Origin: Actinomyces oricola
GTDB taxonomy: Bacteria > Actinomycetota > Actinomycetes > Actinomycetales > Actinomycetaceae
Reading direction: 5' to 3'
Length of the DNA stretch: 64,000 bases
Assembly (NCBI RefSeq): GCF_004104015.1
Contig: NZ_RYFV01000016.1
Coordinates: 1-64,000, forward strand
Part shown: positions 1 through 64,000 of the stretch, one piece after another
Position numbering within the stretch: position 1 is the first letter of the stretch
Layout: each line of letters begins with the position of its first letter
Notes under the pieces: model-generated
Databases searched by the model: none
Told to the model about the DNA's origin: nothing
What the model saw: the letters and a program-made list of their open reading frames with translations, nothing else
Position numbers and translations under genes: made by a program

Positions 1-117
1 ATCGCCAATATCAAGACTTGGAGAATCCTCCACAACGACTACCGAAGACCCCTGAACACATTCAACACAACAATCACCGCAGTACTAGCCCTCATATTCA
101 CCTACAACACCCCATGA
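1..117 (+). mobile_element. 3' end of an IS5-type transposase gene (cut by window edge)
   Basis: Frame 1 is open from the first base and ends at TGA 115-117, giving 38 residues that include WRILHNDYRRP. That string resembles the C-terminal helix of IS5-group DDE transposases (DDE_Tnp_4-like). The stretch is much richer in A and T, with ATA and CTA codons and many Asn and Thr residues, than anything else in the window, which fits a mobile element of foreign composition. Whether the element is intact cannot be judged because its 5' part lies outside. Family assignment is from memory of the motif only. Confidence 0.6.
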
Positions 118-452
118 ATAACCCTCAGTATATTTGTATACCTGCATGCGGGTTGATGCCGCATGAGAAGAGCCTCATGCCCTGTTGAGGTGGAAGAAAC
201 GCAATGATTCGTTCATTCTGATGAGCCTGAAGACTGAGGCGATTCTCTGTGTCTCCCGCGGTGCTGCCCTGAGTATTAGCACTGAAATGGTTGAGCGACG
301 TCGAGGAAAAGGCGTGCGCCCGCGAATCGAGCTAATGGCCGCATATCTCCCCGATCGTCGCGAGCAATAGAACCCGACTCGTGCCACGTGAGCACCCCGC
401 GCACCCGCCCCAACCGGGAGGGGCCGGGAAACCTGCCCGTCAACGCAGTCCT
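118..452. other. Non-coding flank of the insertion element with overlapping small hairpins
   Basis: No convincing gene lies between the transposase stop and the 3' end of the ABC exporter operon. Two short inverted repeats share bases: CATGCGG 145-151 pairs with CCGCATG 159-165, and GCATGAG 161-167 pairs with CTCATGC 174-180. They are mutually exclusive as drawn. The right terminal repeat of the insertion element should lie here but cannot be fixed without its left end. A 61-codon ORF at 185-370 shows no recognisable domain and was not called. Confidence 0.4.
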
Positions 453-2504
453 TCACCCCTCAGTGGTGCCGGCGAACTGGGCGGCGTGCAGGCGGGCGTA
501 AGTGCCGCCGCGCTCCAACAATTCGGCATGGGTGCCCTGCTCAACAATGTCGCCGTGGTCCATGACCAAAATGGTGTCGGCGTCACGGATGGTGGACAGG
601 CGGTGGGCGATAACAAAACTCGTCCGGCCCTCGCGCAGCGCGCCCATGGCCTGCTGAACCAGCAGTTCGGTGCGCGTGTCCACCGAACTGGTCGCCTCGT
701 CGAGGATAAGCACCGAGGGGTCGGCCACGAAGGCTCGGGCAATGGTGAGCAGTTGGCGCTCGCCGGCAGAGATATTCGCGGCGTCCTCCTCCAGGATCGT
801 GTCATAGCCCTGCGGCAGGGCGCGGACAATGTGGTCGACGTAGCAGGCCTGCGCGGCCGCCTCCACCTCCGCATCCGTGGCCTCGGGTCGTCCATAGCGA
901 ATGTTCTCCCGGACGGACCCCTGGAAGAGCCACGGATCCTGCAGCACCATGCCGGTGCGCCGGCGCACGTCGTAGCGGGTCATCTCGGCAATGTCGCGCT
1001 CGTCGAGGCGGATCCTCCCGCCGTTGAGCTCATAGAAGCGCATGAGCAAGTTCACCAGGGTGGTCTTGCCCGCCCCCGTGGGCCCCACGACGGCCACCGT
1101 GTGCCCGGGCTCCACCCGCAGTGACAGGTCGCGGATGAGCTCGGTGTCAGGGGAGTAGGAGAAGCGCACATGCTCAACCTCAATGACGCCCGGGCCACTG
1201 GCGCGCTGGTCTCCAGGATGCCGGTCAACGGTGTCGGGCGCCTCTTCCGGGGCGTCGAGCAGCTCAAAGATCCGTTCGGCGCTAGCCGTGCCCGACTGCA
1301 CGGCGGTGGCCATGCCCCCGAGCTGACCCAGCGGCTGGGAGAACTGCTGGGAGTACTGGATGAAAGCCTGCACGTCACCCAGGCGCAGGGAACCGGAGGC
1401 CACCATGGCACCGCCGATCACGGCAATGGCCACATAGGACAGGTTTCCAATGACCAGCATGATCGGCATCATGATGCCCGAGAGGAACTGGGCGCGCAGA
1501 GAGGCGCGGTAAAGCTCCTCATTCTCCGCGGCGAAGGCCTCGCGCGAGGCGGCGGTGCGCCCGAAGACGCGCACCAGGGCATGCCCGGAGAAGGACTCCT
1601 CGACGCGCACATTAATCCGCCCGGTGCGCGCCCACTGGCGGGTGAACGCCTTCTGAGAGCGCGGCCCAATCACCCCGAAGACCACGCCCATGAGCGGGAT
1701 GATGGCCAGCGCCACCAGGGCCAGCCTCCAGGAGATGGAGAACATCATGGCGAGTACGCCGACGACGGTCAGGGCGGAGGTCAGGGCGCCGGAAAGCGAC
1801 TGCTGAAGGGTGTTGGTGACATTGTCGACGTCGTTGGTCACCCGGCTGAGCAGCTCGCCGCGCTGCATGGTGTCGAAGTAGGACAGCGGCAGGCGGTGGA
1901 TTTTGGCCTCGACCCGCTCGCGCAGGGAGTACATGGCCTTCATGGTGATGTGGTTGAGCAGGAAGCTCTCAAGCCAGTTGAGGAAGGAGGAAGCCACGTA
2001 CAGGCCCAGGACCAGGATGAGGATGCGGGCCAGACGGTCGAAATCAATCCCGGCGCCCGGAACAATGTCCATCGCTGAGACCATGGAGGCGAAGTCGTCC
2101 ATGCCCTGGGCCTGGAGGGCGGCCACCGCCTGATCCTTGGTGGTGCCCAGGGGCATCAGCGAGGAGATCACGCCCTCGAAGACGACATTGGTGGCTTGAC
2201 CCAGCACCTTGGGCGCCGCCACCGACAGCACGACGCCGAGCACGGCGGACACGACAATGACCACCAAAGTCATTTTGTAGGCGCCCAGCAGCCCCACCAT
2301 GCGGGTGAAGGAGGGCCAGAAGGCGTTGGCCCTGCCCGGGGGCGGCCCGGCATCCCAGTCGTTGGAGGCTGCCCGGGCCTGCGCGGCCAGCTCAAGGTCC
2401 TCTTCGCTCAGGTCGTCCCCGGAGTGGGCCGGGGTGCCGGCCGGGTTCTGCCCGGGGGCGGCGCCGTCGGCCCGGCCCTGCCCGCTGTGTGTGGGGGTAG
2501 TCAT
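453..2504 (-). CDS. ABC exporter half-transporter, catalytic-site subunit of a heterodimer
   Basis: 683 residues: a polar Pro/Gly/Ala-rich N-terminal tail (about 1-70), a six-helix exporter membrane domain (about 75-400) and an ATPase domain. Walker A is GPTGAGKTT (474-482). Walker B VLILDEATS has the catalytic Glu603, and the switch His634 is in AHRLSTIR. The signature motif is the non-canonical ISAGERQ (578-584) instead of SGGQ. The start ATG overlaps the stop of the upstream partner gene (ATGA), so the two are translationally coupled. In heterodimeric exporters of the TmrAB/BmrCD type one ATP site is degenerate. Here the poor signature of this protein would complete the degenerate site carried by its partner. 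The substrate is unknown; lipids, peptides or drugs are possible. Confidence 0.9.
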   Translation of the reverse strand: MTTPTHSGQGRADGAAPGQNPAGTPAHSGDDLSEEDLELAAQARAASNDWDAGPPPGRANAFWPSFTRMVGLLGAYKMTLVVIVVSAVLGVVLSVAAPKVLGQATNVVFEGVISSLMPLGTTKDQAVAALQAQGMDDFASMVSAMDIVPGAGIDFDRLARILILVLGLYVASSFLNWLESFLLNHITMKAMYSLRERVEAKIHRLPLSYFDTMQRGELLSRVTNDVDNVTNTLQQSLSGALTSALTVVGVLAMMFSISWRLALVALAIIPLMGVVFGVIGPRSQKAFTRQWARTGRINVRVEESFSGHALVRVFGRTAASREAFAAENEELYRASLRAQFLSGIMMPIMLVIGNLSYVAIAVIGGAMVASGSLRLGDVQAFIQYSQQFSQPLGQLGGMATAVQSGTASAERIFELLDAPEEAPDTVDRHPGDQRASGPGVIEVEHVRFSYSPDTELIRDLSLRVEPGHTVAVVGPTGAGKTTLVNLLMRFYELNGGRIRLDERDIAEMTRYDVRRRTGMVLQDPWLFQGSVRENIRYGRPEATDAEVEAAAQACYVDHIVRALPQGYDTILEEDAANISAGERQLLTIARAFVADPSVLILDEATSSVDTRTELLVQQAMGALREGRTSFVIAHRLSTIRDADTILVMDHGDIVEQGTHAELLERGGTYARLHAAQFAGTTEG

Positions 2505-4234
2505 GCTGCGGCCTCCACTCCGAGCTGGGAGGTGACGATTTCGCGGTAGATGCTGGAGGTGGACAGGAGTTCGCGGTGCGTGCCGCGGCCTACCAGGCGG
2601 CCGGCGTCGAGCACCAGGATCTGGTCGACCTCGGTGATCGTGGACACGCGCTGGGCGACGACGATCTTGGTTACCCCGGCGGTGGCCGGTTCCAGGGCGG
2701 CCCGCAGGCGCGCGTCAGTGGACACATCCAGGGCCGAGAAGGAGTCATCGAAGATGAGGACAGTGGGCCGGCGCGCCAGGGCGCGGGCAATGGCCAGGCG
2801 CTGGCGCTGCCCCCCGGAAACATTGGTGCCGCCCTGGGCGATGGGGGCCTGGAGGCCGCCATCCATGCGGGAGACGAAGTCCTTGGCCTGGGCCACCTCC
2901 AGGGCGGCCCACAGCTCCTCGTCGGTGGCCTCCTCGCGGCCCAGGCGCAGATTGGAGGCCACGGTCCCGGCGAAGAGGAAGGGCTTTTGGGGGACTAATG
3001 TCAGCTGAGACCACAGGGCCTCGGGGTCGGCGTCGCGCACGTCAACCCCGCTAATGAGGACCTGGCCGCTGCTGGCGTCCAGGAGCCGAGTCAATAGGGT
3101 GACCACCGTGGACTTGCCCGAACCGGTCGAGCCAATGATCGCCGTCGTCGAGCCGGCGGGCACGGTGAAGCTCAAATCGGCCAGGACGCGGTCCTCGGCG
3201 TCGGGGTAGGCGAAGGAAACCTCGCGCATCTCCACCGTGCCGGGGGTGGGGAAGGCGGTGAGGGCGTCGGGCCGAGCGGTAATGGATGGCTCGGTGGCCA
3301 GGACCTCGCTAATGCGCTCGGCGCACACGGCGGCCCGGGGAATAAAAATCGTCATGAAGCTGGCCATAATAATGCCCGTAAGGATCTGCATGAGGTAGGC
3401 CATGAAGGCGATGAGGGTGCCGACCTCTACACTGCCGTCCTCCACCTGGTGCCCGCCGAACCAGATAACGCCCACAATGGTCACGTCCAGGAGCAGCATG
3501 GTCAAGGGGAACAGGAGGACGAAGAGGCGCCCCACGCGCTCGCCGACCCAGGTGATGTCGTGGTTGGCGGTCTTGAAGCGCTCAGTCTCGGCGCGCTCGC
3601 GCACAAAAGCGCGTACAACGCGGATGCCGGTCAGTTGCTCGCGCAGGATCCGGTTAATGGCGTCGAGCTTCTTTTGATAGGAGCGGAACAGGGGCACCAT
3701 CTGGCGCACAATGAGACCGACGGCCGCCATGAGCACCGGTACGGCGACGGCGATGAGCCACGACAGGCTCGGGGCCTTCGACACCGCCATAATAATGCCG
3801 CCAATAGCCATCACCGGGGCCGTCACCAGCATGGTGCAACTCATCATGACTAGCATTTGGACCTGCTGGATGTCATTGGTGTTGCGAGTGATCAGGGACC
3901 CGGCCCCGAAAGCGGAGATCTCCCGCTCCGAAAACGTCCCCACCCGCTCGAAGACCTTGAAACGCAAGTCGCGGCCCATCCCCATGGCGGCGCGGGCGGC
4001 CAGCCAGGTGGCGATAATGGAGCAGGCGCCCTGGGCCACCGAAACCGCCAGCATGAGGCCGCCGATGCGCCAAATATAGGCGGTGTCGCCAGTGGCTACG
4101 CCATTGTCAATGATGTCGGCATTGAGGGTGGGCAGGTAGAGGGTGGCCATAACTTGGGCGAATTGGAGAACCAGGACGCCGGCGAGCAGGCCCGCATAAG
4201 GGCGCATGTGGATGCGCAGGAGCTGGATAAGCAC
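2501..4234 (-). CDS. ABC exporter half-transporter, degenerate-site subunit
   Basis: 577 residues from a GTG at 4234. The open frame continues upstream to 4831, but that part lies antisense to the helicase gene and has no membrane-domain character. ATG 4207 is an alternative start. Six membrane helices come first, then the ATPase domain with Walker A GSTGSGKST (about residue 370), a canonical VSGGQRQR signature and Walker B VLIFDDSF, where Asp replaces the catalytic Glu. The switch His is Gln (VAQRVSTI). Both changes mark this as the subunit that contributes the weakly hydrolysing ATP site of a heterodimeric exporter. It is first in a two-gene operon and overlaps the next gene by four bases. 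No strong ribosome binding site is seen at the GTG. Confidence 0.88.
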   Translation of the reverse strand: MLIQLLRIHMRPYAGLLAGVLVLQFAQVMATLYLPTLNADIIDNGVATGDTAYIWRIGGLMLAVSVAQGACSIIATWLAARAAMGMGRDLRFKVFERVGTFSEREISAFGAGSLITRNTNDIQQVQMLVMMSCTMLVTAPVMAIGGIIMAVSKAPSLSWLIAVAVPVLMAAVGLIVRQMVPLFRSYQKKLDAINRILREQLTGIRVVRAFVRERAETERFKTANHDITWVGERVGRLFVLLFPLTMLLLDVTIVGVIWFGGHQVEDGSVEVGTLIAFMAYLMQILTGIIMASFMTIFIPRAAVCAERISEVLATEPSITARPDALTAFPTPGTVEMREVSFAYPDAEDRVLADLSFTVPAGSTTAIIGSTGSGKSTVVTLLTRLLDASSGQVLISGVDVRDADPEALWSQLTLVPQKPFLFAGTVASNLRLGREEATDEELWAALEVAQAKDFVSRMDGGLQAPIAQGGTNVSGGQRQRLAIARALARRPTVLIFDDSFSALDVSTDARLRAALEPATAGVTKIVVAQRVSTITEVDQILVLDAGRLVGRGTHRELLSTSSIYREIVTSQLGVEAAA

Positions 4235-4301
4235 GGCGCCGAGTCTACTAGCCTGACGCAGCGTGAGGGCAAACGGCGGGGCGCGGCATATGAACGCGGG
4301 T

Positions 4302-6905
4302 TTAGGCGGCAGACGCCCCCAGGAGAAGGCGCAGGAGAACAATGGCGCCCGCCTTGTCCAGCGGCTCGTTATTGTTGCCGCACTTGGGGGACTGCACGCA
4401 GCTGGGGCAGCCCGCGGCGCAGGGGCAGCGCTCGACGACGTCGAGCGTGGCGGCCAGCCACTGGCGCCCGGCCCGGTAGCCGCGCTCGGCGAAGCCGGCG
4501 CCCCCGGCATGCCCATCGTGGACGAAAACAGTGGGCGCCATGGTCTGAGGGTGCAGCGCCGTCGACAGGCCGCCAATGTCCCAACGGTCACAGGTGGCCA
4601 ACAGCGGCAGCATCCCAATGGAGGCGTGCTCGGCGGCGTGCAGGGCGCCGGGCAGCGCCTCGGGCCCCAGCCCGGCCGCCTGGCAGGCCCCCTGCGGTAC
4701 CGTCCACCACACCGCGGCAGTGGGCAAGACGTGTTCGGGCATGGACAGCTGGTGCTGGGAGACGACCCCCATCCCCGGCAGGGCGAGTTTGGCGTAACCA
4801 GTGACCTGGCTGGAGACCTCCACCGAACCAAGATTCCAGGTGATCTCCCCGCCCCAGTCTTGACGGTCCCGTTCGGCGGTGATCCTCACGCTGGAGCGCT
4901 CGCGGGCGCGGGTACGGTAGCCGACCGCCGTCCGGCGTCGCACGAGGGCCGCCTCCGCGGTGAGCTCCTCGACGACGTAAACGCGACCCTGGTGAATGTA
5001 GACGGCGCCGGGGTGGACGGTTAGGTCCGCGCTCGCCCCGTCCACGGTGCCCACCACCGTCCCGGTCCCGGCGTCGACCACCGGTACCGCGGGCGGCCCC
5101 TCCCCGCGCAGGGAGGTCAGGTCCTGGGGGCGGCCCGGCAGGTTCGCGTTCCAGAACCATCCGGTGGGCCGACGGCGCAGGGCGCCGCGGGCGGCCAGCT
5201 CGCCCAAGAGGGAATCATCGGGAAGCCCGAAGAGGGGCAGGTCCTCCTCGCGCAGGGGCGATTCGGAGGCCGCCGCGCACAGGTGCGGGGCCAGGACATA
5301 GGGGTTGGAGGGATCGAAGACGGTGGCCTCCGGGGCGGCGAAGACGGCTTCAGGATGGTGGATGAGGTAGGCGTCCAGGGGGTTGTCGCTGGCAATGAGG
5401 ACGGCCACGCCCCGGCTGCCGGCCCGCCCCGCCCGCCCCGCCTGCTGGCCCAGGGACACGCGGGTTCCGGGCCATCCGGCAATGAGGACGGCGTCCAGTC
5501 CGGTGACGTCGATCCCCAACTCCAGGGCGTTGGTGGTGGCCAGGGCGCGCAGGCGCCCACTGCGCAGGTCGGCCTCCAGGGCGCGGCGCTCCTCCGGCAG
5601 GTAGCCGCCGCGGTAGGCGGCGATCGCCCCGGTCAGGGCGGGCTGGGACAGTCCCAGAAGATGGCGGGCCCGCTCAGCCACGACCTCAGCGCTGCGCCGC
5701 GAGCGCACGAACACCAGGGCCCTGGCCCCCGCGCCGAGCAGGTCCACCAGGAGCTCGGCGGCCTCCACCACGGCGGAGCGGCGGGCGGCCGGGTCCTCGG
5801 TGGGGTCCCCCGAGTCAGGGCCGACGGCGGTGGGCGCGCAGGAGCCCGCGTCCGTCGTCGCCGACAGAGCGCTGGTCGAGGCGCCCCAGGCGTTCCACGG
5901 GTCGCGCAGGGCCGGCTGCCACAGGGCCAGGGTGCGCTCCCCGGCGGGGGAGGCGTCGTCGGTGACTGCGACGACCTCCTCGGGACTGGCCCCAATGAGG
6001 CGGGCGGCCGTCAGCTGGGGCTCGGCCGCCGTCGCCGAGGCGCACAGTACGACGGGCCCGGGGCCCTGGGGGCGCAGGCGGCGCACAAGACGCAGGAGGC
6101 GGCGCAGCACGAGGGCCACATGCGCCCCCAGGACCCCCCGGTAAGCGTGGCACTCGTCGACCACCACGTAGCGCAGGGAGCGCAGAAGGCGGCTCCAGTG
6201 TTCGTGGCCGGGCAGGAGGGAGAAGTGAAGGAAATCAGGGTTGGTCAGCACGACGTCGGCGTGGGCGCGAACCCAGTCCCGCTCCGGCAAAGGGGTGTCG
6301 CCATCACAGGTGCCCGTGCGCACCGTGCGCACGGGGGTCGTCGTGCCGCCGGCCCCGGTGGGCGCGGTGGGGCCAGTGGTGCCGGAGTCCGGCTCCCGGG
6401 CCCGGTCGGTGACGGACCCGGCCGCGGCAATCCGGGCCCGGCCAGCGCCGCGCCCCGGGGCCCGGCCCCTTTGCACGGTCTCCACGACGGTGACGAGTCG
6501 TTCCAGGGCGGCGGCCTGGTCGGCCGCCAGAGCCTTGGTGGGGCAAAGGTAGAGGGTGGTGGGGCGGCGCCCGTAGGCCGAGATGCGCCCGGCGGAGGCG
6601 TCCTCGCGCTGGGCGGTCAGCACATCACTGAGGGCGGGCAGCCAAGCCGCCATGGATTTGCCTGAACCGGTCCCGGTGGCAATCACCGTGTGGCGCCCCG
6701 AGTGCACCGAGCTCGCCGCCTGCTCCTGGTGGGTCCAGGGCCTGGCGATTCCCAACTGCTGGTAGGCGGCCACAAGGTCGGTGTCCGCCCACTGCGGCCA
6801 AGAACCGTGGCGCCCGGAGCGCGCCGGAGTGCGCTCCATGTGGACAAGCCGGCCATCGCGCGCCCCAATGCGCTCCAGGAGCCCGGTGAGGTCGCGCGCA
6901 GTCAT
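4302..6905 (-). CDS. DEAD/DEAH-box helicase with C-terminal DUF1998 (MrfA/YprA-like)
   Basis: 867 residues. Motif I ATGTGSGKS lies near residue 80, motif II is DECH (VVVDECHAYRG, near 247), and motifs V and VI lie in LGIDVTGLDAVLIAGWPG and QQAGRAGR. The C-terminus carries a four-cysteine cluster, CPCAAGCPSC followed by CGNNN, typical of the DUF1998 metal-binding domain. This architecture is that of Bacillus MrfA/YprA, a 3'-5' DNA helicase used in repair of mitomycin-type damage; the role here is inferred from that family. Between motif I and motif II there is a Gly/Arg/Thr/Pro-rich insertion of roughly 60 residues (about 148-205) that looks disordered. It is separated by 67 bp from the exporter operon on the same strand and may be co-transcribed. 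Confidence 0.88.
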   Translation of the reverse strand: MTARDLTGLLERIGARDGRLVHMERTPARSGRHGSWPQWADTDLVAAYQQLGIARPWTHQEQAASSVHSGRHTVIATGTGSGKSMAAWLPALSDVLTAQREDASAGRISAYGRRPTTLYLCPTKALAADQAAALERLVTVVETVQRGRAPGRGAGRARIAAAGSVTDRAREPDSGTTGPTAPTGAGGTTTPVRTVRTGTCDGDTPLPERDWVRAHADVVLTNPDFLHFSLLPGHEHWSRLLRSLRYVVVDECHAYRGVLGAHVALVLRRLLRLVRRLRPQGPGPVVLCASATAAEPQLTAARLIGASPEEVVAVTDDASPAGERTLALWQPALRDPWNAWGASTSALSATTDAGSCAPTAVGPDSGDPTEDPAARRSAVVEAAELLVDLLGAGARALVFVRSRRSAEVVAERARHLLGLSQPALTGAIAAYRGGYLPEERRALEADLRSGRLRALATTNALELGIDVTGLDAVLIAGWPGTRVSLGQQAGRAGRAGSRGVAVLIASDNPLDAYLIHHPEAVFAAPEATVFDPSNPYVLAPHLCAAASESPLREEDLPLFGLPDDSLLGELAARGALRRRPTGWFWNANLPGRPQDLTSLRGEGPPAVPVVDAGTGTVVGTVDGASADLTVHPGAVYIHQGRVYVVEELTAEAALVRRRTAVGYRTRARERSSVRITAERDRQDWGGEITWNLGSVEVSSQVTGYAKLALPGMGVVSQHQLSMPEHVLPTAAVWWTVPQGACQAAGLGPEALPGALHAAEHASIGMLPLLATCDRWDIGGLSTALHPQTMAPTVFVHDGHAGGAGFAERGYRAGRQWLAATLDVVERCPCAAGCPSCVQSPKCGNNNEPLDKAGAIVLLRLLLGASAA

Positions 6906-7088
6906 GGCCCCAGTGTGCCCCAGGGCCCCGCGTGAGGGGGCAGGGGGTCGGGTCCGGTTGGGAGGATGTCGGCCCAGGGCCCCGCGCGAGGGGACAGGCC
7001 CCGACGGCGCTCATTGGACAACACGCCGGCTTCCACCAACAGGATGATACGGTTGCAACCACAGGTGACGTGGCACACTTTGCATGTT

Positions 7089-7218
7089 ATGCCCCCTTCG
7101 GGCAGGGAGAATCCGTGCCGGTGGTCGAGCCCGCTAGTCGGTTGCCAATCGGCGTCCGACTGGCCCGGTCGCACCCCGGAGCCGGTACCCGCACCCAGGG
7201 CCTGACTGAGAGGGGCAT
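7089..7218 (+). promoter_or_regulatory. FMN riboswitch (RFN element), divergent form
   Basis: The element lies 190 bp upstream of riboflavin synthase. A closing stem P1 is visible: ATGCCCC 7089-7095 pairs perfectly with GGGGCAT 7212-7218. Inside it are RFN hallmarks. CGGGCAGGG-GAATCC is followed by CCGGTGGT and GAGCCCGC (CGGGC pairs with GCCCG), then a variable hairpin AGTCGG/CCGACT, then CCGGTCGCACCCCGGAGCCG matching the CCGGTGAGATTCCGGAGCCG arm, then a GACTGAGAGG tail. It departs from consensus after GAGCCG, where GCCGACGGT is expected and GCCGGTACC is found. Expected role: repress downstream riboflavin synthesis when FMN is high. The 183 bp before it (6906-7088) hold two imperfect copies of CCAGGGCCCCGCG-type repeats, and the palindrome GGTTGCAACC (7051-7060) lies close to the element. 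Confidence 0.75.
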
Positions 7219-7406
7219 GATCACGTTGGCGAATGCTGCGGGAGCCGGCGGGCGCCTCAGGGGCGCACCTACCGGCTGTCCTAAGCCCGAGTCGCGCCCT
7301 GCTCCCCCCACCTCATCCCACATCCATCCCACATCCTCCTCCCCCTTCTCACTCCTCATCCTTAACTTCCCATCGCCGCGACCCCAGCGCGCAGACAAGG
7401 ACCGAC

Positions 7407-8063
7407 ATGTTCACCGGAATCATTGCCGGCACCGGCACCGTCCTGGCCATTGAGCCACAGATCAGGCCCGGAGTCACCAGGCTCACCCTTGAGTGCGGAT
7501 CCGTCACCTCCGACCTGGCCCCGGGGGACTCCCTGGCCGTTAATGGCGTGTGCCTGACCAGCACCACTCGTGCTGAGGCCTGCCCAGATGTTTTTGTCGC
7601 CGAACTCATGGGTGAGACCTTGGATCGCACATCGCTGGGCAGGCTCGCCCTCGGCGGGCGAGTCAACTTGGAGAGATGTGTTCCGCTCGGGGGCCGCCTG
7701 GACGGCCATATTGTCCAGGGGCATGTGGACGCCACCGGCAGGGTGGTGGCCCTGGAGCCGCAGGGCTCCTGGACCCGTATGCGCGTCTCCATGCCGCACG
7801 CGCTCGCCGGTCAGGTCGCACTTAAGGGCTCCATCGCCGTCGATGGCGTCTCCCTGACCGTGACAGCCGTGAGCGCTCCTTACGCCCCGGCGTCCTGGTT
7901 CGAGGTTGGACTCATCCCTGAAACCCTGGCCAAGACCACGCTTGGCATGGCCAAGATCGGCGACATTGTCAACCTGGAGACCGACGTTATCGCCAAGTAC
8001 CTTGAGCGCCTGGTGTCAGTGGGTGCGGCCCCCAAGAACGCCCTGGAGGCCGTCAGCGCATAG
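7407..8063 (+). CDS. ribE: Riboflavin synthase, alpha chain
   Basis: 218 residues, the usual size for this enzyme. It joins two molecules of 6,7-dimethyl-8-ribityllumazine to give riboflavin. The N-terminal MFTGII signature is present, and the protein consists of two similar lumazine-binding barrels (VNGVCLT in the first, VDGVSLTV in the second). The start at ATG 7407 is supported by AAGGA six bases upstream and by the family N-terminus; upstream frame-open sequence is not family-like. It stands alone: no ribD, ribBA or ribH is adjacent, although a riboswitch-like leader precedes it. A scavenging or split-operon arrangement is possible, since the rest of the pathway may be elsewhere in the genome. 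Confidence 0.92.
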   Translation: MFTGIIAGTGTVLAIEPQIRPGVTRLTLECGSVTSDLAPGDSLAVNGVCLTSTTRAEACPDVFVAELMGETLDRTSLGRLALGGRVNLERCVPLGGRLDGHIVQGHVDATGRVVALEPQGSWTRMRVSMPHALAGQVALKGSIAVDGVSLTVTAVSAPYAPASWFEVGLIPETLAKTTLGMAKIGDIVNLETDVIAKYLERLVSVGAAPKNALEAVSA

Positions 8064-8091
8064 TCCGGGGCGGGGCCGCCCGGGTGGCGCT

Positions 8092-8154
8092 GGCGGCCAC
8101 CGGGGCGGGGTCGGTGGCCACCGGGGCGGGGCCGGCGGCCACCGGGGCGGTGCG
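8092..8154. repeat. Three tandem 21-bp GC-rich repeats
   Basis: Three units at 8092-8112, 8113-8133 and 8134-8154 share the core GGCCACCGGGGCGG with few changes. They begin 28 bp after the ribE stop in the 435-bp gap (8064-8498) before nrdD. No terminator hairpin with a T-run is seen. The rest of the gap holds only the palindrome listed separately and the leader of nrdD. Confidence 0.7.
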
Positions 8155-8382
8155 GAGGTGCTGCGGCTGGCGGCGCGCAGCGACGAGTTCGGCCCGCGAC
8201 TCGCCGGGGCGGTGCGTCGCGACACAATTGCAATGTGCGTCCAGGCCCCCGGGGCAGGCCGCCTCAGTCGCGGAATCACGTGGAAATCTCATTGTCGCCG
8301 GGGCGAGGTCCGTCCGCCGAAAACAAGATGTTGGGGTAGGAGAGGGGATTGACCCCTAGATTTGGTGTCGTTCGGGAGTAGA

Positions 8383-8401
8383 GTGGCAGTGGCACTGCCA
8401 C
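8383..8401. promoter_or_regulatory. Perfect 19-bp palindrome upstream of nrdD, candidate operator
   Basis: GTGGCAGTG and CACTGCCAC form perfect 9-bp arms around a single G. The element lies 98 bp before the nrdD start and partly overlaps TAGAGT (8379-8384), which could serve as a -10 hexamer. A repressor or activator of the anaerobic reductase operon could bind here. It does not match the NrdR box as I know it. A transcript hairpin is the other possibility. Confidence 0.45.
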
Positions 8402-8498
8402 ACCGGCTCGTTGCATGGGCCTTGCGGCGGAGCCCGCCGCCCCACCACGGGACGACGCAATAGAGCACCCGGACAGAACCGAACCGATGGAGCCACAC

Positions 8499-10451
8499 GT
8501 GTCTGACACCGCCCCCGCGACACCCTCCGCAGCGTACCTGGCCGCCGCCCACCCCGAGCTTGTCGCCCGCGGCTCAGCCGACTCCGCCGTCGCCAACGGG
8601 GACCGCCCCCTCATTGACGCGGTCGACACCATTACCGAATACCTCGACCGCTCCGACTGGCGGGTCAACGCCAACGCCAACCAGGGCTACTCCCTGGGGG
8701 GCATGATGCTCAACACCTCCGGGAAGGTCGTGGCCAACTACTGGCTGAGCCAGGTCTACCCGCAGGCCGCTGGAGACGCCCACCGCAACGGCGACATCCA
8801 CATCCACGACCTCGACATGTTCGCCGGCTACTGCGCCGGATGGTCGCTCAAGAACCTCCTCCAGCAGGGCCTGGGCGGCGTGCCGGGCAAGATCTCCTCG
8901 GGCCCCGCCAAGCACTTCTCCTCGGCTGTGGGCCAGATCGTCAACTTCCTGGGGACTTTGCAGAACGAGTGGGCCGGCGCCCAGGCCTTCTCCTCCTTCG
9001 ACACCTACATGGCTCCCTTCATCCGCCTGGACTCCATGACCTACGACCAGGTCCTCCAGTGCATGCAGGAGCTCATCTTCAACCTCAACGTCCCCTCCCG
9101 CTGGGGCACCCAGACCCCCTTCACCAACCTGACCTTCGACTGGACCTGCCCGGCCGACCTGGCCGACGAGCACCCCCTCATCGGCGACGAGCTGTGCGAC
9201 TTCACCTACGGGGACCTTGAGGTCGAGATGGGCATGATCAACCGCGCCTTCATGGAGGTCATGACCGAGGGCGACGCCGAGGGGCGGGTCTTCACCTTCC
9301 CCATCCCCACCTACAACATCACCAAGGACTTCGACTGGGACTCGGAGAACTGCGAGCGCCTTTTCGCCATGACCGCGAAGTACGGCCTGCCCTACTTCCA
9401 GAACTTCATTAACTCCGAGCTCGACCCCGGCATGATCCGCTCCATGTGCTGCCGCCTCCAGCTGGACCTGCGCGAGCTCCTCAAGCGCGGCAACGGCCTG
9501 TTCGGCTCGGCCGAGCAGACCGGCAGCGTCGGCGTGGTCACCGTCAATATGGCCCGCCTGGGCTACCTTCACCCCGGCGACGAGGCGGGGCTACTGGAAT
9601 CCCTCGATCGTCTCCTGGAGTTGGGCAAGACCACTTTGGAACTCAAGCGGGCCGTCATTCAGCACCACATTGACACCGGCCTGTTCCCCTTCACCAAGCG
9701 CTGGCTGGGCACCTTGGAGAACCACTTCTCCACCCTGGGCGTCAACGGCATGAACGAGATGGTCCGCAACTTCACGCACGACGCCTACGACCTGACCGAT
9801 CCACGCGGCCACGCAATGTGCGCCCGCGTGCTCGACCACGTGCGCGACACCATGGTCCGTTTCCAGGAGGAGACCGGGCACCTGTACAACCTGGAGGCCA
9901 CCCCCGCCGAGGGGACCACGTACCGCTTCGCCAAGGAGGACCGCAAGCGCTTCCCGGGCATCCTCCAGGCCGGAACCGACACCAACCCGTACTACACGAA
10001 CTCCTCCCAGCTGCCCGTGGGCTACACCGATGATCCCTTCGAGGCCCAGGAGATGCAGGAGGAACTCCAGACCAAGTACACCGGCGGCACCGTCCTCCAC
10101 CTGTACATGAACGAGAGGATGTCCTCGCCGCAGGCCTGCAAGGAGCTCGTGCGCCGGTCTCTGACGGCCTTCCGCACCCCGTACATCACCATTACCCCGA
10201 CCTTCTCCATCTGCCCCACCCACGGTTACCTGCCCGGGGAGCACAAGACCTGTGGCAAGTGCGCCGCCCTGCACCCCGACGCCGAGCCAGTGGCCTGCGA
10301 GGTGTGGACGCGCGTCATGGGCTACTTCCGCCCGGTGGAGTCCTTCAACATTGGCAAGAAGGGCGAATACGCCGAGCGCACCATGTTCACCGAGGTCGCC
10401 GCCGGCGCCCACGGGACCGCCACCTCCCGGCTGAGCGCGGTGAGCGCGTGA
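8499..10451 (+). CDS. nrdD: Anaerobic ribonucleoside-triphosphate reductase (class III)
   Basis: About 650 residues from GTG 8499, chosen because GGAG sits six bases upstream; ATG 8487 and ATG 8415 are in frame but lack such a site. The enzyme makes deoxyribonucleotides without oxygen by glycyl-radical chemistry. Visible are DIHIHDLDMF, the thiyl-radical Cys pair in MIRSMCCRLQLD, a C-terminal zinc-site pattern (CPTH, then CGKC) and RVMGYFRP, whose Gly is the probable radical carrier. The N-terminus enters the catalytic fold almost at once, so the ATP-cone domain common in longer NrdD proteins appears to be absent. It heads an operon with a small ORF and the activase gene nrdG. Confidence 0.93.
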   Translation: MSDTAPATPSAAYLAAAHPELVARGSADSAVANGDRPLIDAVDTITEYLDRSDWRVNANANQGYSLGGMMLNTSGKVVANYWLSQVYPQAAGDAHRNGDIHIHDLDMFAGYCAGWSLKNLLQQGLGGVPGKISSGPAKHFSSAVGQIVNFLGTLQNEWAGAQAFSSFDTYMAPFIRLDSMTYDQVLQCMQELIFNLNVPSRWGTQTPFTNLTFDWTCPADLADEHPLIGDELCDFTYGDLEVEMGMINRAFMEVMTEGDAEGRVFTFPIPTYNITKDFDWDSENCERLFAMTAKYGLPYFQNFINSELDPGMIRSMCCRLQLDLRELLKRGNGLFGSAEQTGSVGVVTVNMARLGYLHPGDEAGLLESLDRLLELGKTTLELKRAVIQHHIDTGLFPFTKRWLGTLENHFSTLGVNGMNEMVRNFTHDAYDLTDPRGHAMCARVLDHVRDTMVRFQEETGHLYNLEATPAEGTTYRFAKEDRKRFPGILQAGTDTNPYYTNSSQLPVGYTDDPFEAQEMQEELQTKYTGGTVLHLYMNERMSSPQACKELVRRSLTAFRTPYITITPTFSICPTHGYLPGEHKTCGKCAALHPDAEPVACEVWTRVMGYFRPVESFNIGKKGEYAERTMFTEVAAGAHGTATSRLSAVSA

Positions 10452-10478
10452 GGACTCGCAACGGAAAGGGCGGGATAG

Positions 10479-10622
10479 GTGACGGACTGGAGCGTCGAGT
10501 CCTACATCGACGAGCTGGAGTACGCGTACGCGCTGAAGGCGGAGGCGGAGTCTGTGCGGCGCGGCGAGATCAAGACCCGCCGCCTCGATGAGATCGCCGC
10601 TGAGCTCGGCCTCGATGCCTGA
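10479..10622 (+). CDS. 47-residue small protein between nrdD and nrdG
   Basis: GTG 10479 to TGA 10620-10622 encodes 47 residues, too short for usual ORF lists. It begins MTDWSVESYIDELEYAYALK and ends in a charged helix (RRLDEIAAELGLDA). It starts 27 bp after the nrdD stop, and its stop overlaps the ATG of nrdG (ATGCCTGA), so translation of nrdG is probably coupled to it. GAAAGGGCGGGATAG upstream offers a weak ribosome binding site. The residue pattern is highly acidic/amphipathic, with no cysteine, metal or DNA-binding motif. It could be a small reductase subunit, an assembly factor or just a coupling leader. I recognise no family. Confidence 0.65.
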   Translation: MTDWSVESYIDELEYAYALKAEAESVRRGEIKTRRLDEIAAELGLDA

Positions 10623-11373
10623 AACGGGGGAGGGACGGGCTCGGCCCGTCAGCCCCGCCGACGACCTCCAGATCGCCGGTCTCGTGCCCCTGTCCACCGT
10701 GGACTGGCCGGGTCGCCTCGTCGCCACGGTGTTCTGCCAGGGCTGCCCCTGGAACTGCTTCTACTGCCACAACCGCGCCCTCATCCCCACCCGCACCCCG
10801 GGGGCGGTGCCCTGGGGGCGGGTCCGCGGGCTGCTGGCGCGGCGCCGCGGGCTGCTCGACGGCGTCGTCTTCACCGGCGGGGAGGCACTGCGCCAGGACG
10901 CGCTCGCCGACGCCGCCGCCGAGGTCAAGGAGGCCGGCTTCGCCGTCGGCCTGCACACCGCCGGCTGCTACCCGGGCCGACTCGAGGACATGGTTGCGCG
11001 CGGCCTCGTCGACTGGGTCGGGCTCGACGTCAAGGCCCTGCCCGAGCACTCTGAGGCGGTCATTGGCCGGCCCGGAGGAGTCAAGGCGTGGCAGGCCCTG
11101 GAGATCCTCGTGGCGGCGCGGGCCGGCGGTGGCCCGAGCTTCGAGGTGCGCACCACGGTCGTGCCGGGGGATGTGACCGCCGACGACGCCGTGGAGGTCG
11201 CCCGTCGCGTCCGCGACGCCGGTGCGCGGGTCTTCGCCCTGCAGCAGGCGCGCGGCGAGGGGACCAGCGGGGACTTCGCGGTCACGGCTCCCGGCTGGGA
11301 CGCCCAGTGCGAGCGCATGGCCGAGCGCATCGAGGACCTGGGGTGGGAGCGCTTCACCTACCGGGCGGCGTGA
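10615..11373 (+). CDS. nrdG: Anaerobic ribonucleotide reductase activating protein (radical SAM)
   Basis: 252 residues from ATG 10615; the frame is open further upstream, but this ATG overlaps the stop of the small ORF and gives the family N-terminus. It reduces S-adenosylmethionine at a [4Fe-4S] cluster to place the glycyl radical on NrdD. The cluster motif CPWNCFYC (CxxxCxxC) lies near residue 44, and FTGGEAL follows near 84, the GGE motif that binds the methionyl moiety. It belongs to the longer PflA-like NrdG type rather than the short E. coli form. Third gene of the nrdD operon; the stop is followed by two further in-line stops. Confidence 0.92.
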   Translation: MPETGEGRARPVSPADDLQIAGLVPLSTVDWPGRLVATVFCQGCPWNCFYCHNRALIPTRTPGAVPWGRVRGLLARRRGLLDGVVFTGGEALRQDALADAAAEVKEAGFAVGLHTAGCYPGRLEDMVARGLVDWVGLDVKALPEHSEAVIGRPGGVKAWQALEILVAARAGGGPSFEVRTTVVPGDVTADDAVEVARRVRDAGARVFALQQARGEGTSGDFAVTAPGWDAQCERMAERIEDLGWERFTYRAA

Positions 11374-11415
11374 TAGTCGTGATAGTAAGGGGTCCCGAAC
11401 AGGAGGGGGCAGGGG

Positions 11416-12297
11416 ATGACTGGTCAGCGCATGGCGTATTCGAGCCGGACGCCGGGCGTGCTCCTGTGCGACGACGCCGATCGCCGTCGTCGCGCCAAAG
11501 TGTCACTGGGCGTGATATCCCTGGTACTGGCTGCCGGCGTCGCCGCGTTGTGGGCCTTCCTCGCATCGATGGTCATTGACGGTAGCGACAGTACGGATCT
11601 GGTTCTGGCCAGCGTCTTCATCGTACTCAATGTGGTGGCCCTGATCATGGCCCTGCTCCTGGAGTGCCTCATTATCTGGTTGGTGCCCCGGGCGGGCCGG
11701 TGGTGGCACCAGGTGGATGGCGGCGTGGGATTCGGCCCCTTTCGCGGCTTGTACGGCCTTGAGCAGTTCGTCTGTGGCCTGGCAGTAATCGCGTGCGCGG
11801 GGGTGCTCGGTGCGTCGTTGGTGCCGGAGCATATCGTCGTCTTCCTGGTGATCCTGATAGTGCTTTTCGTGATGTGCTCATGGCTGGTGCACCGGATGAG
11901 CATGCTCGCCCGGTTGAGTCTGGTGCTGACGCCGCAGGGAGCTTGGCTGTACTCCGCGCGCCGTTGGGTCTGGGTGCCGTGGGAGGACGGGCCGGAGGTC
12001 GTGGGTGTGGCGGCACTCGGGGGGCAGGCGCTCGTGCGCACGCGCAGGGTGCGCGAGCTGCGATTCCCCATGGGGAGGCTGCCCTTGAGCTATGCCCGTT
12101 TTCAGCACCTTATCGGCTTCTACGCCCGTCATCCCGAGTGCAGGCATGAGCTCGCCGCGGAGCCCGGCCTGGACCGGGTCAAGGACCTCATGGTCCGTGA
12201 CCTGAGGTGGCTCGAGCAGGAGATGGGCTACCGCGCGCCGCAGGGAGGCCCGCCCTGGCCGCAGGCGCCGACGACGAGCCCCGGCCCCACCGCGTGA
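11416..12297 (+). CDS. Four-helix membrane protein of unknown function
   Basis: 293 residues with AGGAGG nine bases before the ATG. Hydrophobic segments lie at about residues 29-55 (VSLGVISLVLAAGVAALWAF), 60-95, 115-135 and 138-160. A soluble C-terminal half (170-290) contains SARRWVWVPWEDGPEVVGV, which resembles a PH-like strand pattern, and the protein ends in a Pro-rich tail. No catalytic motif is visible. It lies 42 bp after nrdG on the same strand but need not belong to that operon. Function unknown. Confidence 0.7.
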   Translation: MTGQRMAYSSRTPGVLLCDDADRRRRAKVSLGVISLVLAAGVAALWAFLASMVIDGSDSTDLVLASVFIVLNVVALIMALLLECLIIWLVPRAGRWWHQVDGGVGFGPFRGLYGLEQFVCGLAVIACAGVLGASLVPEHIVVFLVILIVLFVMCSWLVHRMSMLARLSLVLTPQGAWLYSARRWVWVPWEDGPEVVGVAALGGQALVRTRRVRELRFPMGRLPLSYARFQHLIGFYARHPECRHELAAEPGLDRVKDLMVRDLRWLEQEMGYRAPQGGPPWPQAPTTSPGPTA

Positions 12298-12424
12298 CAG
12301 CGGGGCCCCGGCCCAATGCGACCGCGCCGTGAAGCGGCTTCGGGCGCGGAGGGCACCGCCGGCGGGGCCCGGGCCTGACGCGCCGGCTCCGCCTCGCAGT
12401 TGACGCCGCGACACCTATCCTAGA

Positions 12425-12447
12425 TACTGGGTAAGCATTACTCAGTA
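12425..12447. promoter_or_regulatory. Inverted repeat before the PadR gene, probable autoregulatory operator
   Basis: TACTGGGTAA (12425-12434) and TTACTCAGTA (12438-12447) are 10-bp arms with one mismatch around GCA. The site is 34 bp before the PadR start codon, in the least GC-rich stretch of the area. PadR repressors often bind such an interrupted palindrome over the promoter of their own exporter operon; that role is inferred from position and symmetry. Confidence 0.65.
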
Positions 12448-12481
12448 ACTATCTCGGCTCGTGCCGTGCCCAGGAGGCGCC

Positions 12482-13156
12482 TTGTCCGTCAAACACGCCC
12501 TGCTCGCCCTGCTCTCCGCCGGGCAGGCCGGCACCTATCAGCTGCGCAAGGACTTCGAGGCCTCCACCGGCTCGACCTGGCCGCTCAATATTGGTCAGGT
12601 CGCCACGACACTGGCCCGCCTGGAGCGCGACGGCCTGGTCGTGCGGCACGACGCAACGCCCGCCGGGCCCGCAGACGGGGCGGCCACAGGATCCGAGGGC
12701 CGAACCACGGGCGCCCGGCGCGAGGGAGCGGGGTCGGACGTTGCCGCATGGGCCCTGACGGAGGCCGGCCGAGCCGAACTCGACCGCTGGTGGAGCGCCC
12801 CGGTCCCGCGTCAGCACCCCGGACGCGACGAGCTCATGATCAAGCTCGCCCTGGCCACCACGGCGCCCGGCGTCGACATTGCCAACCTCATCCAGCGCCA
12901 GCGTCAAGCCGGCCAGGCCGCACTCCACGAGATCACCCGCGCCCGCCGCGCCGCCGCCGAGGACCTCGCCGCGACCCTCGTCCTCGACCACCACGTGTAC
13001 GCCCTGGAGGCGGAATTGCGGTGGCTCGACGACATCGAAGGGCGCCTGGCCCGCGCACGCCACCAGGCGGCGACCTCCCGGCCCGCCCCCTCCGCCCGAC
13101 CGCCGGCGGCCGGGCGCGCCGCCACCCCCGCCACGACCATGGGGGGCCCGGCATGA
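12482..13156 (+). CDS. PadR-family transcriptional regulator
   Basis: 224 residues from TTG 12482, preferred because AGGAGG lies just upstream and the protein then begins LSVKHALLALLSAG, the normal PadR N-terminus. GTG 12461 is the alternative start. A winged-helix domain (about 1-75, with YQLRKDFEASTG and LARLERDGLV) is followed by a low-complexity Gly/Ala/Arg linker (about 62-85) and a helical PadR C-terminal domain. The last 35 residues are Pro/Ala/Arg-rich and probably disordered. Its stop overlaps the start of the ABC ATPase gene (ATGA), so it is the first gene of the exporter operon and probably controls it through the palindrome upstream. Confidence 0.88.
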   Translation: MSVKHALLALLSAGQAGTYQLRKDFEASTGSTWPLNIGQVATTLARLERDGLVVRHDATPAGPADGAATGSEGRTTGARREGAGSDVAAWALTEAGRAELDRWWSAPVPRQHPGRDELMIKLALATTAPGVDIANLIQRQRQAGQAALHEITRARRAAAEDLAATLVLDHHVYALEAELRWLDDIEGRLARARHQAATSRPAPSARPPAAGRAATPATTMGGPA

Positions 13157-13899
13157 GCCCCTCGACCGCGCTCCTGCGCCTGGAGTCCGTCACCCGCATC
13201 CACGGGCACGGCGCCCGCGCCGTCACCGCCCTGGAGGATATCGACCTGACCCTGGAACGCGGCGAGTTCGTCGCCGTCATGGGCCCCTCGGGCTCAGGGA
13301 AGTCAACGCTGCTCAACCTCGCCGGCGCCCTGGACGCCCCGACCTCGGGGCGGGTCCTCGTGGAGGGCGAGGACCTGGCCGGCCTGTCGCCCACGGGGCG
13401 GGCCGACCTGCGCCGCCGCAGCATCGGCTTCGTCTTCCAGGACTTCAACCTCCTGCCCTCACTCACCGCCGCGGAGAACGTCGCCTTCCCCCTCGAACTC
13501 GACGGCATGGGCGCCGCCGCGGCCCGCGCCGAGGCGATGCGGGCCCTGGAGGGCGTCGGGGTGGGCGACCTGGCCGACCGTTTCCCCGACGACGTCTCCG
13601 GCGGCCAGGCCCAGCGCATTGCCATTGCCCGCGCCCTCATCGGCCCGCGGCGCCTCCTGCTGGCAGACGAACCCACCGGCGCCCTCGATTCGGCCACCGG
13701 CGGGGAGGTCGTGGAGCTCTTGCGGCAGCGCGCCGACGACGGCGCCGCGGTACTGCTGGTGACCCACGAGCCGCGCTTGGCCGCCTGGGCGGACCGCACC
13801 GTCTTCCTGCGCGACGGCCACATGGTCGGCACCTCAGCGGCCGAAGACGCCTCCGTCCTCCTGGCGGGCTCCGACGGCCCCGGCGCGGGGCAGCCATGA
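13153..13899 (+). CDS. ABC transporter ATP-binding protein (LolD/MacB type)
   Basis: 248 residues with Walker A GPSGSGKST (near 44), Q-loop GFVFQDFNLLPSL, signature VSGGQAQR, Walker B LLLADEPTGALD and the switch His in VTHEPR. The order and wording match the LolD/MacB/FtsE class that drives FtsX-type mechanotransmission permeases. It sits between the PadR gene and the large permease, with four-base ATGA overlaps on both sides, so the three form one translationally coupled operon. The likely job is extrusion of an antimicrobial or peptide, or cell-envelope remodelling. Specificity cannot be read from the sequence. Confidence 0.92.
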   Translation: MSPSTALLRLESVTRIHGHGARAVTALEDIDLTLERGEFVAVMGPSGSGKSTLLNLAGALDAPTSGRVLVEGEDLAGLSPTGRADLRRRSIGFVFQDFNLLPSLTAAENVAFPLELDGMGAAAARAEAMRALEGVGVGDLADRFPDDVSGGQAQRIAIARALIGPRRLLLADEPTGALDSATGGEVVELLRQRADDGAAVLLVTHEPRLAAWADRTVFLRDGHMVGTSAAEDASVLLAGSDGPGAGQP

Positions 13900-16796
13900 G
13901 GGCCCGCCTGCGCGCCCTGCGCCCGGTGGCGCGGCTGGCCCGCCGCGACGCCGCCCGCCACCGGACGCGCACGATCAGTGCCATTCTTCTCATCGCCCTA
14001 CCGGTGGCTCTGATCGTGGGTCTGCTCGGGCTGGTGGCGGCCCACAGCTCGATGGCACCAACACGGCGGGCCGCCCTGAACACCATCCCCGACGGCGTCC
14101 GGGCCGTGGTCACCGGCACGGCCGTCAGCCCCCTGGCCGCACCCCTACAGCAGCGCCCCGAAGGTTTGAACAGCTGGATCGACGATCCAGACGTCGTACC
14201 GGCCGACGCCCAGGTCATCGGCGACGTCGTCCCCGCCGGGGATGAAGTGCACCAGTTCTGGACGAGCGGAACCGTCCTGGCAACCACCGGCGGTGGCTCC
14301 AAGCCCGGCGCGGTCGACGCGGCGGGAGCCGGATCCCTGCCTCCGGGAAGCGGCGACCTCCAGCGGGTCGCCACCACCGCCCTCACCGAGGCCGACCCCG
14401 CCGCCCTGGACCTCCTCCTGCCGGCCGGCGGCCCCCTCGTGCGCGGCACGGCACCGGTCACAACGGAGGACCTGGTCATCACCACCGCCGTGGCCGCGCG
14501 CACGGGCGCCGACGTCGGCGACGAGATCACCCTCATCGCCCCGCCCTTCACCGGCTGGTACTCCACCGACGGCCGCATCCGCGAATTCCTCGCCAATACG
14601 CAACGAGGATTCCGCGTCTCCGGCATTGTCGAGGCCGAGGAGGATGCCGCCTGGGCGTTGCCCGACTGGGTGGCCGGCACCGCCCGGGCGGACCCCGCCG
14701 GCGTCGACACCCACTTCCTCATCACCGGGCCCCAGCCGGTGAGCTGGGAGGAGGTCAAGGAGCTCAACGAGCACATGGCCATGGCCGTCTCCCGTGACGT
14801 CCTCACCAACTATCCGCCCGACGCCGAGCTCTACCCGGCCCAGGCCGATCCCGCCTCCGTGGTCCTCTACATTGTCCTGCTAGCCCTGGCCGCCGCCGGT
14901 GCCGTCGGACTGCTGCTGGGCCTGGTGACACCGGCATTCGCCGTGGCCGCCGAGCAGCAGCGCCACACCCTGGCGCTCACGGCCGCCACGGGCGCCCGGC
15001 CGCGGGACCTGCGCCGCACCCTGACCCTTCAAGGGGTGGGCACGGGCGTGGCCGGTGGCCTGCTCGGTTGCCTCCTGGGCGCGGCCGGGGCGACCGCCGT
15101 GGTGCGGCTGGTGATGCACCGGGACGACCCGGCCGCGCCGTCGTGGTGGATGGTGATCCTGGCGGTCGTGCTGTGCGCCGGCGCGGGGTGGTTCGCCACC
15201 GCAATCCCGGCACGGCGCGTGGCGCGCGGGGAGATCGTCGTAACTTTGAGGCGGCGGCCCGCGGCGGCCTCCTCACCGCAATGGGCGTGGCGCGGCGGGG
15301 CGCTCGTGGCCTTCGCGGTGGCGGTGGGATGCGCCATCGCCTCCCTGCGCGCGCCCCTGCCCAGGCTCCTGCCGGAGGAGAGCCACGGAGTCCCGGGTCC
15401 CGGGGGCGCGGTCGTCGCCCTGCTGAGCGGATCGCTTCTGGCCGCTGCCGTCGGACTGCTGCTGGCCATCCCGGTGCTGGTTCGCGCCGTCGCCTCCTGC
15501 GCCCACCGGGCCCCGCTGGCGCTGCGCCTGGCCCTGCGCGAGGCCGGTGCCAGGATGACTCGGAGCGCACCGGTGGTCGGTGCGGTGGCGGTCGCCGTCG
15601 CCTTGCTGGGGGCCGGGAGCATCATTCTCCCCTCCCAGGCCCAGAACAGTGAGGACTACATGACCAGTCTGGTCGGGCCCGGCAATCTGGCGATCGGACC
15701 GAAGGTGCCCATCAGCTCCGATTTCGACGCCGCCTTCATGGAATCCCAGGCCGCCGCGCTGGCCGAGGCGGGCCTCCCCGTCACGGGGGCGCTGCCGGTG
15801 TACTCGGGTGATCCTCGCGATGGCGGGGCGCATCTGACCGCGCTGCCCGCGCCGGGGAAGGCCTGCCACGGGGAGTACGAACTGCCCTCGACCGGATCGG
15901 TGCTGGGGCGCTCCGGCCTGGAGTGCGTGGACTGGAATCGGGGGCATCAAGACGGCCAGATGCTGCCCTGGTGGCTGGGAGACGCGATCCTCATTATGGA
16001 GCCCGACACCATGCGGGCCACGCGCTTCCCCGACGCCCAGCGGGCGGCGGAAACACTGGAGGCCGGGGGCGTGGTGGTCGCCGACGCGACCCGAATCGCC
16101 GCTGACGGAACCGTCGCCTTGGGGTGGACGGGCCAAGATGGGCGGGTCATCGACCAGGTCAGTCTTCCCGGATCCGTTCTGCCCCGTCTGGCCGCCGAGG
16201 CGGTCATGACACCGCAGACCGCCGCCGAACTGTGGCGCGATGGCGAGCAGGAGCCGATCTACGTCGGGGCGATCCTGGAGACCTCCCGGGACCTGACGCC
16301 GGCGGAGGTGGAGCGCGCCAAGGAGATCCTGGCTGGGGACACCGACCTCGTCATGGTCGCCGCGGGGGCCGATGCCGAGGCCAGTCCCTGGGGCGGGCCC
16401 ACGGGGCTGGCGGCGCTGGGGGCGGCCGTGCTCTTCGCACTGTGCGCCCTGGCGGTCAGCCTGGCCCTGGTGCGCAGCCAGGCGCTCCCGGACCTGGTGA
16501 CCATGCACGCCCTGGGAGCGCCCGCGGCGTTCCTGCGGCGCACGGCCGCGGCGCATGCGGTGGTCGTGCTCGGCCTGGGAGTGCCTCTGGGGGCGCTCAT
16601 CGGGTGGGCCGGCGGCGCCTACGCAATGGCCTGGCGGCGCCGCATCTATCCCGACGGGTTCGGGCTGTGGCAGGCGCCCGCGGTCAGCTGGCTCATGCTG
16701 GGCACGGCGGCGGTCGTGGTGACCGCGCTGGGATTGGCCGTGGCCTGGGTGGCGGCCCGGCCGCCGCGCGGCCTGGTTCGTCGCCGCCTGGAGTAG
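13896..16796 (+). CDS. FtsX-type ABC permease, two-domain form
   Basis: 966 residues. A helix at about 27-50 (ISAILLIALPVALIVGLLGL) is followed by a large extracytoplasmic region (about 55-320), then three helices (about 325-440), a further helix pair near 470-545, a second external domain (about 570-840) and three C-terminal helices. This duplicated FtsX layout with about ten membrane spans is typical of actinobacterial exporter permeases partnered with LolD-like ATPases. The ATG overlaps the stop of the ATPase gene. The gene ends 61 bp from the convergent exporter operon, with a perfect hairpin in between. Confidence 0.85.
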   Translation: MRARLRALRPVARLARRDAARHRTRTISAILLIALPVALIVGLLGLVAAHSSMAPTRRAALNTIPDGVRAVVTGTAVSPLAAPLQQRPEGLNSWIDDPDVVPADAQVIGDVVPAGDEVHQFWTSGTVLATTGGGSKPGAVDAAGAGSLPPGSGDLQRVATTALTEADPAALDLLLPAGGPLVRGTAPVTTEDLVITTAVAARTGADVGDEITLIAPPFTGWYSTDGRIREFLANTQRGFRVSGIVEAEEDAAWALPDWVAGTARADPAGVDTHFLITGPQPVSWEEVKELNEHMAMAVSRDVLTNYPPDAELYPAQADPASVVLYIVLLALAAAGAVGLLLGLVTPAFAVAAEQQRHTLALTAATGARPRDLRRTLTLQGVGTGVAGGLLGCLLGAAGATAVVRLVMHRDDPAAPSWWMVILAVVLCAGAGWFATAIPARRVARGEIVVTLRRRPAAASSPQWAWRGGALVAFAVAVGCAIASLRAPLPRLLPEESHGVPGPGGAVVALLSGSLLAAAVGLLLAIPVLVRAVASCAHRAPLALRLALREAGARMTRSAPVVGAVAVAVALLGAGSIILPSQAQNSEDYMTSLVGPGNLAIGPKVPISSDFDAAFMESQAAALAEAGLPVTGALPVYSGDPRDGGAHLTALPAPGKACHGEYELPSTGSVLGRSGLECVDWNRGHQDGQMLPWWLGDAILIMEPDTMRATRFPDAQRAAETLEAGGVVVADATRIAADGTVALGWTGQDGRVIDQVSLPGSVLPRLAAEAVMTPQTAAELWRDGEQEPIYVGAILETSRDLTPAEVERAKEILAGDTDLVMVAAGADAEASPWGGPTGLAALGAAVLFALCALAVSLALVRSQALPDLVTMHALGAPAAFLRRTAAAHAVVVLGLGVPLGALIGWAGGAYAMAWRRRIYPDGFGLWQAPAVSWLMLGTAAVVVTALGLAVAWVAARPPRGLVRRRLE

Positions 16797-16808
16797 GCGG
16801 GGCCGGCT

Positions 16809-16850
16809 GGACTGGGGGCGCCCGCTCGCCGGGGAGGGCGCCCCCAGTCC
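16809..16850. terminator. Bidirectional hairpin between convergent exporter operons
   Basis: Perfect 15-bp arms at 16809-16823 and 16836-16850 enclose a 12-base loop. The element fills the 61-bp gap between two converging genes and can act for both strands. There is no clear T-run, as is common in high-GC actinobacteria. Confidence 0.75.
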
Positions 16851-16857
16851 GGGTCGG

Positions 16858-19224
16858 CTACTCCTTAATGAGTTCAGCAGTCCCCACGCGCCGGATGCCC
16901 AGGTAGCTCAGCGCCGTCGCCGCCGAGGCCAGGGCGATAATCCCCAGGGCGATGAGGCCGGCGCCTTTCAGGTCGAGCGGCAGATCCACCAGGACAACCC
17001 CGAGCGCGCCGACCACGAGGCCGAGCAGCCGGTTGAGGGTCAAGGCGTCGATGAGGGCGCCGAGCGCCGCGCCCGCCGCGACCATGGGCAGGTGCTCCCA
17101 CTGCATCTGGCTCACCAGCTGACCGGTGGTGTAGCCCAGCGCCCGGCACACGCCCATGTCGCGGCGGGCTCGCCGCAGCGACGCCCCGACGACCAGCCCG
17201 ATGACCAGCAGCGTCATGACGACGATGAGCACCGTCAACGCCGCACTGATGACCGGCACTGTGGACATGTAGGCCCCCATCTCAGCCTCAACACTGGAGC
17301 GGTGGTCGGTCACGGCGCTTGCCCGCGCGCCCAGGCGGGCGGACAGATCGTCCACGACCCCGGCGCGATCAACACCGGGGCCGACGTCGGCGGCGATCGT
17401 GGTGTGAGTGAAGCCCGGGTCCAGGCGCTGATAGCCGTCGGTGCGCAGGTAGGCGTCCAGGCCCAGGAACCTGCCGGTCGACGTCAGACCGGTGACCACG
17501 AAGGACGCCGGGCCATTGCCCAGGTCCAGTTCAATGGTGTCGCCGCGGTCAACGCCGAGCCGCTCGGCCACGCGCCAGCTCAGGGCGATCTCATTGGCGT
17601 GGCGCGGCATGCGCCCGGACACCATGGGGTCGGCGGGCACGGCGTCCAGATCCGGTGTCACGGTGAACCCGATCACCATGTCGCCAATAGTGCGCCGGAC
17701 AATGGTGAAGTAATGGGCCTGCTCCACCCCGCCGGTGGCCCGCACCGTGTCCAGGACGTCGTCGCCGGCCCCCTCCGGGGAGAGCTGTACGGCGATGTCC
17801 GTAGTGTAGCCGGCCAGGATCTCCACGGCCCGATGGCGGTCGCCGAAGAGCCCCTGCACCATGCCATGACCCGACACCGCCGCGAAGGCGATGACCGCCA
17901 CCGTCGTCGCCGCCATGAGATGGTGCCGCATGTGCCGCTGCGCGCCCTTGACTCCCAACAGGAGCGGCAGCGGGCCCGCCGCGGTCGCCAGCGGCAGACG
18001 AGTCCGGGTAAAGCTGTGGGTGGGGGCGCCCTGGCGCAGCGCCTCAACCGTGCTGAGGCGGCGCAGCTGCCGCGCCGCCACCGCCGTGACCACGACGACG
18101 AAGCCCACCAGGACCGCCACGGTCAGCAGGCAGTTCACCAGTGAGAAGCTCGGCTCCCACGGCAAGCCGCTCTGAACCCGGAAGGTGCGGGCCAGGGCTC
18201 CCAGCAGGGGATAGGAGGCGGCCACGCCCACCCCGGCGGCCAGCGCCACCGTCACCACCTGAGCGGCGATGAGCGAGGCGAGGATCCCCGTGCCGGTGTG
18301 CCCGGCGGCGCGCAGCATGCCAATGGAGGGCAGGTCCGAGTCGACCGTGCCCCGGACCACGAAGTGGGTGACGATGGCTCCCACGAGCACCACAATGCCG
18401 GCCAGCGAGACCAGGACGGCGACGACAATATTGGTCGAGGTCATGGTGGCCTGCCGCGCCAGGTCCAGGTCCATGACGGCCATGAGCTTGAAGGCGCCGC
18501 CGTCGGCTTCCGAGCGCACCCGCATGGTGGCTTCTTCGGCCGCCTGGGCGCCCGCCGTCGGCGTGATTGAGCGGACCTGGATGATCGTGACCGGTTCGAA
18601 GCCGGGATCGGCGAAGGCTTCGAAGGCGGTGCGCTCCAGGCCGAAGGTGAGCCGACTCAGGCCCGGGGTGCTGCCTTGGCCGTACAGGCCCGACAGGAAG
18701 CCCTGAATGTGGAAGGTGCGCTCTCCCGCGGAAGTGGTGATGGTGATCGGGTCGCCCAGGGCGTAGTCCCCGGAGGCCTGGAAGACGTCGGGCAGCCAGA
18801 TGCCGTCCGGCGGGGCGTCGGTGAGATGGTCGCCGCGAGCGACCGTGCCCATGGTGAAGGGCGCGTCGAGGTCGATGATGGTCAACAGGGTGGAGAACTC
18901 GTCGTCGCCCGTGGGCACGGTTGCCTGGGCGGCGACGGCGGGGATGGTCTCAACGACGGAGACCCGTTGGTCGTTCTCGAGCTCGGCGACGACCGCCTGA
19001 GCCTGGGGTCCGGCGGGGGCCACAGCCGTGAGGCTGGGGGTGTTCCACTCCTGGGTGAGGCGGTCGATATTGCCGGAGTAGTCGGTCATGAGGGCCAGGG
19101 CCGTGTTGAGCAGGGTGGCCGCCAGGAGTGTCAGGATGGCCAGCGTGATGGTCTGGCCGGGACGACGGCGCAGATCGCGCCTCACCAGCACGGCCATGGC
19201 GCCGTGCGCGCGGCGGGGGCTCAC
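16858..19224 (-). CDS. FtsX/MacB-type ABC permease, duplicated domains
   Basis: 788 residues from GTG 19224, which overlaps the ATPase stop (GTGA) and has GGAG eight bases upstream. The open frame continues through the ATPase gene but is a shadow there. A first helix (TITLAILTLLAATLLNTALAL) is followed by an external domain, three helices around residues 270-410, a second external domain and three C-terminal helices, ending YLGIRRVGTAELIKE. The plan matches permeases that work with LolD/MacB-like ATPases. It forms an operon with the ATPase gene and converges on the PadR-linked exporter. A two-component system lies further upstream on the same strand and could control it, but repeats and an XRE gene intervene. 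Confidence 0.86.
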   Translation of the reverse strand: MSPRRAHGAMAVLVRRDLRRRPGQTITLAILTLLAATLLNTALALMTDYSGNIDRLTQEWNTPSLTAVAPAGPQAQAVVAELENDQRVSVVETIPAVAAQATVPTGDDEFSTLLTIIDLDAPFTMGTVARGDHLTDAPPDGIWLPDVFQASGDYALGDPITITTSAGERTFHIQGFLSGLYGQGSTPGLSRLTFGLERTAFEAFADPGFEPVTIIQVRSITPTAGAQAAEEATMRVRSEADGGAFKLMAVMDLDLARQATMTSTNIVVAVLVSLAGIVVLVGAIVTHFVVRGTVDSDLPSIGMLRAAGHTGTGILASLIAAQVVTVALAAGVGVAASYPLLGALARTFRVQSGLPWEPSFSLVNCLLTVAVLVGFVVVVTAVAARQLRRLSTVEALRQGAPTHSFTRTRLPLATAAGPLPLLLGVKGAQRHMRHHLMAATTVAVIAFAAVSGHGMVQGLFGDRHRAVEILAGYTTDIAVQLSPEGAGDDVLDTVRATGGVEQAHYFTIVRRTIGDMVIGFTVTPDLDAVPADPMVSGRMPRHANEIALSWRVAERLGVDRGDTIELDLGNGPASFVVTGLTSTGRFLGLDAYLRTDGYQRLDPGFTHTTIAADVGPGVDRAGVVDDLSARLGARASAVTDHRSSVEAEMGAYMSTVPVISAALTVLIVVMTLLVIGLVVGASLRRARRDMGVCRALGYTTGQLVSQMQWEHLPMVAAGAALGALIDALTLNRLLGLVVGALGVVLVDLPLDLKGAGLIALGIIALASAATALSYLGIRRVGTAELIKE

Positions 19225-20078
19225 CAGCCCATCTCCTCGAGGAAGGCGACGAGGTGCTCCCGCCGCTGGGGATCGCCGTGAGGCAGGCGCGACAGGTCGA
19301 GTTCGCCGGCGATGGCGCCGTCGCGCAGGTACAGGACGCGCGAGCCGTAGGAGGCCGAGCGCAAGTCGTGGGTGACCATGACAATGGTCTGCCCCTGTGC
19401 GTTGAGGTCCGACAACAGGCCCAGGACGGTTTCGGACAGTTCGGAGTTGAGCTGACCGGTCGGTTCGTCGGCGAAGACGACCGTCGGGTTGTTGACCAGG
19501 GCCCGCACCAGGCACACGCGGGCCGCCTCGCCGCCGGAGAGCATCGCCGGGAACTTGCGGCGGTCCCGCTCCTCCAGGCCGACGCGGGCGAAGAGCTCGA
19601 CGGCGCGCTCGCGGGCGGTGCGCCGGTCCTGGGTCAGGCGGGCCACGGACATGACATTGTCCATGGCGTCCAGGGAGTCCAGGAGAAAGGGCTGCTGGAA
19701 CATGAAGCCGCAGTGGATGCGGCGCAGGCGGGCGAGGTCGTTCTCGCTGCGGTCGGTGATGTCCGTGCCGGCCAGGACCACTCGGCCGAGGCTGGGGTGG
19801 TCGAGCCCCGACAGCGTGTTGAGGAGAGTGGATTTGCCGGCGCCCGACGGGCCCATGACGACGGTGAAGGAGCCGGCCGTGATGCGCAGGTCGAGGTTGC
19901 GCAGGACGTGCTGCTGGAGACCGCCGTGGGAGAAGGTCCGCGACAGGCGCTCGGTGATGATGACGGGGTCCGGGGCACCCCCGGTGCCGCCTCGCGGACC
20001 GGGGCCGGCGACCGGGGCGTGCGGGGCCGCGGTGGCGGGGCTGACGGTGTTGCCGGTGTCGCCGGTGCTTGGCGTCAT
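19221..20078 (-). CDS. ABC transporter ATP-binding protein (LolD/MacB type)
   Basis: 285 residues. GGGAG lies five bases before the ATG. A Pro/Gly/Ala-rich N-terminal tail of about 40 residues precedes the ATPase domain. Motifs are Walker A GPSGAGKST (near 77), Q-loop FMFQQPFLLD, the signature LSGGEAAR, Walker B VVFADEPTGQLN and switch His VTHDLR. The protein ends FLEEMGW at the coupled start of the permease. Partner of the permease just downstream; substrate not predictable. Confidence 0.9.
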   Translation of the reverse strand: MTPSTGDTGNTVSPATAAPHAPVAGPGPRGGTGGAPDPVIITERLSRTFSHGGLQQHVLRNLDLRITAGSFTVVMGPSGAGKSTLLNTLSGLDHPSLGRVVLAGTDITDRSENDLARLRRIHCGFMFQQPFLLDSLDAMDNVMSVARLTQDRRTARERAVELFARVGLEERDRRKFPAMLSGGEAARVCLVRALVNNPTVVFADEPTGQLNSELSETVLGLLSDLNAQGQTIVMVTHDLRSASYGSRVLYLRDGAIAGELDLSRLPHGDPQRREHLVAFLEEMGW

Positions 20079-20207
20079 GGTGCTCCCTGTCGGCTGGCGA
20101 ATCTGGACGGGTCACGTCCGACGATATGGCCGCGGTGGCGACGACCCGCTTGCGGAATCCTGACGATTCGTTGACGAAGAGGCGGTGATGCGCCATGGAC
20201 CTCCGGG

Positions 20208-20290
20208 GCGATCCGCTGGCCGCCAGCGGGTCGGAGGCGGCTAGCGGGCCGGACGCGGGCGGCGGGCCATAGCGTCAAGCTCGGCCTCAG
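20208..20290. repeat. 83-bp direct repeat, copy A
   Basis: The segment from GCGATCCGCTGGC to GTCAAGCTCGGCCTCAG recurs at 20778-20860 with the same length and strongly similar sequence; the last 17 bases are identical. The two copies bracket the decayed GNAT stretch. Within each copy a shorter GGAGGCGG-AGCGGG-type motif repeats. Read on the minus strand the end encodes EAELDA(M/V)ARRP in both copies, so they may derive from one coding sequence. Confidence 0.7.
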
Positions 20291-20317
20291 CATTGATGAA
20301 CAGCCGGGCCGGGTGAC

Positions 20318-20413
20318 GATGCCGCGGCGCTGGTGGCCGGGTCTGACGAGCAGATCCTGAACGTAGGCGATCGGGACGTCCTTGTCGACGACCCGGATCA
20401 GTCCGACGAGCTC
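20318..20413 (-). pseudogene. Remnant of a GNAT N-acetyltransferase
   Basis: Thirty-two codons on the minus strand encode GLIRVVDKDVPIAYVQDL followed by LVRPGHQRRGI. That is the beta-strand and acetyl-CoA-binding motif (Q/RxxGxG/A region) of GNAT acetyltransferases. The frame is open on both sides, but flanking residues do not continue the fold: the expected helix after RRGI is replaced by an apparent frameshift, and a 5' part cannot be found. It lies between two direct repeats, so the gene was probably lost through rearrangement. Confidence 0.6.
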
Positions 20414-20704
20414 GGGCTCGGAGCCGCCGGCCGTCGGCTGCTCGCCGTGGGCAGGACAAAGCCCCGCGGTGCCTAACTGGCCGGGGCCAGACAGAGGGCG
20501 GTTGTCCGCGGAGCGGTATACGCAGAATAGCAGGTATGTCCGCGCCTGTTCCCGCGCTCGAGGGTGCACGAACTGGTCGCTCGGATCACGAGCGTCACCG
20601 GCCTGTGCTGACACGCTGACGACCAACAGTTCGACCCCCCGTATCGCGAGCTGGCGCGGTGGGTATCGTGGCGCTCGCGTGTGGCGTTGCACGCTGTCCG
20701 CGTG

Positions 20705-20776
20705 CCGAGTACGACCCTTTGAGTCCGAGTACTCCGGTCTTACCCGGGGTCTTGGGGCTCAAAGGTTCATACTCGG
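20705..20776. repeat. Imperfect 19-bp inverted repeat
   Basis: Arms at 20705-20723 (CCGAGTACGACCCTTTGAG) and 20758-20776 match at 17 of 19 positions in inverted orientation, separated by 34 bp. Read on either strand the arms translate as EY(D/E)PLSP and GLKGSYS. It directly abuts copy B of the 83-bp repeat. It may be the end of a dispersed intergenic element or a degraded mobile sequence. Confidence 0.55.
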
Positions 20777-20777
20777 T

Positions 20778-20860
20778 GCGATCCGCTGGCGGGCGGCAGG
20801 TCGGAGGCGGACAGCGGGTCGGAGGCGGACGGCGGGCCACAGCGTCAAGCTCGGCCTCAG
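20778..20860. repeat. 83-bp direct repeat, copy B
   Basis: Second copy of the segment at 20208-20290, located 79 bp upstream of the XRE regulator gene. Same length, same first 13 and last 17 bases, with changes concentrated in the GC-rich middle. The gap 20079-20939 otherwise holds only the GNAT remnant and the inverted repeat. Confidence 0.7.
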
Positions 20861-20939
20861 TCGAGTGACACCTCAGCAGTAAGACGACGACCCAACGGGC
20901 GGCCATCGAGGAAACCAGGAAACGGAAGGGAAGGCGATC

Positions 20940-21245
20940 ATGAGGACCACACCATTCAGGCAGGCCGAGGCCGAGGCCCTGGCCGCCATGACCCCGGACG
21001 AGCGCGCCCGCTTCAACGCCGCCGAGGCGGAGGAGGAGGCACGGCTCCAGCTCGCCGAGCTCGTATACACAGCCCGCACGCGGGCCGGGCTCACCCAGAC
21101 CGAGTTGGCTGACCGCATGGGCTCCAAGCAGTCGGTCATCTCCTCCATCGAGAACGGAGGTCAGGTCCCTTCAGTGTCAACGCTCTGGCGTATCGCCCAC
21201 GCACTGAACCTGAACCTGACCATCGACATGGCTGCCGCCAGCTGA
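20940..21245 (+). CDS. XRE-family helix-turn-helix protein (antitoxin-like)
   Basis: 101 residues with a GGAAGGGAAGG ribosome binding site. A charged N-terminal helix (about 1-37) precedes a five-helix XRE domain (38-97) with recognition region LTQTELADRMGSKQSVISS. Size and layout resemble HigA/RelB-locus antitoxins and stand-alone small regulators. No toxin gene adjoins it: upstream is decayed repeat DNA and downstream is a histidine kinase on the other strand, so it is either an orphan antitoxin or a simple regulator. Confidence 0.85.
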   Translation: MRTTPFRQAEAEALAAMTPDERARFNAAEAEEEARLQLAELVYTARTRAGLTQTELADRMGSKQSVISSIENGGQVPSVSTLWRIAHALNLNLTIDMAAAS

Positions 21246-21299
21246 CCACGACCTGACACCCCAGTCGCCCACAACGCCCGGCCCCCGCCCCGCCCGGCC

Positions 21300-22583
21300 T
21301 CATCTGCCGGCCAGGGGCAGGGCGATGGTGATGCGCAGGCCCGAGCCCGGGGGCTCGACGTTGGCGGCGCTGATCGCCCCGCCCATGTGCTCCATGAGCC
21401 ACGAGCACGTGAACAGGCCGATCCCCTGGCCGGGCGCGTCGCCCGCCCCGGCGCCGCGGAAGCCCCTGGCGAAGATCGGGCCGAGTTCCTGGTCGCCGAC
21501 CCCCGGCCCGGCGTCGGCGACATCGACCAGCAGCAGGTCCCCATCGACCGCGGCCCGCACCTCAATGGGGGTCCCGGCGTACTTGTAGGAGTTGGTCAGA
21601 ACATTGTCGAAGACCTGCGCCAGCCGGCGCGAATCGGCCGACACGAGGCAGTCGGGCAGGGGCTCGATCCGGGCGCGCCCCTCATAGTCGGCTTCATGGA
21701 TGAGGGCGACCAGCTCGGTCGAACTGATCTCGCCGGGAAGCACCGTCAAGGCGTCCATCTGGTCCTCGTTGGCCCCGAACAGGTCCGCCACCAGCGACTC
21801 CAGCTGACGGGACTTGGCCTCAATGACGTCAAGGCGCGCAGTCGTCGCGGGCGACGACGCCGAAGCGCGCAGCACCTCGGCGGTGGCCGCGATGGAGGCC
21901 ACGGGCGTGCGGATGTCGTGGCCGATCTGGGAGACGAGTTCGCGCTTGGAGGCCTCGGCCTCCTCCTGGCGCCGCCTGGCCCGGGCCAGTTCGGTGCGCA
22001 TGAGGTCGAAGCTCTCCGTCCACGCCCCGAACACATTGGATCGGTCCATTCGCAGGGGCGCCTCCAGATCGCCGCCGGCGACCCTGGTGGCAAAAGTCCG
22101 CAGCCGCTCGAATGGCGCAACGATGCGCCGATGCGTGTGCGCCACGAGCAGTCCCGCGGCCGCGGTGAGGAGCACCAGGGCGCCGGTGGCCCACCGGGCC
22201 ACGGTGCGGTTGGCGGCGGCCTGGCGCGCCACGGCGTCGTCGGCAACGTAGACCGTCGCCACCACCGAGTCGCCGACGATGAGCGGGGCACTGATCCACC
22301 CGCGCCTGGCGGCATCGACCGCGCCGCTTGGCACCGGCCCCGCCTCGCCCACGCCCACCGAGGCGATGACGGCGCCGTCGGGCGCCACCAGGGCCACGGG
22401 CGCGCCAACGGGTTCCAGGTCGGCGGCAGAGGGACTGGGCCAGGCGCCGGCAGCCGCCTCGACGGCGTCATTGAGGACGACGACGTCGGGCCGCGCCGGC
22501 TCGCGCAGCGCAAGATGCCACACGAGGGCGATCCCCAGGCAGGCCACGGCCGCAAGCGCCAGGATCCGCCGCCACAGGCGCAT
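21300..22583 (-). CDS. Sensor histidine kinase
   Basis: 427 residues. The start ATG 22583 overlaps the stop of the response regulator gene (TGATG). A first membrane helix (about 6-26) and a second (about 129-149) flank a short external sensor region; a HAMP-like segment follows (about 150-205). The phospho-acceptor His222 lies in IGHDIRTPVAS, and the ATPase domain has NVLTNSYKYAG (N box), DAGPGV (G1) and GQGIGLF (G2). It is paired with the OmpR-type regulator immediately upstream. The target is unknown; the neighbouring ABC exporter on the same strand is a candidate. Confidence 0.9.
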   Translation of the reverse strand: MRLWRRILALAAVACLGIALVWHLALREPARPDVVVLNDAVEAAAGAWPSPSAADLEPVGAPVALVAPDGAVIASVGVGEAGPVPSGAVDAARRGWISAPLIVGDSVVATVYVADDAVARQAAANRTVARWATGALVLLTAAAGLLVAHTHRRIVAPFERLRTFATRVAGGDLEAPLRMDRSNVFGAWTESFDLMRTELARARRRQEEAEASKRELVSQIGHDIRTPVASIAATAEVLRASASSPATTARLDVIEAKSRQLESLVADLFGANEDQMDALTVLPGEISSTELVALIHEADYEGRARIEPLPDCLVSADSRRLAQVFDNVLTNSYKYAGTPIEVRAAVDGDLLLVDVADAGPGVGDQELGPIFARGFRGAGAGDAPGQGIGLFTCSWLMEHMGGAISAANVEPPGSGLRITIALPLAGR

Positions 22584-23272
22584 CACGCCGGATTCTCCGC
22601 GGCCTCGAAGAGGTAGCCCCGGCCCCATACGGTCCGGATGAGTTCAGGATTATTCGGATCGGCCTCAATGCGTGAACGCAGGCGGCGAATATGCACCGCC
22701 AGCGTTCCATCGGAGGTGAAGGAGTCGCCCCAGGCGGCCTCAATGAGGTCCTGTTTGGTGACCACCGAGCCGCGACGCCGCACGAGGTGGGTCAGCAGCC
22801 GATCCTCGGTGGCGGTCAGATGCACCTCGCGCCCGTCGACCCAGGTGCGCCCGGAGGCGGTATCCACGCGGAGGCGCCCGTCGTCGAAGAGGGTCGGGGC
22901 GGGAGCGGCGCGGTTGCGGTCCAGGGCCCGGCGCACGCGGGCGAGCAGAACCGCCAACGAGAAGGGCTTGGAGACGTAGTCGTCGGCACCGATGGACAAG
23001 GCGAGGATCTGGTCGTCCTCCGATGAGCGCGCCGAAACGACGAGGATGGGGACGGACATGGTGTTGCGCACCGCCCGGCAGAAACCGAATCCGTTCATCC
23101 CCGGCAGGTTGACGTCCAGGACGATGACGCCGACGGGCCCCTGTTCCAGGGCCTCCAGGCCGTCCTCGGCCGTGGTGACATGGCGGCAGCCGAGCCCGAA
23201 GGCTGTCAGGTAGTCGACGATGGCGCCGGCCAGCTCGGCCTCATCCTCGATGAGCAGGACATCGGTGTGCAT
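22583..23272 (-). CDS. OmpR-family response regulator
   Basis: 229 residues from ATG 23272, chosen because GGAGG sits five bases upstream and the protein then begins MHTDVLLIEDEAEL, the standard receiver start. The phospho-acceptor is Asp53 (VIVLDVNLPG), with Thr/Ser in VVSARSS and Lys in YVSKPFSL. The C-terminal winged helix includes LTATEDRLLTHLVRR and ends in VWGRGYLFEAAENPA. First gene of a two-gene operon with the kinase. The proximity of the divergent DHA2 pump gene (229 bp away) is noteworthy, but that pump has its own operator-like repeats. Confidence 0.93.
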   Translation of the reverse strand: MHTDVLLIEDEAELAGAIVDYLTAFGLGCRHVTTAEDGLEALEQGPVGVIVLDVNLPGMNGFGFCRAVRNTMSVPILVVSARSSEDDQILALSIGADDYVSKPFSLAVLLARVRRALDRNRAAPAPTLFDDGRLRVDTASGRTWVDGREVHLTATEDRLLTHLVRRRGSVVTKQDLIEAAWGDSFTSDGTLAVHIRRLRSRIEADPNNPELIRTVWGRGYLFEAAENPA

Positions 23273-23450
23273 GGGGACCTCCCAGACGCATTGTGGCACC
23301 CGCCCGCCCGTGCCCGGTGCGCCTCCCGCACGTGGACCATCCCGGGGCGAGCGCGGGTTCATGCGGTTCCGGCGGGGCATCCGGAGCATCACAGCCCGGT
23401 CGCCTCCTGTTCGTCGAGTGCGCTGCTTGCGCCGGGCGGACTATCAGTGT

Positions 23451-23477
23451 AGAACACTGTTCTGTTCAAATAGAACA
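23451..23477. promoter_or_regulatory. Overlapping palindromes upstream of the DHA2 pump, probable TetR operator
   Basis: AGAACACTGTTCT (23451-23463) is a perfect palindrome, and TGTTC-AAATA-GAACA (23463-23477) is a second inverted repeat. TAGAACA recurs exactly 21 bp apart, two helical turns, so two dimers could bind the same face. The site ends 23 bp before the GTG start of the pump gene. The TetR gene convergent with the pump is the likely ligand-responsive repressor (inference). Confidence 0.65.
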
Positions 23478-23500
23478 ACGATCTACGAAAGGAGGGTGAC

Positions 23501-25201
23501 GTGACTTCCACCCTGACTCGGTCGGCCGCCGTGGGCGCCGACCGCGGCACCACCGAGCCGTCGCTCATCGACCATGAGGCGGGCTTCAGCCCTGCCGGAC
23601 ACGACGGACACGGCGAACACGGCGAGCACGAGGGCCCTGCCGAGCACGAGGGCCCCGCCGGGCTCGCCGATTCCGCCTCCCTGGTGGCCCGCCCGCGCCA
23701 CATGCTCAAGGCCGCTGCCCTGGCCGCCCTGTGCTTGGCCGAGCTGCTCGTCATTATCGACAACACCATTGTCAACGTCGCCATCCCGACCTTCTCCCGC
23801 GAGATGCGGGCCTCGACCACTGAACTCCAGTGGATCGTCGACGCCTACACCCTGGCCTTCGCCTGCCTGCTCCTCCCCGCCGGGCACCTCGGCGATCGCC
23901 TCGGCCGGAGGGTCGTCCTCATGGCGGGCCTGGCCTGCTTCGCGATCGTCAGCGTGGCGACGGCGTTGTGCACCGGGCTGGGGGCGCTCATCGCCTGCCG
24001 CGTGCTCCTCGGGGTGTGCGCCGCACTCATCTACCCGGCCACTTTGTCCCTCATTATGACGACCTTCGCCGGTTCGCCCCGCAAGAGCCTGGCCGTCGGC
24101 CTGTGGGCGGCGACCTCCGGGATCGGCATCGCCATGGGCCCGATTCTCGGCGGCGTGCTCCTGGAGCACTACTCCTGGGAGTCGATCTTCTGGGTCAATG
24201 TGCCCATCGGCCTCATTGCCGCCGGCGCCGTCGGCCTGTTCGTGGCCGAGTCGCGGGCCGGTGACGGAGCTCGCTTCGACTTCCTGGGCGCCGTGCTGTC
24301 CACCGCCGGTGTGGGCGGACTCGTCTGGGGCATTATCGAAGGGCCCCACCGCGGCTGGACATCGGGTGAGGTGGGCATCGCCTTCACCATCGGTGTTGTC
24401 TCGCTCATAGGGCTCGTGGCCTGGGAGCTGCAGTGGCACCACCCCCTCATCGACATCCGCCTCTTCCTGCGCCGCCAGTTCTCCGCCGGCGCGATCGCGA
24501 TCGCCGCGGCCTTCTTCGGGCTGTTCGGCTTCACCTTCCTCATCACCCAGTACTTCCAGGCGATCCGCGGCTACAGCGCGCTGCTGGCCGGGGTGGCCAC
24601 CCTGCCCTTCGCCGTCGTCATGGCGGCCGTCTCCGCACTGGCCCCCGCCCTGGCTCGCCGCTTCGGCGCCGGATGGGTGGTCGGCGCGGGGCTGGCCATT
24701 ATGGGCATCGGATTCTTCCGGGTGGTCGTGCTGACGGCGGAGTCCTCCTACTGGCTCATTATCGTGCCGGCCATGGTGGTCATGGCAGGTGGCCTCGCCC
24801 TCGTGCAGGCCCCCGCCACGAGCGCCATCATGGACGTGGTTCGCGGCGAGCAGGTCGGTGCGGCCTCGGCCATGAACGACACGACGCGCGAGGTCGGCGG
24901 CACCCTCGGGGTCGCCGTCCTGGGCTCGGTGGTGGCCGGGCAGTTCGCCGACTCCATTGACGCCGCCGTCCTCCCCGATGGTCTGCCGGCCGAGGTGCTA
25001 GTGCCGGCCCGCGGCTCGATCACTGCGGCCATGACCATCTCCGACCAGCTTCCCGACCCCCTCGGGGCGGCCCTGCGCGACGCCTCGACGACGGCCTTCA
25101 TGGAGGCCCTCCACCACGCCGTCCTGGTCGTCGTCGCCGTCGCCTGGGTTGGCGCGGTCATCTCAGTTCTCCTCCTCCCCCGTCACCGGCAAGACCGGTG
25201 A
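23501..25201 (+). CDS. DHA2-family multidrug efflux MFS transporter (14 helices)
   Basis: 566 residues from GTG 23501 with AGGAGG upstream. A hydrophilic N-terminal tail of about 65 residues, rich in His, Glu and Gly (GHDGHGEHGEHEGPAEHEGP), precedes the first helix. Motif A GHLGDRLGRR lies near residue 129, and about 14 hydrophobic segments follow, with a DHA2-like helix 5 region GPILGGVLLEHYSWESIFWV. The family exports drugs and cationic dyes by proton antiport. It is flanked upstream by an operator-like repeat and downstream by a convergent TetR gene, the usual plan of a drug-inducible pump. The His-rich tail is unusual. Confidence 0.92.
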   Translation: MTSTLTRSAAVGADRGTTEPSLIDHEAGFSPAGHDGHGEHGEHEGPAEHEGPAGLADSASLVARPRHMLKAAALAALCLAELLVIIDNTIVNVAIPTFSREMRASTTELQWIVDAYTLAFACLLLPAGHLGDRLGRRVVLMAGLACFAIVSVATALCTGLGALIACRVLLGVCAALIYPATLSLIMTTFAGSPRKSLAVGLWAATSGIGIAMGPILGGVLLEHYSWESIFWVNVPIGLIAAGAVGLFVAESRAGDGARFDFLGAVLSTAGVGGLVWGIIEGPHRGWTSGEVGIAFTIGVVSLIGLVAWELQWHHPLIDIRLFLRRQFSAGAIAIAAAFFGLFGFTFLITQYFQAIRGYSALLAGVATLPFAVVMAAVSALAPALARRFGAGWVVGAGLAIMGIGFFRVVVLTAESSYWLIIVPAMVVMAGGLALVQAPATSAIMDVVRGEQVGAASAMNDTTREVGGTLGVAVLGSVVAGQFADSIDAAVLPDGLPAEVLVPARGSITAAMTISDQLPDPLGAALRDASTTAFMEALHHAVLVVVAVAWVGAVISVLLLPRHRQDR

Positions 25202-25208
25202 CGGGGGA
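25176..25208. terminator. Hairpin overlapping the stop codon of the MFS gene
   Basis: Fourteen-bp perfect arms (25176-25189 and 25195-25208) enclose CAAGA. The stop codon at 25199-25201 lies inside the right arm. No T-run. Confidence 0.65.
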
Positions 25209-25282
25209 AGCCGGCACCCCTCCTCGGCCTTGGCGGGCCAGTGGAGGGGCTGCTCACTGACGACCCGGTGCATTCCGGGCCC

Positions 25283-25321
25283 GCCAGGGGGTGCGGCCTC
25301 GTTCTGGGGCCGCACCCCCTG
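25283..25321. terminator. Bidirectional hairpin between the pump and TetR genes
   Basis: Perfect 15-bp arms at 25283-25297 and 25307-25321 around a 9-base loop, in the 200-bp gap between converging genes. Confidence 0.75.
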
Positions 25322-25402
25322 GCCTCATGACCGGGCGGTCCGCGGTGATGGCGTGAGCCCTCCCTCACCGCGCCGGCAGCCCTGGCAGTCGCGCCGCGGT
25401 GC

Positions 25403-25993
25403 TCAGGACCGGGTGATGCCGCGCAGGATGACGTCGAGAAGCAACTCGTAGTCGATCTCACTGACCCTGTGCGTCGGGTCGGTGGTCTCGTGGTTTTGGC
25501 GGATTTCGATGGAGATGGCGCCTTGGATGCTGGCCCAGATGGCGCTGGCGAGATTGGTGGGGTTGGCGGTGATGAAGGCCCCGGCCGCCTGTCCGTATTG
25601 GATGAGGTGGACGAGTTGGGCGAAGGCGTTGTGGGTGTTGGGGCCGGGGTGGGTGGTCCACATGAGGTCGTAGGAGCGGGGGTGGGTGGTCATGAGCTTG
25701 TGGACGATGATTCCGGCTTGGCGGAGGCGTTGGTGGGGGTCGGGTTCGGTGATGGTGCCCAGGGCCTGGGCGAGGTTGGCGAAGTGGTGCTCGGCGACGG
25801 CGTCCAGGAGGCCCTGTTTGTCCCCGAAGTGGTTGTAGACGCTCATGGGGGCGACGCCGGCGTGTGCGGCGACGGCGCGGATGGTCACCGCTCCCAGCCC
25901 CTCGGCTTCAAGGATCTCAGTCGTAGCGCGAATGACGGTGCCCGGCAGATCCTTGGAGCGGGTGCGTCCGCGTGCGTCGATCCTCTTCGGCAT
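25403..25993 (-). CDS. TetR-family transcriptional regulator
   Basis: 196 residues. The N-terminal helix-turn-helix (about 17-63: VIRATTEILEAEGLGAVT, then VAAHAGVAPMSVYNHFGDKQ) is canonical TetR. The ligand-binding half contains a C-terminal domain like those of TetR_C_13/WHG regulators. AGGGGA lies five bases before the ATG. It converges on the DHA2 pump gene and is the likely repressor acting at the AGAACA-type repeats upstream of that pump; no such repeat is seen before its own gene. Confidence 0.9.
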   Translation of the reverse strand: MPKRIDARGRTRSKDLPGTVIRATTEILEAEGLGAVTIRAVAAHAGVAPMSVYNHFGDKQGLLDAVAEHHFANLAQALGTITEPDPHQRLRQAGIIVHKLMTTHPRSYDLMWTTHPGPNTHNAFAQLVHLIQYGQAAGAFITANPTNLASAIWASIQGAISIEIRQNHETTDPTHRVSEIDYELLLDVILRGITRS

Positions 25994-26115
25994 CGTCTTC
26001 CCCTCGAATCATTAGGCGCCGGCTGGCGCAGGGCAACATGGTATCCGCGCTCAGGCCCGCTCTCCCGAGGCGGCCCGCCCGCCCGGCCTCACCCCCGAGG
26101 CGGGGCGCCGAGGGC

Positions 26116-27024
26116 TCACAGGAGGACGACGACGCCGCTCAGGTTCACGAGGGAGTGCACTGCTATGGAGTAGAGGAGGTTGCCCCTGGTGCGCACATAC
26201 AGGATCCCCATGGCCAACCCGAAGCAGGCGTGCCCGATGACCCCCACCCACTCCGAAACCTGGAGGGCGTGCATGTGGAGCATGCCGAACAGGACACCGG
26301 AGACCACAACAGCCACCCAGCGCGGCGCCCAGAGCGAGATTGCGGGAATGAGGACCTGGCGGAAGGCCAGCTCCTCGACCACGGGGCCGAACACCCCCAA
26401 CACCACCACAATGAGCAGGGGCGGATAGAGGGTCATGACCGTGGCGATTGAGGTGTCATTGTCCAGAGCCCGGTCGGCGGCGGGCAGGATTCCCTGCAGC
26501 ACCCCCTGCAGCAGGTCCCCAAGGGTTTCGAGGGCCGCCATGCCCACGAAACCCAGGAGAAGAACGCCCAACGACCGCAGCTTGCGGGCGGCGATCTGCC
26601 GGGCCATTCGGGCCAGTTCGTGGCGCCAGGCCCACGTCCCCAGGGCGAACAGCGCAATGTAAGCGGTCATGACCACCGGGTGCCGGCGCCCGGTGGGGAG
26701 CCACAAGAAGAGCAAATGGAGCGGGAAGATCGTCGTGTAGACCACGATGAAGATCCCCTTGAGGATCCCGGTCGAACCTGAGCCGGTGCCCCACAGCCAC
26801 CCGGGGGCCGCTCCGCCCCCCGGCCCCGCGGCCGAGTGCCCCGACGGCGCGCCCGCCACCGGGCCGGGCGCCTCTCGGGCCGCCCGCCGCATGATCCTCC
26901 CGGCGGCCGGGGGCCGCCGTAGTCGTCGTAATAGCCCCGCCACCCCCGATGGGCCCGTGCCGGGCAGCAGCCCGGCCCCCAGGCTGAACGATCCGCGCCG
27001 GAGGAGTGCGTCTGCTGCTGTCAT
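26116..27024 (-). CDS. CPBP-family intramembrane metalloprotease (Abi/CAAX-like)
   Basis: 302 residues from ATG 27024, supported by AAGGAG six bases upstream; the open frame to 27135 lacks such a site. About eight hydrophobic segments follow a Pro/Gly/Arg-rich N-terminal 85 residues. The catalytic motifs are present: EELAFR (the EExxxR motif), FGMLHM (FxxxH) and a final His in YSIAVHSLVNLSG. Members of this family process prenylated or bacteriocin-related proteins or give self-immunity; which applies here is unknown. It is divergent from the NarL-type two-component pair that follows. Confidence 0.88.
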   Translation of the reverse strand: MTAADALLRRGSFSLGAGLLPGTGPSGVAGLLRRLRRPPAAGRIMRRAAREAPGPVAGAPSGHSAAGPGGGAAPGWLWGTGSGSTGILKGIFIVVYTTIFPLHLLFLWLPTGRRHPVVMTAYIALFALGTWAWRHELARMARQIAARKLRSLGVLLLGFVGMAALETLGDLLQGVLQGILPAADRALDNDTSIATVMTLYPPLLIVVVLGVFGPVVEELAFRQVLIPAISLWAPRWVAVVVSGVLFGMLHMHALQVSEWVGVIGHACFGLAMGILYVRTRGNLLYSIAVHSLVNLSGVVVLL

Positions 27025-27184
27025 GGGAATCTCCTTGTCCGTGCCTGAAGCGTCCGTGGAAGCATGCGCCGGGGCGTCAGGCGCGGGCATCAGCCGGACT
27101 GAGGAGACGGATGCGCGAGCCTCAGACCAGGGCATCGAACCCTGGTTCGATGAGTCGGCGCCCGCCCCTTCCTAGACTGGCGGC

Positions 27185-28300
27185 GTGCCCGCACCCGTCC
27201 TCACCCCGCGACGCTCAGGTCTGCGCATTGCCGTGACCGCCTGTGCGGTCGTGCTTTTCAGCATGATGTTCATCGCCGTGCCGGATCCCGGCTTCTGGGG
27301 GCGCCTGGTGTGGGGGGTTCTCCTGGTGGCCGTTATGGGGGGCTCCCTGTGGCTGCGGCGCCGCGACCGCCTCGCCTATGAACGCGCCCTGGCCGAGGCC
27401 GCCGCGGCCCGGGCGGTGGCCGAGGACCGCCTGGCCATTGCCCGCGAACTGCACGACGTCGTCTCCGGCGGCCTGGGCGCCATTACGGTGCGCGCCGCCG
27501 TCGCCCAGCGCCTGGAGGCCGGGCCCGAGGGGCTGCGCGCCGCCCTGGCGGACGTGGAGTCCGCCTCCCGGGAGGCCACCGACGGACTGCGGCGCATGCT
27601 GGGCGTCTTGCGCGGCCAGGACATGGCGGGGATGAGGACCCCGGCGGCGGCTCCCGCGGCCGCCCGCCCCGCCCCGACGACGCCGGACCCGGGCCCGGAC
27701 GGACGGCCGGCCGCGGCCCCGACCCCGAAGGAGCCAGCGGCACTCGCCGACCCCACCGGCCTGCGGGCGGGGATTGACGGCGCCGTCCGACAGGCCCGCC
27801 GCAACGGCCTCACGGTCGAGGCCTCCTGGCAGGAGGAGCCGCGGACTGCGCACCGGGCCGGCCCCAGGGGGACGGCCGTGCCGCCCGCACTCCGGGAGGC
27901 GGCCGTCCGCCTGGTGGCGGAGGCCCTGGCCAATACGACCCGCCATGCCGGTCCCACGCGCGCGCACCTCGGCGTGCGGCATGAGCCCGGCTGGCTGCGC
28001 ATCACCGTCGTCGACGACGGGCCCGCCGACGACTGGGCGCCCCGCCCCGGCGCCGGGCAGGGCCTGCGCGGCATGCGCGAGCGGGTCGAGGCCCTGGGCG
28101 GCTGGGTCAGCGCCGGAAAGCGGCGGGACGCGCCGGGCTTCGCTGTTGAGGCCGCCCTGCCGCTGCCCACGGGCGCCCCCGCCCGCCCGGTCCCGGCCCC
28201 GGGGCGAACACCCCGGCCCCTATCCGGCGCCCCGGCACAGCGCCCGGCCCCGCCCCGGGAGCGGACAAGCCCACTGCCGAACCCGGGGGGATCCCGGTGA
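27185..28300 (+). CDS. NarL/DesK-type sensor histidine kinase
   Basis: 371 residues from a GTG with only a weak ribosome binding site. Two closely spaced membrane helices (about 13-32 and 38-56) are followed by a HisKA_3 domain with His90 in ARELHDVVSGG, a Pro/Ala-rich linker (about 150-190) and an ATPase domain with EALANTTRHAG (N box), VDDGPADDW and GQGLRGMRERVEALGG. The last 50 residues are Pro/Arg-rich and disordered. Its stop overlaps the GTG of the response regulator (GTGA). With almost no external loop, the signal is probably sensed in or at the membrane. Confidence 0.9.
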   Translation: MPAPVLTPRRSGLRIAVTACAVVLFSMMFIAVPDPGFWGRLVWGVLLVAVMGGSLWLRRRDRLAYERALAEAAAARAVAEDRLAIARELHDVVSGGLGAITVRAAVAQRLEAGPEGLRAALADVESASREATDGLRRMLGVLRGQDMAGMRTPAAAPAAARPAPTTPDPGPDGRPAAAPTPKEPAALADPTGLRAGIDGAVRQARRNGLTVEASWQEEPRTAHRAGPRGTAVPPALREAAVRLVAEALANTTRHAGPTRAHLGVRHEPGWLRITVVDDGPADDWAPRPGAGQGLRGMRERVEALGGWVSAGKRRDAPGFAVEAALPLPTGAPARPVPAPGRTPRPLSGAPAQRPAPPRERTSPLPNPGGSR

Positions 28301-28965
28301 GCGGGCCAATCCGGGTGCTCATTGCCGAGGATCAGGGGCTGCTGCGCGCCTCCCTCGTGGCGCTACTGGAGGCCGAGGAGGACATGAGCGTCGTCGCCAC
28401 CGCCGTCGAGGGCGGCCAGGCTGTCGACCTGTGCGTCCGCCTGCGCCCCGACGTCGTTCTCATGGATATCCAGATGCCCGGCATCTCCGGCATTGAGGCC
28501 ACGGCCAGGATCTGCGCGGACCCGGCGCTGGCGGGCACGCGCGTGCTCATCTTGACCATGTTCGGGGTGGACGACTACGTCATGGGGGCGCTGCGCGCCG
28601 GCGCCTCCGGCTTCCTGCTCAAGGACACCGACCCCCAATCACTGGTGGACGCAGTGCGCACCATTCACGCGGGCCAGTCACTGCTCAGCCCCCAGGTGCT
28701 GGAGCGGCTCGTGGCCGGCGGCGTGAGCAGGCCCAGCGGGTCGGACTGGACGGCCGTGGGGCGACTGACCCCCAGGCAGCGGGAGGTCCTCACCCTGGTC
28801 GCCCGGGGATTGTCCAATAGCGAGATTGAGGCCGAGCTCTCCATCACCCGGGCCACCTGCCGCAGCCACATGACCGCTCTGCTGTCCCGGCTCGGCGCCC
28901 GTGACCGCGCCCAGCTGGTCATTGCCGCCTACGAGGCCGGCTTGGTCACCGCCTCCCCCTCCTGA
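28297..28965 (+). CDS. NarL/LuxR-family response regulator
   Basis: 222 residues. The receiver domain has acidic pair ED at 11-12, phospho-acceptor Asp57 (VVLMDIQMPG), Thr in LILTMFG and Lys in FLLKDTDP. The C-terminal LuxR helix-turn-helix reads LTPRQREVLTLVARGLSNSE and so on to LLSRLGARDRAQLVI. Translationally coupled to the kinase gene. Target genes cannot be read here; the divergent CPBP protease gene is one candidate. Confidence 0.93.
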   Translation: MSGPIRVLIAEDQGLLRASLVALLEAEEDMSVVATAVEGGQAVDLCVRLRPDVVLMDIQMPGISGIEATARICADPALAGTRVLILTMFGVDDYVMGALRAGASGFLLKDTDPQSLVDAVRTIHAGQSLLSPQVLERLVAGGVSRPSGSDWTAVGRLTPRQREVLTLVARGLSNSEIEAELSITRATCRSHMTALLSRLGARDRAQLVIAAYEAGLVTASPS

Positions 28966-29052
28966 GCGGCGCACCGTCATCCCCGAATCCGGCCCCGGCC
29001 CCGACTCGTCGGCGTGCCCGCGCCGGCGCCCCGCCCCACGGACGGACAACCG

Positions 29053-30321
29053 TCAGGCAACTTCTCGGGCTTCTCGGGCGCGCTCACGGAACACCAAGGT
29101 GCGCTGGGCCGCGTAGGAGGCCGCGTAGATTGAGGCGTCGCCGAGGATCTTAGCCACCCCCAGGGCAATACCGAGGCCGGTGAGCGCCTCCAACATGAGG
29201 TAGGAGGCTGCCAGCAGGGTCAGGGCCAGGGCCGCGTACCGCACCGCCGTGCGCCCCACTGTGCCGGGATGGGCCTTGAAGACGCGGCGGTTCATGAAGA
29301 AGTTCGCGGTCCCACTGGTCAGGCGCGCCCCCACCGCCGCCACCAGGAGGTTGCCGGTCAGGGCCGCCAGCACCATCACCCCCACCCAGTCAATGGCGAA
29401 GCTCGCCAGTGAGGCGCCCACGAAGCGCAGCAGGGGGGCGTAGATGCGCGCCGAGTCCTGCAAGGGGTGGAAGTGGCTGGAGGTGTTGCCCGGTTCGTAG
29501 ACCGTGGCGATCTCAACCTCTTCGACCTCCAAACCCAGCTCATGAGCGCGCAGGAGCGCCGAGAGCTCGTACTCGTAGCGGCTTCCGGGCACCTGAGTCA
29601 GCCACTCCAGCCGGCCCGCCGGGTAGCCGCGCAGACCCGTCTGAGTGTCCCCCAGGCGCCACCCGGTGGCTCCGCGGAACAGCAGCGCGGTCAAGGAGTT
29701 GCCCACTCGGCTGCGCAGTGGCACCGGACCGGTGAAACGCCGCACCCCCAGGGTCATGTGCCCGCTGTTGCGCACCTGGCGGGCCACGGCCGCGATATCC
29801 GACGGCGTGTGCTGACCATCGGCGTCGGCGCACACCACGTCCGCCCCGGGCCAGGCCTTCAAGGCGTGCGCCACCCCGGTGCGCAGCGCCTGCCCCTTGC
29901 CCAGGTTGCGGTCGTGTCCAATAACCCGCGCGCCCCGGTCACGGGCGGCCGCGAAGACGCGGGCGCAGTCCGCATCCGAGCCGTCGTCAACAATGAGCAC
30001 CTGGCAGCCGGGCAGCCGGCGGCCCAGATCCTCCACCAGGGACGGCAGGCGCATGGTGGGCTGGTAGGCGGGGATGAGGATCACCAGGTCCACGGGCCGG
30101 CGCGGGGCCACCGGGCGCCGGGCGCCAATAGTCCGCTGCCCGCTCATGGCCCGCCGCCCACCGGGTTGGGCCGGGTTGTCGGCGGCGGGGGCCGCGGGGC
30201 CGGAGCGGTCGGTTGGACTCGGGGTGTCGGCCGGGCGCCGGGTGCGCGAGGCGCGCTGCGAGGCCGTCGGGTCTTCCAGACGGCGCCGGGGGGCGGCGCG
30301 GGCGGAGGTGTCCAGGTTCAT
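29053..30321 (-). CDS. GT2 glycosyltransferase fused to a GtrA-like membrane domain
   Basis: 422 residues from ATG 30321, one base after the stop of the upstream gene. After a disordered Pro/Arg-rich tail (about 1-70) comes a DPM1-like GT2 domain: VILIPAYQP, VDDGSDADC and VVCADADGQHT (the metal-binding DXD area). A GtrA domain with four helices follows (LLRFVGASLASFAIDWVGV, then FFMNRRVFK near the middle). Such fusions move a sugar onto a polyprenyl phosphate and help flip it across the membrane for cell-envelope glycosylation. Coupled to the phosphodiester glycosidase gene, so the pair probably serves one envelope polysaccharide. Confidence 0.9.
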   Translation of the reverse strand: MNLDTSARAAPRRRLEDPTASQRASRTRRPADTPSPTDRSGPAAPAADNPAQPGGRRAMSGQRTIGARRPVAPRRPVDLVILIPAYQPTMRLPSLVEDLGRRLPGCQVLIVDDGSDADCARVFAAARDRGARVIGHDRNLGKGQALRTGVAHALKAWPGADVVCADADGQHTPSDIAAVARQVRNSGHMTLGVRRFTGPVPLRSRVGNSLTALLFRGATGWRLGDTQTGLRGYPAGRLEWLTQVPGSRYEYELSALLRAHELGLEVEEVEIATVYEPGNTSSHFHPLQDSARIYAPLLRFVGASLASFAIDWVGVMVLAALTGNLLVAAVGARLTSGTANFFMNRRVFKAHPGTVGRTAVRYAALALTLLAASYLMLEALTGLGIALGVAKILGDASIYAASYAAQRTLVFRERAREAREVA

Positions 30322-30322
30322 C

Positions 30323-31315
30323 TCAGACCCCACTTTCAAGGTAGAGGATGTCGGACGTGGCCCGTTCCCCGCCGTTGGAGGGCTGGTTGATGATCGAGCC
30401 GCCCCAGTACATGGCCGAGGAGCCGCCGCCGTCGAGGTTGTAGGCGACCCGGCAGCCCAGGTCCACCATGATCTGGGCGAGCCCGCTCATGGTCACCCCG
30501 CGCGAGTACCCCTCCTCGCGGCCGTCGACCACGACCAGCATGAGGTGGTTGGCCTCCACCCAGCCGACGGCCGTGCGCGGCTGAAGCCCCTGGATGGAGT
30601 GGTTGCCGACGTTGGTGTCCACCTCGACCTCGTCAATGCCCGCCGGCACCGCGCCGTCGTCGACCAGCGCCGGGCCGAAGGACAGCGTGTTCCAGGCGCC
30701 CGAATCCACCAGGTCCTGGGCGGTGGTGGTGGTCTCGTCGTAGATCTCCGCGCGGCCGTCGGTGTACAGCACCAGGCCCTGGCGCACGCCGTTGTCGCGG
30801 TAGATCGCGCCGTTGCGAATGAGAATGCCCTCGGAGCGGAAGCCGTAGTAGTCGCCGTTAATGGCCAGGACGGCGTTGTGCTCCGCGGCAATAGCGGAGG
30901 GCTTGGCGGTGATATTGAGGCCGAACTCGTTGTTGGCGAAGGCGCTGCGCAGGGCGGTGGCGTCGCTCAGGCGCAGGTCGGCGGCGTAGTAGGTGACGGT
31001 CTCGGAGCCCGAGCCGCTGGTCACCGTGCGGATCTGCGCGTTCGTGGTCGGAGAGGTGTAGGTGGTGTCGGTCAGGGTGACCGCGGTGGGGTCGGCGGTG
31101 GCCGCCATCTTCACCGAGGAGTTCTCCGCCTCGTAGGCGGCAACATCGGTGATCTCCACATGGTCGATGACAAAGCGGTTGAGCGCCCAGGCGCTCGTGC
31201 CGGTGACGGCCAGACCGAGGACGGCGCCGCCGCCCAGGAGGACGTTGCGGCGGGAGTGCTTTTTCGTGGCGGGGCTATCTGCGGCGCGAGCCGTGGCCCG
31301 GTGTCGGCTGGTCAT
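30323..31315 (-). CDS. Exported phosphodiester glycosidase-like protein (NAGPA domain)
   Basis: 330 residues. A twin-arginine-like N-terminus (SRRNVLLGGG, near 21-30) leads a single membrane or signal helix (about 25-43). The following domain has landmarks of the NAGPA/phosphodiester glycosidase family: LAINGDYYG (near 150), FGPALVDDG, RTAVGW, LVVVDGRE and YNLDGGGSSAMYW near the C-terminus. Family members cleave sugar-1-phosphodiesters in exopolysaccharide metabolism; the substrate here is not known. First gene of a two-gene operon with the GT2-GtrA protein. Confidence 0.86.
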   Translation of the reverse strand: MTSRHRATARAADSPATKKHSRRNVLLGGGAVLGLAVTGTSAWALNRFVIDHVEITDVAAYEAENSSVKMAATADPTAVTLTDTTYTSPTTNAQIRTVTSGSGSETVTYYAADLRLSDATALRSAFANNEFGLNITAKPSAIAAEHNAVLAINGDYYGFRSEGILIRNGAIYRDNGVRQGLVLYTDGRAEIYDETTTTAQDLVDSGAWNTLSFGPALVDDGAVPAGIDEVEVDTNVGNHSIQGLQPRTAVGWVEANHLMLVVVDGREEGYSRGVTMSGLAQIMVDLGCRVAYNLDGGGSSAMYWGGSIINQPSNGGERATSDILYLESGV

Positions 31316-31421
31316 GGCTCAACGGTGGTGGGCGCATGTGTGGCGGTCGTAGTGCCGGCATGTGCATTCCCTGAGAATCTGAGGGAAGGCGCCGTGGCCG
31401 TGCCCGATTCAGGCCGACGCC

Positions 31422-31484
31422 GCTGAGGCTGCCGAGATTGCCGAGATTGCTGAGATTGCTGAGATTGCTGAGATTGTCGAGATT
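31422..31484. repeat. Seven 9-bp tandem repeats
   Basis: Units of the type GC(C/T)GAGATT run from 31422 to 31484: one degenerate, two GCCGAGATT, three GCTGAGATT and one GTCGAGATT. The array is about 110 bp upstream of the minus-strand glycosidase gene and 230 bp before the excalibur lipoprotein gene. It occupies part of the 398-bp gap 31316-31713, in which I see no gene. Copy number could vary by slippage. Confidence 0.8.
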
Positions 31485-31713
31485 GCTGCGGGTGGACTCC
31501 GGGCCGCCGGCGGTGGCAGGATGAGGGCGATCCGCGCGGGCCTCTGGCAGCGGACGACCGCGTCGCCATGACGGACTCCATCGTCTGCTTCCCGGCGGCC
31601 CCGCGTTGGATTGACCCTCCCCATTGCTGACGGCACCGGAGCTCCGCTCCGGTGACAGATGCTCCCTTACACACCGGCGCGTGCGGCCCCGCGGCCGACG
31701 CTGAGGAGTTCCC

Positions 31714-32235
31714 ATGCTCAGAATTGTCACGCCCTCCTTCACCCCCTCCCCCTCTTGCGCAGGTACAGGTACAGCTGCCCGCAGGTCTCCACGAATGATG
31801 GCCGCGGCCGCCGCTGCGCTCATCGCCATGTGCCTGCTCCTGACCGGCTGCGACGGCACCTCGGACAGCGGTGACAGCCCACAGGTGCGCGAAAGCGTTT
31901 CGCAGAAGGAAACCGAGCAGGCCGCCCCGGAGGAGGCCCCCCAGCCGGCGGCCGAGCAAGACGACGCCCAGGAGGAGGCCGACCGGGCTGCCCAGGAGGC
32001 GGCTGCTCAGGAAGCCGCCGACCAGGCCGCCCAGGAGGCGGCCGCTCAGGAAGCCGCCAACCAGGCCGCCCAAGAAGCGGCTCAGCAGGAGGAGGTTCGG
32101 GAGCAGGCCCCGACCTCCGTGTACTACGCGAGCTGCGCGGACGCTCGCGCGGCAGGTGCTGCGCCCTTGTACGAGGGCGACCCCGGGTATCGCAGGCAGC
32201 TGGATCGCGACCGCGACGGAATCGCCTGCGAGTAG
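31714..32235 (+). CDS. Excalibur-domain lipoprotein with Ala/Gln/Glu repeat stalk
   Basis: 173 residues. GAGGAG precedes the ATG. A long n-region is followed by a hydrophobic segment and lipobox LLLTGC (Cys at about 46), so the mature protein should be a membrane-anchored lipoprotein. If ATG 31795 or 31798 is used the signal peptide has a normal length. Residues 60-130 are an imperfect AAQEA(A)-type repeat expected to form a helical stalk. The last 38 residues (YYASCADARAAGAAPLYEGDPGY, ending DRDRDGIACE in two parts) are an excalibur calcium-binding motif with DxDxDGxxCE. Excalibur proteins are usually surface proteins; function unknown. Confidence 0.85.
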   Translation: MLRIVTPSFTPSPSCAGTGTAARRSPRMMAAAAAALIAMCLLLTGCDGTSDSGDSPQVRESVSQKETEQAAPEEAPQPAAEQDDAQEEADRAAQEAAAQEAADQAAQEAAAQEAANQAAQEAAQQEEVREQAPTSVYYASCADARAAGAAPLYEGDPGYRRQLDRDRDGIACE

Positions 32236-32303
32236 TGAGCCCCGCCCCCGGTGCGCCGTGACGCCGCGTTTTGGCGACCCGGCCGCCGGAGTTCTGAACA
32301 CCC

Positions 32304-32336
32304 CGCCCCCGGTGCGCTGCGGCGCCACCGGGGGCG
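32304..32336. terminator. GC-rich hairpin after the excalibur gene
   Basis: Eleven-bp perfect arms at 32304-32314 and 32326-32336, 69 bp after the stop. No T-run. Probably separates this gene from the heat-shock operon. Confidence 0.5.
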
Positions 32337-32431
32337 CCGGTTTGCAAGCCGGCTCTCGTTCCCGTGGGGTCACGGCCCGAGCATGCCCGGTGTCACAGCC
32401 CGGCCCTGGGAATACCCGCACCACTTACAGG

Positions 32432-32516
32432 GTTGAGCCAAGCAGACTCAAGGTTGGCGAGTCGCGAGTTGACAACTCTCGACTCAACGACAAGCCTTGA
32501 GTGCATACCACTCAAC
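32432..32516 (+). promoter_or_regulatory. Three HAIR-type HspR boxes in the dnaK promoter region
   Basis: HspR binds inverted repeats of form CTTGAGT-N7-ACTCAAG. Here are GTTGAGC-N7-ACTCAAG (32432-32452), GTTGACA-N7-ACTCAAC (32468-32488) and CTTGAGT-N7-ACTCAAC (32496-32516). The third lies 81 bp before dnaK. TTGACA inside the second box could double as a -35 hexamer, so HspR binding would block RNA polymerase. Established for Streptomyces and Mycobacterium; the assignment here rests on motif and position. Confidence 0.88.
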
Positions 32517-32596
32517 CCGCCGGGCACTGATCCCGGCGGCATGGACCACCCGCCCGGCCTTCTGGCCGCCGGCCCAAGAACAACAAGGAGCACCAC

Positions 32597-34438
32597 ATGG
32601 CACGCGCCGTCGGTATCGACCTCGGAACCACCAACTCCGCCATTGCCGTCCTGGAGGGCGGCGAGCCCACCATCATTCCCAACGCCGAGGGCGGCCGCAC
32701 CACCCCCTCCGTCGTCGCCTTCTCCAAGTCGGGCGAGGTCCTGGTCGGCGAGATCGCCAAGCGCCAGGCCGTCACCAACGTCGACCGCACCATCTCCTCC
32801 GTCAAGCGCCACATGGGCACCGGCTGGTCCGTGGAGATCGACGGCAAGAAGTACACCGCCCAGGAGATCAGCGCCCGCATCCTGGCCAAGCTCAAGGCCG
32901 ACGCCGAGGCGTACCTGGGGGAGTCCGTCACCAACGCCGTCATTACCGTCCCGGCCTACTTCAACGACGCCGAGCGCCAGGCCACCAAGGAGGCCGGCAC
33001 CATCGCCGGATTGAGCGTGGACCGCATTGTCAACGAGCCGACCGCCGCGGCCCTGGCCTACGGCCTGGACAAGGGCAAGGAGGATGAGCTCATCCTCGTC
33101 TTCGACCTGGGCGGCGGCACCTTCGACGTCTCCCTGCTGGAGGTCGGCAAGGATGAGGACGGCTTCTCCACCATCCAGGTGCGCGCCACCAATGGCGACA
33201 ACCGCCTGGGCGGCGACGACTGGGACGCCCGCATTGTCGACTGGCTGGTCAGCCAGGTGAAGTCCAAGAACGGCGTCGACCTGTCCAAGGACAAGATCGC
33301 CATGCAGCGCCTCAAGGACGCCGCCGAGCAGGCCAAGAAGGAGCTCTCCAGCGCGACCTCCACCAATATCAACCTGCAGTACCTGTCCATGAGCGAGTCC
33401 GGTCCCATCCACCTCGACGAGAAGCTCACCCGCTCTCACTTCGAGAAGATGACCGCCGACCTGCTGGAGCGCACCAAGGTCCCCTTCCACAATGTCATTA
33501 AGGACGCCGGGGTCAAGGTCGCCGACATTGACCACGTCATCCTCGTGGGCGGCTCCACCCGCATGCCCGCCGTCTCGGAGGTCGTGCGCGAGCTGACCAG
33601 CAAGGAGCCCAACAAGGGAGTCAACCCCGATGAGGTCGTCGCCATTGGCGCCGCCCTCCAGGCCGGGGTCATCCAGGGGGACCGCAAGGACGTCCTCCTC
33701 ATTGACGTCACCCCTTTGAGCCTGGGCATTGAGACCAAGGGCGGGGTCATGACCAAGCTCATTGAGCGCAACACGGCCATCCCCACCAAGCGCTCCGAGG
33801 TCTTCTCCACCGCCGAGGACAACCAGCCCTCGGTCCTCATCCAGGTCTATCAGGGCGAGCGCGACTTCGTCCGGGACAACAAGCCCCTGGGCACGTTCGA
33901 GCTGACCGGCATCGCCCCGGCCCCCCGCGGCGTCCCCCAGATCGAGGTCTCCTTCGACATTGACGCCAACGGCATTGTCCACGTCTCGGCCAAGGACCGC
34001 GGCACCGGCAAGGAGCAGTCCATGACCATCTCGGGCGGCTCCGCGCTGCCCAAGGAGGACATTGACCGCATGGTCAAGGACGCCGAGGCTCACGCCGAGG
34101 AGGACAAGAAGCGCCGCGAGGAGGCTGAGACCCGCAACGCTGCCGAGCAGCAGGCCTACTCCATTGAGAAGCTCCTCAAGGACAACAAGGACAAGCTTCC
34201 CGCCAACGTCCACACCGAGGTCTCCGAGGCCGTCGACGAACTCAAGAAGGCCCTGGAGGGCACGGACGTCGAGGCCGTCAAGTCGGCCCAGGACAAGCTC
34301 TCCACCGTCTCGACCAAGATCGGTGAGGCCATCTACGCCCAGGACCAGGCCGCTGCCGCCTCCGCCGCCTCCGAGGACCCCGCCGCCGACGACGACATCG
34401 TCGACGCGGAGATCGTCGACGACGAGGACACCAAGTGA
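32597..34438 (+). CDS. dnaK: Chaperone protein DnaK (Hsp70)
   Basis: 613 residues. AAGGAG precedes the ATG. The ATPase domain opens with [12 protein letters not shown] and carries [13 protein letters not shown] and [10 protein letters not shown]; the linker and substrate-binding domain begin around [14 protein letters not shown] (near 375). The C-terminus ends in an acidic [14 protein letters not shown] tail typical of actinobacterial DnaK. It works with GrpE and DnaJ encoded downstream, and DnaK is also the corepressor of HspR in Streptomyces. Isoleucine codons mix ATT and ATC throughout, but the last 20 codons switch to ATC only, like grpE and the genes after it. Confidence 0.98.
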
Positions 34439-35106
34439 GCACCCACGAGGCACCCGACCAGGACGAGCCGATCGACCCGGCCCTCGCCGAGGCCGTGGAG
34501 GCCGCCTTCGACGGCGTCGAGCAGGACGAGCTCGACGCCGCTGGGACGGCCCCGGCCGAGACCGCCGAGGCTGTCGCGACCGGCGAGGCCGCCGAGGCCG
34601 CTGAGACCGGCGAGACCGGCGACGGCGAGACCACGGACACGGCCGAGCCCGACCCCCTGGCCGCGGCCCAGGCCGAGGCCGCACAGCTGACGGACGACCT
34701 CGCCCGCGCCCGCGCGGACCTGTACAACCTCCAGCAGGAGTACCAGGGTTTCGTGCGCCGCTCGCGCGAGGCGGCCGCCGGCCACCGCGAGACCGGGCGC
34801 GTCAGCGTCGTCGAGGCGCTCATCCCCGTCCTCGACGAGATCGCGCTGGCCGACCAGCACGGGGACCTCACCGGCACCTTCGCCACCACGGCCACCAAGC
34901 TCGAGTCGATCCTCGGTGAGAAGTTCGGCCTCGTGCGCTTCGGAGAGGTCGGCGACGTCTTCGACCCGATGCTCCACGAGGCACTCATGGCGACCGAGTC
35001 CGACGAGGTCAGCGAACCGACCATCGTACTGGTCCTCCAGCCGGGCTACCGCCTGGGCGAGAAGGTCGTGCGCGCCGCCCGCGTCCAGGTCGCCAACCCG
35101 GCCTGA
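34435..35106 (+). CDS. grpE: Nucleotide exchange factor GrpE
   Basis: 223 residues; GTG overlaps the dnaK stop (GTGA). The first 75 residues are an acidic Ala/Glu/Thr-rich disordered region, then a coiled-coil helix ([21 protein letters not shown], split here: [12 protein letters not shown] and [18 protein letters not shown]) and the beta-wing domain ending [20 protein letters not shown]. It releases ADP from DnaK. Every isoleucine codon I can find is ATC, in contrast to dnaK. The 3' two-thirds is about 92% identical in DNA to the truncated copy at 45852-46299. Confidence 0.96.
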
Positions 35107-35112
35107 GGCCGA

Positions 35113-35147
35113 CCGGGGTCGGGACCCGGCCCGGGTCCCGACCCCGG
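35113..35147 (+). terminator. Strong hairpin between grpE and dnaJ
   Basis: Perfect 15-bp arms (35113-35127 and 35133-35147) with a five-base loop, seven bases after the grpE stop. It may attenuate or process the operon transcript so that dnaK-grpE is more abundant than dnaJ-hspR. A weaker hairpin sits at the matching place after the truncated grpE copy. Confidence 0.65.
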
Positions 35148-35234
35148 CGGCGACGTCCACCGGCGCCCGCCGGTGCCCGAAGACACCCCGAGAGAAAGAC
35201 ACACTTACGACTACGTCACGCAGGAGGTGGTGAC

Positions 35235-36227
35235 ATGGCCAGCCAGGACTGGATGCACAAGGACTTCTACGCCGTCCTCGGTGTCGCCAAGGACGCCGAC
35301 TCCGACACCATCAAGAAGGCCTACCGCAGCCTCGCCAAGAAGTACCACCCGGACCGCAACCCCGACGACGCCGTCGCCGCGGAGAAGTTCAAGGAGGTCG
35401 GCGAGGCCTACGCGGTCCTGTCCGACGCCAAGGACCGCAAGCAGTACGACGCCATCCGCTCCATGGCGAGCGGCGGCGCCCGCTTCACCGCCGGTGGTGC
35501 GGGGGGCGGCGGCTTCGAGGACATCTTCTCCATGTTCGGCGGCGGCTCCGGCGGCCAGAACATCGACATCGACGACCTTCTGCGCCAGTTCGGCGGGCAG
35601 CCCAGCCCCACCCGCCGCGGTGGCCAGCCCGGAGGCTTCAGCTTCGGCTTCGGCGGCTTCGGCTCCCAGCCCGAGCCGCGCAAGGGCCCCGACGTCCTCA
35701 CCAACGTGCGCCTGGGCTTCCGCCAGGCCGTCGAGGGAGACACCGTCGAGCTGACGGCGGACGGGCGCACCATCACCACGCGCATCCCGGCCGGTGTCCA
35801 CGACGGCCAGAAGATCCGCCTGCGCGGCAAGGGCCGTCCGGGCCGGGCAGGCGGCGACAACGGGGACATGGTCGTCACGGTCCACGTCGACAAGCACCCC
35901 GTGTACGCCATCGACGGCACGAACCTGCGCATGGACCTGCCCGTCACCCTCAAGGAGGCGGCCCTGGGCGCCACGGTCGAGGTCCCCCTGCTGGATGGCA
36001 CGAGCACACGCGTCAAGATCAAGGCCGGCACCCAGTCCGGCACGGTCATGCGCCTGCGCGGCAAGGGCATCAAGCTGAAGAAGGGCGCCTCGGACCTGCT
36101 CGTCACGGTGCAGGTCGCCGTCCCGCGCAGGCTCTCGGCGCAGGCGAAGGAGGCCCTGGAGGCCTTCGACGCCGCCATGGGGGACACGGACCCGCGCGCA
36201 GCCCTGCGTAAGGAGGCTGCGACGTGA
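35235..36227 (+). CDS. dnaJ: DnaJ-type co-chaperone without zinc finger (copy 1)
   Basis: 330 residues; AGGAGG upstream. The J domain (about 8-75) has the HPD motif at 38-40 (KKYHPDRN). A Gly/Phe-rich region (about 80-150) leads directly into the two-barrel C-terminal substrate domain ([18 protein letters not shown] and following). The four CxxCxGxG repeats of classical DnaJ are missing, so this is a class B/CbpA-like J protein placed in the dnaK operon. It stimulates DnaK ATPase and delivers clients. The stop overlaps the hspR start. ATC-only isoleucine usage. The second copy at 46460 is clearly paralogous. Confidence 0.93.
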
Positions 36228-36655
36228 GCCGCCGTCGTACCGGCCAGGGGCTGGCATTCCTTGCGGAGGACGCGGAGGAGCGCGCGGTCTACGTCATCTC
36301 CGTGGCCGCGGACCTCGCCGGCATGCACCCGCAGACCCTGCGCCAGTACGACCGCCTCGGCCTGGTCTCCCCGGCCCGCGCCTCAGGGCAGGGCCGGCGC
36401 TACTCGCACCGCGACGTCGAGCGCCTGCGCCGCGTCCAGGCACTGAGCCAGGAGGGCGTCAACCTCGAGGGGATCCGCCGCGTCCTCGACCTGGAGCGCC
36501 GGGTCGAGGAGCTCGAGCGCGAGAACCGTCTCCTGCGGCTGCGTGAGGCGGCGGTCCAGCGGATCTTCGCCGCTGCCGCCGACGGCGAGGTCCAGGTCGT
36601 CGCAACCGGTCGACGAGGGCACAGGTCCACGGGCCGACCCGCTGCGGACGCATAG
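36224..36655 (+). CDS. hspR: Heat-shock repressor HspR (MerR family, copy 1)
   Basis: 143 residues from GTG overlapping the dnaJ stop. The MerR helix-turn-helix reads [20 protein letters not shown] then [20 protein letters not shown], followed by a coiled coil ([17 protein letters not shown], then [18 protein letters not shown]). HspR represses dnaK and clpB operons at HAIR boxes and uses DnaK as corepressor, known in Streptomyces. Boxes for it lie before dnaK and both clpB genes in this window. The DNA-binding half is nearly identical to the second copy at 47491. Confidence 0.95.
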
Positions 36656-36720
36656 GTCTTCGCCTGAGCGTCGGCTCCACGGTCAGGCCCGTCGGCCAGT
36701 CCGACGGCCGCAACAGCAGC

Positions 36721-36754
36721 CGGCGGCCTCCAGCCCTCCGGCTGGAGGCCGCCG
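36721..36754. terminator. Bidirectional hairpin between hspR and the kinase gene
   Basis: Perfect 15-bp arms (36721-36735 and 36740-36754) with loop CTCC, between converging genes. It ends the dnaK operon and the kinase operon. Confidence 0.8.
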
Positions 36755-36761
36755 GTCACTG

Positions 36762-37988
36762 CTACGGCACCGACTCCTCCTCGTCCCCGGGCAGCTCGAG
36801 GACGGCGGTCATCCCTCCGGTGGGATTCGCGCTCAGGCTCAGGTGACCGCCGTGGGCGGTGGCCACGGCGGTCACGATGGCCAGGCCCAGCCCGTGCCCG
36901 GATCCCCGGGTTCGCCCCCGGCCCTCGCCGCGGACGAAGGGCTCGCGCAGGGACTCGACGCTGTCCGGCGCGACCGGGGAGCCGTCGTTGCGGATCGTCA
37001 GCCGCACGCCGTCGGCCAGGTGCGCCATCCCGACAGTGATCCGGCCGCCATCGGTGTTGTAGCGGACCGCGTTACCCAGCAGGTTGGCCACGCTCTGACG
37101 CAGCAGCACCGGGTCGCCCGGGACATGGGCGGGCAGCAGGTGGGTGGACAGTCTCAGCCCGCGCTCGACCATCTGCGGGGCGATGAGCCCCAGGGCGTCA
37201 CGGACCGTGGCCTTCATGTCGACGTCCTCGCGGGCGAGCCTGCCGGACTGGGCGTCGGCCAGGTCCAGCAGGGCGTCGATCGTCTCCCGGTTGGCCCGGT
37301 TGGTCTCCAGCACCCGGCCGAGGACCCGGCGCAGGTCCTCGGCCGAGGCCGTCGGGTCGGACAGAGCGACCTCGATCATGGTCTGGGTCGTGGCCAGGGG
37401 CGTGCGCAGCTCGTGGGAGGCGTTGGCGGCGAAGCGCCGGTGCACGGAGAAGGAGCGTTCCAAGGAGGACAGCATGTCGTCGAAGGTGTCCGCCAGGTCG
37501 TGGATCTCATCACGCGGCCCGGCCAGGGCCAGACGCTGGCTGAGGTCGCCCGAGGCGGCGCGCTTGGCGGCCGTGTTCATCGACGACAGCGGTCGCAGCA
37601 TCCGCCCCGCCAGGACCCAGCCGACGGTGCCGGAGAGCACCACGAGCAGCGCCAGTACGCCGATGGCCGAACGCATGATGCTGCCGAGCAGCTCGAACAG
37701 GTTCGTGTCCACCTGGGTGGCCTCGCTGGTCTGCAAGGCCGGCGTGACGGTGACGTCGCCCGCGGGTGCGCTGATCTCGATACGGAGCGTGACATAGCGG
37801 GTGTAGACGTAGACCAGGGCGATGAGCACCGCGCCGGCGGCCGTCACCAGACCGGCGTAGGTCAGGGTCAGCCGGATGCGGATGCTCAGGCGTCTGGGGC
37901 GACGCGACCGCCTCTGCCGCCCCGAGCGGGTGCCGGTCTGCTGCGACCCGTGCCGCCCGTCGTCGGGAAGGGCCTCCCGCCCGCTCAT
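36762..37988 (-). CDS. Sensor histidine kinase (HAMP/HisKA type)
   Basis: 408 residues from ATG 37988, which overlaps the regulator's stop (ATGA). An Arg-rich N-terminus precedes helix 1 (about 41-61), a short external loop (about 65-100), helix 2 (about 107-127) and a HAMP domain (RMLRPLSSMNTAAKRAASGD). His192 is in ANASHELRTPLA, and ATPase motifs are LLGNAVRYNTDG, LTIRNDGSPV and GSGHGLGLAIV. It is divergent from the lipoprotein-adaptor-ABC genes that it probably controls through the paired regulator. It lies inside the heat-shock duplication unit and shares its ATC-rich codon use. Confidence 0.92.
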   Translation of the reverse strand: MSGREALPDDGRHGSQQTGTRSGRQRRSRRPRRLSIRIRLTLTYAGLVTAAGAVLIALVYVYTRYVTLRIEISAPAGDVTVTPALQTSEATQVDTNLFELLGSIMRSAIGVLALLVVLSGTVGWVLAGRMLRPLSSMNTAAKRAASGDLSQRLALAGPRDEIHDLADTFDDMLSSLERSFSVHRRFAANASHELRTPLATTQTMIEVALSDPTASAEDLRRVLGRVLETNRANRETIDALLDLADAQSGRLAREDVDMKATVRDALGLIAPQMVERGLRLSTHLLPAHVPGDPVLLRQSVANLLGNAVRYNTDGGRITVGMAHLADGVRLTIRNDGSPVAPDSVESLREPFVRGEGRGRTRGSGHGLGLAIVTAVATAHGGHLSLSANPTGGMTAVLELPGDEEESVP

Positions 37989-38644
37989 GCGCTGAACCTG
38001 TAGCCCGCGCCGGGGACCGTCTGGATCACCCACGGCTCACCGAGCTTGCGGCGCAGGTGGGAGATCGTCACCCGGGTGGAGTTGGTGAAGGGGTCCGCGT
38101 TGGCGTCCCAGGCCTTCTCCAGGAGCGTCTCGGCGCTGAGGACCCCGCCCTCGGCCTCCATGAGGACCTGGAGGACCGCGAACTCCTTGGGACTCAGACG
38201 AATGAAGCGCCCGTCTCGGTAGACCTCCCGGCGGAAGGGGTCCAGACGCACACCGTGGGCCTCGATGACCGGAGTGCGTGCGGGTTGGCTGCGCCGCCCC
38301 AGGGCCCGCAGCCGGGCCACCAGCTCGGGGAACTCGAAGGGCTTGGTGAGGTAGTCGTCCGCCCCCAGCTCGAAGCCGCCCACGCGCGCGTCCAGCGTTC
38401 GGGACGCGGTGAGCATGAGGATGCGAATGCCGGGGTGCTCGTCGACCACCCGCCGGCAGACCTCGTCGCCGTGGATGATGGGCAGGTCCCGGTCCAGGAC
38501 GACGATGTCGTAGTCGTTGGTCGCCACCTGCTCCAGGGCGCTGGCCCCGTCACCGACGACGTCGACGGCCATCGCCTCACGCCGCAGCCCGGTGGCGACG
38601 GCCTCGGCGAGATACTTCTCATCCTCCACGACGAGTACGCGCAT
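37985..38644 (-). CDS. OmpR-family response regulator
   Basis: 219 residues from ATG 38644, with AAGGAG upstream and the standard receiver start MRVLVVEDEKYLAEA. Asp51 (IVVLDRDLP) is the phospho-acceptor; the C-terminal winged helix contains LSPKEFAVLQVLMEAEGG and ends VIQTVPGAGYRFSA. It forms an operon with the kinase and is divergent, across 263 bp, from the lipoprotein gene of the exporter cluster. The shared promoter region has no obvious repeat that I can name as its site. Confidence 0.94.
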   Translation of the reverse strand: MRVLVVEDEKYLAEAVATGLRREAMAVDVVGDGASALEQVATNDYDIVVLDRDLPIIHGDEVCRRVVDEHPGIRILMLTASRTLDARVGGFELGADDYLTKPFEFPELVARLRALGRRSQPARTPVIEAHGVRLDPFRREVYRDGRFIRLSPKEFAVLQVLMEAEGGVLSAETLLEKAWDANADPFTNSTRVTISHLRRKLGEPWVIQTVPGAGYRFSA

Positions 38645-38907
38645 TGTCTTGTCTCCTTCGCTGTGGTCTCGGTTGAGCTCGCGCCAGCTCGGCCGGTCCC
38701 GTTGCGCCCCGGCCGAAGCGTCTGCCCCATGTCTACCCGTTTCCGGCCCGCGCTGTCGCGCCCCTCCTGCGCCGACACCGCGTGTTGCCACAACATAAGC
38801 AAATCCTTGAATGCCGCGACAACACCGCCACCGCTTGGCTGTCTTCCGACCGAAGGGGCATCACCGCGCCACCCTCGGCACCGACCTAGACGAAAGGACC
38901 CTCTCTC

Positions 38908-39375
38908 ATGAAGAAGAGCCTCAACACCCGGATCATCACCCGCACCGCCGCGCTGCTGACCTGCGCCGCGTGCGCAGCCGGGCTCATGACCGGATGCTCC
39001 AGCTCCGACACGGACACGGCCGCGGCCTCCGCCTCCGCCACCAGCGCAGACGACTACCTGCTCGAGATGGCCCAGTGCATGCGCGACAAGGGCATCGACG
39101 TCTCCGACCCCGACGCCAACGGCAACATTCAGTTCCCCGAGACCGACGCCGCCTACGCGGCCGCCGAGGAGTGCCAGCAGATCGTCGGCCCCGCTCCGGG
39201 CACGGAGGACCTCTCCAACCCCGAGACGCAGCAGGACCTCGTCCAGGCAGCCCAGTGCCTTCGTGACGCGGGCTACGACGTCCCCGACCCCGAGGCCGAC
39301 AAGGGCCTTCAGCTCAACGGTGACATCCCCCAGGACGTCATGAACAAGTGCTTCACCGATCTTGGGAACCAGTGA
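38908..39375 (+). CDS. Small secreted lipoprotein with repeated QCxRDxGxDVxDP motif
   Basis: 155 residues. GAAAGGA precedes the ATG. A signal peptide with lipobox LMTGC places the lipid-carrying Cys at 30. The mature part has two related segments, AQCMRDKGIDVSDPDANG (about 70) and AQCLRDAGYDVPDPEAD (about 117), each with a Cys, plus further Cys residues that could pair in two disulfides. Such lipoproteins often precede adaptor-ABC clusters in actinobacteria. It is presumably the outermost part of the exporter or a sensor of its substrate; the exact role is unknown. Confidence 0.85.
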   Translation: MKKSLNTRIITRTAALLTCAACAAGLMTGCSSSDTDTAAASASATSADDYLLEMAQCMRDKGIDVSDPDANGNIQFPETDAAYAAAEECQQIVGPAPGTEDLSNPETQQDLVQAAQCLRDAGYDVPDPEADKGLQLNGDIPQDVMNKCFTDLGNQ

Positions 39376-39446
39376 CGCGGCGCCCTTCAGCCAACCGACT
39401 TCTCACGTGGCCGAGCAGCCGCGCAGACATACAGACAGGCACGTAC

Positions 39447-40616
39447 ATGAAATTGACCACCATCTCCACGCAGGACGACGACAGCTCGACCGGCACGGAG
39501 GCAGACATGGGAGCGGTGCGCCGCACCCGGCGTCGGACCTTCCTGGCCATGGGGACAGTCGTGGTCCTTGCCGCGGGCGCGGGTGCAGGCGCCTTCGCCT
39601 TCAAGACCGGTCCCTTCGCCGCCAAGCCGCAGCCGACGGCGTCGACCTTCACCGGCGCCACCGACACCGTCACCAGGGGCGATCTTAAGGGCGAGACCTC
39701 CGTCACCGGCACCCTGCGCTACGCCGATGCGCACAAGCTCAGGTCCGCTTTCGACGGCATCCTCGTCCAGGCGCCCACCTCCGGCACGGTCCTGACCCAG
39801 GGCAATGTCATCTACAGCACGGGCAGCGAGTACGCCTACCTCATGCACGGCTCCATCCCCGCCTGGCGCACCTTCGAGGCCGGGATGGACAACGGCGAGG
39901 ACATCCTCCAGCTCGAGACCCTCCTGCGCGACATGGGCTACTTCGACTATGAGCCCGACAACCACTTCAGCTGGGCCACCACCAGCGCCATCCTGAAGTG
40001 GCAGAAGGACGTCGGGCTGCCCCAGACCGGGACCATCCCCTTAGGACGGATGGTCTTCGTCCCAGGGGACCTGCGCGTGGGGGAGGTCAGTGCCCGAGTC
40101 GGGGACCGTGTCGGCATCGACACCGAGCTCTGCGACGTCACCTCCACCACCCAGGTGGTTGAGTCCAACGTCAAGCTCTCCGACCAGCAGCTCGCCGTCG
40201 TCGACACCGCCGTGACCATCACGCTGCCCGACGCCACGACCACGACGGGCACGATCACCTCCGTGGGCTCCCCCGTCGAGAAGAGCACGAACTCGGGCTC
40301 AGGCGCGGGTGGTAGTGAGACGAAGGAACGGGTCATCCCCATCACCATCTCTCTCGACGACACCTCCGCGACCGCCAACTTCCAGGAGGTCTCGGTCACC
40401 GTCGCCCTGCCCAGCGAGACGCGTGAGGACGTCCTGTCGGTGCCGGTGGGCGCCCTGCTGGCCCTGACCCCCGACCAGTTCGGCGTCGAGATCGTCGAGT
40501 CCAACGGCACCACCCGCAAGGTGCCGGTCACCATCGGACTGTTCGCCGGTGGACGTGTCGAGGTCTCCGGGGACGACATCGCCGAGGGGACCCGAGTGGT
40601 GGTGCCGCAGACATGA
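39447..40616 (+). CDS. Membrane-anchored efflux adaptor with peptidoglycan-binding domain
   Basis: 389 residues from ATG 39447; the upstream open part overlaps no similar protein and has no ribosome binding site. One membrane helix (about 31-51) is followed by beta-rich HlyD/MacA-like segments (VTGTLRYADAHKL, then the LVQAPTSGTVLTQGNVIY stretch). A peptidoglycan_binding_1 motif of about 50 residues (LLRDMGYFDYEPDNHF) is inserted, and a C-terminal barrel follows. It probably links the ABC permease to the wall and channels substrate outward. Its stop overlaps the ABC ATPase start (ATGA). Confidence 0.88.
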   Translation: MKLTTISTQDDDSSTGTEADMGAVRRTRRRTFLAMGTVVVLAAGAGAGAFAFKTGPFAAKPQPTASTFTGATDTVTRGDLKGETSVTGTLRYADAHKLRSAFDGILVQAPTSGTVLTQGNVIYSTGSEYAYLMHGSIPAWRTFEAGMDNGEDILQLETLLRDMGYFDYEPDNHFSWATTSAILKWQKDVGLPQTGTIPLGRMVFVPGDLRVGEVSARVGDRVGIDTELCDVTSTTQVVESNVKLSDQQLAVVDTAVTITLPDATTTTGTITSVGSPVEKSTNSGSGAGGSETKERVIPITISLDDTSATANFQEVSVTVALPSETREDVLSVPVGALLALTPDQFGVEIVESNGTTRKVPVTIGLFAGGRVEVSGDDIAEGTRVVVPQT

Positions 40617-41323
40617 GCTCCATCCTGTCCCTGCGCGACGTGCGACGAACCTACGGGGAGCCGCCCGTAGCCGCCTGCGCGGGCGTGAGCCTGGAGGTCG
40701 ACTACGGCGAGTTCGTCGCCGTAGTCGGCCCCTCGGGCTCAGGCAAGTCCACGCTCCTCAACCTCATCGGCACCCTGGACCGGCCCAGCTCGGGCACCGT
40801 CGAGATCGACGGCGTCGACGTCGGCTCCCTGTCCGACGCCAAGCTCTCGGCCCTGCGCGCCAGCCGCATCGGCTTCGTCTTCCAGCAGTTCCACCTGGCC
40901 GACGGCGTCAACGCGGTTGACAACGTGGCCGACGGCCTCCTGTACAGCGGCATCCCCCGCTCCGAGCGGCGCCGACGCGCCCGCATTGCCCTTGAGCGCG
41001 TCGGCCTGGCCCACCGGCTCGACCACCGGCCCCACCAGATGAGCGGCGGTGAGCGTCAGCGCGTGGCCATCGCCCGGGCCGTCGTCGGCGAGCCCCCGCT
41101 GCTGCTTGCCGACGAGCCCACGGGCAACCTCGACTCCGCCTCCGGGGCCTCGATCGTCGAGCTCCTCCACGAGCTCCATGACCAGGGAACCACCGTCATC
41201 GTCATCACCCACGACAACGAGCTGGCCGCCCAGCTGCCCCGGCAGATCGCCATCCGCGACGGCCGCATCGTGGGGGACTCAAGCCAGAAGGAGGTCGCCC
41301 ATGGTATCCAAGCCGGGTCTTGA
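40613..41323 (+). CDS. ABC transporter ATP-binding protein (MacB type)
   Basis: 236 residues: Walker A GPSGSGKST (near 40), Q-loop GFVFQQFHLADG, signature MSGGERQR, Walker B LLLADEPTGNLD and switch His VITHDNE. Coupled to the adaptor gene upstream and overlapping the permease gene by 23 bp, which carries its ribosome binding site AGGAGG inside this gene. Together with adaptor and permease it makes a MacAB-like tripartite exporter without an outer-membrane part. Confidence 0.94.
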   Translation: MSSILSLRDVRRTYGEPPVAACAGVSLEVDYGEFVAVVGPSGSGKSTLLNLIGTLDRPSSGTVEIDGVDVGSLSDAKLSALRASRIGFVFQQFHLADGVNAVDNVADGLLYSGIPRSERRRRARIALERVGLAHRLDHRPHQMSGGERQRVAIARAVVGEPPLLLADEPTGNLDSASGASIVELLHELHDQGTTVIVITHDNELAAQLPRQIAIRDGRIVGDSSQKEVAHGIQAGS

Positions 41324-42563
41324 CCGCTCCGCTGCCATCGAGGTCGACAAGGCCCGTCACCGCGCCTCGACCCGCCCGCTCCAGCGCTCGCGGCTGCGCC
41401 TGGCCGATGTGCTGCGCCTGGGGGGAACCGGGATCAAGTCCCGCCCTACCCGAGCCTTCCTGTCCGCTCTGGGCATCGCCATCGGTATCGCCGCCATGAT
41501 TGCGGTGGTCGGCATCTCCGCCTCCAGCCGGGCGCAGCTGACCGCCCAGCTCGACTCGCTGGGGACCAACCTGCTGACGGCCTCGGCCGGTCAGGATCTC
41601 TTCGGCAACTCCTCCTCCCTGCCGCAGGACACCGTCGGCAGGGTCCGGCTCATCGACCGTGTCGAGAGCGCCTCAAGCACTGGCCTGGTCAAGAACGCGC
41701 TGGTCTACCGCAGCCCGCTCATTGACAAGAATGCCTCCGGCGGTATCACGACCATGGCGGCGGACCTCTCGCTGCTCGACGTCGTCGCCGGGCAGGTGGA
41801 CCGGGGCACCTGGCTCAACGAGGCCACCGGCCAGTACCCGGCCACGGTCCTGGGGCATACGGCCGCTCAGCGTCTGGGCGTCGTCACTCCGGGCACCAAG
41901 GTGTGGCTCGGCGGCCAGTGGTTCACGGTGGTGGGCATCCTCAAACCGGTGGTCCTGGCCCCCGAGCTCGACTCCGCGGCGCTCGTCGGCCAGGAGACCG
42001 CCACGAGCCTGCTGGGGCACGACGCGAAACCGACGACGGTCTACGCCCGTAGCCAGGACTCCGCCGTCACCCAGGTGCGCGACCTCCTGGCGCCGTCGAT
42101 CTCGCCCCAGGCCCCCAACGAGGTCAAGGTCTCGCGCCCCTCGGATGCGCTGGAGGCCAAGAACGCGGCCGACCAGGCCTTCACCAGCCTGCTGCTGGGC
42201 GTGGGCTCCATCGCCCTGCTCGTCGGTGGCATCGGGGTCGCCAACACCATGATCATCTCGGTGCTCGAGCGTCGTCGGGAGATCGGGCTGAGGCGGTCCC
42301 TGGGGGCGATGCGCGGCCACATCCTCGTGCAGTTCATGGCCGAGGCGCTGCTGCTGTCCACCCTGGGAGGCACCTTGGGCTGTGTCATCGGCATCGGGGT
42401 GACCGCCGGGATGGCGTCCGCGAACGACTGGCCCTTCTCCCTGCCGATCATCGCCGTCGCCGGCGGCCTGGGGGCCACCATCGTCATCGGTGCCCTGGCT
42501 GGCATGTACCCGGCCGTGCGGGCCGCGCGCACGCCTCCGACCGCCGCGCTCAACGCGCAGTAG
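41301..42563 (+). CDS. MacB-type ABC permease
   Basis: 420 residues from ATG 41301 with GGAGG six bases upstream. Cytosolic N-terminus of about 40 residues, helix 1 (AFLSALGIAIGIAAMIAVVG), a MacB periplasmic-type core domain (about 75-285), then three helices (LLLGVGSIALLVGGIGVANT, LSTLGGTLGCVIGIGVTAG and AVAGGLGATIVIGALAGMY), with ERRREIGLRRSLGA in the cytosolic loop. This is the standard four-helix MacB permease. It should export a peptide or amphiphile; the linked two-component system suggests an inducible defence pump. Confidence 0.93.
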   Translation: MVSKPGLDRSAAIEVDKARHRASTRPLQRSRLRLADVLRLGGTGIKSRPTRAFLSALGIAIGIAAMIAVVGISASSRAQLTAQLDSLGTNLLTASAGQDLFGNSSSLPQDTVGRVRLIDRVESASSTGLVKNALVYRSPLIDKNASGGITTMAADLSLLDVVAGQVDRGTWLNEATGQYPATVLGHTAAQRLGVVTPGTKVWLGGQWFTVVGILKPVVLAPELDSAALVGQETATSLLGHDAKPTTVYARSQDSAVTQVRDLLAPSISPQAPNEVKVSRPSDALEAKNAADQAFTSLLLGVGSIALLVGGIGVANTMIISVLERRREIGLRRSLGAMRGHILVQFMAEALLLSTLGGTLGCVIGIGVTAGMASANDWPFSLPIIAVAGGLGATIVIGALAGMYPAVRAARTPPTAALNAQ

Positions 42564-42604
42564 GCAGCCCAGGAGGCAGCTGCGGCCGGCAGCCCGGGAT
42601 CGCA

Positions 42605-42638
42605 CGAGGGCCCCGCACCACACGGTGCGGGGCCCTCG
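42605..42638. terminator. Perfect hairpin between the permease and the small antitoxin-family gene
   Basis: Fifteen-bp arms at 42605-42619 and 42624-42638 around ACAC; the two genes converge, so it can serve both. Confidence 0.82.
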
Positions 42639-42683
42639 CTCCTGTGACCGGAAGGCCACGGCGCCACCAGTCGGCGGGTCGGC

Positions 42684-42866
42684 TCAGTCGGTGCCGACCT
42701 TGCCGTCGACGGCGTCGCGGGCGGTGTCGATCTTGTCGTCGTGCTTGCCGCCGGTCGCCTTCTTGGCGGCGCCGGCTGCGGCGTCGAGCGCCTTGTCGCT
42801 GAGCGCCTCGGCCTTGTCGGAGCCGAGAGCGTCAGTGGCCTTCTTCGCCAGGTCGTCAAGTCCCAT
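42684..42866 (-). CDS. MT0933/Rv0909-like small helical protein, antitoxin family (copy 1)
   Basis: 60 residues from ATG 42866 with AAGGAG upstream; the longer open frame to 42950 has no such site. Sequence pattern: MGLDDLAKKATDALGS, then a Lys/Ala/Asp-rich helix and AAKKATGGKHDDKIDTARDAV. It resembles the mycobacterial MT0933/Rv0909 family (PF14013), called antitoxins, and loosely CsbD-type stress proteins. No toxin gene adjoins it. It is divergent from clpB (238 bp apart), as is its paralogue at 49824, so the pairing with clpB was kept in both copies. A stress role is therefore more attractive than plasmid-style addiction (inference). Confidence 0.75.
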   Translation of the reverse strand: MGLDDLAKKATDALGSDKAEALSDKALDAAAGAAKKATGGKHDDKIDTARDAVDGKVGTD

Positions 42867-43030
42867 GTCAGTCTCCTTCCCGTCGGGTGGCACGGCGTCA
42901 AGCGACGGCGGCCTCGGCAGAATCGTGCCAGTTCTGGGCGCATAGGTCATCTGCGGGGCGGCTCCCGTTCTGCGAGTCCGTGCCGTCGCCGTCGGTGCCC
43001 GCGGAAGGCCCGGAGCCGACGGTCACAAAA

Positions 43031-43051
43031 GTTGAGTGGAATAGACTCAAG
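43031..43051 (+). promoter_or_regulatory. HAIR-type HspR box upstream of clpB copy 1
   Basis: GTTGAGT-GGAATAG-ACTCAAG lies 53 bp before the ATG, with an extra half-site GTTGAGT at 43061-43067. The 7-base spacer is identical to that before the second clpB, so 20 of 21 positions match between the two boxes. Confidence 0.88.
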
Positions 43052-43104
43052 TCTGCGAGGGTTGAGTCGGTCTGAGGACGTCACCCAGCCCGAAGGAGCT
43101 CCGT

Positions 43105-45798
<2,694 letters not shown>

Positions 45799-45851
45799 GG
45801 CTGACTGTGCGAACCGGCCGCGGCCGGGCTGGGCCGGCCGCGGGCTGGGCC

Positions 45852-46299
45852 GGCCGCGGCCCAGGCCGAGGCCGCACAGCTGACGGACGACCTGGCCCGC
45901 GCCCGCGCGGACCTGTACAACCTCCAGCAGGAGTACCAGGGTTTCGTGCGCCGCTCGCGCGAGGCGGCCGCCGGGCACCGCGAGGCCGGCGCCGTCGGCG
46001 TCGTCGAGGCGCTCATCCCGGTCCTCGATGAGATCGAGCTGGCCCGTCAGCACGGGGACCTCACCGGTCCTTTCGAGACCACGGCCACCAAGCTCGAGTC
46101 GATCCTCGGTGAGAAGTTCGGCCTCGTGCGTTTCGGAGAGGTCGGCGACGTCTTCGACCCGATGCTCCACGAGGCCCTCATGGCGGTGGAGTCCAGCGAG
46201 GTCACCGAGCCCGCCGTCGCCATGGTCCTCCAGCCGGGCTACCGCCTGGGCGAGAAGGTCGTGCGCGCCGCCCGAGTCCAGGTCGCCAACCCGGCCTGA
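45852..46299 (+). pseudogene. grpE: 5'-truncated grpE, fused behind clpB copy 1
   Basis: Sequence homologous to grpE begins abruptly at 45852 (GGCCGCGGCCCAGGCC, matching 34659 onward) and runs to the normal stop. The first 75 or so residues and the start are missing. Upstream in frame are two stops (45796 and 45802) and no ATG or GTG before GTG 45946. From that GTG a 117-residue protein could be made, but it would lack most of the dimerising helix, so it is probably non-functional as an exchange factor. Identity with the intact gene is about 92% by eye. It marks the junction of a duplication or insertion event. Confidence 0.9.
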
Positions 46300-46312
46300 C
46301 CCGCTGCCCAAT

Positions 46313-46346
46313 GGCGGGGCCCGGAGCGCACATGCCGGGCCCCGCC
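46313..46346 (+). terminator. Hairpin after the truncated grpE
   Basis: Twelve-bp perfect arms (46313-46324 and 46335-46346) with a ten-base loop, at the same relative place as the hairpin behind the intact grpE but with unrelated sequence. The 110 bp to dnaJ copy 2 show no HAIR box. Confidence 0.55.
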
Positions 46347-46459
46347 GTCGGAGCGGAGCGGGCGCCGCACGGCTGGGAAGGCAAGAAGAATGACCGTAAA
46401 AAACACAGCACACGTAAGGAATGCACCTACGATCACCCGGATGAGGAGGCGGTGACGCA

Positions 46460-47494
46460 ATGGCCAGTCAGGACTGGATGACCAAGGACTTCTACGCGGT
46501 CCTCGGCGTCGACAAGAACGCCGACGCCACCGCCATTAAGAAGGCGTACCGCACGCTCGCCAAGAAATACCACCCCGACCGCAACCCCGACGACGCCGCG
46601 GCGGCAGAGAGGTTCAAGGAGATCGGCGAGGCCTATGCGGTGCTCTCAGACTCCAAGGAGCGCCAGCAGTACGACGCCATCCGCTCCATGGCCGGGGGCG
46701 GGGCCCGGTTCACCGCCGGCGGCCCCGGCGGCGGCGCGGGCGCAGGCGGGTTCGAGGACATCTTCTCCTCCATGTTCGGCGGCCAGAGCGGCTCGGTCCG
46801 CTTCGAGACCTCCGGCGGCGCCGGGGAGCCGGACCTCGACGACCTGCTGCGCATGTTCGGCGGCACCCCCAGCCCCACGCGTTCGGGCGGCCGGCCGGGG
46901 CGCTTCGGCTTCGGGAGTTTCGGCACCCCGCAGCCGGTCAAGGGGCCCGACGTGGTCACCTCAGCTACCCTGGACCTGCGCGACGCCGTGGCGGGAACCA
47001 CCGTGGAACTCACGGCTGACGGACGCACCATGAAGGTGCGCATCCCCGCCGGGGTCCACTCGGGCAAGAAGATCCGCTTGCGCGGCAAGGGCCGCCCCGG
47101 CATGAACGGCGGGGAGAATGGGGACATGGTGGTGACCATTAGCGTGGCCAAGCACCCGGTCTACTCCATTGACCCGACTGAACCCACCAACCTGCGCATG
47201 GACCTGCCCGTGACCCTCAAGGAGGCCGCCCTGGGCGCCACCGTCGAGGTCCCCCTGCTGGACGGCTCCACCTCCAAGGTGCGAATCGCCCCCGGGACGC
47301 CGTCGGGCACAGTCCTGCGTCTGCGCGGTAAGGGCGCGGACACCGCCAAGAAGACCGGCGACCTGCTGGTCACGGTGCAGGTGGCTGTTCCCAAGCGGCT
47401 CTCCAAGGAGGCCAAGAAGGCCCTGGAGGCCTTCGACACCGCCATGGGGGGCCTCGATCCGCGCGCCGACCTCATGAGCGAGGCCCGCCAATGA
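46460..47494 (+). CDS. DnaJ-type co-chaperone without zinc finger (copy 2)
   Basis: 344 residues with GAGGAGG upstream. J domain with HPD at 38-40 (KKYHPDRN), Gly/Phe-rich region slightly longer than in copy 1 (extra AGAGG and [11 protein letters not shown] segments), then the C-terminal barrels ([18 protein letters not shown] and following). Again no CxxCxGxG repeats. It mixes ATT and ATC for isoleucine, like dnaK and clpB copy 2, and so looks like the resident gene. Its promoter is unclear: a read-through from clpB copy 1 or a local promoter in the relatively AT-rich 46385-46440 stretch are both possible. Confidence 0.93.
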
Positions 47495-48078
47495 GCCCCC
47501 GGCGCCGCACCGGCCAGGGGGTGGATTTCCTGGCCGACGACGCCGCCGAGCGGGCTGTCTACGTCATCTCCGTGGCCGCGGACCTCGCCGGCATGCACCC
47601 GCAGACCCTGCGCCAGTACGACCGCCTGGGCCTGGTCATCCCGGCCCGCACCAGTGGGCGGGGCAGGCGCTACTCCCACCGCGACGTCGAGCGCCTGCGT
47701 CGCGTCCAGGCCCTCAGCCAGGACGGGGTCAACCTGGAGGGGATTCGCCGCATCCTGGAGCTGGAGCGGCGAGTGGAGCGCCTGGAGGCGGAGAACCGGG
47801 GCCTGCGGCTGCGGCAGGCCGCCGCTGAACGGATCTTCGCCGCGGCGGCCGACGGCGAAGTGCAGGTCGTGCCCGGCCGCTCAGGGCGGCCCGTGGGTCG
47901 CCCCGGCGCGAGCACCATGGGAGGAGCCGGGGTGAGTGCCTCTCGGACAACGGTCGGGGCGGCCGCGGGGAGGGCGGGGCCCGCCCGGCCGGCGGAGGAC
48001 GCCGCCCGCACGGCCACGGGGGCCGCCAGCCGTCCGGCGGCCCCGGGCACCGCCCTGATCCTGCATTACGGCCGGTGA
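47491..48078 (+). CDS. Heat-shock repressor HspR (copy 2, extended C-terminus)
   Basis: 195 residues; ATG overlaps the dnaJ stop. The MerR domain is almost the same as copy 1 ([20 protein letters not shown]), including the recognition region, so both proteins should bind the same HAIR boxes. The coiled coil differs modestly. A 55-residue Ala/Gly/Arg-rich tail is added after residue 140, compared with the 143-residue copy 1, and the extreme C-terminus is different. Two repressors for one regulon may form mixed dimers or respond differently to DnaK. Confidence 0.93.
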
Positions 48079-48304
48079 GGCGCAGCGCAGCGCTCTGCAT
48101 GCGGGCGCTCCGTAAGTGAGCAGAACCGTGGCCCTGCCCACATTCGTCCACATGGCCATCGCGGTCAGAATCGCGGCCAGAACAGCCCGGCGAGGGGCGT
48201 GCGGAGCCCGCGGTAGGGTCCTGAGGGCGGACCCGTGTTCGCTGCGCCCCAAGAGACGGGTACGCTGTGGGCGTCCCTCGAATGTGAAGGAAGAAGATCT
48301 CATC

Positions 48305-48757
48305 ATGACTCAGCCCCAGTATCCCGGACAGCCCTTCCCTCAGCAGCCGTCCGCCTCCTCCGCTCCTGCTCCGGCCACCAGCCAGTATGCAGCCCAGGGG
48401 CAGTACGCTCAGCCGGGCCAGGCGCAGGCCCCCTACGCCGGTGCCCCGGTTCAGGCCGCCTCAGGGGAGTCCTTCGTCAGCAACCTCATGAACTCCACCC
48501 GCGCCTTCGCCGCCAAGTACGGCAATCTGCTGTTCATTGTGGCCATGGTCGCCTACGGCCTGGACTGGTTCTTCAACGTCATCCTGGCGGTCATGAACCT
48601 CGCCAACGACTACGGCACCACGGGTGCCGATATCGTGCGCTTCTTCTCGACGCTCATTGTCGGCGCCGCCGCCGCCCTGGTCCAGCTCTTCATCTTCCGC
48701 ATGATTATTGAGCTGGTCCGCAACACGGCGCCCAAGGGCGAGGGCCCGCAGGCCTGA
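48305..48757 (+). CDS. Two-helix membrane protein with Gln/Pro-rich N-terminus
   Basis: 150 residues from ATG 48305 (GAAGGAAGA upstream); the longer open frame from 48116 is Arg-rich and unlikely. Residues 1-58 are Gln/Pro/Ala/Tyr-rich (QPQYPGQPFPQQP) and probably disordered and cytosolic. Two helices follow (about 78-102 and 112-137), ending RMIIELVRNTAPKGEGPQA. The pattern is faintly like DUF4282 proteins, but I cannot assign it. It is followed 18 bp later by another membrane protein gene, so the two are likely co-transcribed. Function unknown. Confidence 0.75.
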   Translation: MTQPQYPGQPFPQQPSASSAPAPATSQYAAQGQYAQPGQAQAPYAGAPVQAASGESFVSNLMNSTRAFAAKYGNLLFIVAMVAYGLDWFFNVILAVMNLANDYGTTGADIVRFFSTLIVGAAAALVQLFIFRMIIELVRNTAPKGEGPQA

Positions 48758-48775
48758 GCGCGCGGAGGACTACTG

Positions 48776-49522
48776 GTGGCGGGCTCCTACGAGACCGAGG
48801 ACGGTGAGCCGAAGTACGGTCGTCGTCTCAGCCAGGAGGAGCTTGACGCCTACCGCCGTGAGCACCGGCTCCCGGCCCCGGATTCCAGCTCCTCCGGCCG
48901 ACGCCCAACGAGGACTGTCTCGGGCGTCGTCGGCACTGAAGCCGACCCGACTGCCGGGCCCGGCCTCCAGGGGCGGGCCGCACCGGTCGGGACAGGGGAA
49001 TCCACTGCCGCAGGGCCCACGTGGGGTCATGCCGAGCAGACACCGCTCAGACGCTGGCGCCTGCTGGTTGCCGGCCTGATCGTTATGCTGCTGGTGCCCT
49101 TCGCCATGACCGTTGGGGCGCTCCTCTATGTCGTGGAGGGGCCCCTGTCCGCCGGCGCGGCCCTGGGCGAGACCGGTACTGTCTATCTGGAGCAGGGCAG
49201 CAACTGGGCCCTGTATTCCCCGTCACTGGCGGGCTCGATCCTGGAATGCTCAGTGACCGACCCCGCCGGCAACAGCCTTCCCCTGGAGGGTCTGGGGGAG
49301 GGGATTACCAACTACGCCGCTTTTGCCGCATCCACCACCGGGACCTACATCGTGAGTTGTCCCGGTGGGACGACGGGAGTGGTCGTCGGTCCAACTGTGG
49401 ACGTGAGCCGCGTTCCCGCGGCCGGGACTGTGATCCTGGCAGCGGGTGCGTGCTCGCTGCTGGGCTTTGGTCTGACTGTTGCCGGCGGTGTCCGGGCCCT
49501 GAGCTCGCGAAGGCGGCGCTGA
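48776..49522 (+). CDS. Membrane protein with disordered cytosolic N-terminus and small external domain
   Basis: 248 residues from a GTG with GGAGG upstream. An acidic, then Pro/Ser/Gly-rich tail (about 1-92) precedes helix 1 (LLVAGLIVMLLVPFAMTVGALLY, split: LLVAGLIVMLLVPFAMTV). An external domain (about 118-215) with two Cys residues (LECSVTDPAG and YIVSCPGG) follows, then helix 2 (near 220-240) and an Arg-rich end. The external part has an immunoglobulin-like alternation of Thr/Val-rich strands. No family recognised. It lies in the slot where copy 1 of the heat-shock unit carries the kinase and ABC exporter. Confidence 0.75.
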   Translation: MAGSYETEDGEPKYGRRLSQEELDAYRREHRLPAPDSSSSGRRPTRTVSGVVGTEADPTAGPGLQGRAAPVGTGESTAAGPTWGHAEQTPLRRWRLLVAGLIVMLLVPFAMTVGALLYVVEGPLSAGAALGETGTVYLEQGSNWALYSPSLAGSILECSVTDPAGNSLPLEGLGEGITNYAAFAASTTGTYIVSCPGGTTGVVVGPTVDVSRVPAAGTVILAAGACSLLGFGLTVAGGVRALSSRRRR

Positions 49523-49560
49523 ACCGCGTACTTTCACGCACTGCCACGTACTGCGCAGTG

Positions 49561-49601
49561 ATGGCCGGGGGCCGGAACAGGACGTTCCGGCCCCCGGCCA
49601 T
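49561..49601. terminator. Very strong hairpin after the membrane protein gene
   Basis: Perfect 18-bp arms at 49561-49578 and 49584-49601 with loop AGGAC, 39 bp after the stop. Its right arm runs into the 15-bp repeat array. Confidence 0.85.
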
Positions 49602-49749
49602 CACTGAGGCGGCCATCACTGAGGCCGTCTCAGCCATCACTGAGGCGGCCATCACTGAGGCGGCCATCACTGAGGCGGCCATCACTGAGGCGGCCATCAC
49701 TGAGGCCGTCTCAGCCAGCACTGAGGCGGCCCCGGCTATTACCGAGGCG
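49597..49749. repeat. 15-bp minisatellite, eight units
   Basis: The unit GCCATCACTGAGGC(G/C) occurs at 49597, 49612, 49633, 49648, 49663, 49678, 49693 and (with one change) 49714. Two GTCTCA hexamers interrupt after units ending in C. A degenerate tail runs to 49749. The near-identity of units suggests recent expansion. The array fills most of the 301-bp gap 49523-49823; no gene is credible there, although one plus and one minus frame stay open simply because the unit length is a multiple of three. Confidence 0.92.
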
Positions 49750-49823
49750 GCTGGCTGTGGCCCGGCCACTCGGTGCTGCAGGGGCTATCAGGCAGGGTCA
49801 CATGGTCGGCCACATGGTTATGG

Positions 49824-50006
49824 TCACTCGGTGCCAATGGCCTTGTCAGCGGCGTCACGGGCGGCGTCGACCTGGGAGGAGAACTTCCCCCCGGTCGCCT
49901 TCTTGGCGGCCTCACCGGCCTTGTCGAGCACCTGGTCGCTGATCTTCTCGCCCTTCTCGGAGGACAGGGCCCCGGTGGCCGCCTTCTTGAGGTTGTCAAG
50001 TCCCAT
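49824..50006 (-). CDS. MT0933/Rv0909-like small helical protein, antitoxin family (copy 2)
   Basis: 60 residues from ATG 50006 with AGGAGA upstream. It aligns end to end with the protein at 42684: MGLDNLKKAATGALSSEKG, a central AAKKATGGK and a DAARDAADKAI end. Same length, same orientation, same position divergent from clpB. No toxin gene beside it. Conservation of the pair in both heat-shock units points to a functional link with clpB or to simple hitch-hiking in the duplication. Confidence 0.75.
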   Translation of the reverse strand: MGLDNLKKAATGALSSEKGEKISDQVLDKAGEAAKKATGGKFSSQVDAARDAADKAIGTE

Positions 50007-50119
50007 GCGTGGTCTCCTTGTGCGGGTGCCGCAGTCGGGTGACGGCGGTCGCTGCCGATCGTGCCAGGCCAGACCGGTTCCCGCCAGGTAAGGCCCTGGT
50101 CCCCCTTCCCTCCCCCTCT

Positions 50120-50181
50120 CTTCAACGAAATCCTCACAGCACAACGGCCACGGACGTTGTGCTGTGAGGATTTCGTTGGAG
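50120..50181. repeat. REP-like palindromic element, copy 1
   Basis: Perfect 23-bp arms (50123-50145 and 50156-50178) carrying AATCCTCACAGCACAAC flank the 10-base core GGCCACGGAC; pyrimidine- and purine-rich flanks extend the symmetry. The same element in opposite orientation is at 62902-62965. Here it lies between divergent genes, where a terminator would make no sense. Confidence 0.85.
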
Positions 50182-50241
50182 GGGGGAGGGGAGGAGGGGC
50201 AGGAGGGGAGCATGGTGCGCTGCACACAAGCCGCGAACAGA

Positions 50242-50262
50242 GTTGAGCGGAATAGACTCAAG
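50242..50262 (+). promoter_or_regulatory. HAIR-type HspR box upstream of clpB copy 2
   Basis: GTTGAGC-GGAATAG-ACTCAAG lies 72 bp before the ATG, with a weaker half-site GTTGAAC at 50272-50278, mirroring the layout before clpB copy 1. Confidence 0.88.
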
Positions 50263-50334
50263 TTGTGGTGGGTTGAACCGGTCAGACCGCGCGGCGCACC
50301 GCCGTCGCCCCACGACATCACCCAAGGAGGTCCC

Positions 50335-53028
50335 ATGGACACCAACTACACCACCCGCTCCCAGGAGGCGATCTCCGGAGCAATGCAGGCCGCGGCGGCG
50401 GCCGGCAATCCGCAAATCGATACCGCCCACCTGCTCGCCGAGCTCCTGACCCAGGAGGACGGCGTGGCCCTCGGCCTACTCGCCGCCCTCAACCCGGAGC
50501 CGTCCTCGCGCACCACCATTGGCGCGGCCACCCGCCGCATCCTGGCCTCCCTGCCCTCCTCCTCAGGATCCTCGGTGAGCCAGCCCCAGCCCTCACGCGC
50601 CTTCCTGGCCGCCCTGGAGACCGCCGCCACCGAGGCCAAGAACCTGGGGGACGACTACATCTCCACCGAGCACCTGCTCATAGGCCTGGCCGCCGGCCCC
50701 ACCTCCGACCCCGTCGCCCGCCTGCTGCAGGACAACGGCGCCACCGCCGCCGCCCTGCGCCAGGCCCTGCCCACGGTCCGCGGCGGCGCACGCGTGACCT
50801 CCCCCAACCCCGAGGGCACCTACAAGTCCCTGGAGAAGTACGGCACCGACCTCACCAAGGCCGCCGCTGAGGGCAAGCTCGACCCCGTCATTGGCCGCGA
50901 CGCCGAGATCCGCCGCGTCGTCCAGGTGCTGAGCCGGCGCACCAAGAACAACCCCGTCCTCATTGGCGAGCCCGGCGTCGGCAAGACCGCCGTCGTCGAG
51001 GGACTGGCCCAGCGGATCATCGCCGGCGACGTCCCCGACTCCCTGCGCGGCAAGCGCATTATCGCCCTGGACCTGGCCGGGATGGTCGCCGGGGCCAAGT
51101 ACCGCGGCGAGTTCGAGGAGCGCCTCAAGGCAGTTCTCAAGGAGATCAAGGACTCCGACGGCGAGGTCATCACCTTCATTGACGAGCTCCACACCGTGGT
51201 GGGAGCAGGCTCGGGGGCCGAATCCTCCATGGACGCCGGCAATATGCTCAAGCCCATGCTGGCCCGCGGCGAACTGCGCCTGGTGGGGGCCACCACCCTG
51301 GACGAGTACCGCGAGCGCGTGGAGAAGGATCCCGCCCTGGAGCGGCGTTTCCAGCAGGTCTTCGTGGGGGAGCCCTCCGTGAGCGACACGGTGGCGATCC
51401 TGCGCGGCATCGCCCCCAAGTACGAGGCCCACCACCAGGTCACCATATCCGACGGCGCCCTGGTGGCCGCGGCCTCCCTGTCCGACCGCTACATCACCGG
51501 CCGCCAGTTGCCCGACAAGGCCATTGACCTCATTGACGAGGCGGCCTCCCGCCTGCGCATGGAGCTGGACTCCAGCCCCGTGGAGATCGACGAGCTGCGC
51601 CGTCGCGTCGAGCGCATGACCATGGAGGAGTCCTACCTCGCCGAGTCCTTGGACTCCGAGGGCCAGAACGCCGATCCCGCCGCCGCGGAGCGCCTGGAGC
51701 GCCTGCGCGCCGAGCTCGCCGACGCCTCAGAGCGCCTGACCGCCCTCAACGCTCGCTGGGAGGCGGAGAAGGCCGGCCACAACAAGATTGGTGAGTTGCG
51801 CGCCGCCCTCGACGAGCTGCGCACCCGTGCCGACCTGGCCGAGCGCGAGGGCTCCTTCGAGGAGGCCGGGCGCCTGCGTTACGGTGAGATGCCCGCCCTG
51901 GAGAAGCAGATCCGCGACGCCGAGGCCTCCGAGGCCGCCGTCATTGGGCCCGACGGCGTCGCCCGCGAGAGTGCGCCCGAGCCCATGATCGCCGAGAAGG
52001 TCGGCGCCGGCGAGATCGCTGAGGTTGTCGCCTCCTGGACCGGCATCCCCGTGGGCCGCCTGCTGCAGGGCGAGACCGCCAAGCTCCTGGAGATGGAGTC
52101 CGTCATTGGCCGGCGTCTCATTGGCCAGAAGACGGCTGTGGCCGCCGTGGCCGACGCCGTGCGGCGCTCGCGGGCGGGCGTGTCCGACCCCGACCGGCCC
52201 ACCGGTTCCTTCCTCTTCCTGGGGCCCACCGGCGTGGGCAAGACCGAGTTGGCCAAGGCCCTGGCGGACTTTTTCTTCGACGACGAGCGCGCCATTGTGC
52301 GCATTGACATGTCCGAGTACTCCGAGAAGCACTCCGTGGCTCGACTTGTGGGCGCCCCTCCCGGGTATGTTGGTTACGAGGAGGGCGGGCAGCTCACCGA
52401 GGCCGTGCGGCGACGCCCCTATTCGGTGGTCCTGCTCGATGAGGTGGAGAAAGCCCACCCCGAGGTCTTCGACATCCTCCTGCAGGTCCTCGACGACGGG
52501 CGCCTGACCGATGGCCAGGGCCGTACCGTGGATTTCCGTAACACGATCCTGGTGCTCACCTCCAACCTGGGTTCACAGTTCCTCATTGACCCGTTGCTCA
52601 GCCCCGAGGAGAAGCGCAATGAGGTCATGGCCAGGGTGCGCGCGGCCTTTAAGCCCGAGTTCCTTAACCGCCTGGACGACACTCTTGTTTTCGATCCTCT
52701 GAGCAAGCAGGAACTGGGGCGGATCGTGGAGATCCAGCTGGTAAAGATGGCTGACCGCCTGGCCGACCGTCGTCTCACACTCACGGTGACTGATGCGGCC
52801 CGCGCCTGGCTCGCCGACGAGGGCTACGACCCCTCCTTCGGGGCCCGGCCTTTACGTCGCCTGGTTCAGCGCCAGATCGGGGACGAGCTGGCCAAGATGA
52901 TCCTGGCCGGGGAGGTGCTCGACGGACAGGAGGTCGTCGTTGATCTCAGTCCCGACGGCGCCCACGCCGGTCTGGTTCTCACCGCCCGCGGGGAGGCGTG
53001 GGTGCCCAGCGCCACCAGCGCCGTGTGA
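50335..53028 (+). CDS. ATP-dependent disaggregase ClpB (copy 2)
   Basis: 897 residues from ATG 50335 with a near-perfect AAGGAGG five to six bases upstream; the open frame to 50164 covers the promoter region. Domain plan as in copy 1: N domain, NBD1 GEPGVGKT, M domain, NBD2 GPTGVGKT. Variation is concentrated in the N domain (about 60-150) and the M-domain tip ([13 protein letters not shown] against SIGDEAADPAA). It mixes ATT and ATC for isoleucine and is the probable resident gene. Both copies keep all ATPase motifs, so both should be active. Confidence 0.97.
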
Positions 53029-53053
53029 GGCTGACTGTGCGAACCGGCCGCGG
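52936..53053 (+). repeat. 118-bp segment identical at both clpB 3' ends (copy 2)
   Basis: Identical to 45706-45823. After it, this copy continues into a degenerate run of GGCTGGGCCGG(T/G)-type repeats (53053-53140) rather than grpE sequence. Confidence 0.95.
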
Positions 53054-53175
53054 ACTGGGCCGGGTCGGCTGGGCCGGTAGCGAACCGGCTGGGCCGGGTC
53101 GGCTAGGCCGGTAGCGAGCCGGCTGGGCCGGCCGCGGGAGGCCGCGCTCGGCCTGCGCGTGACCCCTGTGGGCCG

Positions 53176-53216
53176 CGGGCGGGTTCCTCGGCAGCATCTG
53201 CCGAGGAACCCGCCCG
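53176..53216 (+). terminator. Strong hairpin terminator after clpB copy 2
   Basis: Perfect 19-bp arms (53176-53194 and 53198-53216) with loop CAT, followed by TCTTCGTTGT, one of the few hairpins here with a T-rich tail. The 358-bp gap 53029-53386 otherwise holds GGCTGGGCCGG-type repeats and two GCAGGAGGG-type motifs before the TetR gene; no gene is seen. Confidence 0.85.
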
Positions 53217-53386
53217 TCTTCGTTGTGTCCGCGGGTGTCCGCAGGTGTCTGCGGTGTCCGTGGTGTGGCCTCTGGTCCTGCAGCAGGAGGGGCCGGCACT
53301 GTGCGGGGCGGCCTCACCGGGATTCTTTCCCCCGGTTCCTGTAGCAGGAGGGTGCCCGGCGCGGAGGCCAGTGTCAAAATACGGAT

Positions 53387-54100
53387 ATGAATCCTGCAAG
53401 GACGCCCGAGCCCAGCCCGCCCGCCTCTGGATCCGCCAGGATGAGACGGGGGCCGGGCAGGCCCAAAGCGGGAAGCGAGAACAAACGCGAGAGGATCCTC
53501 CGCGAGGCCGTCGCCCTCTTCGGCGGGCGAGGCTACTCGGGAACGTCGTTGGCTGACATTGCGGCAGCGGCCGACATCTCCAAGGCCGGGCTCCTGCACC
53601 ACTTCTCCTCCAAGGAGGAGCTTTTCGTCAAGGTTCTGGAGCGCTGGGACTCCGAAAGCCCCGCCGGGTCCGCCGGCCCGGAAGACGCATTGGACCCGTG
53701 GGTCCTGCTCGATAACTGGCTGCTGCTCATGGAGCGCCACATTCGCCGTCGGGATCTTGTGGCCATCTACTCGGCGACGGCCCCGTCAGTGTTGGACGTT
53801 TCCCACCCGGCCCACCACTGGATGGTGGAGCACCTGGTGCGGGCCATCACCCGTTTCGCGGAGGCCTTTGAACGGGGCAAGGAGGCTGGGACCGTGCGCC
53901 CGGAGATGCCCTCGGTGGCGGTGGCCCGCAGCCTGACGGCCCTGTCCGACGGCCTGCGCCTCCAATGGTTGTGTGCGACCACGCCGGATAATGGGGCCAA
54001 GGCGGTCTTGGACACCGACATGGTGGGGGAGATGCGCCTGTACGTCGAGAGTCTTAAGGCCCTGTGGTGCCTGGGGCCGACCGGAACCCGCGCACCCTGA
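53387..54100 (+). CDS. TetR-family transcriptional regulator
   Basis: 237 residues from ATG 53387; ATG 53441 (MRRGPGRPKAGSENKRERI) is a plausible alternative. The helix-turn-helix spans about 32-78 (ILREAVALFGGRGYSGTSLA, then ISKAGLLHHFSSKEE). The ligand domain is a typical TetR helical bundle with a 'FERGKEAGTVRPEM' stretch. No divergent target gene is present, so its regulon is unknown; the gene stands alone between two hairpin terminators. Confidence 0.88.
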   Translation: MNPARTPEPSPPASGSARMRRGPGRPKAGSENKRERILREAVALFGGRGYSGTSLADIAAAADISKAGLLHHFSSKEELFVKVLERWDSESPAGSAGPEDALDPWVLLDNWLLLMERHIRRRDLVAIYSATAPSVLDVSHPAHHWMVEHLVRAITRFAEAFERGKEAGTVRPEMPSVAVARSLTALSDGLRLQWLCATTPDNGAKAVLDTDMVGEMRLYVESLKALWCLGPTGTRAP

Positions 54101-54227
54101 TCGGCCCCCATCGCATTCCCGCCCCGGCCGGGCACCCCTGGCGTCGCGGGCCCCGGATCGGCCGCCTCGCCGCCTTGTGCGGGCCGGGTTGGACGGGGCG
54201 GGTGCCGGAATGCCAGCCGGAACGCCA

Positions 54228-54259
54228 AGAGGCCTCGCACTAAGAAGTGCGAGGCCTCT
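54228..54259. terminator. Bidirectional hairpin between TetR and GDPD genes
   Basis: Perfect 14-bp arms (54228-54241 and 54246-54259) with loop AAGA between converging genes. I see no gene or RNA in the rest of the 400-bp gap 54101-54500. Confidence 0.8.
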
Positions 54260-54500
54260 GTCGGCGTCGGGGGCGCGGTCCCTGAATCGCGCTATCCCCG
54301 AACGCCTCGGCAGGTCATCGGAGTCCCTGATCTCCTCGTGCCGAGAGCGTTCCGACGGGCTCCATACTAGGCGACTGGAGGCCGATTGCATACCGCCAGA
54401 CGGCTTCTGAATATAACGGCTCGGAAACGATTGGATGACAGGGGTGTAATGCCGTGACCTGCGCCACCCAAAGGTGTTGAGCGGCCCTCCTCGAGAGCCC

Positions 54501-55472
54501 TCAGGGGCATGCCAGGTCGCCAAACTCATGGATGCGATCGGTGAAAATTCCGGTGGCGCCCCAGGTGAAAAGCTCCTCTGCGCGCGCCCGGTTGTTGACG
54601 GTCCACACATTCACCCCATAACCGAGCGCGCGAATCTCCTCAACGCGAGAGCGCTCCAGGCCGGTGTTCGCCGGATTGATGGCCTGGACGCCGAGCATCT
54701 CGGCATAGGAGCGCCAGTCATCGCCCAGCAGCCCCACCCGGGTGAGAATTGCCAGGGGCGTGCCCGGGCGTCGTCGTCCCATCCGCTCCAGCAGCAGCGG
54801 GTTGAAGGAGGAGACCAGCACCTCGCAGTCCGGGGCGCGCCGCGCCTGCTCGTCAATGAGTTCGGCGACGCCGTCGACCAGCAATGAGCAGGCCGTGGCC
54901 CCCGCCTGGCAGGACTTCAGCTCAATATTGACGTTCAGGTGCCGCTGGGCTGCCAGGTCGAGGACCGCCGGCAGCGTGGGCACGCCCTCCCCGGCGAATG
55001 GGGTCGTGTCGAAGTTGGGTGCGGGGGCGGCGCTGGGCGCGGGGGCGGCGCCGGGCGCGGGGGCGGGGATGGTGAGCGCGAGGGCGGCGCCGGGGGCGCC
55101 GTCGGCGCTGGTGCCGCCGGGGGCCGCGCCTTCGGGCCCCGGGTCGCCGGCCGGCGGCCTTTCGGGTGTGAACCAGGAGCCGGCGTCCAGCGCCGGCAGG
55201 TCGGCGGCGGTGAGGTCGTAGTAGGGGCCGGTGCGATTGGTGGTGCGTTCCAGGAGCGAGTCGTGGATGACAATGAGGGTGCCGTCGCCCAGGACGTCCA
55301 CATCGAGCTCGATCCAGCGCGCGCCGGCGTCGGCCGCGGCCCGGAAGGCGGCCAGGGTGTTCTCCGGCGCCAGAGCACTGGCACCCCGATGGGCCAGGAC
55401 CAGGCGGGTGCCGGCCGGCACTGGGTGAGGGTGGGCAAGCGGCCGAAAGGCGATGGGGCGTGGCGCAACCAT
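54501..55472 (-). CDS. Glycerophosphodiester phosphodiesterase
   Basis: 323 residues from ATG 55472; GTG 55487 is in frame as well, and neither has a strong ribosome binding site. It hydrolyses glycerophosphodiesters to glycerol-3-phosphate. The family core is clear: LAHRGASALAPENTLAAF (catalytic His, Arg and Glu), WIELDVDVLGDGTLIVIHD (acidic metal ligands and second His), and a C-terminal VNVWTVNN. A Pro/Ala-rich insertion of about 70 residues (PAPAPGAAPAPSAAPAPN) follows the first third. No signal peptide is visible, so the enzyme is probably cytosolic. Divergent from the NAD synthetase gene with only 38 bp between starts. Confidence 0.9.
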   Translation of the reverse strand: MVAPRPIAFRPLAHPHPVPAGTRLVLAHRGASALAPENTLAAFRAAADAGARWIELDVDVLGDGTLIVIHDSLLERTTNRTGPYYDLTAADLPALDAGSWFTPERPPAGDPGPEGAAPGGTSADGAPGAALALTIPAPAPGAAPAPSAAPAPNFDTTPFAGEGVPTLPAVLDLAAQRHLNVNIELKSCQAGATACSLLVDGVAELIDEQARRAPDCEVLVSSFNPLLLERMGRRRPGTPLAILTRVGLLGDDWRSYAEMLGVQAINPANTGLERSRVEEIRALGYGVNVWTVNNRARAEELFTWGATGIFTDRIHEFGDLACP

Positions 55473-55510
55473 GGGCCGATCATGCACCGGTGCGTGGGAG
55501 GATTCAGCCC

Positions 55511-57673
55511 ATGACCCCCCAGGACACCGCCGCGAGCCCGGCTATCTGTTTCAGCTCCGCCTACGACCAGGGTTTTGCCCGCGTGGCCGCCGTGACCCTG
55601 CCCGTCGTGCCCGCGGACCCGACCGCGAACGCCGCCGCCATCGTGGAGCAGGCCCGCATCCTGGGGGCCGACGGCGTGTGCCTGGCCGCTTTCCCCGAGT
55701 TGAGCCTGACCGGCTATGCCATCGACGACCTTCTTCTTCAGGACGTCCTGCTGAGCGAGGTCCTGACCGCTATCGAGGCCGTCCGTCGGGCCAGTGAGGA
55801 GATCCTGCCGACCCTGGTGGTGGGCGCCCCCTTGAGGGTGGGTGAGCGCCTGTGCAACTGCGCCGTCGTCATTGGCGGCGGCACGGTGCACGGGGTGGTC
55901 CCGAAGTCCTACCTGCCGACCTACCGGGAGTTCTACGAGGGGCGGCACTTCGCTGCCGGGCAGGGGCACGGCTGTTCGCCCGGGCGCATTGATCTGCCCG
56001 GTGTCGGGGGCGGCACGGGGGAGCGGGTCCCCTTCGGGCCCCACCTCCTGTTCGAGGTCCAGGACGTCGCCGGCCTGACCTTCCACGTCGAGGTTTGCGA
56101 GGACATGTGGGTGCCCGTGCCGCCCTCCTCCCTGGCGGCGCTGGCCGGAGCCTGCGTCCTGGTCAATATCTCGGGCTCACCGATTACCGTGGGCCGGGCG
56201 GAGGATCGTCAGCTCCTGGCCCGGGCCTCCTCGGCCCGCGGTCTGGCCGCCTACCTCTACGCCGCCGCCGGCCAGGGCGAGTCGTCGACGGATCTGGCTT
56301 GGGACGGCCAGACCTTCGTCTACGAGAACGGCATCCTCCTGGGCCACAGCGAGCGCTTCCCGGAGGGGCCGCGCGCCACCGTGGTCGACGTCGACCTGGA
56401 GGGCCTGCGCGCCGAGCGCCTGCGCCAGGGCACTTTCGCGGACAACCGCCGCAGCGTCGTCCGGCCCGAGGGGGATGGGGGCCGGGCCGCGGTTTTTGAG
56501 CGCGTACTCATCGCTCCCGGGTCGCGCCGGGTCCCCCGCACGGACATCGGGCTGCGCCGCAGCGTGGACCGCTTCCCCTTCGTGCCCAACGATCCCGCCC
56601 GCCTGGCCCAGGACTGCTACGAGGCCTACTCCATCCAGGTGGCCGGCCTGGTTCAGCGCCTGCGCGCCATTGGCAATCCTCGACTCATCATCGGGGTCTC
56701 CGGCGGCCTGGACTCCACCCACGCCCTCATTGTGGCCGCCCGCGCCATGGATCGATTGGGTCGCCCGCGCAGCGACATCCATGCCATCACCATGCCCGGC
56801 TTCGCCACTTCGGCGACCACCCGCCGCAACGCCGAGGAGCTGGCGCGCGGCCTGGGCTGCCGCTTCGAGGAGCTGGATATTCGCCCCGCCGCCGAGCAAA
56901 TGCTCGCATCCATGGGGCACCCCTACGGCGCCTTCGCCGCAACCGGCCGGCTGCCCGACGGCGTGACGCACCGCGACCTCTACGACGTCACCTTCGAGAA
57001 CGTCCAGGCCGGCCTGCGCACGGACTTCCTCTTCCGCATTGCCAACGCCCGTGGCGGCATTGTTCTGGGCACCGGGGATCTTTCCGAGCTCGCCCTGGGG
57101 TGGTGCACGTTCGGGGTGGGGGATCAGATGGCCCACTACGGGGTGAACGCCGGCATCCCCAAGACCCTCATTCAGCACCTCATCCGCTGGGTGGTGGCCG
57201 AGGGGCTCTTCGACGACGCCGTGGGGCGCACGCTCCTATCCATCCTGGACACCGAGATCAGCCCCGAGCTCGTGCCCGCCTCCGATTCGGAGCCCATTCA
57301 GTCCACCCAGGCCAGGATCGGCCCCTACGCCCTCCAGGACTTCACCTTGTGGCACGTGCTGCGCCGCGGCAGCCGCCCCAGCCGTATTGCCTTCCTGGCC
57401 CAGAAGGCCTGGGGGGACGCCGAGGCGGGGAACTGGCCGCAGGGCCTGCCCGAGGGGGAGCGCCGGGCCTACCAGCTGCCGGAGATCCGACGGTGGATGG
57501 TGCTGTTCTACCGGCGCTTCTTCGCCAATCAGTTCAAGCGCTCCACTTTGCCCAACGGCCCCAAGGTGGTGGCCGGCGGCTCGCTGTCCCCGCGGGGGGA
57601 TTGGCGGATGCCCTCGGACGCCTCCGCCACGGCATGGCTGGCAGAGTTGGAGCGCAATGTGCCCACCGCCTGA
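55511..57673 (+). CDS. nadE: Glutamine-dependent NAD+ synthetase
   Basis: 720 residues from ATG 55511 with GGAGG upstream. The N-terminal nitrilase-type glutaminase domain (about 1-310) has the Glu-Lys-Cys triad: Glu in FPELSLTGY (near 62), Lys in VPKSYLPTYREFYEGR (near 132) and Cys in FHVEVCEDMW (near 196). The C-terminal synthetase domain has the ATP-pyrophosphatase loop GVSGGLDST (near 397) and LGTGDLSELALGWCT. It amidates nicotinic acid adenine dinucleotide using ammonia channelled from glutamine. Length is slightly above the usual 650-680. A single-gene transcription unit as far as can be seen. Confidence 0.95.
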   Translation: MTPQDTAASPAICFSSAYDQGFARVAAVTLPVVPADPTANAAAIVEQARILGADGVCLAAFPELSLTGYAIDDLLLQDVLLSEVLTAIEAVRRASEEILPTLVVGAPLRVGERLCNCAVVIGGGTVHGVVPKSYLPTYREFYEGRHFAAGQGHGCSPGRIDLPGVGGGTGERVPFGPHLLFEVQDVAGLTFHVEVCEDMWVPVPPSSLAALAGACVLVNISGSPITVGRAEDRQLLARASSARGLAAYLYAAAGQGESSTDLAWDGQTFVYENGILLGHSERFPEGPRATVVDVDLEGLRAERLRQGTFADNRRSVVRPEGDGGRAAVFERVLIAPGSRRVPRTDIGLRRSVDRFPFVPNDPARLAQDCYEAYSIQVAGLVQRLRAIGNPRLIIGVSGGLDSTHALIVAARAMDRLGRPRSDIHAITMPGFATSATTRRNAEELARGLGCRFEELDIRPAAEQMLASMGHPYGAFAATGRLPDGVTHRDLYDVTFENVQAGLRTDFLFRIANARGGIVLGTGDLSELALGWCTFGVGDQMAHYGVNAGIPKTLIQHLIRWVVAEGLFDDAVGRTLLSILDTEISPELVPASDSEPIQSTQARIGPYALQDFTLWHVLRRGSRPSRIAFLAQKAWGDAEAGNWPQGLPEGERRAYQLPEIRRWMVLFYRRFFANQFKRSTLPNGPKVVAGGSLSPRGDWRMPSDASATAWLAELERNVPTA

Positions 57674-57773
57674 GGGGCGCGGCAATGGTGCGCAGTCGTG
57701 CGCAGTCGTCCGGGAGGGCGACTGGGCGTGCTCGTCCCCCGGGATGAGAGGGTCTCCTCCTCACGGAGGAGAA

Positions 57774-57789
57774 TGTGAACTATGTCACA
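57774..57789. promoter_or_regulatory. Perfect CRP/GlxR-type site upstream of the PTS operon
   Basis: TGTGAACTATGTCACA matches TGTGA-N6-TCACA exactly. It is centred about 138 bp before the first PTS gene. Directly before it is another inverted repeat, TCTCCTCC-TCAC-GGAGGAGA (57753-57772). In actinobacteria such sites are bound by cAMP-responsive GlxR/Crp regulators that control sugar uptake; activation or repression cannot be told without the transcription start. Confidence 0.7.
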
Positions 57790-57918
57790 ACTGAACGTCT
57801 GGGTGAATCTTGGTGCGTCAACCGCTCGCGAGGGCCCCTGTGAGCCAGATAACCTCTGAGATGCACGCGCACGCCATCCGAGTCCCGGGTGGCGCGCACA
57901 AGACATGGAGGAGTGCAT

Positions 57919-58362
57919 ATGGTCGCAGTCATTGTCGCGGCCCATGGTCACCTGGCTGAGGGGCTCGTCGCCTCCTCGGCCATGATCGCAGGCCCGCAGG
58001 ACGACGTCGTCGCCGTCACCTTTGACCCTTCGGAGGGTCCCGACGACCTTCTCGCCAAGTACGCAGCCGCAGTTGAGGCCTCTCCGAGTGATCAGTACCT
58101 GATCCTCGCCGACCTCTTCGGCGGCAGCCCTTACAACGCCGCAGCCCGTTTCGCTGCCGCCCGTGATGACGCCGACGTCGTCACTGGCGTCAACCTGCCG
58201 ATGCTCGTCGAGGTTCTGGGGCGCCGCATGCTCGGCGGCAACCTGGCCGAGCTCGTCGAGGTGGCGAGCACTGCCGGCGCCAACGGGGTCAAGGTTCTCT
58301 CCCAGGTCTTCACCCCGACCTCCCCCGATAACGACAACGACGATGAAGGAGACGAGCTCTGA
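57919..58362 (+). CDS. PTS mannose-family EIIA component
   Basis: 147 residues from ATG 57919 with GGAGGAG five bases upstream. It begins MVAVIVAAHGHLAEGLVASS; His9 in AHGHLAEG is the expected phospho-acceptor. LADLFGGSPYNAAAR and NLPMLVEVL are family landmarks. It takes phosphate from HPr and passes it to EIIB. First gene of EIIA-EIIB-EIIC-EIID; the stop overlaps the EIIB start (TGATG). The exact sugar (mannose, fructose, sorbose or amino sugar) is not deducible. Confidence 0.93.
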   Translation: MVAVIVAAHGHLAEGLVASSAMIAGPQDDVVAVTFDPSEGPDDLLAKYAAAVEASPSDQYLILADLFGGSPYNAAARFAAARDDADVVTGVNLPMLVEVLGRRMLGGNLAELVEVASTAGANGVKVLSQVFTPTSPDNDNDDEGDEL

Positions 58363-58853
58363 TGGACATCAAGCTCATGCGCATTGACTCTCGACTGGTC
58401 CACGGCCAGGTCGCCAATAACTGGGCCGGCACCCTGGGCGCTGAGGCTGTTCTGGCAGTCTCCGACGGCGCTGCCAGCGATGAACTGCGCAAGACCCTCC
58501 TACTTCAGACCGGTGGCGGCAAGATCAAGGTGCACGTCCTGGGCGTGGAGAAGGCCGCCCGCGTCTTCAAGAACCCCAAGTACGCCAACCTCAAGGCGGT
58601 CATCGTCGTTGAGACCCCCGCTGACATTGTTCGCCTCCTGGACCTGGGAGTGGACGTCAAGGAGGTCAATGTCGGAGGCATGACTTTCAAGCAGGGGACC
58701 AAGCAGCTCTCTCAGGCCGTCTACGTTTCCGACGAGGATGTGGAGGCCTTCAAGGAGATCGACAAACGGGGGATCACCCAGTACATCCAGCAGGTTCCCT
58801 CAACCGGTCGCTCCGACCTCATGCCCGCCCTCTCCTCCAAGGGCTTCGCGTGA
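58362..58853 (+). CDS. PTS mannose/fructose/sorbose-family EIIB component
   Basis: 163 residues. RIDSRLVHGQVANNW carries the phospho-acceptor His14, as in all mannose-family EIIB proteins. It receives phosphate from EIIA and phosphorylates the incoming sugar with the EIIC/EIID channel. Start codon overlaps the EIIA stop. Confidence 0.94.
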   Translation: MDIKLMRIDSRLVHGQVANNWAGTLGAEAVLAVSDGAASDELRKTLLLQTGGGKIKVHVLGVEKAARVFKNPKYANLKAVIVVETPADIVRLLDLGVDVKEVNVGGMTFKQGTKQLSQAVYVSDEDVEAFKEIDKRGITQYIQQVPSTGRSDLMPALSSKGFA

Positions 58854-58919
58854 GCCGCCGCCCAGGCGCGCGCACCGTCCAGCAGCCCTCCGCCCCGTCC
58901 CTCATGAGAGAGCACTCCT

Positions 58920-59840
58920 ATGCAAAGTGACATTAGCGTCATCCAGATCGTCCTGGTAGCCCTCGTGGCATTCGTCGCGGGCATGGCCAGCGTCTTGGAT
59001 GAGCGTCAGTTCCACCGTCCGCTCGTCGCCTGCACCCTCACCGGCCTGGTCATGGGAGACCTGACCACCGGCATTGTGGTTGGCGGCTCCCTTGAGCTCG
59101 TGGCCCTGGGGTGGATGAACGTCGGCGCCGCCATGGCCCCCGACGCCGCCCTGGCCTCCACCGTCTCCACCGTCATCGCCATTGCCGGCGGCCAGGAAAC
59201 CGGTGAGGCGATCGGCTTGGCCGTGCCGCTGGCCGTGGCCGGTCAGGCGCTCACGATCTTCGTGCGGACCATTAATATCTTCTTCGCCCACCAAGCGGAC
59301 CGCTTCGCGGAGAAAGCCAATTACAACGGCATTATCACCATGCATTTCATAGCCCTGGCGCTCCAGGGCCTGCGCGTGGCCGTGCCCACTGCGGCCGTGG
59401 CGGTCCTCGCCTCCGGCGACGCGGTCCAAAATGCATTGGAAGCCATTCCCAAGGTGGTTAGCGAGGGTCTGGGCATCGCCGGTGGCTTTATTGTGGTCGT
59501 CGGTTACGCCATGGTCATCAATATGATGAAGGCGCGCTCACTCATGCCCTTCTTCTTCTTGGGCTTCGTGTTCGCCACCTTCTCCACCACAATGGCCGGC
59601 TCCGGCTCCGTCAGTGACCCCCTGGCCGGCAAGGAGGGGGCCGGGGAGATGGCCAATTGGGTCGTCACCACCGTGCCCACCGGAGTCACCCTGGTGGCCC
59701 TGGGCATCCTCGGCGCCTGCCTGGCGGTCATCTACGTCCAGCTCAACCCCCAGTTCCATGAGACCGTCAGCCTGCCGCAGGCGGCGGCCGGCGGTGGCGG
59801 CGGTGGTCTGGACGACGACCTCGACGACGAGCTCGACTGA
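58920..59840 (+). CDS. PTS mannose/fructose/sorbose-family EIIC component
   Basis: 306 residues, 66 bp after EIIB. Hydrophobic throughout (about eight helices), with MASVLDERQFHRPLVACTLT, GIVVGGSLELVALGWMNVGA and MAPDAALAS typical of the sorbose-subfamily EIIC. It ends in a Gly-rich acidic tail (GGGGGGLDDDLDDELD). Together with EIID it forms the sugar channel, and in some bacteria this pair is the receptor of class IIa-type bacteriocins. Confidence 0.93.
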   Translation: MQSDISVIQIVLVALVAFVAGMASVLDERQFHRPLVACTLTGLVMGDLTTGIVVGGSLELVALGWMNVGAAMAPDAALASTVSTVIAIAGGQETGEAIGLAVPLAVAGQALTIFVRTINIFFAHQADRFAEKANYNGIITMHFIALALQGLRVAVPTAAVAVLASGDAVQNALEAIPKVVSEGLGIAGGFIVVVGYAMVINMMKARSLMPFFFLGFVFATFSTTMAGSGSVSDPLAGKEGAGEMANWVVTTVPTGVTLVALGILGACLAVIYVQLNPQFHETVSLPQAAAGGGGGGLDDDLDDELD

Positions 59841-59858
59841 GCCGGAAAGGAATCTGAG

Positions 59859-60713
59859 ATGACTACTGCGACGGCTCCGGACAAGACCTCTGATCGTCTG
59901 TTGACCACCCGCGACCTGGGCTCCATGTACTGGCGCTCGACAACCCTGCTGGGCTCCTTCAACTTCGAGCGCATGCAGGCCATGGGCTTCTGCTTCACGC
60001 TCATGCCCGCGATCAAGAAGTTCTACCCGAACAGCAAGACCGAGCAGGCGGCCGCTCTCAAGCGCCACCTGGAGTTCTACAACACCCACCCCTGGGTCTC
60101 CTCAGTGGTTTTCGGCGTGGTGGCCGCCATGGAGGAGAAGCGCTCCAAGGGCGAGGACATTGGTGATGACACCATCACCAACGTCAAGGTGGGTCTCATG
60201 GGCCCTCTGGCCGGCGTCGGCGACCCCATCTTCTGGGGCACCGCTCGCCCCGTACTCGCGGCCCTGGGCGCCTCCCTGGCGCTCAATGGCTCGATTGTGG
60301 GCCCGCTCGTCTTCTTCTTGGGCATTAATATCCTGCGCGTCCTCATCCGCTGGTACGGCCTGAAGTTCGGCTACGAGCGCGGCACCGAGCTCGTTTCCGA
60401 GGTCGGCGGCGGCCAGCTCAAGAAGATCACCCAGATGGCGGCCATTATGGGTCTGTTCGTCATGGGCGCCCTGGTGGCCAAGTGGACCACCATTAAATTC
60501 CCCGGCGTGGTCTCCTCGGTCACGGCCGACGATGGCACGGTCACCGAGACCACTGTCCAGTCGATCCTTGACTCGCTGCTGCCCGGATGCGCCGCCCTGG
60601 GTCTGACTTTCTTGTGCATGTGGCTGCTGCGCAAGAAAGTGAACGCCCTATGGATCATCCTCGGCATGTTCATCGTGGGCATTATTGGACGCTGGACGGG
60701 CTGGCTCGGTTGA
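59859..60713 (+). CDS. PTS mannose/fructose/sorbose-family EIID component
   Basis: 284 residues; GGAAAGGA precedes the ATG. Landmarks are LTTRDLGSMYWRS, FNFERMQAMGFC, HLEFYNTHPWVSSVVFGV (phospho-transfer loop region) and VKVGLMGPLAGVGDPIFWG, all standard in EIID. Hydrophobic helices occupy the second half. Last PTS gene; a strong hairpin follows before the HAD genes. Confidence 0.94.
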   Translation: MTTATAPDKTSDRLLTTRDLGSMYWRSTTLLGSFNFERMQAMGFCFTLMPAIKKFYPNSKTEQAAALKRHLEFYNTHPWVSSVVFGVVAAMEEKRSKGEDIGDDTITNVKVGLMGPLAGVGDPIFWGTARPVLAALGASLALNGSIVGPLVFFLGINILRVLIRWYGLKFGYERGTELVSEVGGGQLKKITQMAAIMGLFVMGALVAKWTTIKFPGVVSSVTADDGTVTETTVQSILDSLLPGCAALGLTFLCMWLLRKKVNALWIILGMFIVGIIGRWTGWLG

Positions 60714-60731
60714 ACCAGCTCGCACCACGGA

Positions 60732-60766
60732 CGCGGGGCCGCCGGGAACCTCCCGGTGGCCCCGCG
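60732..60766 (+). terminator. Hairpin between EIID and the HAD gene
   Basis: Sixteen-bp arms (60732-60747 and 60751-60766) with one G-T pair and loop ACC, 18 bp after the EIID stop. It may end or attenuate the PTS transcript so that the downstream genes are expressed at a lower level. Confidence 0.7.
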
Positions 60767-60856
60767 CCGCACCGTCGGCCAGCACTCCGCCGACCCCCGC
60801 CCCGCCCCGGGCAGACACGTAAGACCCCATGTCCCCGCGCCCCAGGAGGAGACCCC

Positions 60857-61636
60857 GTGCGCAAGCTCATCGCCACCGACCTCGACGGCACCATCTTGTT
60901 CAACCGGCGGGTCGGCGCCGAGGACCTTGCCGCCATGGACCGCTGGCGGGCCGCCGGGCACCTGCTGGTCGTCGACACCGGCAAGTCCGTCTTCGCCACC
61001 CGCGACACCATGGAGCCCTGCGGTGTCACCTTTGACTATGCGGTGACCTTCACGGGCGCCGTCATCACTGATGGCGACTACCAGCCCCTGTCCGCCCGCT
61101 ACCTGCCCGAGGGACTCGCCCAGGAGATCGTGGCTCGACTCGTGGACGTTCCGCAGATCACGGTTTTCGCCACCACCATTGAGACCGACTACATCCTGGC
61201 CGACACCCTGCACGAAGTCTCACCGATCCTCCAAGTCTTCGTTCCCATGAATGTCGAGAGCATGGCCGCGCATCGCTTCATCGGGGTGCCCATGCGCGTG
61301 GTTGACGACGCCGAGCGCGACCGCATTGTCGACGATCTTCTGGGTCGCTACGGCTCCCAGATCGAGGTGTACCGCAATCAGGAGTTCCTCGACGTAGTGC
61401 CGGCGGGCTCCTCCAAGGGCGGGGGCCTGGCCGATCTCCTGGCCGGCCCGCTGGCCGGGCAGAAGATCGAGACTTGGAGCATTGGGGATTCCTGGAACGA
61501 TCTATCCATGCATGAGGCCGCGGACCACGCGGTTGCTCTACCCTGGTCTCCTCCGGAGGTCACCGCGGCCTGCGAGCTGACGACGCCGTCCATTGCCGCG
61601 CTGATCGACTCGATTCTGGCTGAGGAGGACTCATGA
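60857..61636 (+). CDS. HAD-superfamily IIB (Cof-type) sugar-phosphate phosphatase
   Basis: 259 residues from GTG 60857, chosen for AGGAGGAG upstream and because the protein then starts RKLIATDLDGTIL with the DxDxT nucleophile motif. The C-terminus has GSSKGGGLADLL and GDSWNDLSMHEAADHAVAL, motifs III and IV of the IIB class. Such enzymes dephosphorylate sugar phosphates and may relieve sugar-phosphate overload from the neighbouring PTS. The stop overlaps the next gene (ATGA). Confidence 0.9.
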   Translation: MRKLIATDLDGTILFNRRVGAEDLAAMDRWRAAGHLLVVDTGKSVFATRDTMEPCGVTFDYAVTFTGAVITDGDYQPLSARYLPEGLAQEIVARLVDVPQITVFATTIETDYILADTLHEVSPILQVFVPMNVESMAAHRFIGVPMRVVDDAERDRIVDDLLGRYGSQIEVYRNQEFLDVVPAGSSKGGGLADLLAGPLAGQKIETWSIGDSWNDLSMHEAADHAVALPWSPPEVTAACELTTPSIAALIDSILAEEDS

Positions 61637-62175
61637 CCCAGGTGGGACGTCGTATCGCCGACTGGTTTAAGGGCGGTGACCCCGAGGGCCCGGCGAAGAT
61701 CCGTGCGTGGATGACCGGGGACGACGGCCGTCCCGAGGGCCTGACCTACTCCATGGCCAAACCGGTCACCGTCCTCATGGTTATCGCCATAATCCTCTAT
61801 TACCCGACGAAGGGCTACGGCTCCATTGTGGCACTGGTGCTCGCAATCTTCGTTATGGGCGGGCGCGCCCTGATTGAGCGGCAAGTGCGCCGGGACATGT
61901 CGGACCTGCAGGAGGCTCGGCGCCAGTACGGGCGCACCCGCAACCCCGACTATTTGACGTTCATGGTGCTGCGCGCCGAGGGCATGCTGGAGGACAATAT
62001 GACCCTCACCCGTCCGACGAAGGCCTGGCTGACGGAGCAGGTCGAGTGGGCCAAGGAACAGCAGGCCAAAGTTGAGCGTCGTGCCGCGAAGAAAGCGGCC
62101 CGGGACAAGCGCCGTCGTTCCCAGGAACCGAACGGGGACGACACCGGGGCGACCACTGCAAGCGAGGAGGAGTGA
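61633..62175 (+). CDS. Two-helix membrane protein of unknown function in the PTS/HAD cluster
   Basis: 180 residues; start overlaps the HAD stop. Soluble N-terminus (about 1-42) with GDPEGPAKIRAWMTG, two close helices (about 43-60 and 63-80: PVTVLMVIAIILYYP and YGSIVALVLAIFVMGGRALI), then a long cytosolic helical region rich in Arg, Lys and Glu (about 85-165) and a polar tail. No catalytic motif. Translationally coupled between two phosphatases, it could tether them or the PTS proteins to the membrane; this is conjecture. Confidence 0.78.
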   Translation: MTQVGRRIADWFKGGDPEGPAKIRAWMTGDDGRPEGLTYSMAKPVTVLMVIAIILYYPTKGYGSIVALVLAIFVMGGRALIERQVRRDMSDLQEARRQYGRTRNPDYLTFMVLRAEGMLEDNMTLTRPTKAWLTEQVEWAKEQQAKVERRAAKKAARDKRRRSQEPNGDDTGATTASEEE

Positions 62176-62177
62176 CC

Positions 62178-62852
62178 ATGGGGCTGGTTGACACCCCGTA
62201 TGTGAGAGCCGTCCTGTGGGACATGGATGGCACCCTTATGGATTCCCAGCCCATCTGGGACGAGTCCTTCCAACGGCGCTGTGAGGCCCTGGGGGGAACG
62301 GTCACCCCGGATATGGTTGCCGCAATTAAAGGCGCCTCGATCCGTCGCACCCATGAGGTCATTGCCTCCACCGGTGCCACCTCAGGACCCGACGACCCGG
62401 CGACCGCCCAGGTCTTCGCCACTATTGCCGCCGACGTCGAGGCCTCTGTGAAGGCGAACCCGCCCCTGCTCCCGGGGGCCAAGGAGATCACCTCGGCCAT
62501 GGCCGAGGTGGGCTTGGCCCAGGTCATTGTCACCCAGTCGCCGCGCCCCATTGTGGAGTCGGTGGCCCACGCCCTGGGTGACGTCTTCGTCGAGCTGGTC
62601 ACGGGGGACGACGTCGCCTCCGGTAAGCCCACCCCGGTGCCCTACGGCACCGCCATTGAGCTGCTGGGCCTGAGCCCTCAGGAGTGCGTGGCCGTGGAGG
62701 ATTCGGCGACCGGTGCGGCCTCAGCCCGCTCCAACGACGTCTATGTCATCCAGATCGGCGGCACCAAGGTGTTCCCCGGTGACCCCGGCATTACCGTGGT
62801 GAAGAACCTCGCCGCCGTCACCCCGCACCTTCTTCTGTGGGCGCAGCGCTAA
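62178..62852 (+). CDS. HAD-superfamily phosphatase, beta-phosphoglucomutase-like
   Basis: 224 residues from ATG 62178, which has GAGGAGGAG at good spacing; GTG 62172 is too near that site. Motif I is WDMDGTLMDSQPIWDESF, motif II VIVTQSPRP, motif III Lys in SGKPTPVPY and motif IV VEDSATGAASA. The helical cap is of the beta-phosphoglucomutase/sugar-phosphatase subclass. Probably acts on a sugar phosphate formed by the PTS. Last gene of the cluster. Confidence 0.9.
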   Translation: MGLVDTPYVRAVLWDMDGTLMDSQPIWDESFQRRCEALGGTVTPDMVAAIKGASIRRTHEVIASTGATSGPDDPATAQVFATIAADVEASVKANPPLLPGAKEITSAMAEVGLAQVIVTQSPRPIVESVAHALGDVFVELVTGDDVASGKPTPVPYGTAIELLGLSPQECVAVEDSATGAASARSNDVYVIQIGGTKVFPGDPGITVVKNLAAVTPHLLLWAQR

Positions 62853-62901
62853 CCGGGCCCCCCTTCCCACCCGCCCCTCCAACCTCCCCTTCCCACCCGC
62901 C

Positions 62902-62965
62902 CCTCCAACAAAATCCTCACAGCACAACGTCCGTGGCCGCTGTGCTGTGAGGATTTCGTTGGAGG
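62902..62965. repeat. REP-like palindromic element, copy 2
   Basis: Arms 62902-62926 and 62941-62965 pair over 25 bp with one mismatch. The core GTCCGTGGCC is the reverse complement of the core in copy 1 at 50146-50155, so the element is inserted in the opposite sense. It sits between converging genes and can act as a terminator here. A duplicated CTTCCCACCCGCCCCTCCAA-type run precedes it. Confidence 0.85.
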
Positions 62966-62981
62966 AGGGGAGGGTGGAGGG

Positions 62982-63425
62982 CTACTCGGCGTAGCGGTAG
63001 ACGTTGGTCTCGCGCAGCTCAAAGCCGGCGCGGCGGTAAAGACGGTTGGCGGCCTCGCGGGAGGGGCGCGAGGTCAGGTCCACGGTGCGCGCCCCCAGCG
63101 ACTGGGCGTGGGCGACGGCGGCCTCCACCAGGGCCTGGCCGGCCCCCTGGCCCCGAGCGTCGGCGTCGACCACAACGTCCTCCACCCAGGCGCGCAGGCC
63201 AGTGGGGATGGTGAAAGTCGCCAGGGTGAGCATTCCCAGGATCGGGGCGGTCTGCCCCTCGGGGGCGTCCGGGCGGAAGACCAGCAGGTAGACGCCGCTC
63301 TGCGCCACGAGGTCCTCGCACTGCTGCGCGCTCAACGCCGGGGCGCTGCGCGAGAGCTGGGGGATGAGGCGCTCCATGGCCTCAACGATCTCGGGGCTGG
63401 AGGCGGTGACAATCTCAACGGTCAT
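62982..63425 (-). CDS. GNAT-family N-acetyltransferase
   Basis: 147 residues. The fold landmarks are present: WVEDVVVDADARGQGAGQAL (acetyl-CoA-binding R/QxxGxG/A as RGQGAG) and a C-terminal SREAANRLYRRAGFELRETN, ending VYRYAE. Family members acetylate small molecules or protein amines; the substrate is unknown. Single gene on the minus strand. Confidence 0.9.
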   Translation of the reverse strand: MTVEIVTASSPEIVEAMERLIPQLSRSAPALSAQQCEDLVAQSGVYLLVFRPDAPEGQTAPILGMLTLATFTIPTGLRAWVEDVVVDADARGQGAGQALVEAAVAHAQSLGARTVDLTSRPSREAANRLYRRAGFELRETNVYRYAE

Positions 63426-63583
63426 AGTCTCAATCTCTCCTGGGTCTGTCCTGGGCAGAGGCGGGTTGCGGGGCCGCCAACGACGGCTCTAGCACACTAC
63501 CCGCTCGCCGGCCCGCACAGTCAGCGCGGTCCCGGGCGCACTGGGCCGGTCGAGCACCGGGTGCCCATGCACGCATGGAGTGT

Positions 63584-64000
63584 CTAGACCGGGTTCATAA
63601 TCGCCGCCTGAATGAGGGTGGCGCCGTTGGCGCGGTCGCACAGTCGGAGGACATAGGGGTGGTCGACAATGAAGTCGATGGGATCCTGCGGGTCTATTGC
63701 CGCAGTGGCCTCGACTCCAATCTCGGTGACGGCCGCGGCCACGGTGCCGTCCTCGCGGACAATAAGGCGTACTTGTTGGACGACTTGTCCGACCCGCAGG
63801 TCGGGGGCCATGTTGTCCAGGGGACCGGCGGCCATGCCCAGGCTGGTGAGCAGTGGCATGAGGGGCGTAGGCCCGGAGGCGAGGTCCAGGCGGGGCAGGG
63901 CCAGATTGACGGTGCGGGCGCCGCCGTCGGAATCGGTTGCGGCCTCCAGGGCGGCGGAGGCCTGGGCCCAGGTCTCCTCTGGCAGGTCGGCGGGGCTAGT
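63584..64000 (-). CDS. Serpin, C-terminal part (continues beyond the window)
   Basis: The frame is open from the right edge and ends at TAG 63584-63586, giving 138 residues. It contains NLALPRLDLASGPTPLMPLL, then LGMAAGPLDNM, a reactive-loop hinge EDGTVAAAVTEIGVEA, and the C-terminal serpin signature DHPYVLRLCDRANGATL ending AAIMNPV. Serpins trap serine proteases by a conformational switch; bacterial ones occur in Bifidobacterium and some actinomycetes and are thought to guard against host or own proteases. The likely P1 residue cannot be set with confidence. Start and any signal peptide lie outside. Confidence 0.85.
   Translation of the reverse strand, partial: TSPADLPEETWAQASAALEAATDSDGGARTVNLALPRLDLASGPTPLMPLLTSLGMAAGPLDNMAPDLRVGQVVQQVRLIVREDGTVAAAVTEIGVEATAAIDPQDPIDFIVDHPYVLRLCDRANGATLIQAAIMNPV

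Follow-up and report, generated by a model that had tools for sequence, protein, structure and literature searches.

The HspR/HAIR regulon, in which a dnaK-grpE-dnaJ-hspR operon is joined by clpB, has been described for Streptomyces, mycobacteria and bifidobacteria (PMC8223512, PMC9004370), and in mycobacteria DnaK binds the C-terminal region of HspR, acting via its tail (PMC10415612). Extra protein-quality-control genes that were gained horizontally and stand beside the host's own are known from islands of the tLST type (PMC8407380, PMC8290217), and horizontal gain has also been suggested for ClpI, an Hsp100 protein of Actinomycetota beyond the usual ClpB and ClpC (PMC10149685). The locus described below is of a known kind, although its arrangement is new. 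Within the window, by which we mean the whole 64-kb stretch of DNA that was analysed, the series grpE-dnaJ-hspR-cargo-MT0933-like gene-clpB occurs twice in tandem, with paired genes that are 75–90 % identical in DNA. From comparison with related genomes, we consider it roughly 75 % probable that a lineage related to G026 and G036 supplied, by horizontal transfer, a heat-shock unit that now stands in tandem before the native one. Among the literature matches listed, and as far as the excerpts of those papers reach, no tandem dnaJ-hspR-clpB pair was found.

Layout and gene content of the tandem locus

The first-pass annotation of this DNA had proposed that the locus is present twice, which was confirmed by direct repeats aligning units 1 and 2 in register and by the identities of the paired genes. 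Profile matches assigned most of the genes to families. The annotation had left out the dnaK gene (32597–34438) that heads unit 1; a second dnaK copy is absent from the 64-kb window. The features are as follows:

32433..32515, + strand: three HspR boxes (HAIR) upstream of dnaK, starting at 32433, 32469 and 32497 (motif scan)
32597..34438, + strand: dnaK (Hsp70), native over most of its length (tree and profiles)
34435..35106, + strand: grpE1 (GrpE), putatively imported; clusters with G036/G026
35235..36227, + strand: dnaJ1 (DnaJ and DnaJ_C), putatively imported (tree), without zinc-finger motif
36224..36655, + strand: hspR1 (NF047375), putatively imported (tree), without hydrophobic C-terminal tail
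36762..38033, − strand: cargo A histidine kinase (family match); nearest G026
37985..38791, − strand: cargo A response regulator (family match); nearest G025, next G026
38908..39375, + strand: cargo A lipoprotein-like gene, no family; 'lipoprotein' is the name given by the first-pass annotation
39438..40616, + strand: cargo A adaptor with peptidoglycan-binding domain (family match); nearest G026
40613..42563, + strand: cargo A ABC ATPase and MacB/FtsX-type permease (ABC_tran, MacB/FtsX); for the permease, G026 is nearest by path, G035 by identity
42684..42866, − strand: MT0933-like 60-aa gene, copy 1 (PF14013, MT0933_antitox)
43032..43050, + strand: exact HAIR box upstream of clpB1 (motif scan)
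43105..45798, + strand: clpB1 (ClpB domains); nt 1 to ~480 G026/G036-like, core with G012/G038, last 93 bp equal to clpB2 (trees, profiles)
45824..45851, no strand: GC-rich joint between clpB1 flank and the inside of grpE (sequence comparison)
45852..46299, + strand: fragment derived from grpE (grpE′), in an open frame but lacking the N-terminal part and the usual start (direct repeats, GrpE)
46460..47494, + strand: dnaJ2 (DnaJ and DnaJ_C), read as native (tree)
47491..48078, + strand: hspR2 (NF047375), read as native, with hydrophobic C-terminal tail
48305..48757, + strand: cargo B protein 1, weak DUF4282 match (21.5 bits against a cut-off of 27); best relative G033, 54 %
48776..49522, + strand: cargo B protein 2, no family
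49824..50006, − strand: MT0933-like 60-aa gene, copy 2 (PF14013)
50243..50261, + strand: HAIR box upstream of clpB2, with a C/T change within the first arm (motif scan)
50335..53028, + strand: clpB2 (ClpB domains), read as native (trees)

Unit 1 is headed by dnaK and runs grpE1, dnaJ1, hspR1, kinase and regulator (minus strand), lipoprotein-like gene, adaptor, ABC ATPase, permease, MT0933-like gene (minus strand) and clpB1; unit 2 consists of the grpE fragment, dnaJ2, hspR2, the two B proteins, the MT0933-like gene (minus strand) and clpB2, after which tetR and NadE follow. The hspR of unit 1 is found behind dnaK-grpE-dnaJ, that of unit 2 behind just dnaJ and the grpE fragment, and both 60-aa genes are divergent from clpB. 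Both HspR proteins scored above the cut-off of NF047375; profile searches gave no family match for the lipoprotein-like gene or for cargo B protein 2. The second grpE had been called truncated, and its N-terminal part is indeed gone, yet an open frame (45805–46299) retains almost the whole GrpE domain (profile positions 14–164 of 165), with the first in-frame ATG, GTG or TTG 47 codons in, at 45946. CxxCxGxG zinc-finger repeats are missing from both operon DnaJ proteins (35235–36227 and 46460–47494). An array of 15- and 21-bp repeats (49595–49767, ATCACTGAGGCGGCC type) separates cargo B from the second MT0933-like gene and starts within a perfect 23-bp inverted repeat (49556–49606), and directly upstream of the clpB2 HAIR box is a long inverted repeat (50094–50207; 56-nt arms, 80 % complementary, 2 nt spacer), a 23-base arm of which had matches, among 301 loci, solely in this window's own loci.

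Alignment of the two units at the DNA level gave identities of 449/497 for the grpE part, 787/978 for dnaJ, 351/426 for hspR, 2283/2681 for clpB and 133/178 for the 60-aa gene; at the protein level these were 247/327 for DnaJ, 116/141 for HspR and 777/894 for ClpB, values that are far above chance and, judged from the sequences, far too low for an assembly echo. Identity is also uneven. A 118-bp tract, made up of the final 93 bp of clpB1 and the adjoining 25 bp downstream, is 100 % identical to its counterpart at the end of clpB2 (45706–45823 and 52936–53053), and the coding part of this run was matched in 0 of 20000 permutations. At the right joint, the 3′ flank of clpB1 is fused to the inside of grpE, and in grpE′ stretches that are 98–99 % like grpE1 alternate with stretches at 83–84 % that are nearer to other species; single patches came out weak in permutation tests (829 and 1468 of 20000). 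In hspR, a run of identity at nt 66–133 is stronger (55 of 20000) and may reflect conversion or constraint. We read the grpE patchwork and the identical clpB ends as the probable result of exchange between the copies, whichever of duplication and import came first.

Phylogenetic origin of the two units

The species tree, built from the two genes gyrB and rpoB, placed this species with G033 (support 99, starred) and rejected a clade with G026/G036 (p-AU 0.004), and NadE, 2.4 kb downstream of clpB2, is 80–81 % identical to G033/G018 vs 72–74 % to G026/G036. The left part of unit 1 behaves differently, in that grpE1-dnaJ1-hspR1 cluster with G026/G036, as do the initial ~480 bp of clpB1; DnaJ1 and HspR1 are 90–91 % and 93–95 % identical to their counterparts in G036/G026. 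In the dnaJ+hspR tree, copy 1 joins G026/G036 (support 100, starred) next to G007/G044, and both a grouping of copy 1 with G033 and the two copies as sisters were rejected, the latter at p-AU 2.7e-5. In the free tree, copy 2 is placed apart from G033, within a starred set of 18 rows that includes G003, G004 and G029; its grouping with G033 is not rejected (p-AU 0.26). As the species tree also places G026/G036 next to G007/G044 (support 92), the position of the G026/G036 dnaJ-hspR genes matches the expected one, so hidden paralogy, by way of an old duplication and differential loss, is not needed and was disfavoured.

For clpB, the outcome depends on the part of the gene considered. Over nt 1–480, copy 1 groups with G026 (support 95, starred) and sister copies are rejected (p-AU 0.0006); in this 5′ tree, copy 1, G026 and G036 form a three-row clade with a support of 35, which rises to 100 (starred) once G008 is included. 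Over nt 481–2560, copy 1 groups with G012/G038 (support 96, starred), a clade with G026/G036 had a p-AU of 0.024, such that the core does not follow these genomes, and the test does not reject the two copies as sisters (p-AU 0.155). The paralogues are consequently not each other's closest relatives for dnaJ+hspR and the clpB 5′ part, with sisterhood left standing for the clpB core only. According to affinity profiles, the left switch lies within the final 130–210 alignment columns of dnaK and the right switch at nt 450–480 of clpB1; the first MT0933-like gene is nearest to G045 and others, not to G026. Because the affinity of the stretch that begins near the 3′ end of dnaK and reaches to nt ~480 in clpB1 is unlike that of gyrB, rpoB, NadE and dnaK of the same genome, it points to import: unit 1 appears to be foreign over ~9.3 kb (~34.3–43.6 kb) and mosaic towards its right end, and unit 2 would be the native one. 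The donor itself is not among the sampled relatives.

Some of these features could also arise from tandem duplication of one native unit within the lineage, with subsequent divergence and reciprocal cargo loss and without transfer: the units share order and orientation, the flanks are native (dnaK on the left, tetR and NadE on the right), 118 bp at the clpB ends are identical and a clpB core sister pair is not rejected. This is nevertheless quite improbable given the rejection of sister copies for dnaJ+hspR and for the clpB 5′ part, and the clustering of copy 1 with G026/G036 against the species tree. A history in two steps, whereby an old native tandem duplication was followed by replacement of the 5′ part of unit 1 with foreign DNA, via homologous recombination at dnaK and clpB, deserves more weight and is possible at somewhat less than even odds. 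It would suit the sharp affinity switches inside dnaK and clpB1, the unrejected core pair and the fact that grpE′ is partly unlike grpE1 and nearer to other species; however, the clpB1 core groups with G012/G038 and not with clpB2, and a single import of an already mosaic donor unit gives the same pattern in fewer steps. The genome is a draft of 78 contigs and a 118-bp identical tract could mislead short reads, such that an assembly artefact or a mixed culture had to be weighed as well. This we regard as highly improbable, as most genes differ by 13–25 % between the copies, which speaks against collapse or echo, the assembly would have to contain two independent chimeric joins, the contamination estimate is just 0.43 % and a similar state with two hspR genes is present in the single-contig genome G025. 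Import of unit 1 beside a native unit 2 is the reading we carry forward; the different origins of the units, and the difference in HspR tails described below, had been missed by the first-pass annotation, and what had been taken for a repeated module with exchangeable cargo is accordingly now read as a heat-shock unit of largely foreign origin beside a native one.

Interval cargo and rarity among relatives

The locus was taken from 48 relatives and the genes of the window were mapped onto it, with hspR and clpB lying on one stretch in 43. The gap between these genes ranged from 2490 to 18115 bp (median 9958) and held the full A block, from kinase to exporter, in 16 of the 43 relatives. One or both B proteins were present there in 39, including 22 with the pair; many of these matches were weak (often 27–50 % identity). 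The full A block was accompanied by at least one B protein in 15 relatives, four of which (G009, G013, G017 and G031) had both full sets within one unit, and three had neither the full A block nor any B protein. Cargos A and B are, on this comparison, both common inhabitants of one interval, with each unit here holding one of them. The suggestion that the cargo is exchangeable is left unsupported by these single-unit relatives with both cargos in one interval, and was dropped as a cause. An MT0933-like gene is present in the interval of 39 of the 43 relatives, so this 'antitoxin'-like gene would seem to be a lasting neighbour rather than part of a mobile toxin-antitoxin system.

The earlier expectation that relatives carry one unit was well supported. 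This genome was the only one of 49 in the genus with two ClpB proteins at E-values up to 1e-200, each of the other 48 having one, and strong HspR matches numbered no more than one in 47 of the 49. Across 213 genomes of the family, two HspR proteins at E-values up to 1e-20 were detected in this genome and in G025, at most one in the remaining 211 and none in six; two ClpB proteins at E-values up to 1e-200 were found in three of the 213 (this genome, G101 and G156) when at most four candidates were scored per genome. The second ClpB-like protein of G101 and G156 is 56 % identical and located ~1.5 Mb and ~0.5 Mb away, respectively, for which reasons an old family-wide ClpB duplication was rejected.

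The nearest parallel is G025, assembled as one contig, where dnaK-grpE-dnaJ-hspR is followed by a DUF4282 gene, an S9 peptidase, a transposase-like gene and then a second block comprising the last 20 codons of dnaJ, a second hspR, the A block, MT0933 and the sole clpB. The 20-codon remnant matches dnaJ1 at 80 %, and this second hspR would appear to be an independent, partly decayed parallel to the tandem in the window. In the corresponding locus (L038, ~10237–12377), the second hspR has upstream of it the unit-1-type dnaJ remnant and a transposase-like ORF (HTH_Tnp_1, HTH_21). The sister of G025 by gyrB/rpoB, G011, has one hspR and lacks the A block in the stretch fetched; taken with the second block of G025, this indicates that an hspR-bearing block of this kind probably entered the genus at least twice. 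Members of the family almost always have just one copy of the core chaperone genes tested, and here a foreign set including its repressor stands beside the native one. More broadly, the hspR-clpB stretch is a variable interval (2.5–18.1 kb in 43 relatives), whose conserved ends can serve exchange between species.

Regulation and comparison with known systems

HspR1 and HspR2 agree at 108 of their 124 shared residues. HspR2 (195 aa) extends to a hydrophobic tail, before which HspR1 (143 aa) ends, as do the proteins of G026 and G036. Such a tail was found in 27 of 36 HspR proteins from other loci; among 50 rows of the genus it was present in 22 by a hydropathy rule and in 31 by a motif rule, with the G015 row unreadable, and both rules agreed in scoring HspR1, G026, G036 and G033 as tail-less and HspR2 as tailed. 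The tail is probably ancestral and has probably been lost more than once, including in G033. Considering the role of DnaK in mycobacteria, HspR1 and HspR2 may respond differently to it. A proteasome link of the tail was also considered: a 20S beta model had no match here, and as the control genomes likewise had none above the cut-off, making this a weak control, the search says little.

HAIR boxes precede dnaK, clpB1 and clpB2, which agrees with the proposal of a merodiploid chaperone/repressor module and makes two HspR and two ClpB proteins on one regulon a natural prediction. In the whole genome, the exact pattern TTGAGY-N7-ACTCAA occurs in five places: dnaK has two such sites upstream, clpB1 and clpB2 have one apiece, and the fifth precedes a third Clp gene, which we read as ClpC from its sequence. 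The last of these boxes (contig C5 of G000, 31262–31280) is shortly upstream of the ClpC-like gene, and ClpC may also be under HspR in this genome. Allowing up to one mismatch gave 19 rows in the genome vs six for a reversed control; at up to three mismatches, sites in the window were not above chance (8 vs 5.3, with 19 of 100 shuffles reaching 8), and the case for HAIR control is built on the exact sites and their places. In relatives, a perfect match was found in 46 of 49 clpB rows, and sites with up to two mismatches in all 46 stretches that show the start of dnaK. By comparison, none of 48 dnaJ rows had a HAIR box within 260 bp, and the same is true of dnaJ2-hspR2, now behind clpB1. No sigma-70-like site was detected at 45750–46500, promoter and terminator scans at the joint found neither element, and folding predicted hairpins downstream of both clpB genes.

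Under the import reading, each clpB would be repressed by HspR at its own HAIR box, and HspR1 and HspR2, with their near-identical DNA-binding parts, would act on the same boxes before dnaK, the clpC-like gene, clpB1 and clpB2, so that two repressors would share one regulon. HspR1 would be made from the dnaK operon without the tail through which DnaK acts in mycobacteria, whereas the tailed HspR2 would depend on transcription that continues past clpB1 or on a weak promoter that escaped detection. The likely effect would be more ClpB and DnaJ on heat shock and a repressor pool that is less dependent on DnaK. A bolder and rather doubtful extension is that gene transfer created a switch with two settings, in which a tail-less, DnaK-blind HspR and a tailed, DnaK-sensing HspR act on one HAIR regulon, with feedback via the dnaK operon for HspR1 and via clpB1 for HspR2, and in which hspR blocks are traded between species via the conserved dnaK/dnaJ and clpB ends; if true, such trading would rewire the heat-shock response within the genus.

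It is also conceivable, if somewhat less than an even bet, that one of the two units, whether 2 or 1, is a passenger heading for loss and has no added function. The missing usual start of grpE′, the lack of a nearby HAIR box or sigma-70-like site for dnaJ2, the reduction of G025 to one clpB and just 20 codons of its second dnaJ, and the occurrence of the state in very few species are all in keeping with this. On the other side, open frames and motifs are intact in both copies, and dN/dS (NG86) is 0.23–0.39 for the grpE, dnaJ, hspR and clpB pairs (0.85 for the 60-aa pair), although most of the divergence between the copies may predate the transfer, so that dN/dS is no proof of retention. With unit 1 taken as imported, the locus offers a natural test of how tailed and tail-less HspR function within the same cell, and of whether selection maintains an extra ClpB or recombination has produced it for a short time.

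Compared with known systems, the locus shares with transmissible chaperone islands of the tLST type a probable horizontal origin of the extra quality-control genes; here, however, these would be a copy of a near relative's core operon, repressor included, that stands in tandem at the native site. No transposase or integrase was seen among the window proteins scanned, a subset of ORFs, and there is no tRNA in 30–58 kb. ClpB1 scored 782 bits against ClpK and 761 bits against ClpG, where the cut-off is 1900, and neither was its best match. Extra Hsp100 genes and horizontal gain are likewise points of similarity to ClpI, but both genes here are ClpB, 87 % identical, and not of the intermediate ClpB/ClpC class. 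The closest system is the HspR/HAIR regulon of Actinomycetota itself, with which the locus has the genes, their order, the MerR-type repressor and the HAIR operators in common, and from which it differs in possessing two complete dnaJ-hspR-clpB sets of apparently different origin, a dnaJ2-hspR2 pair detached from the dnaK promoter, and one tailed and one tail-less HspR.
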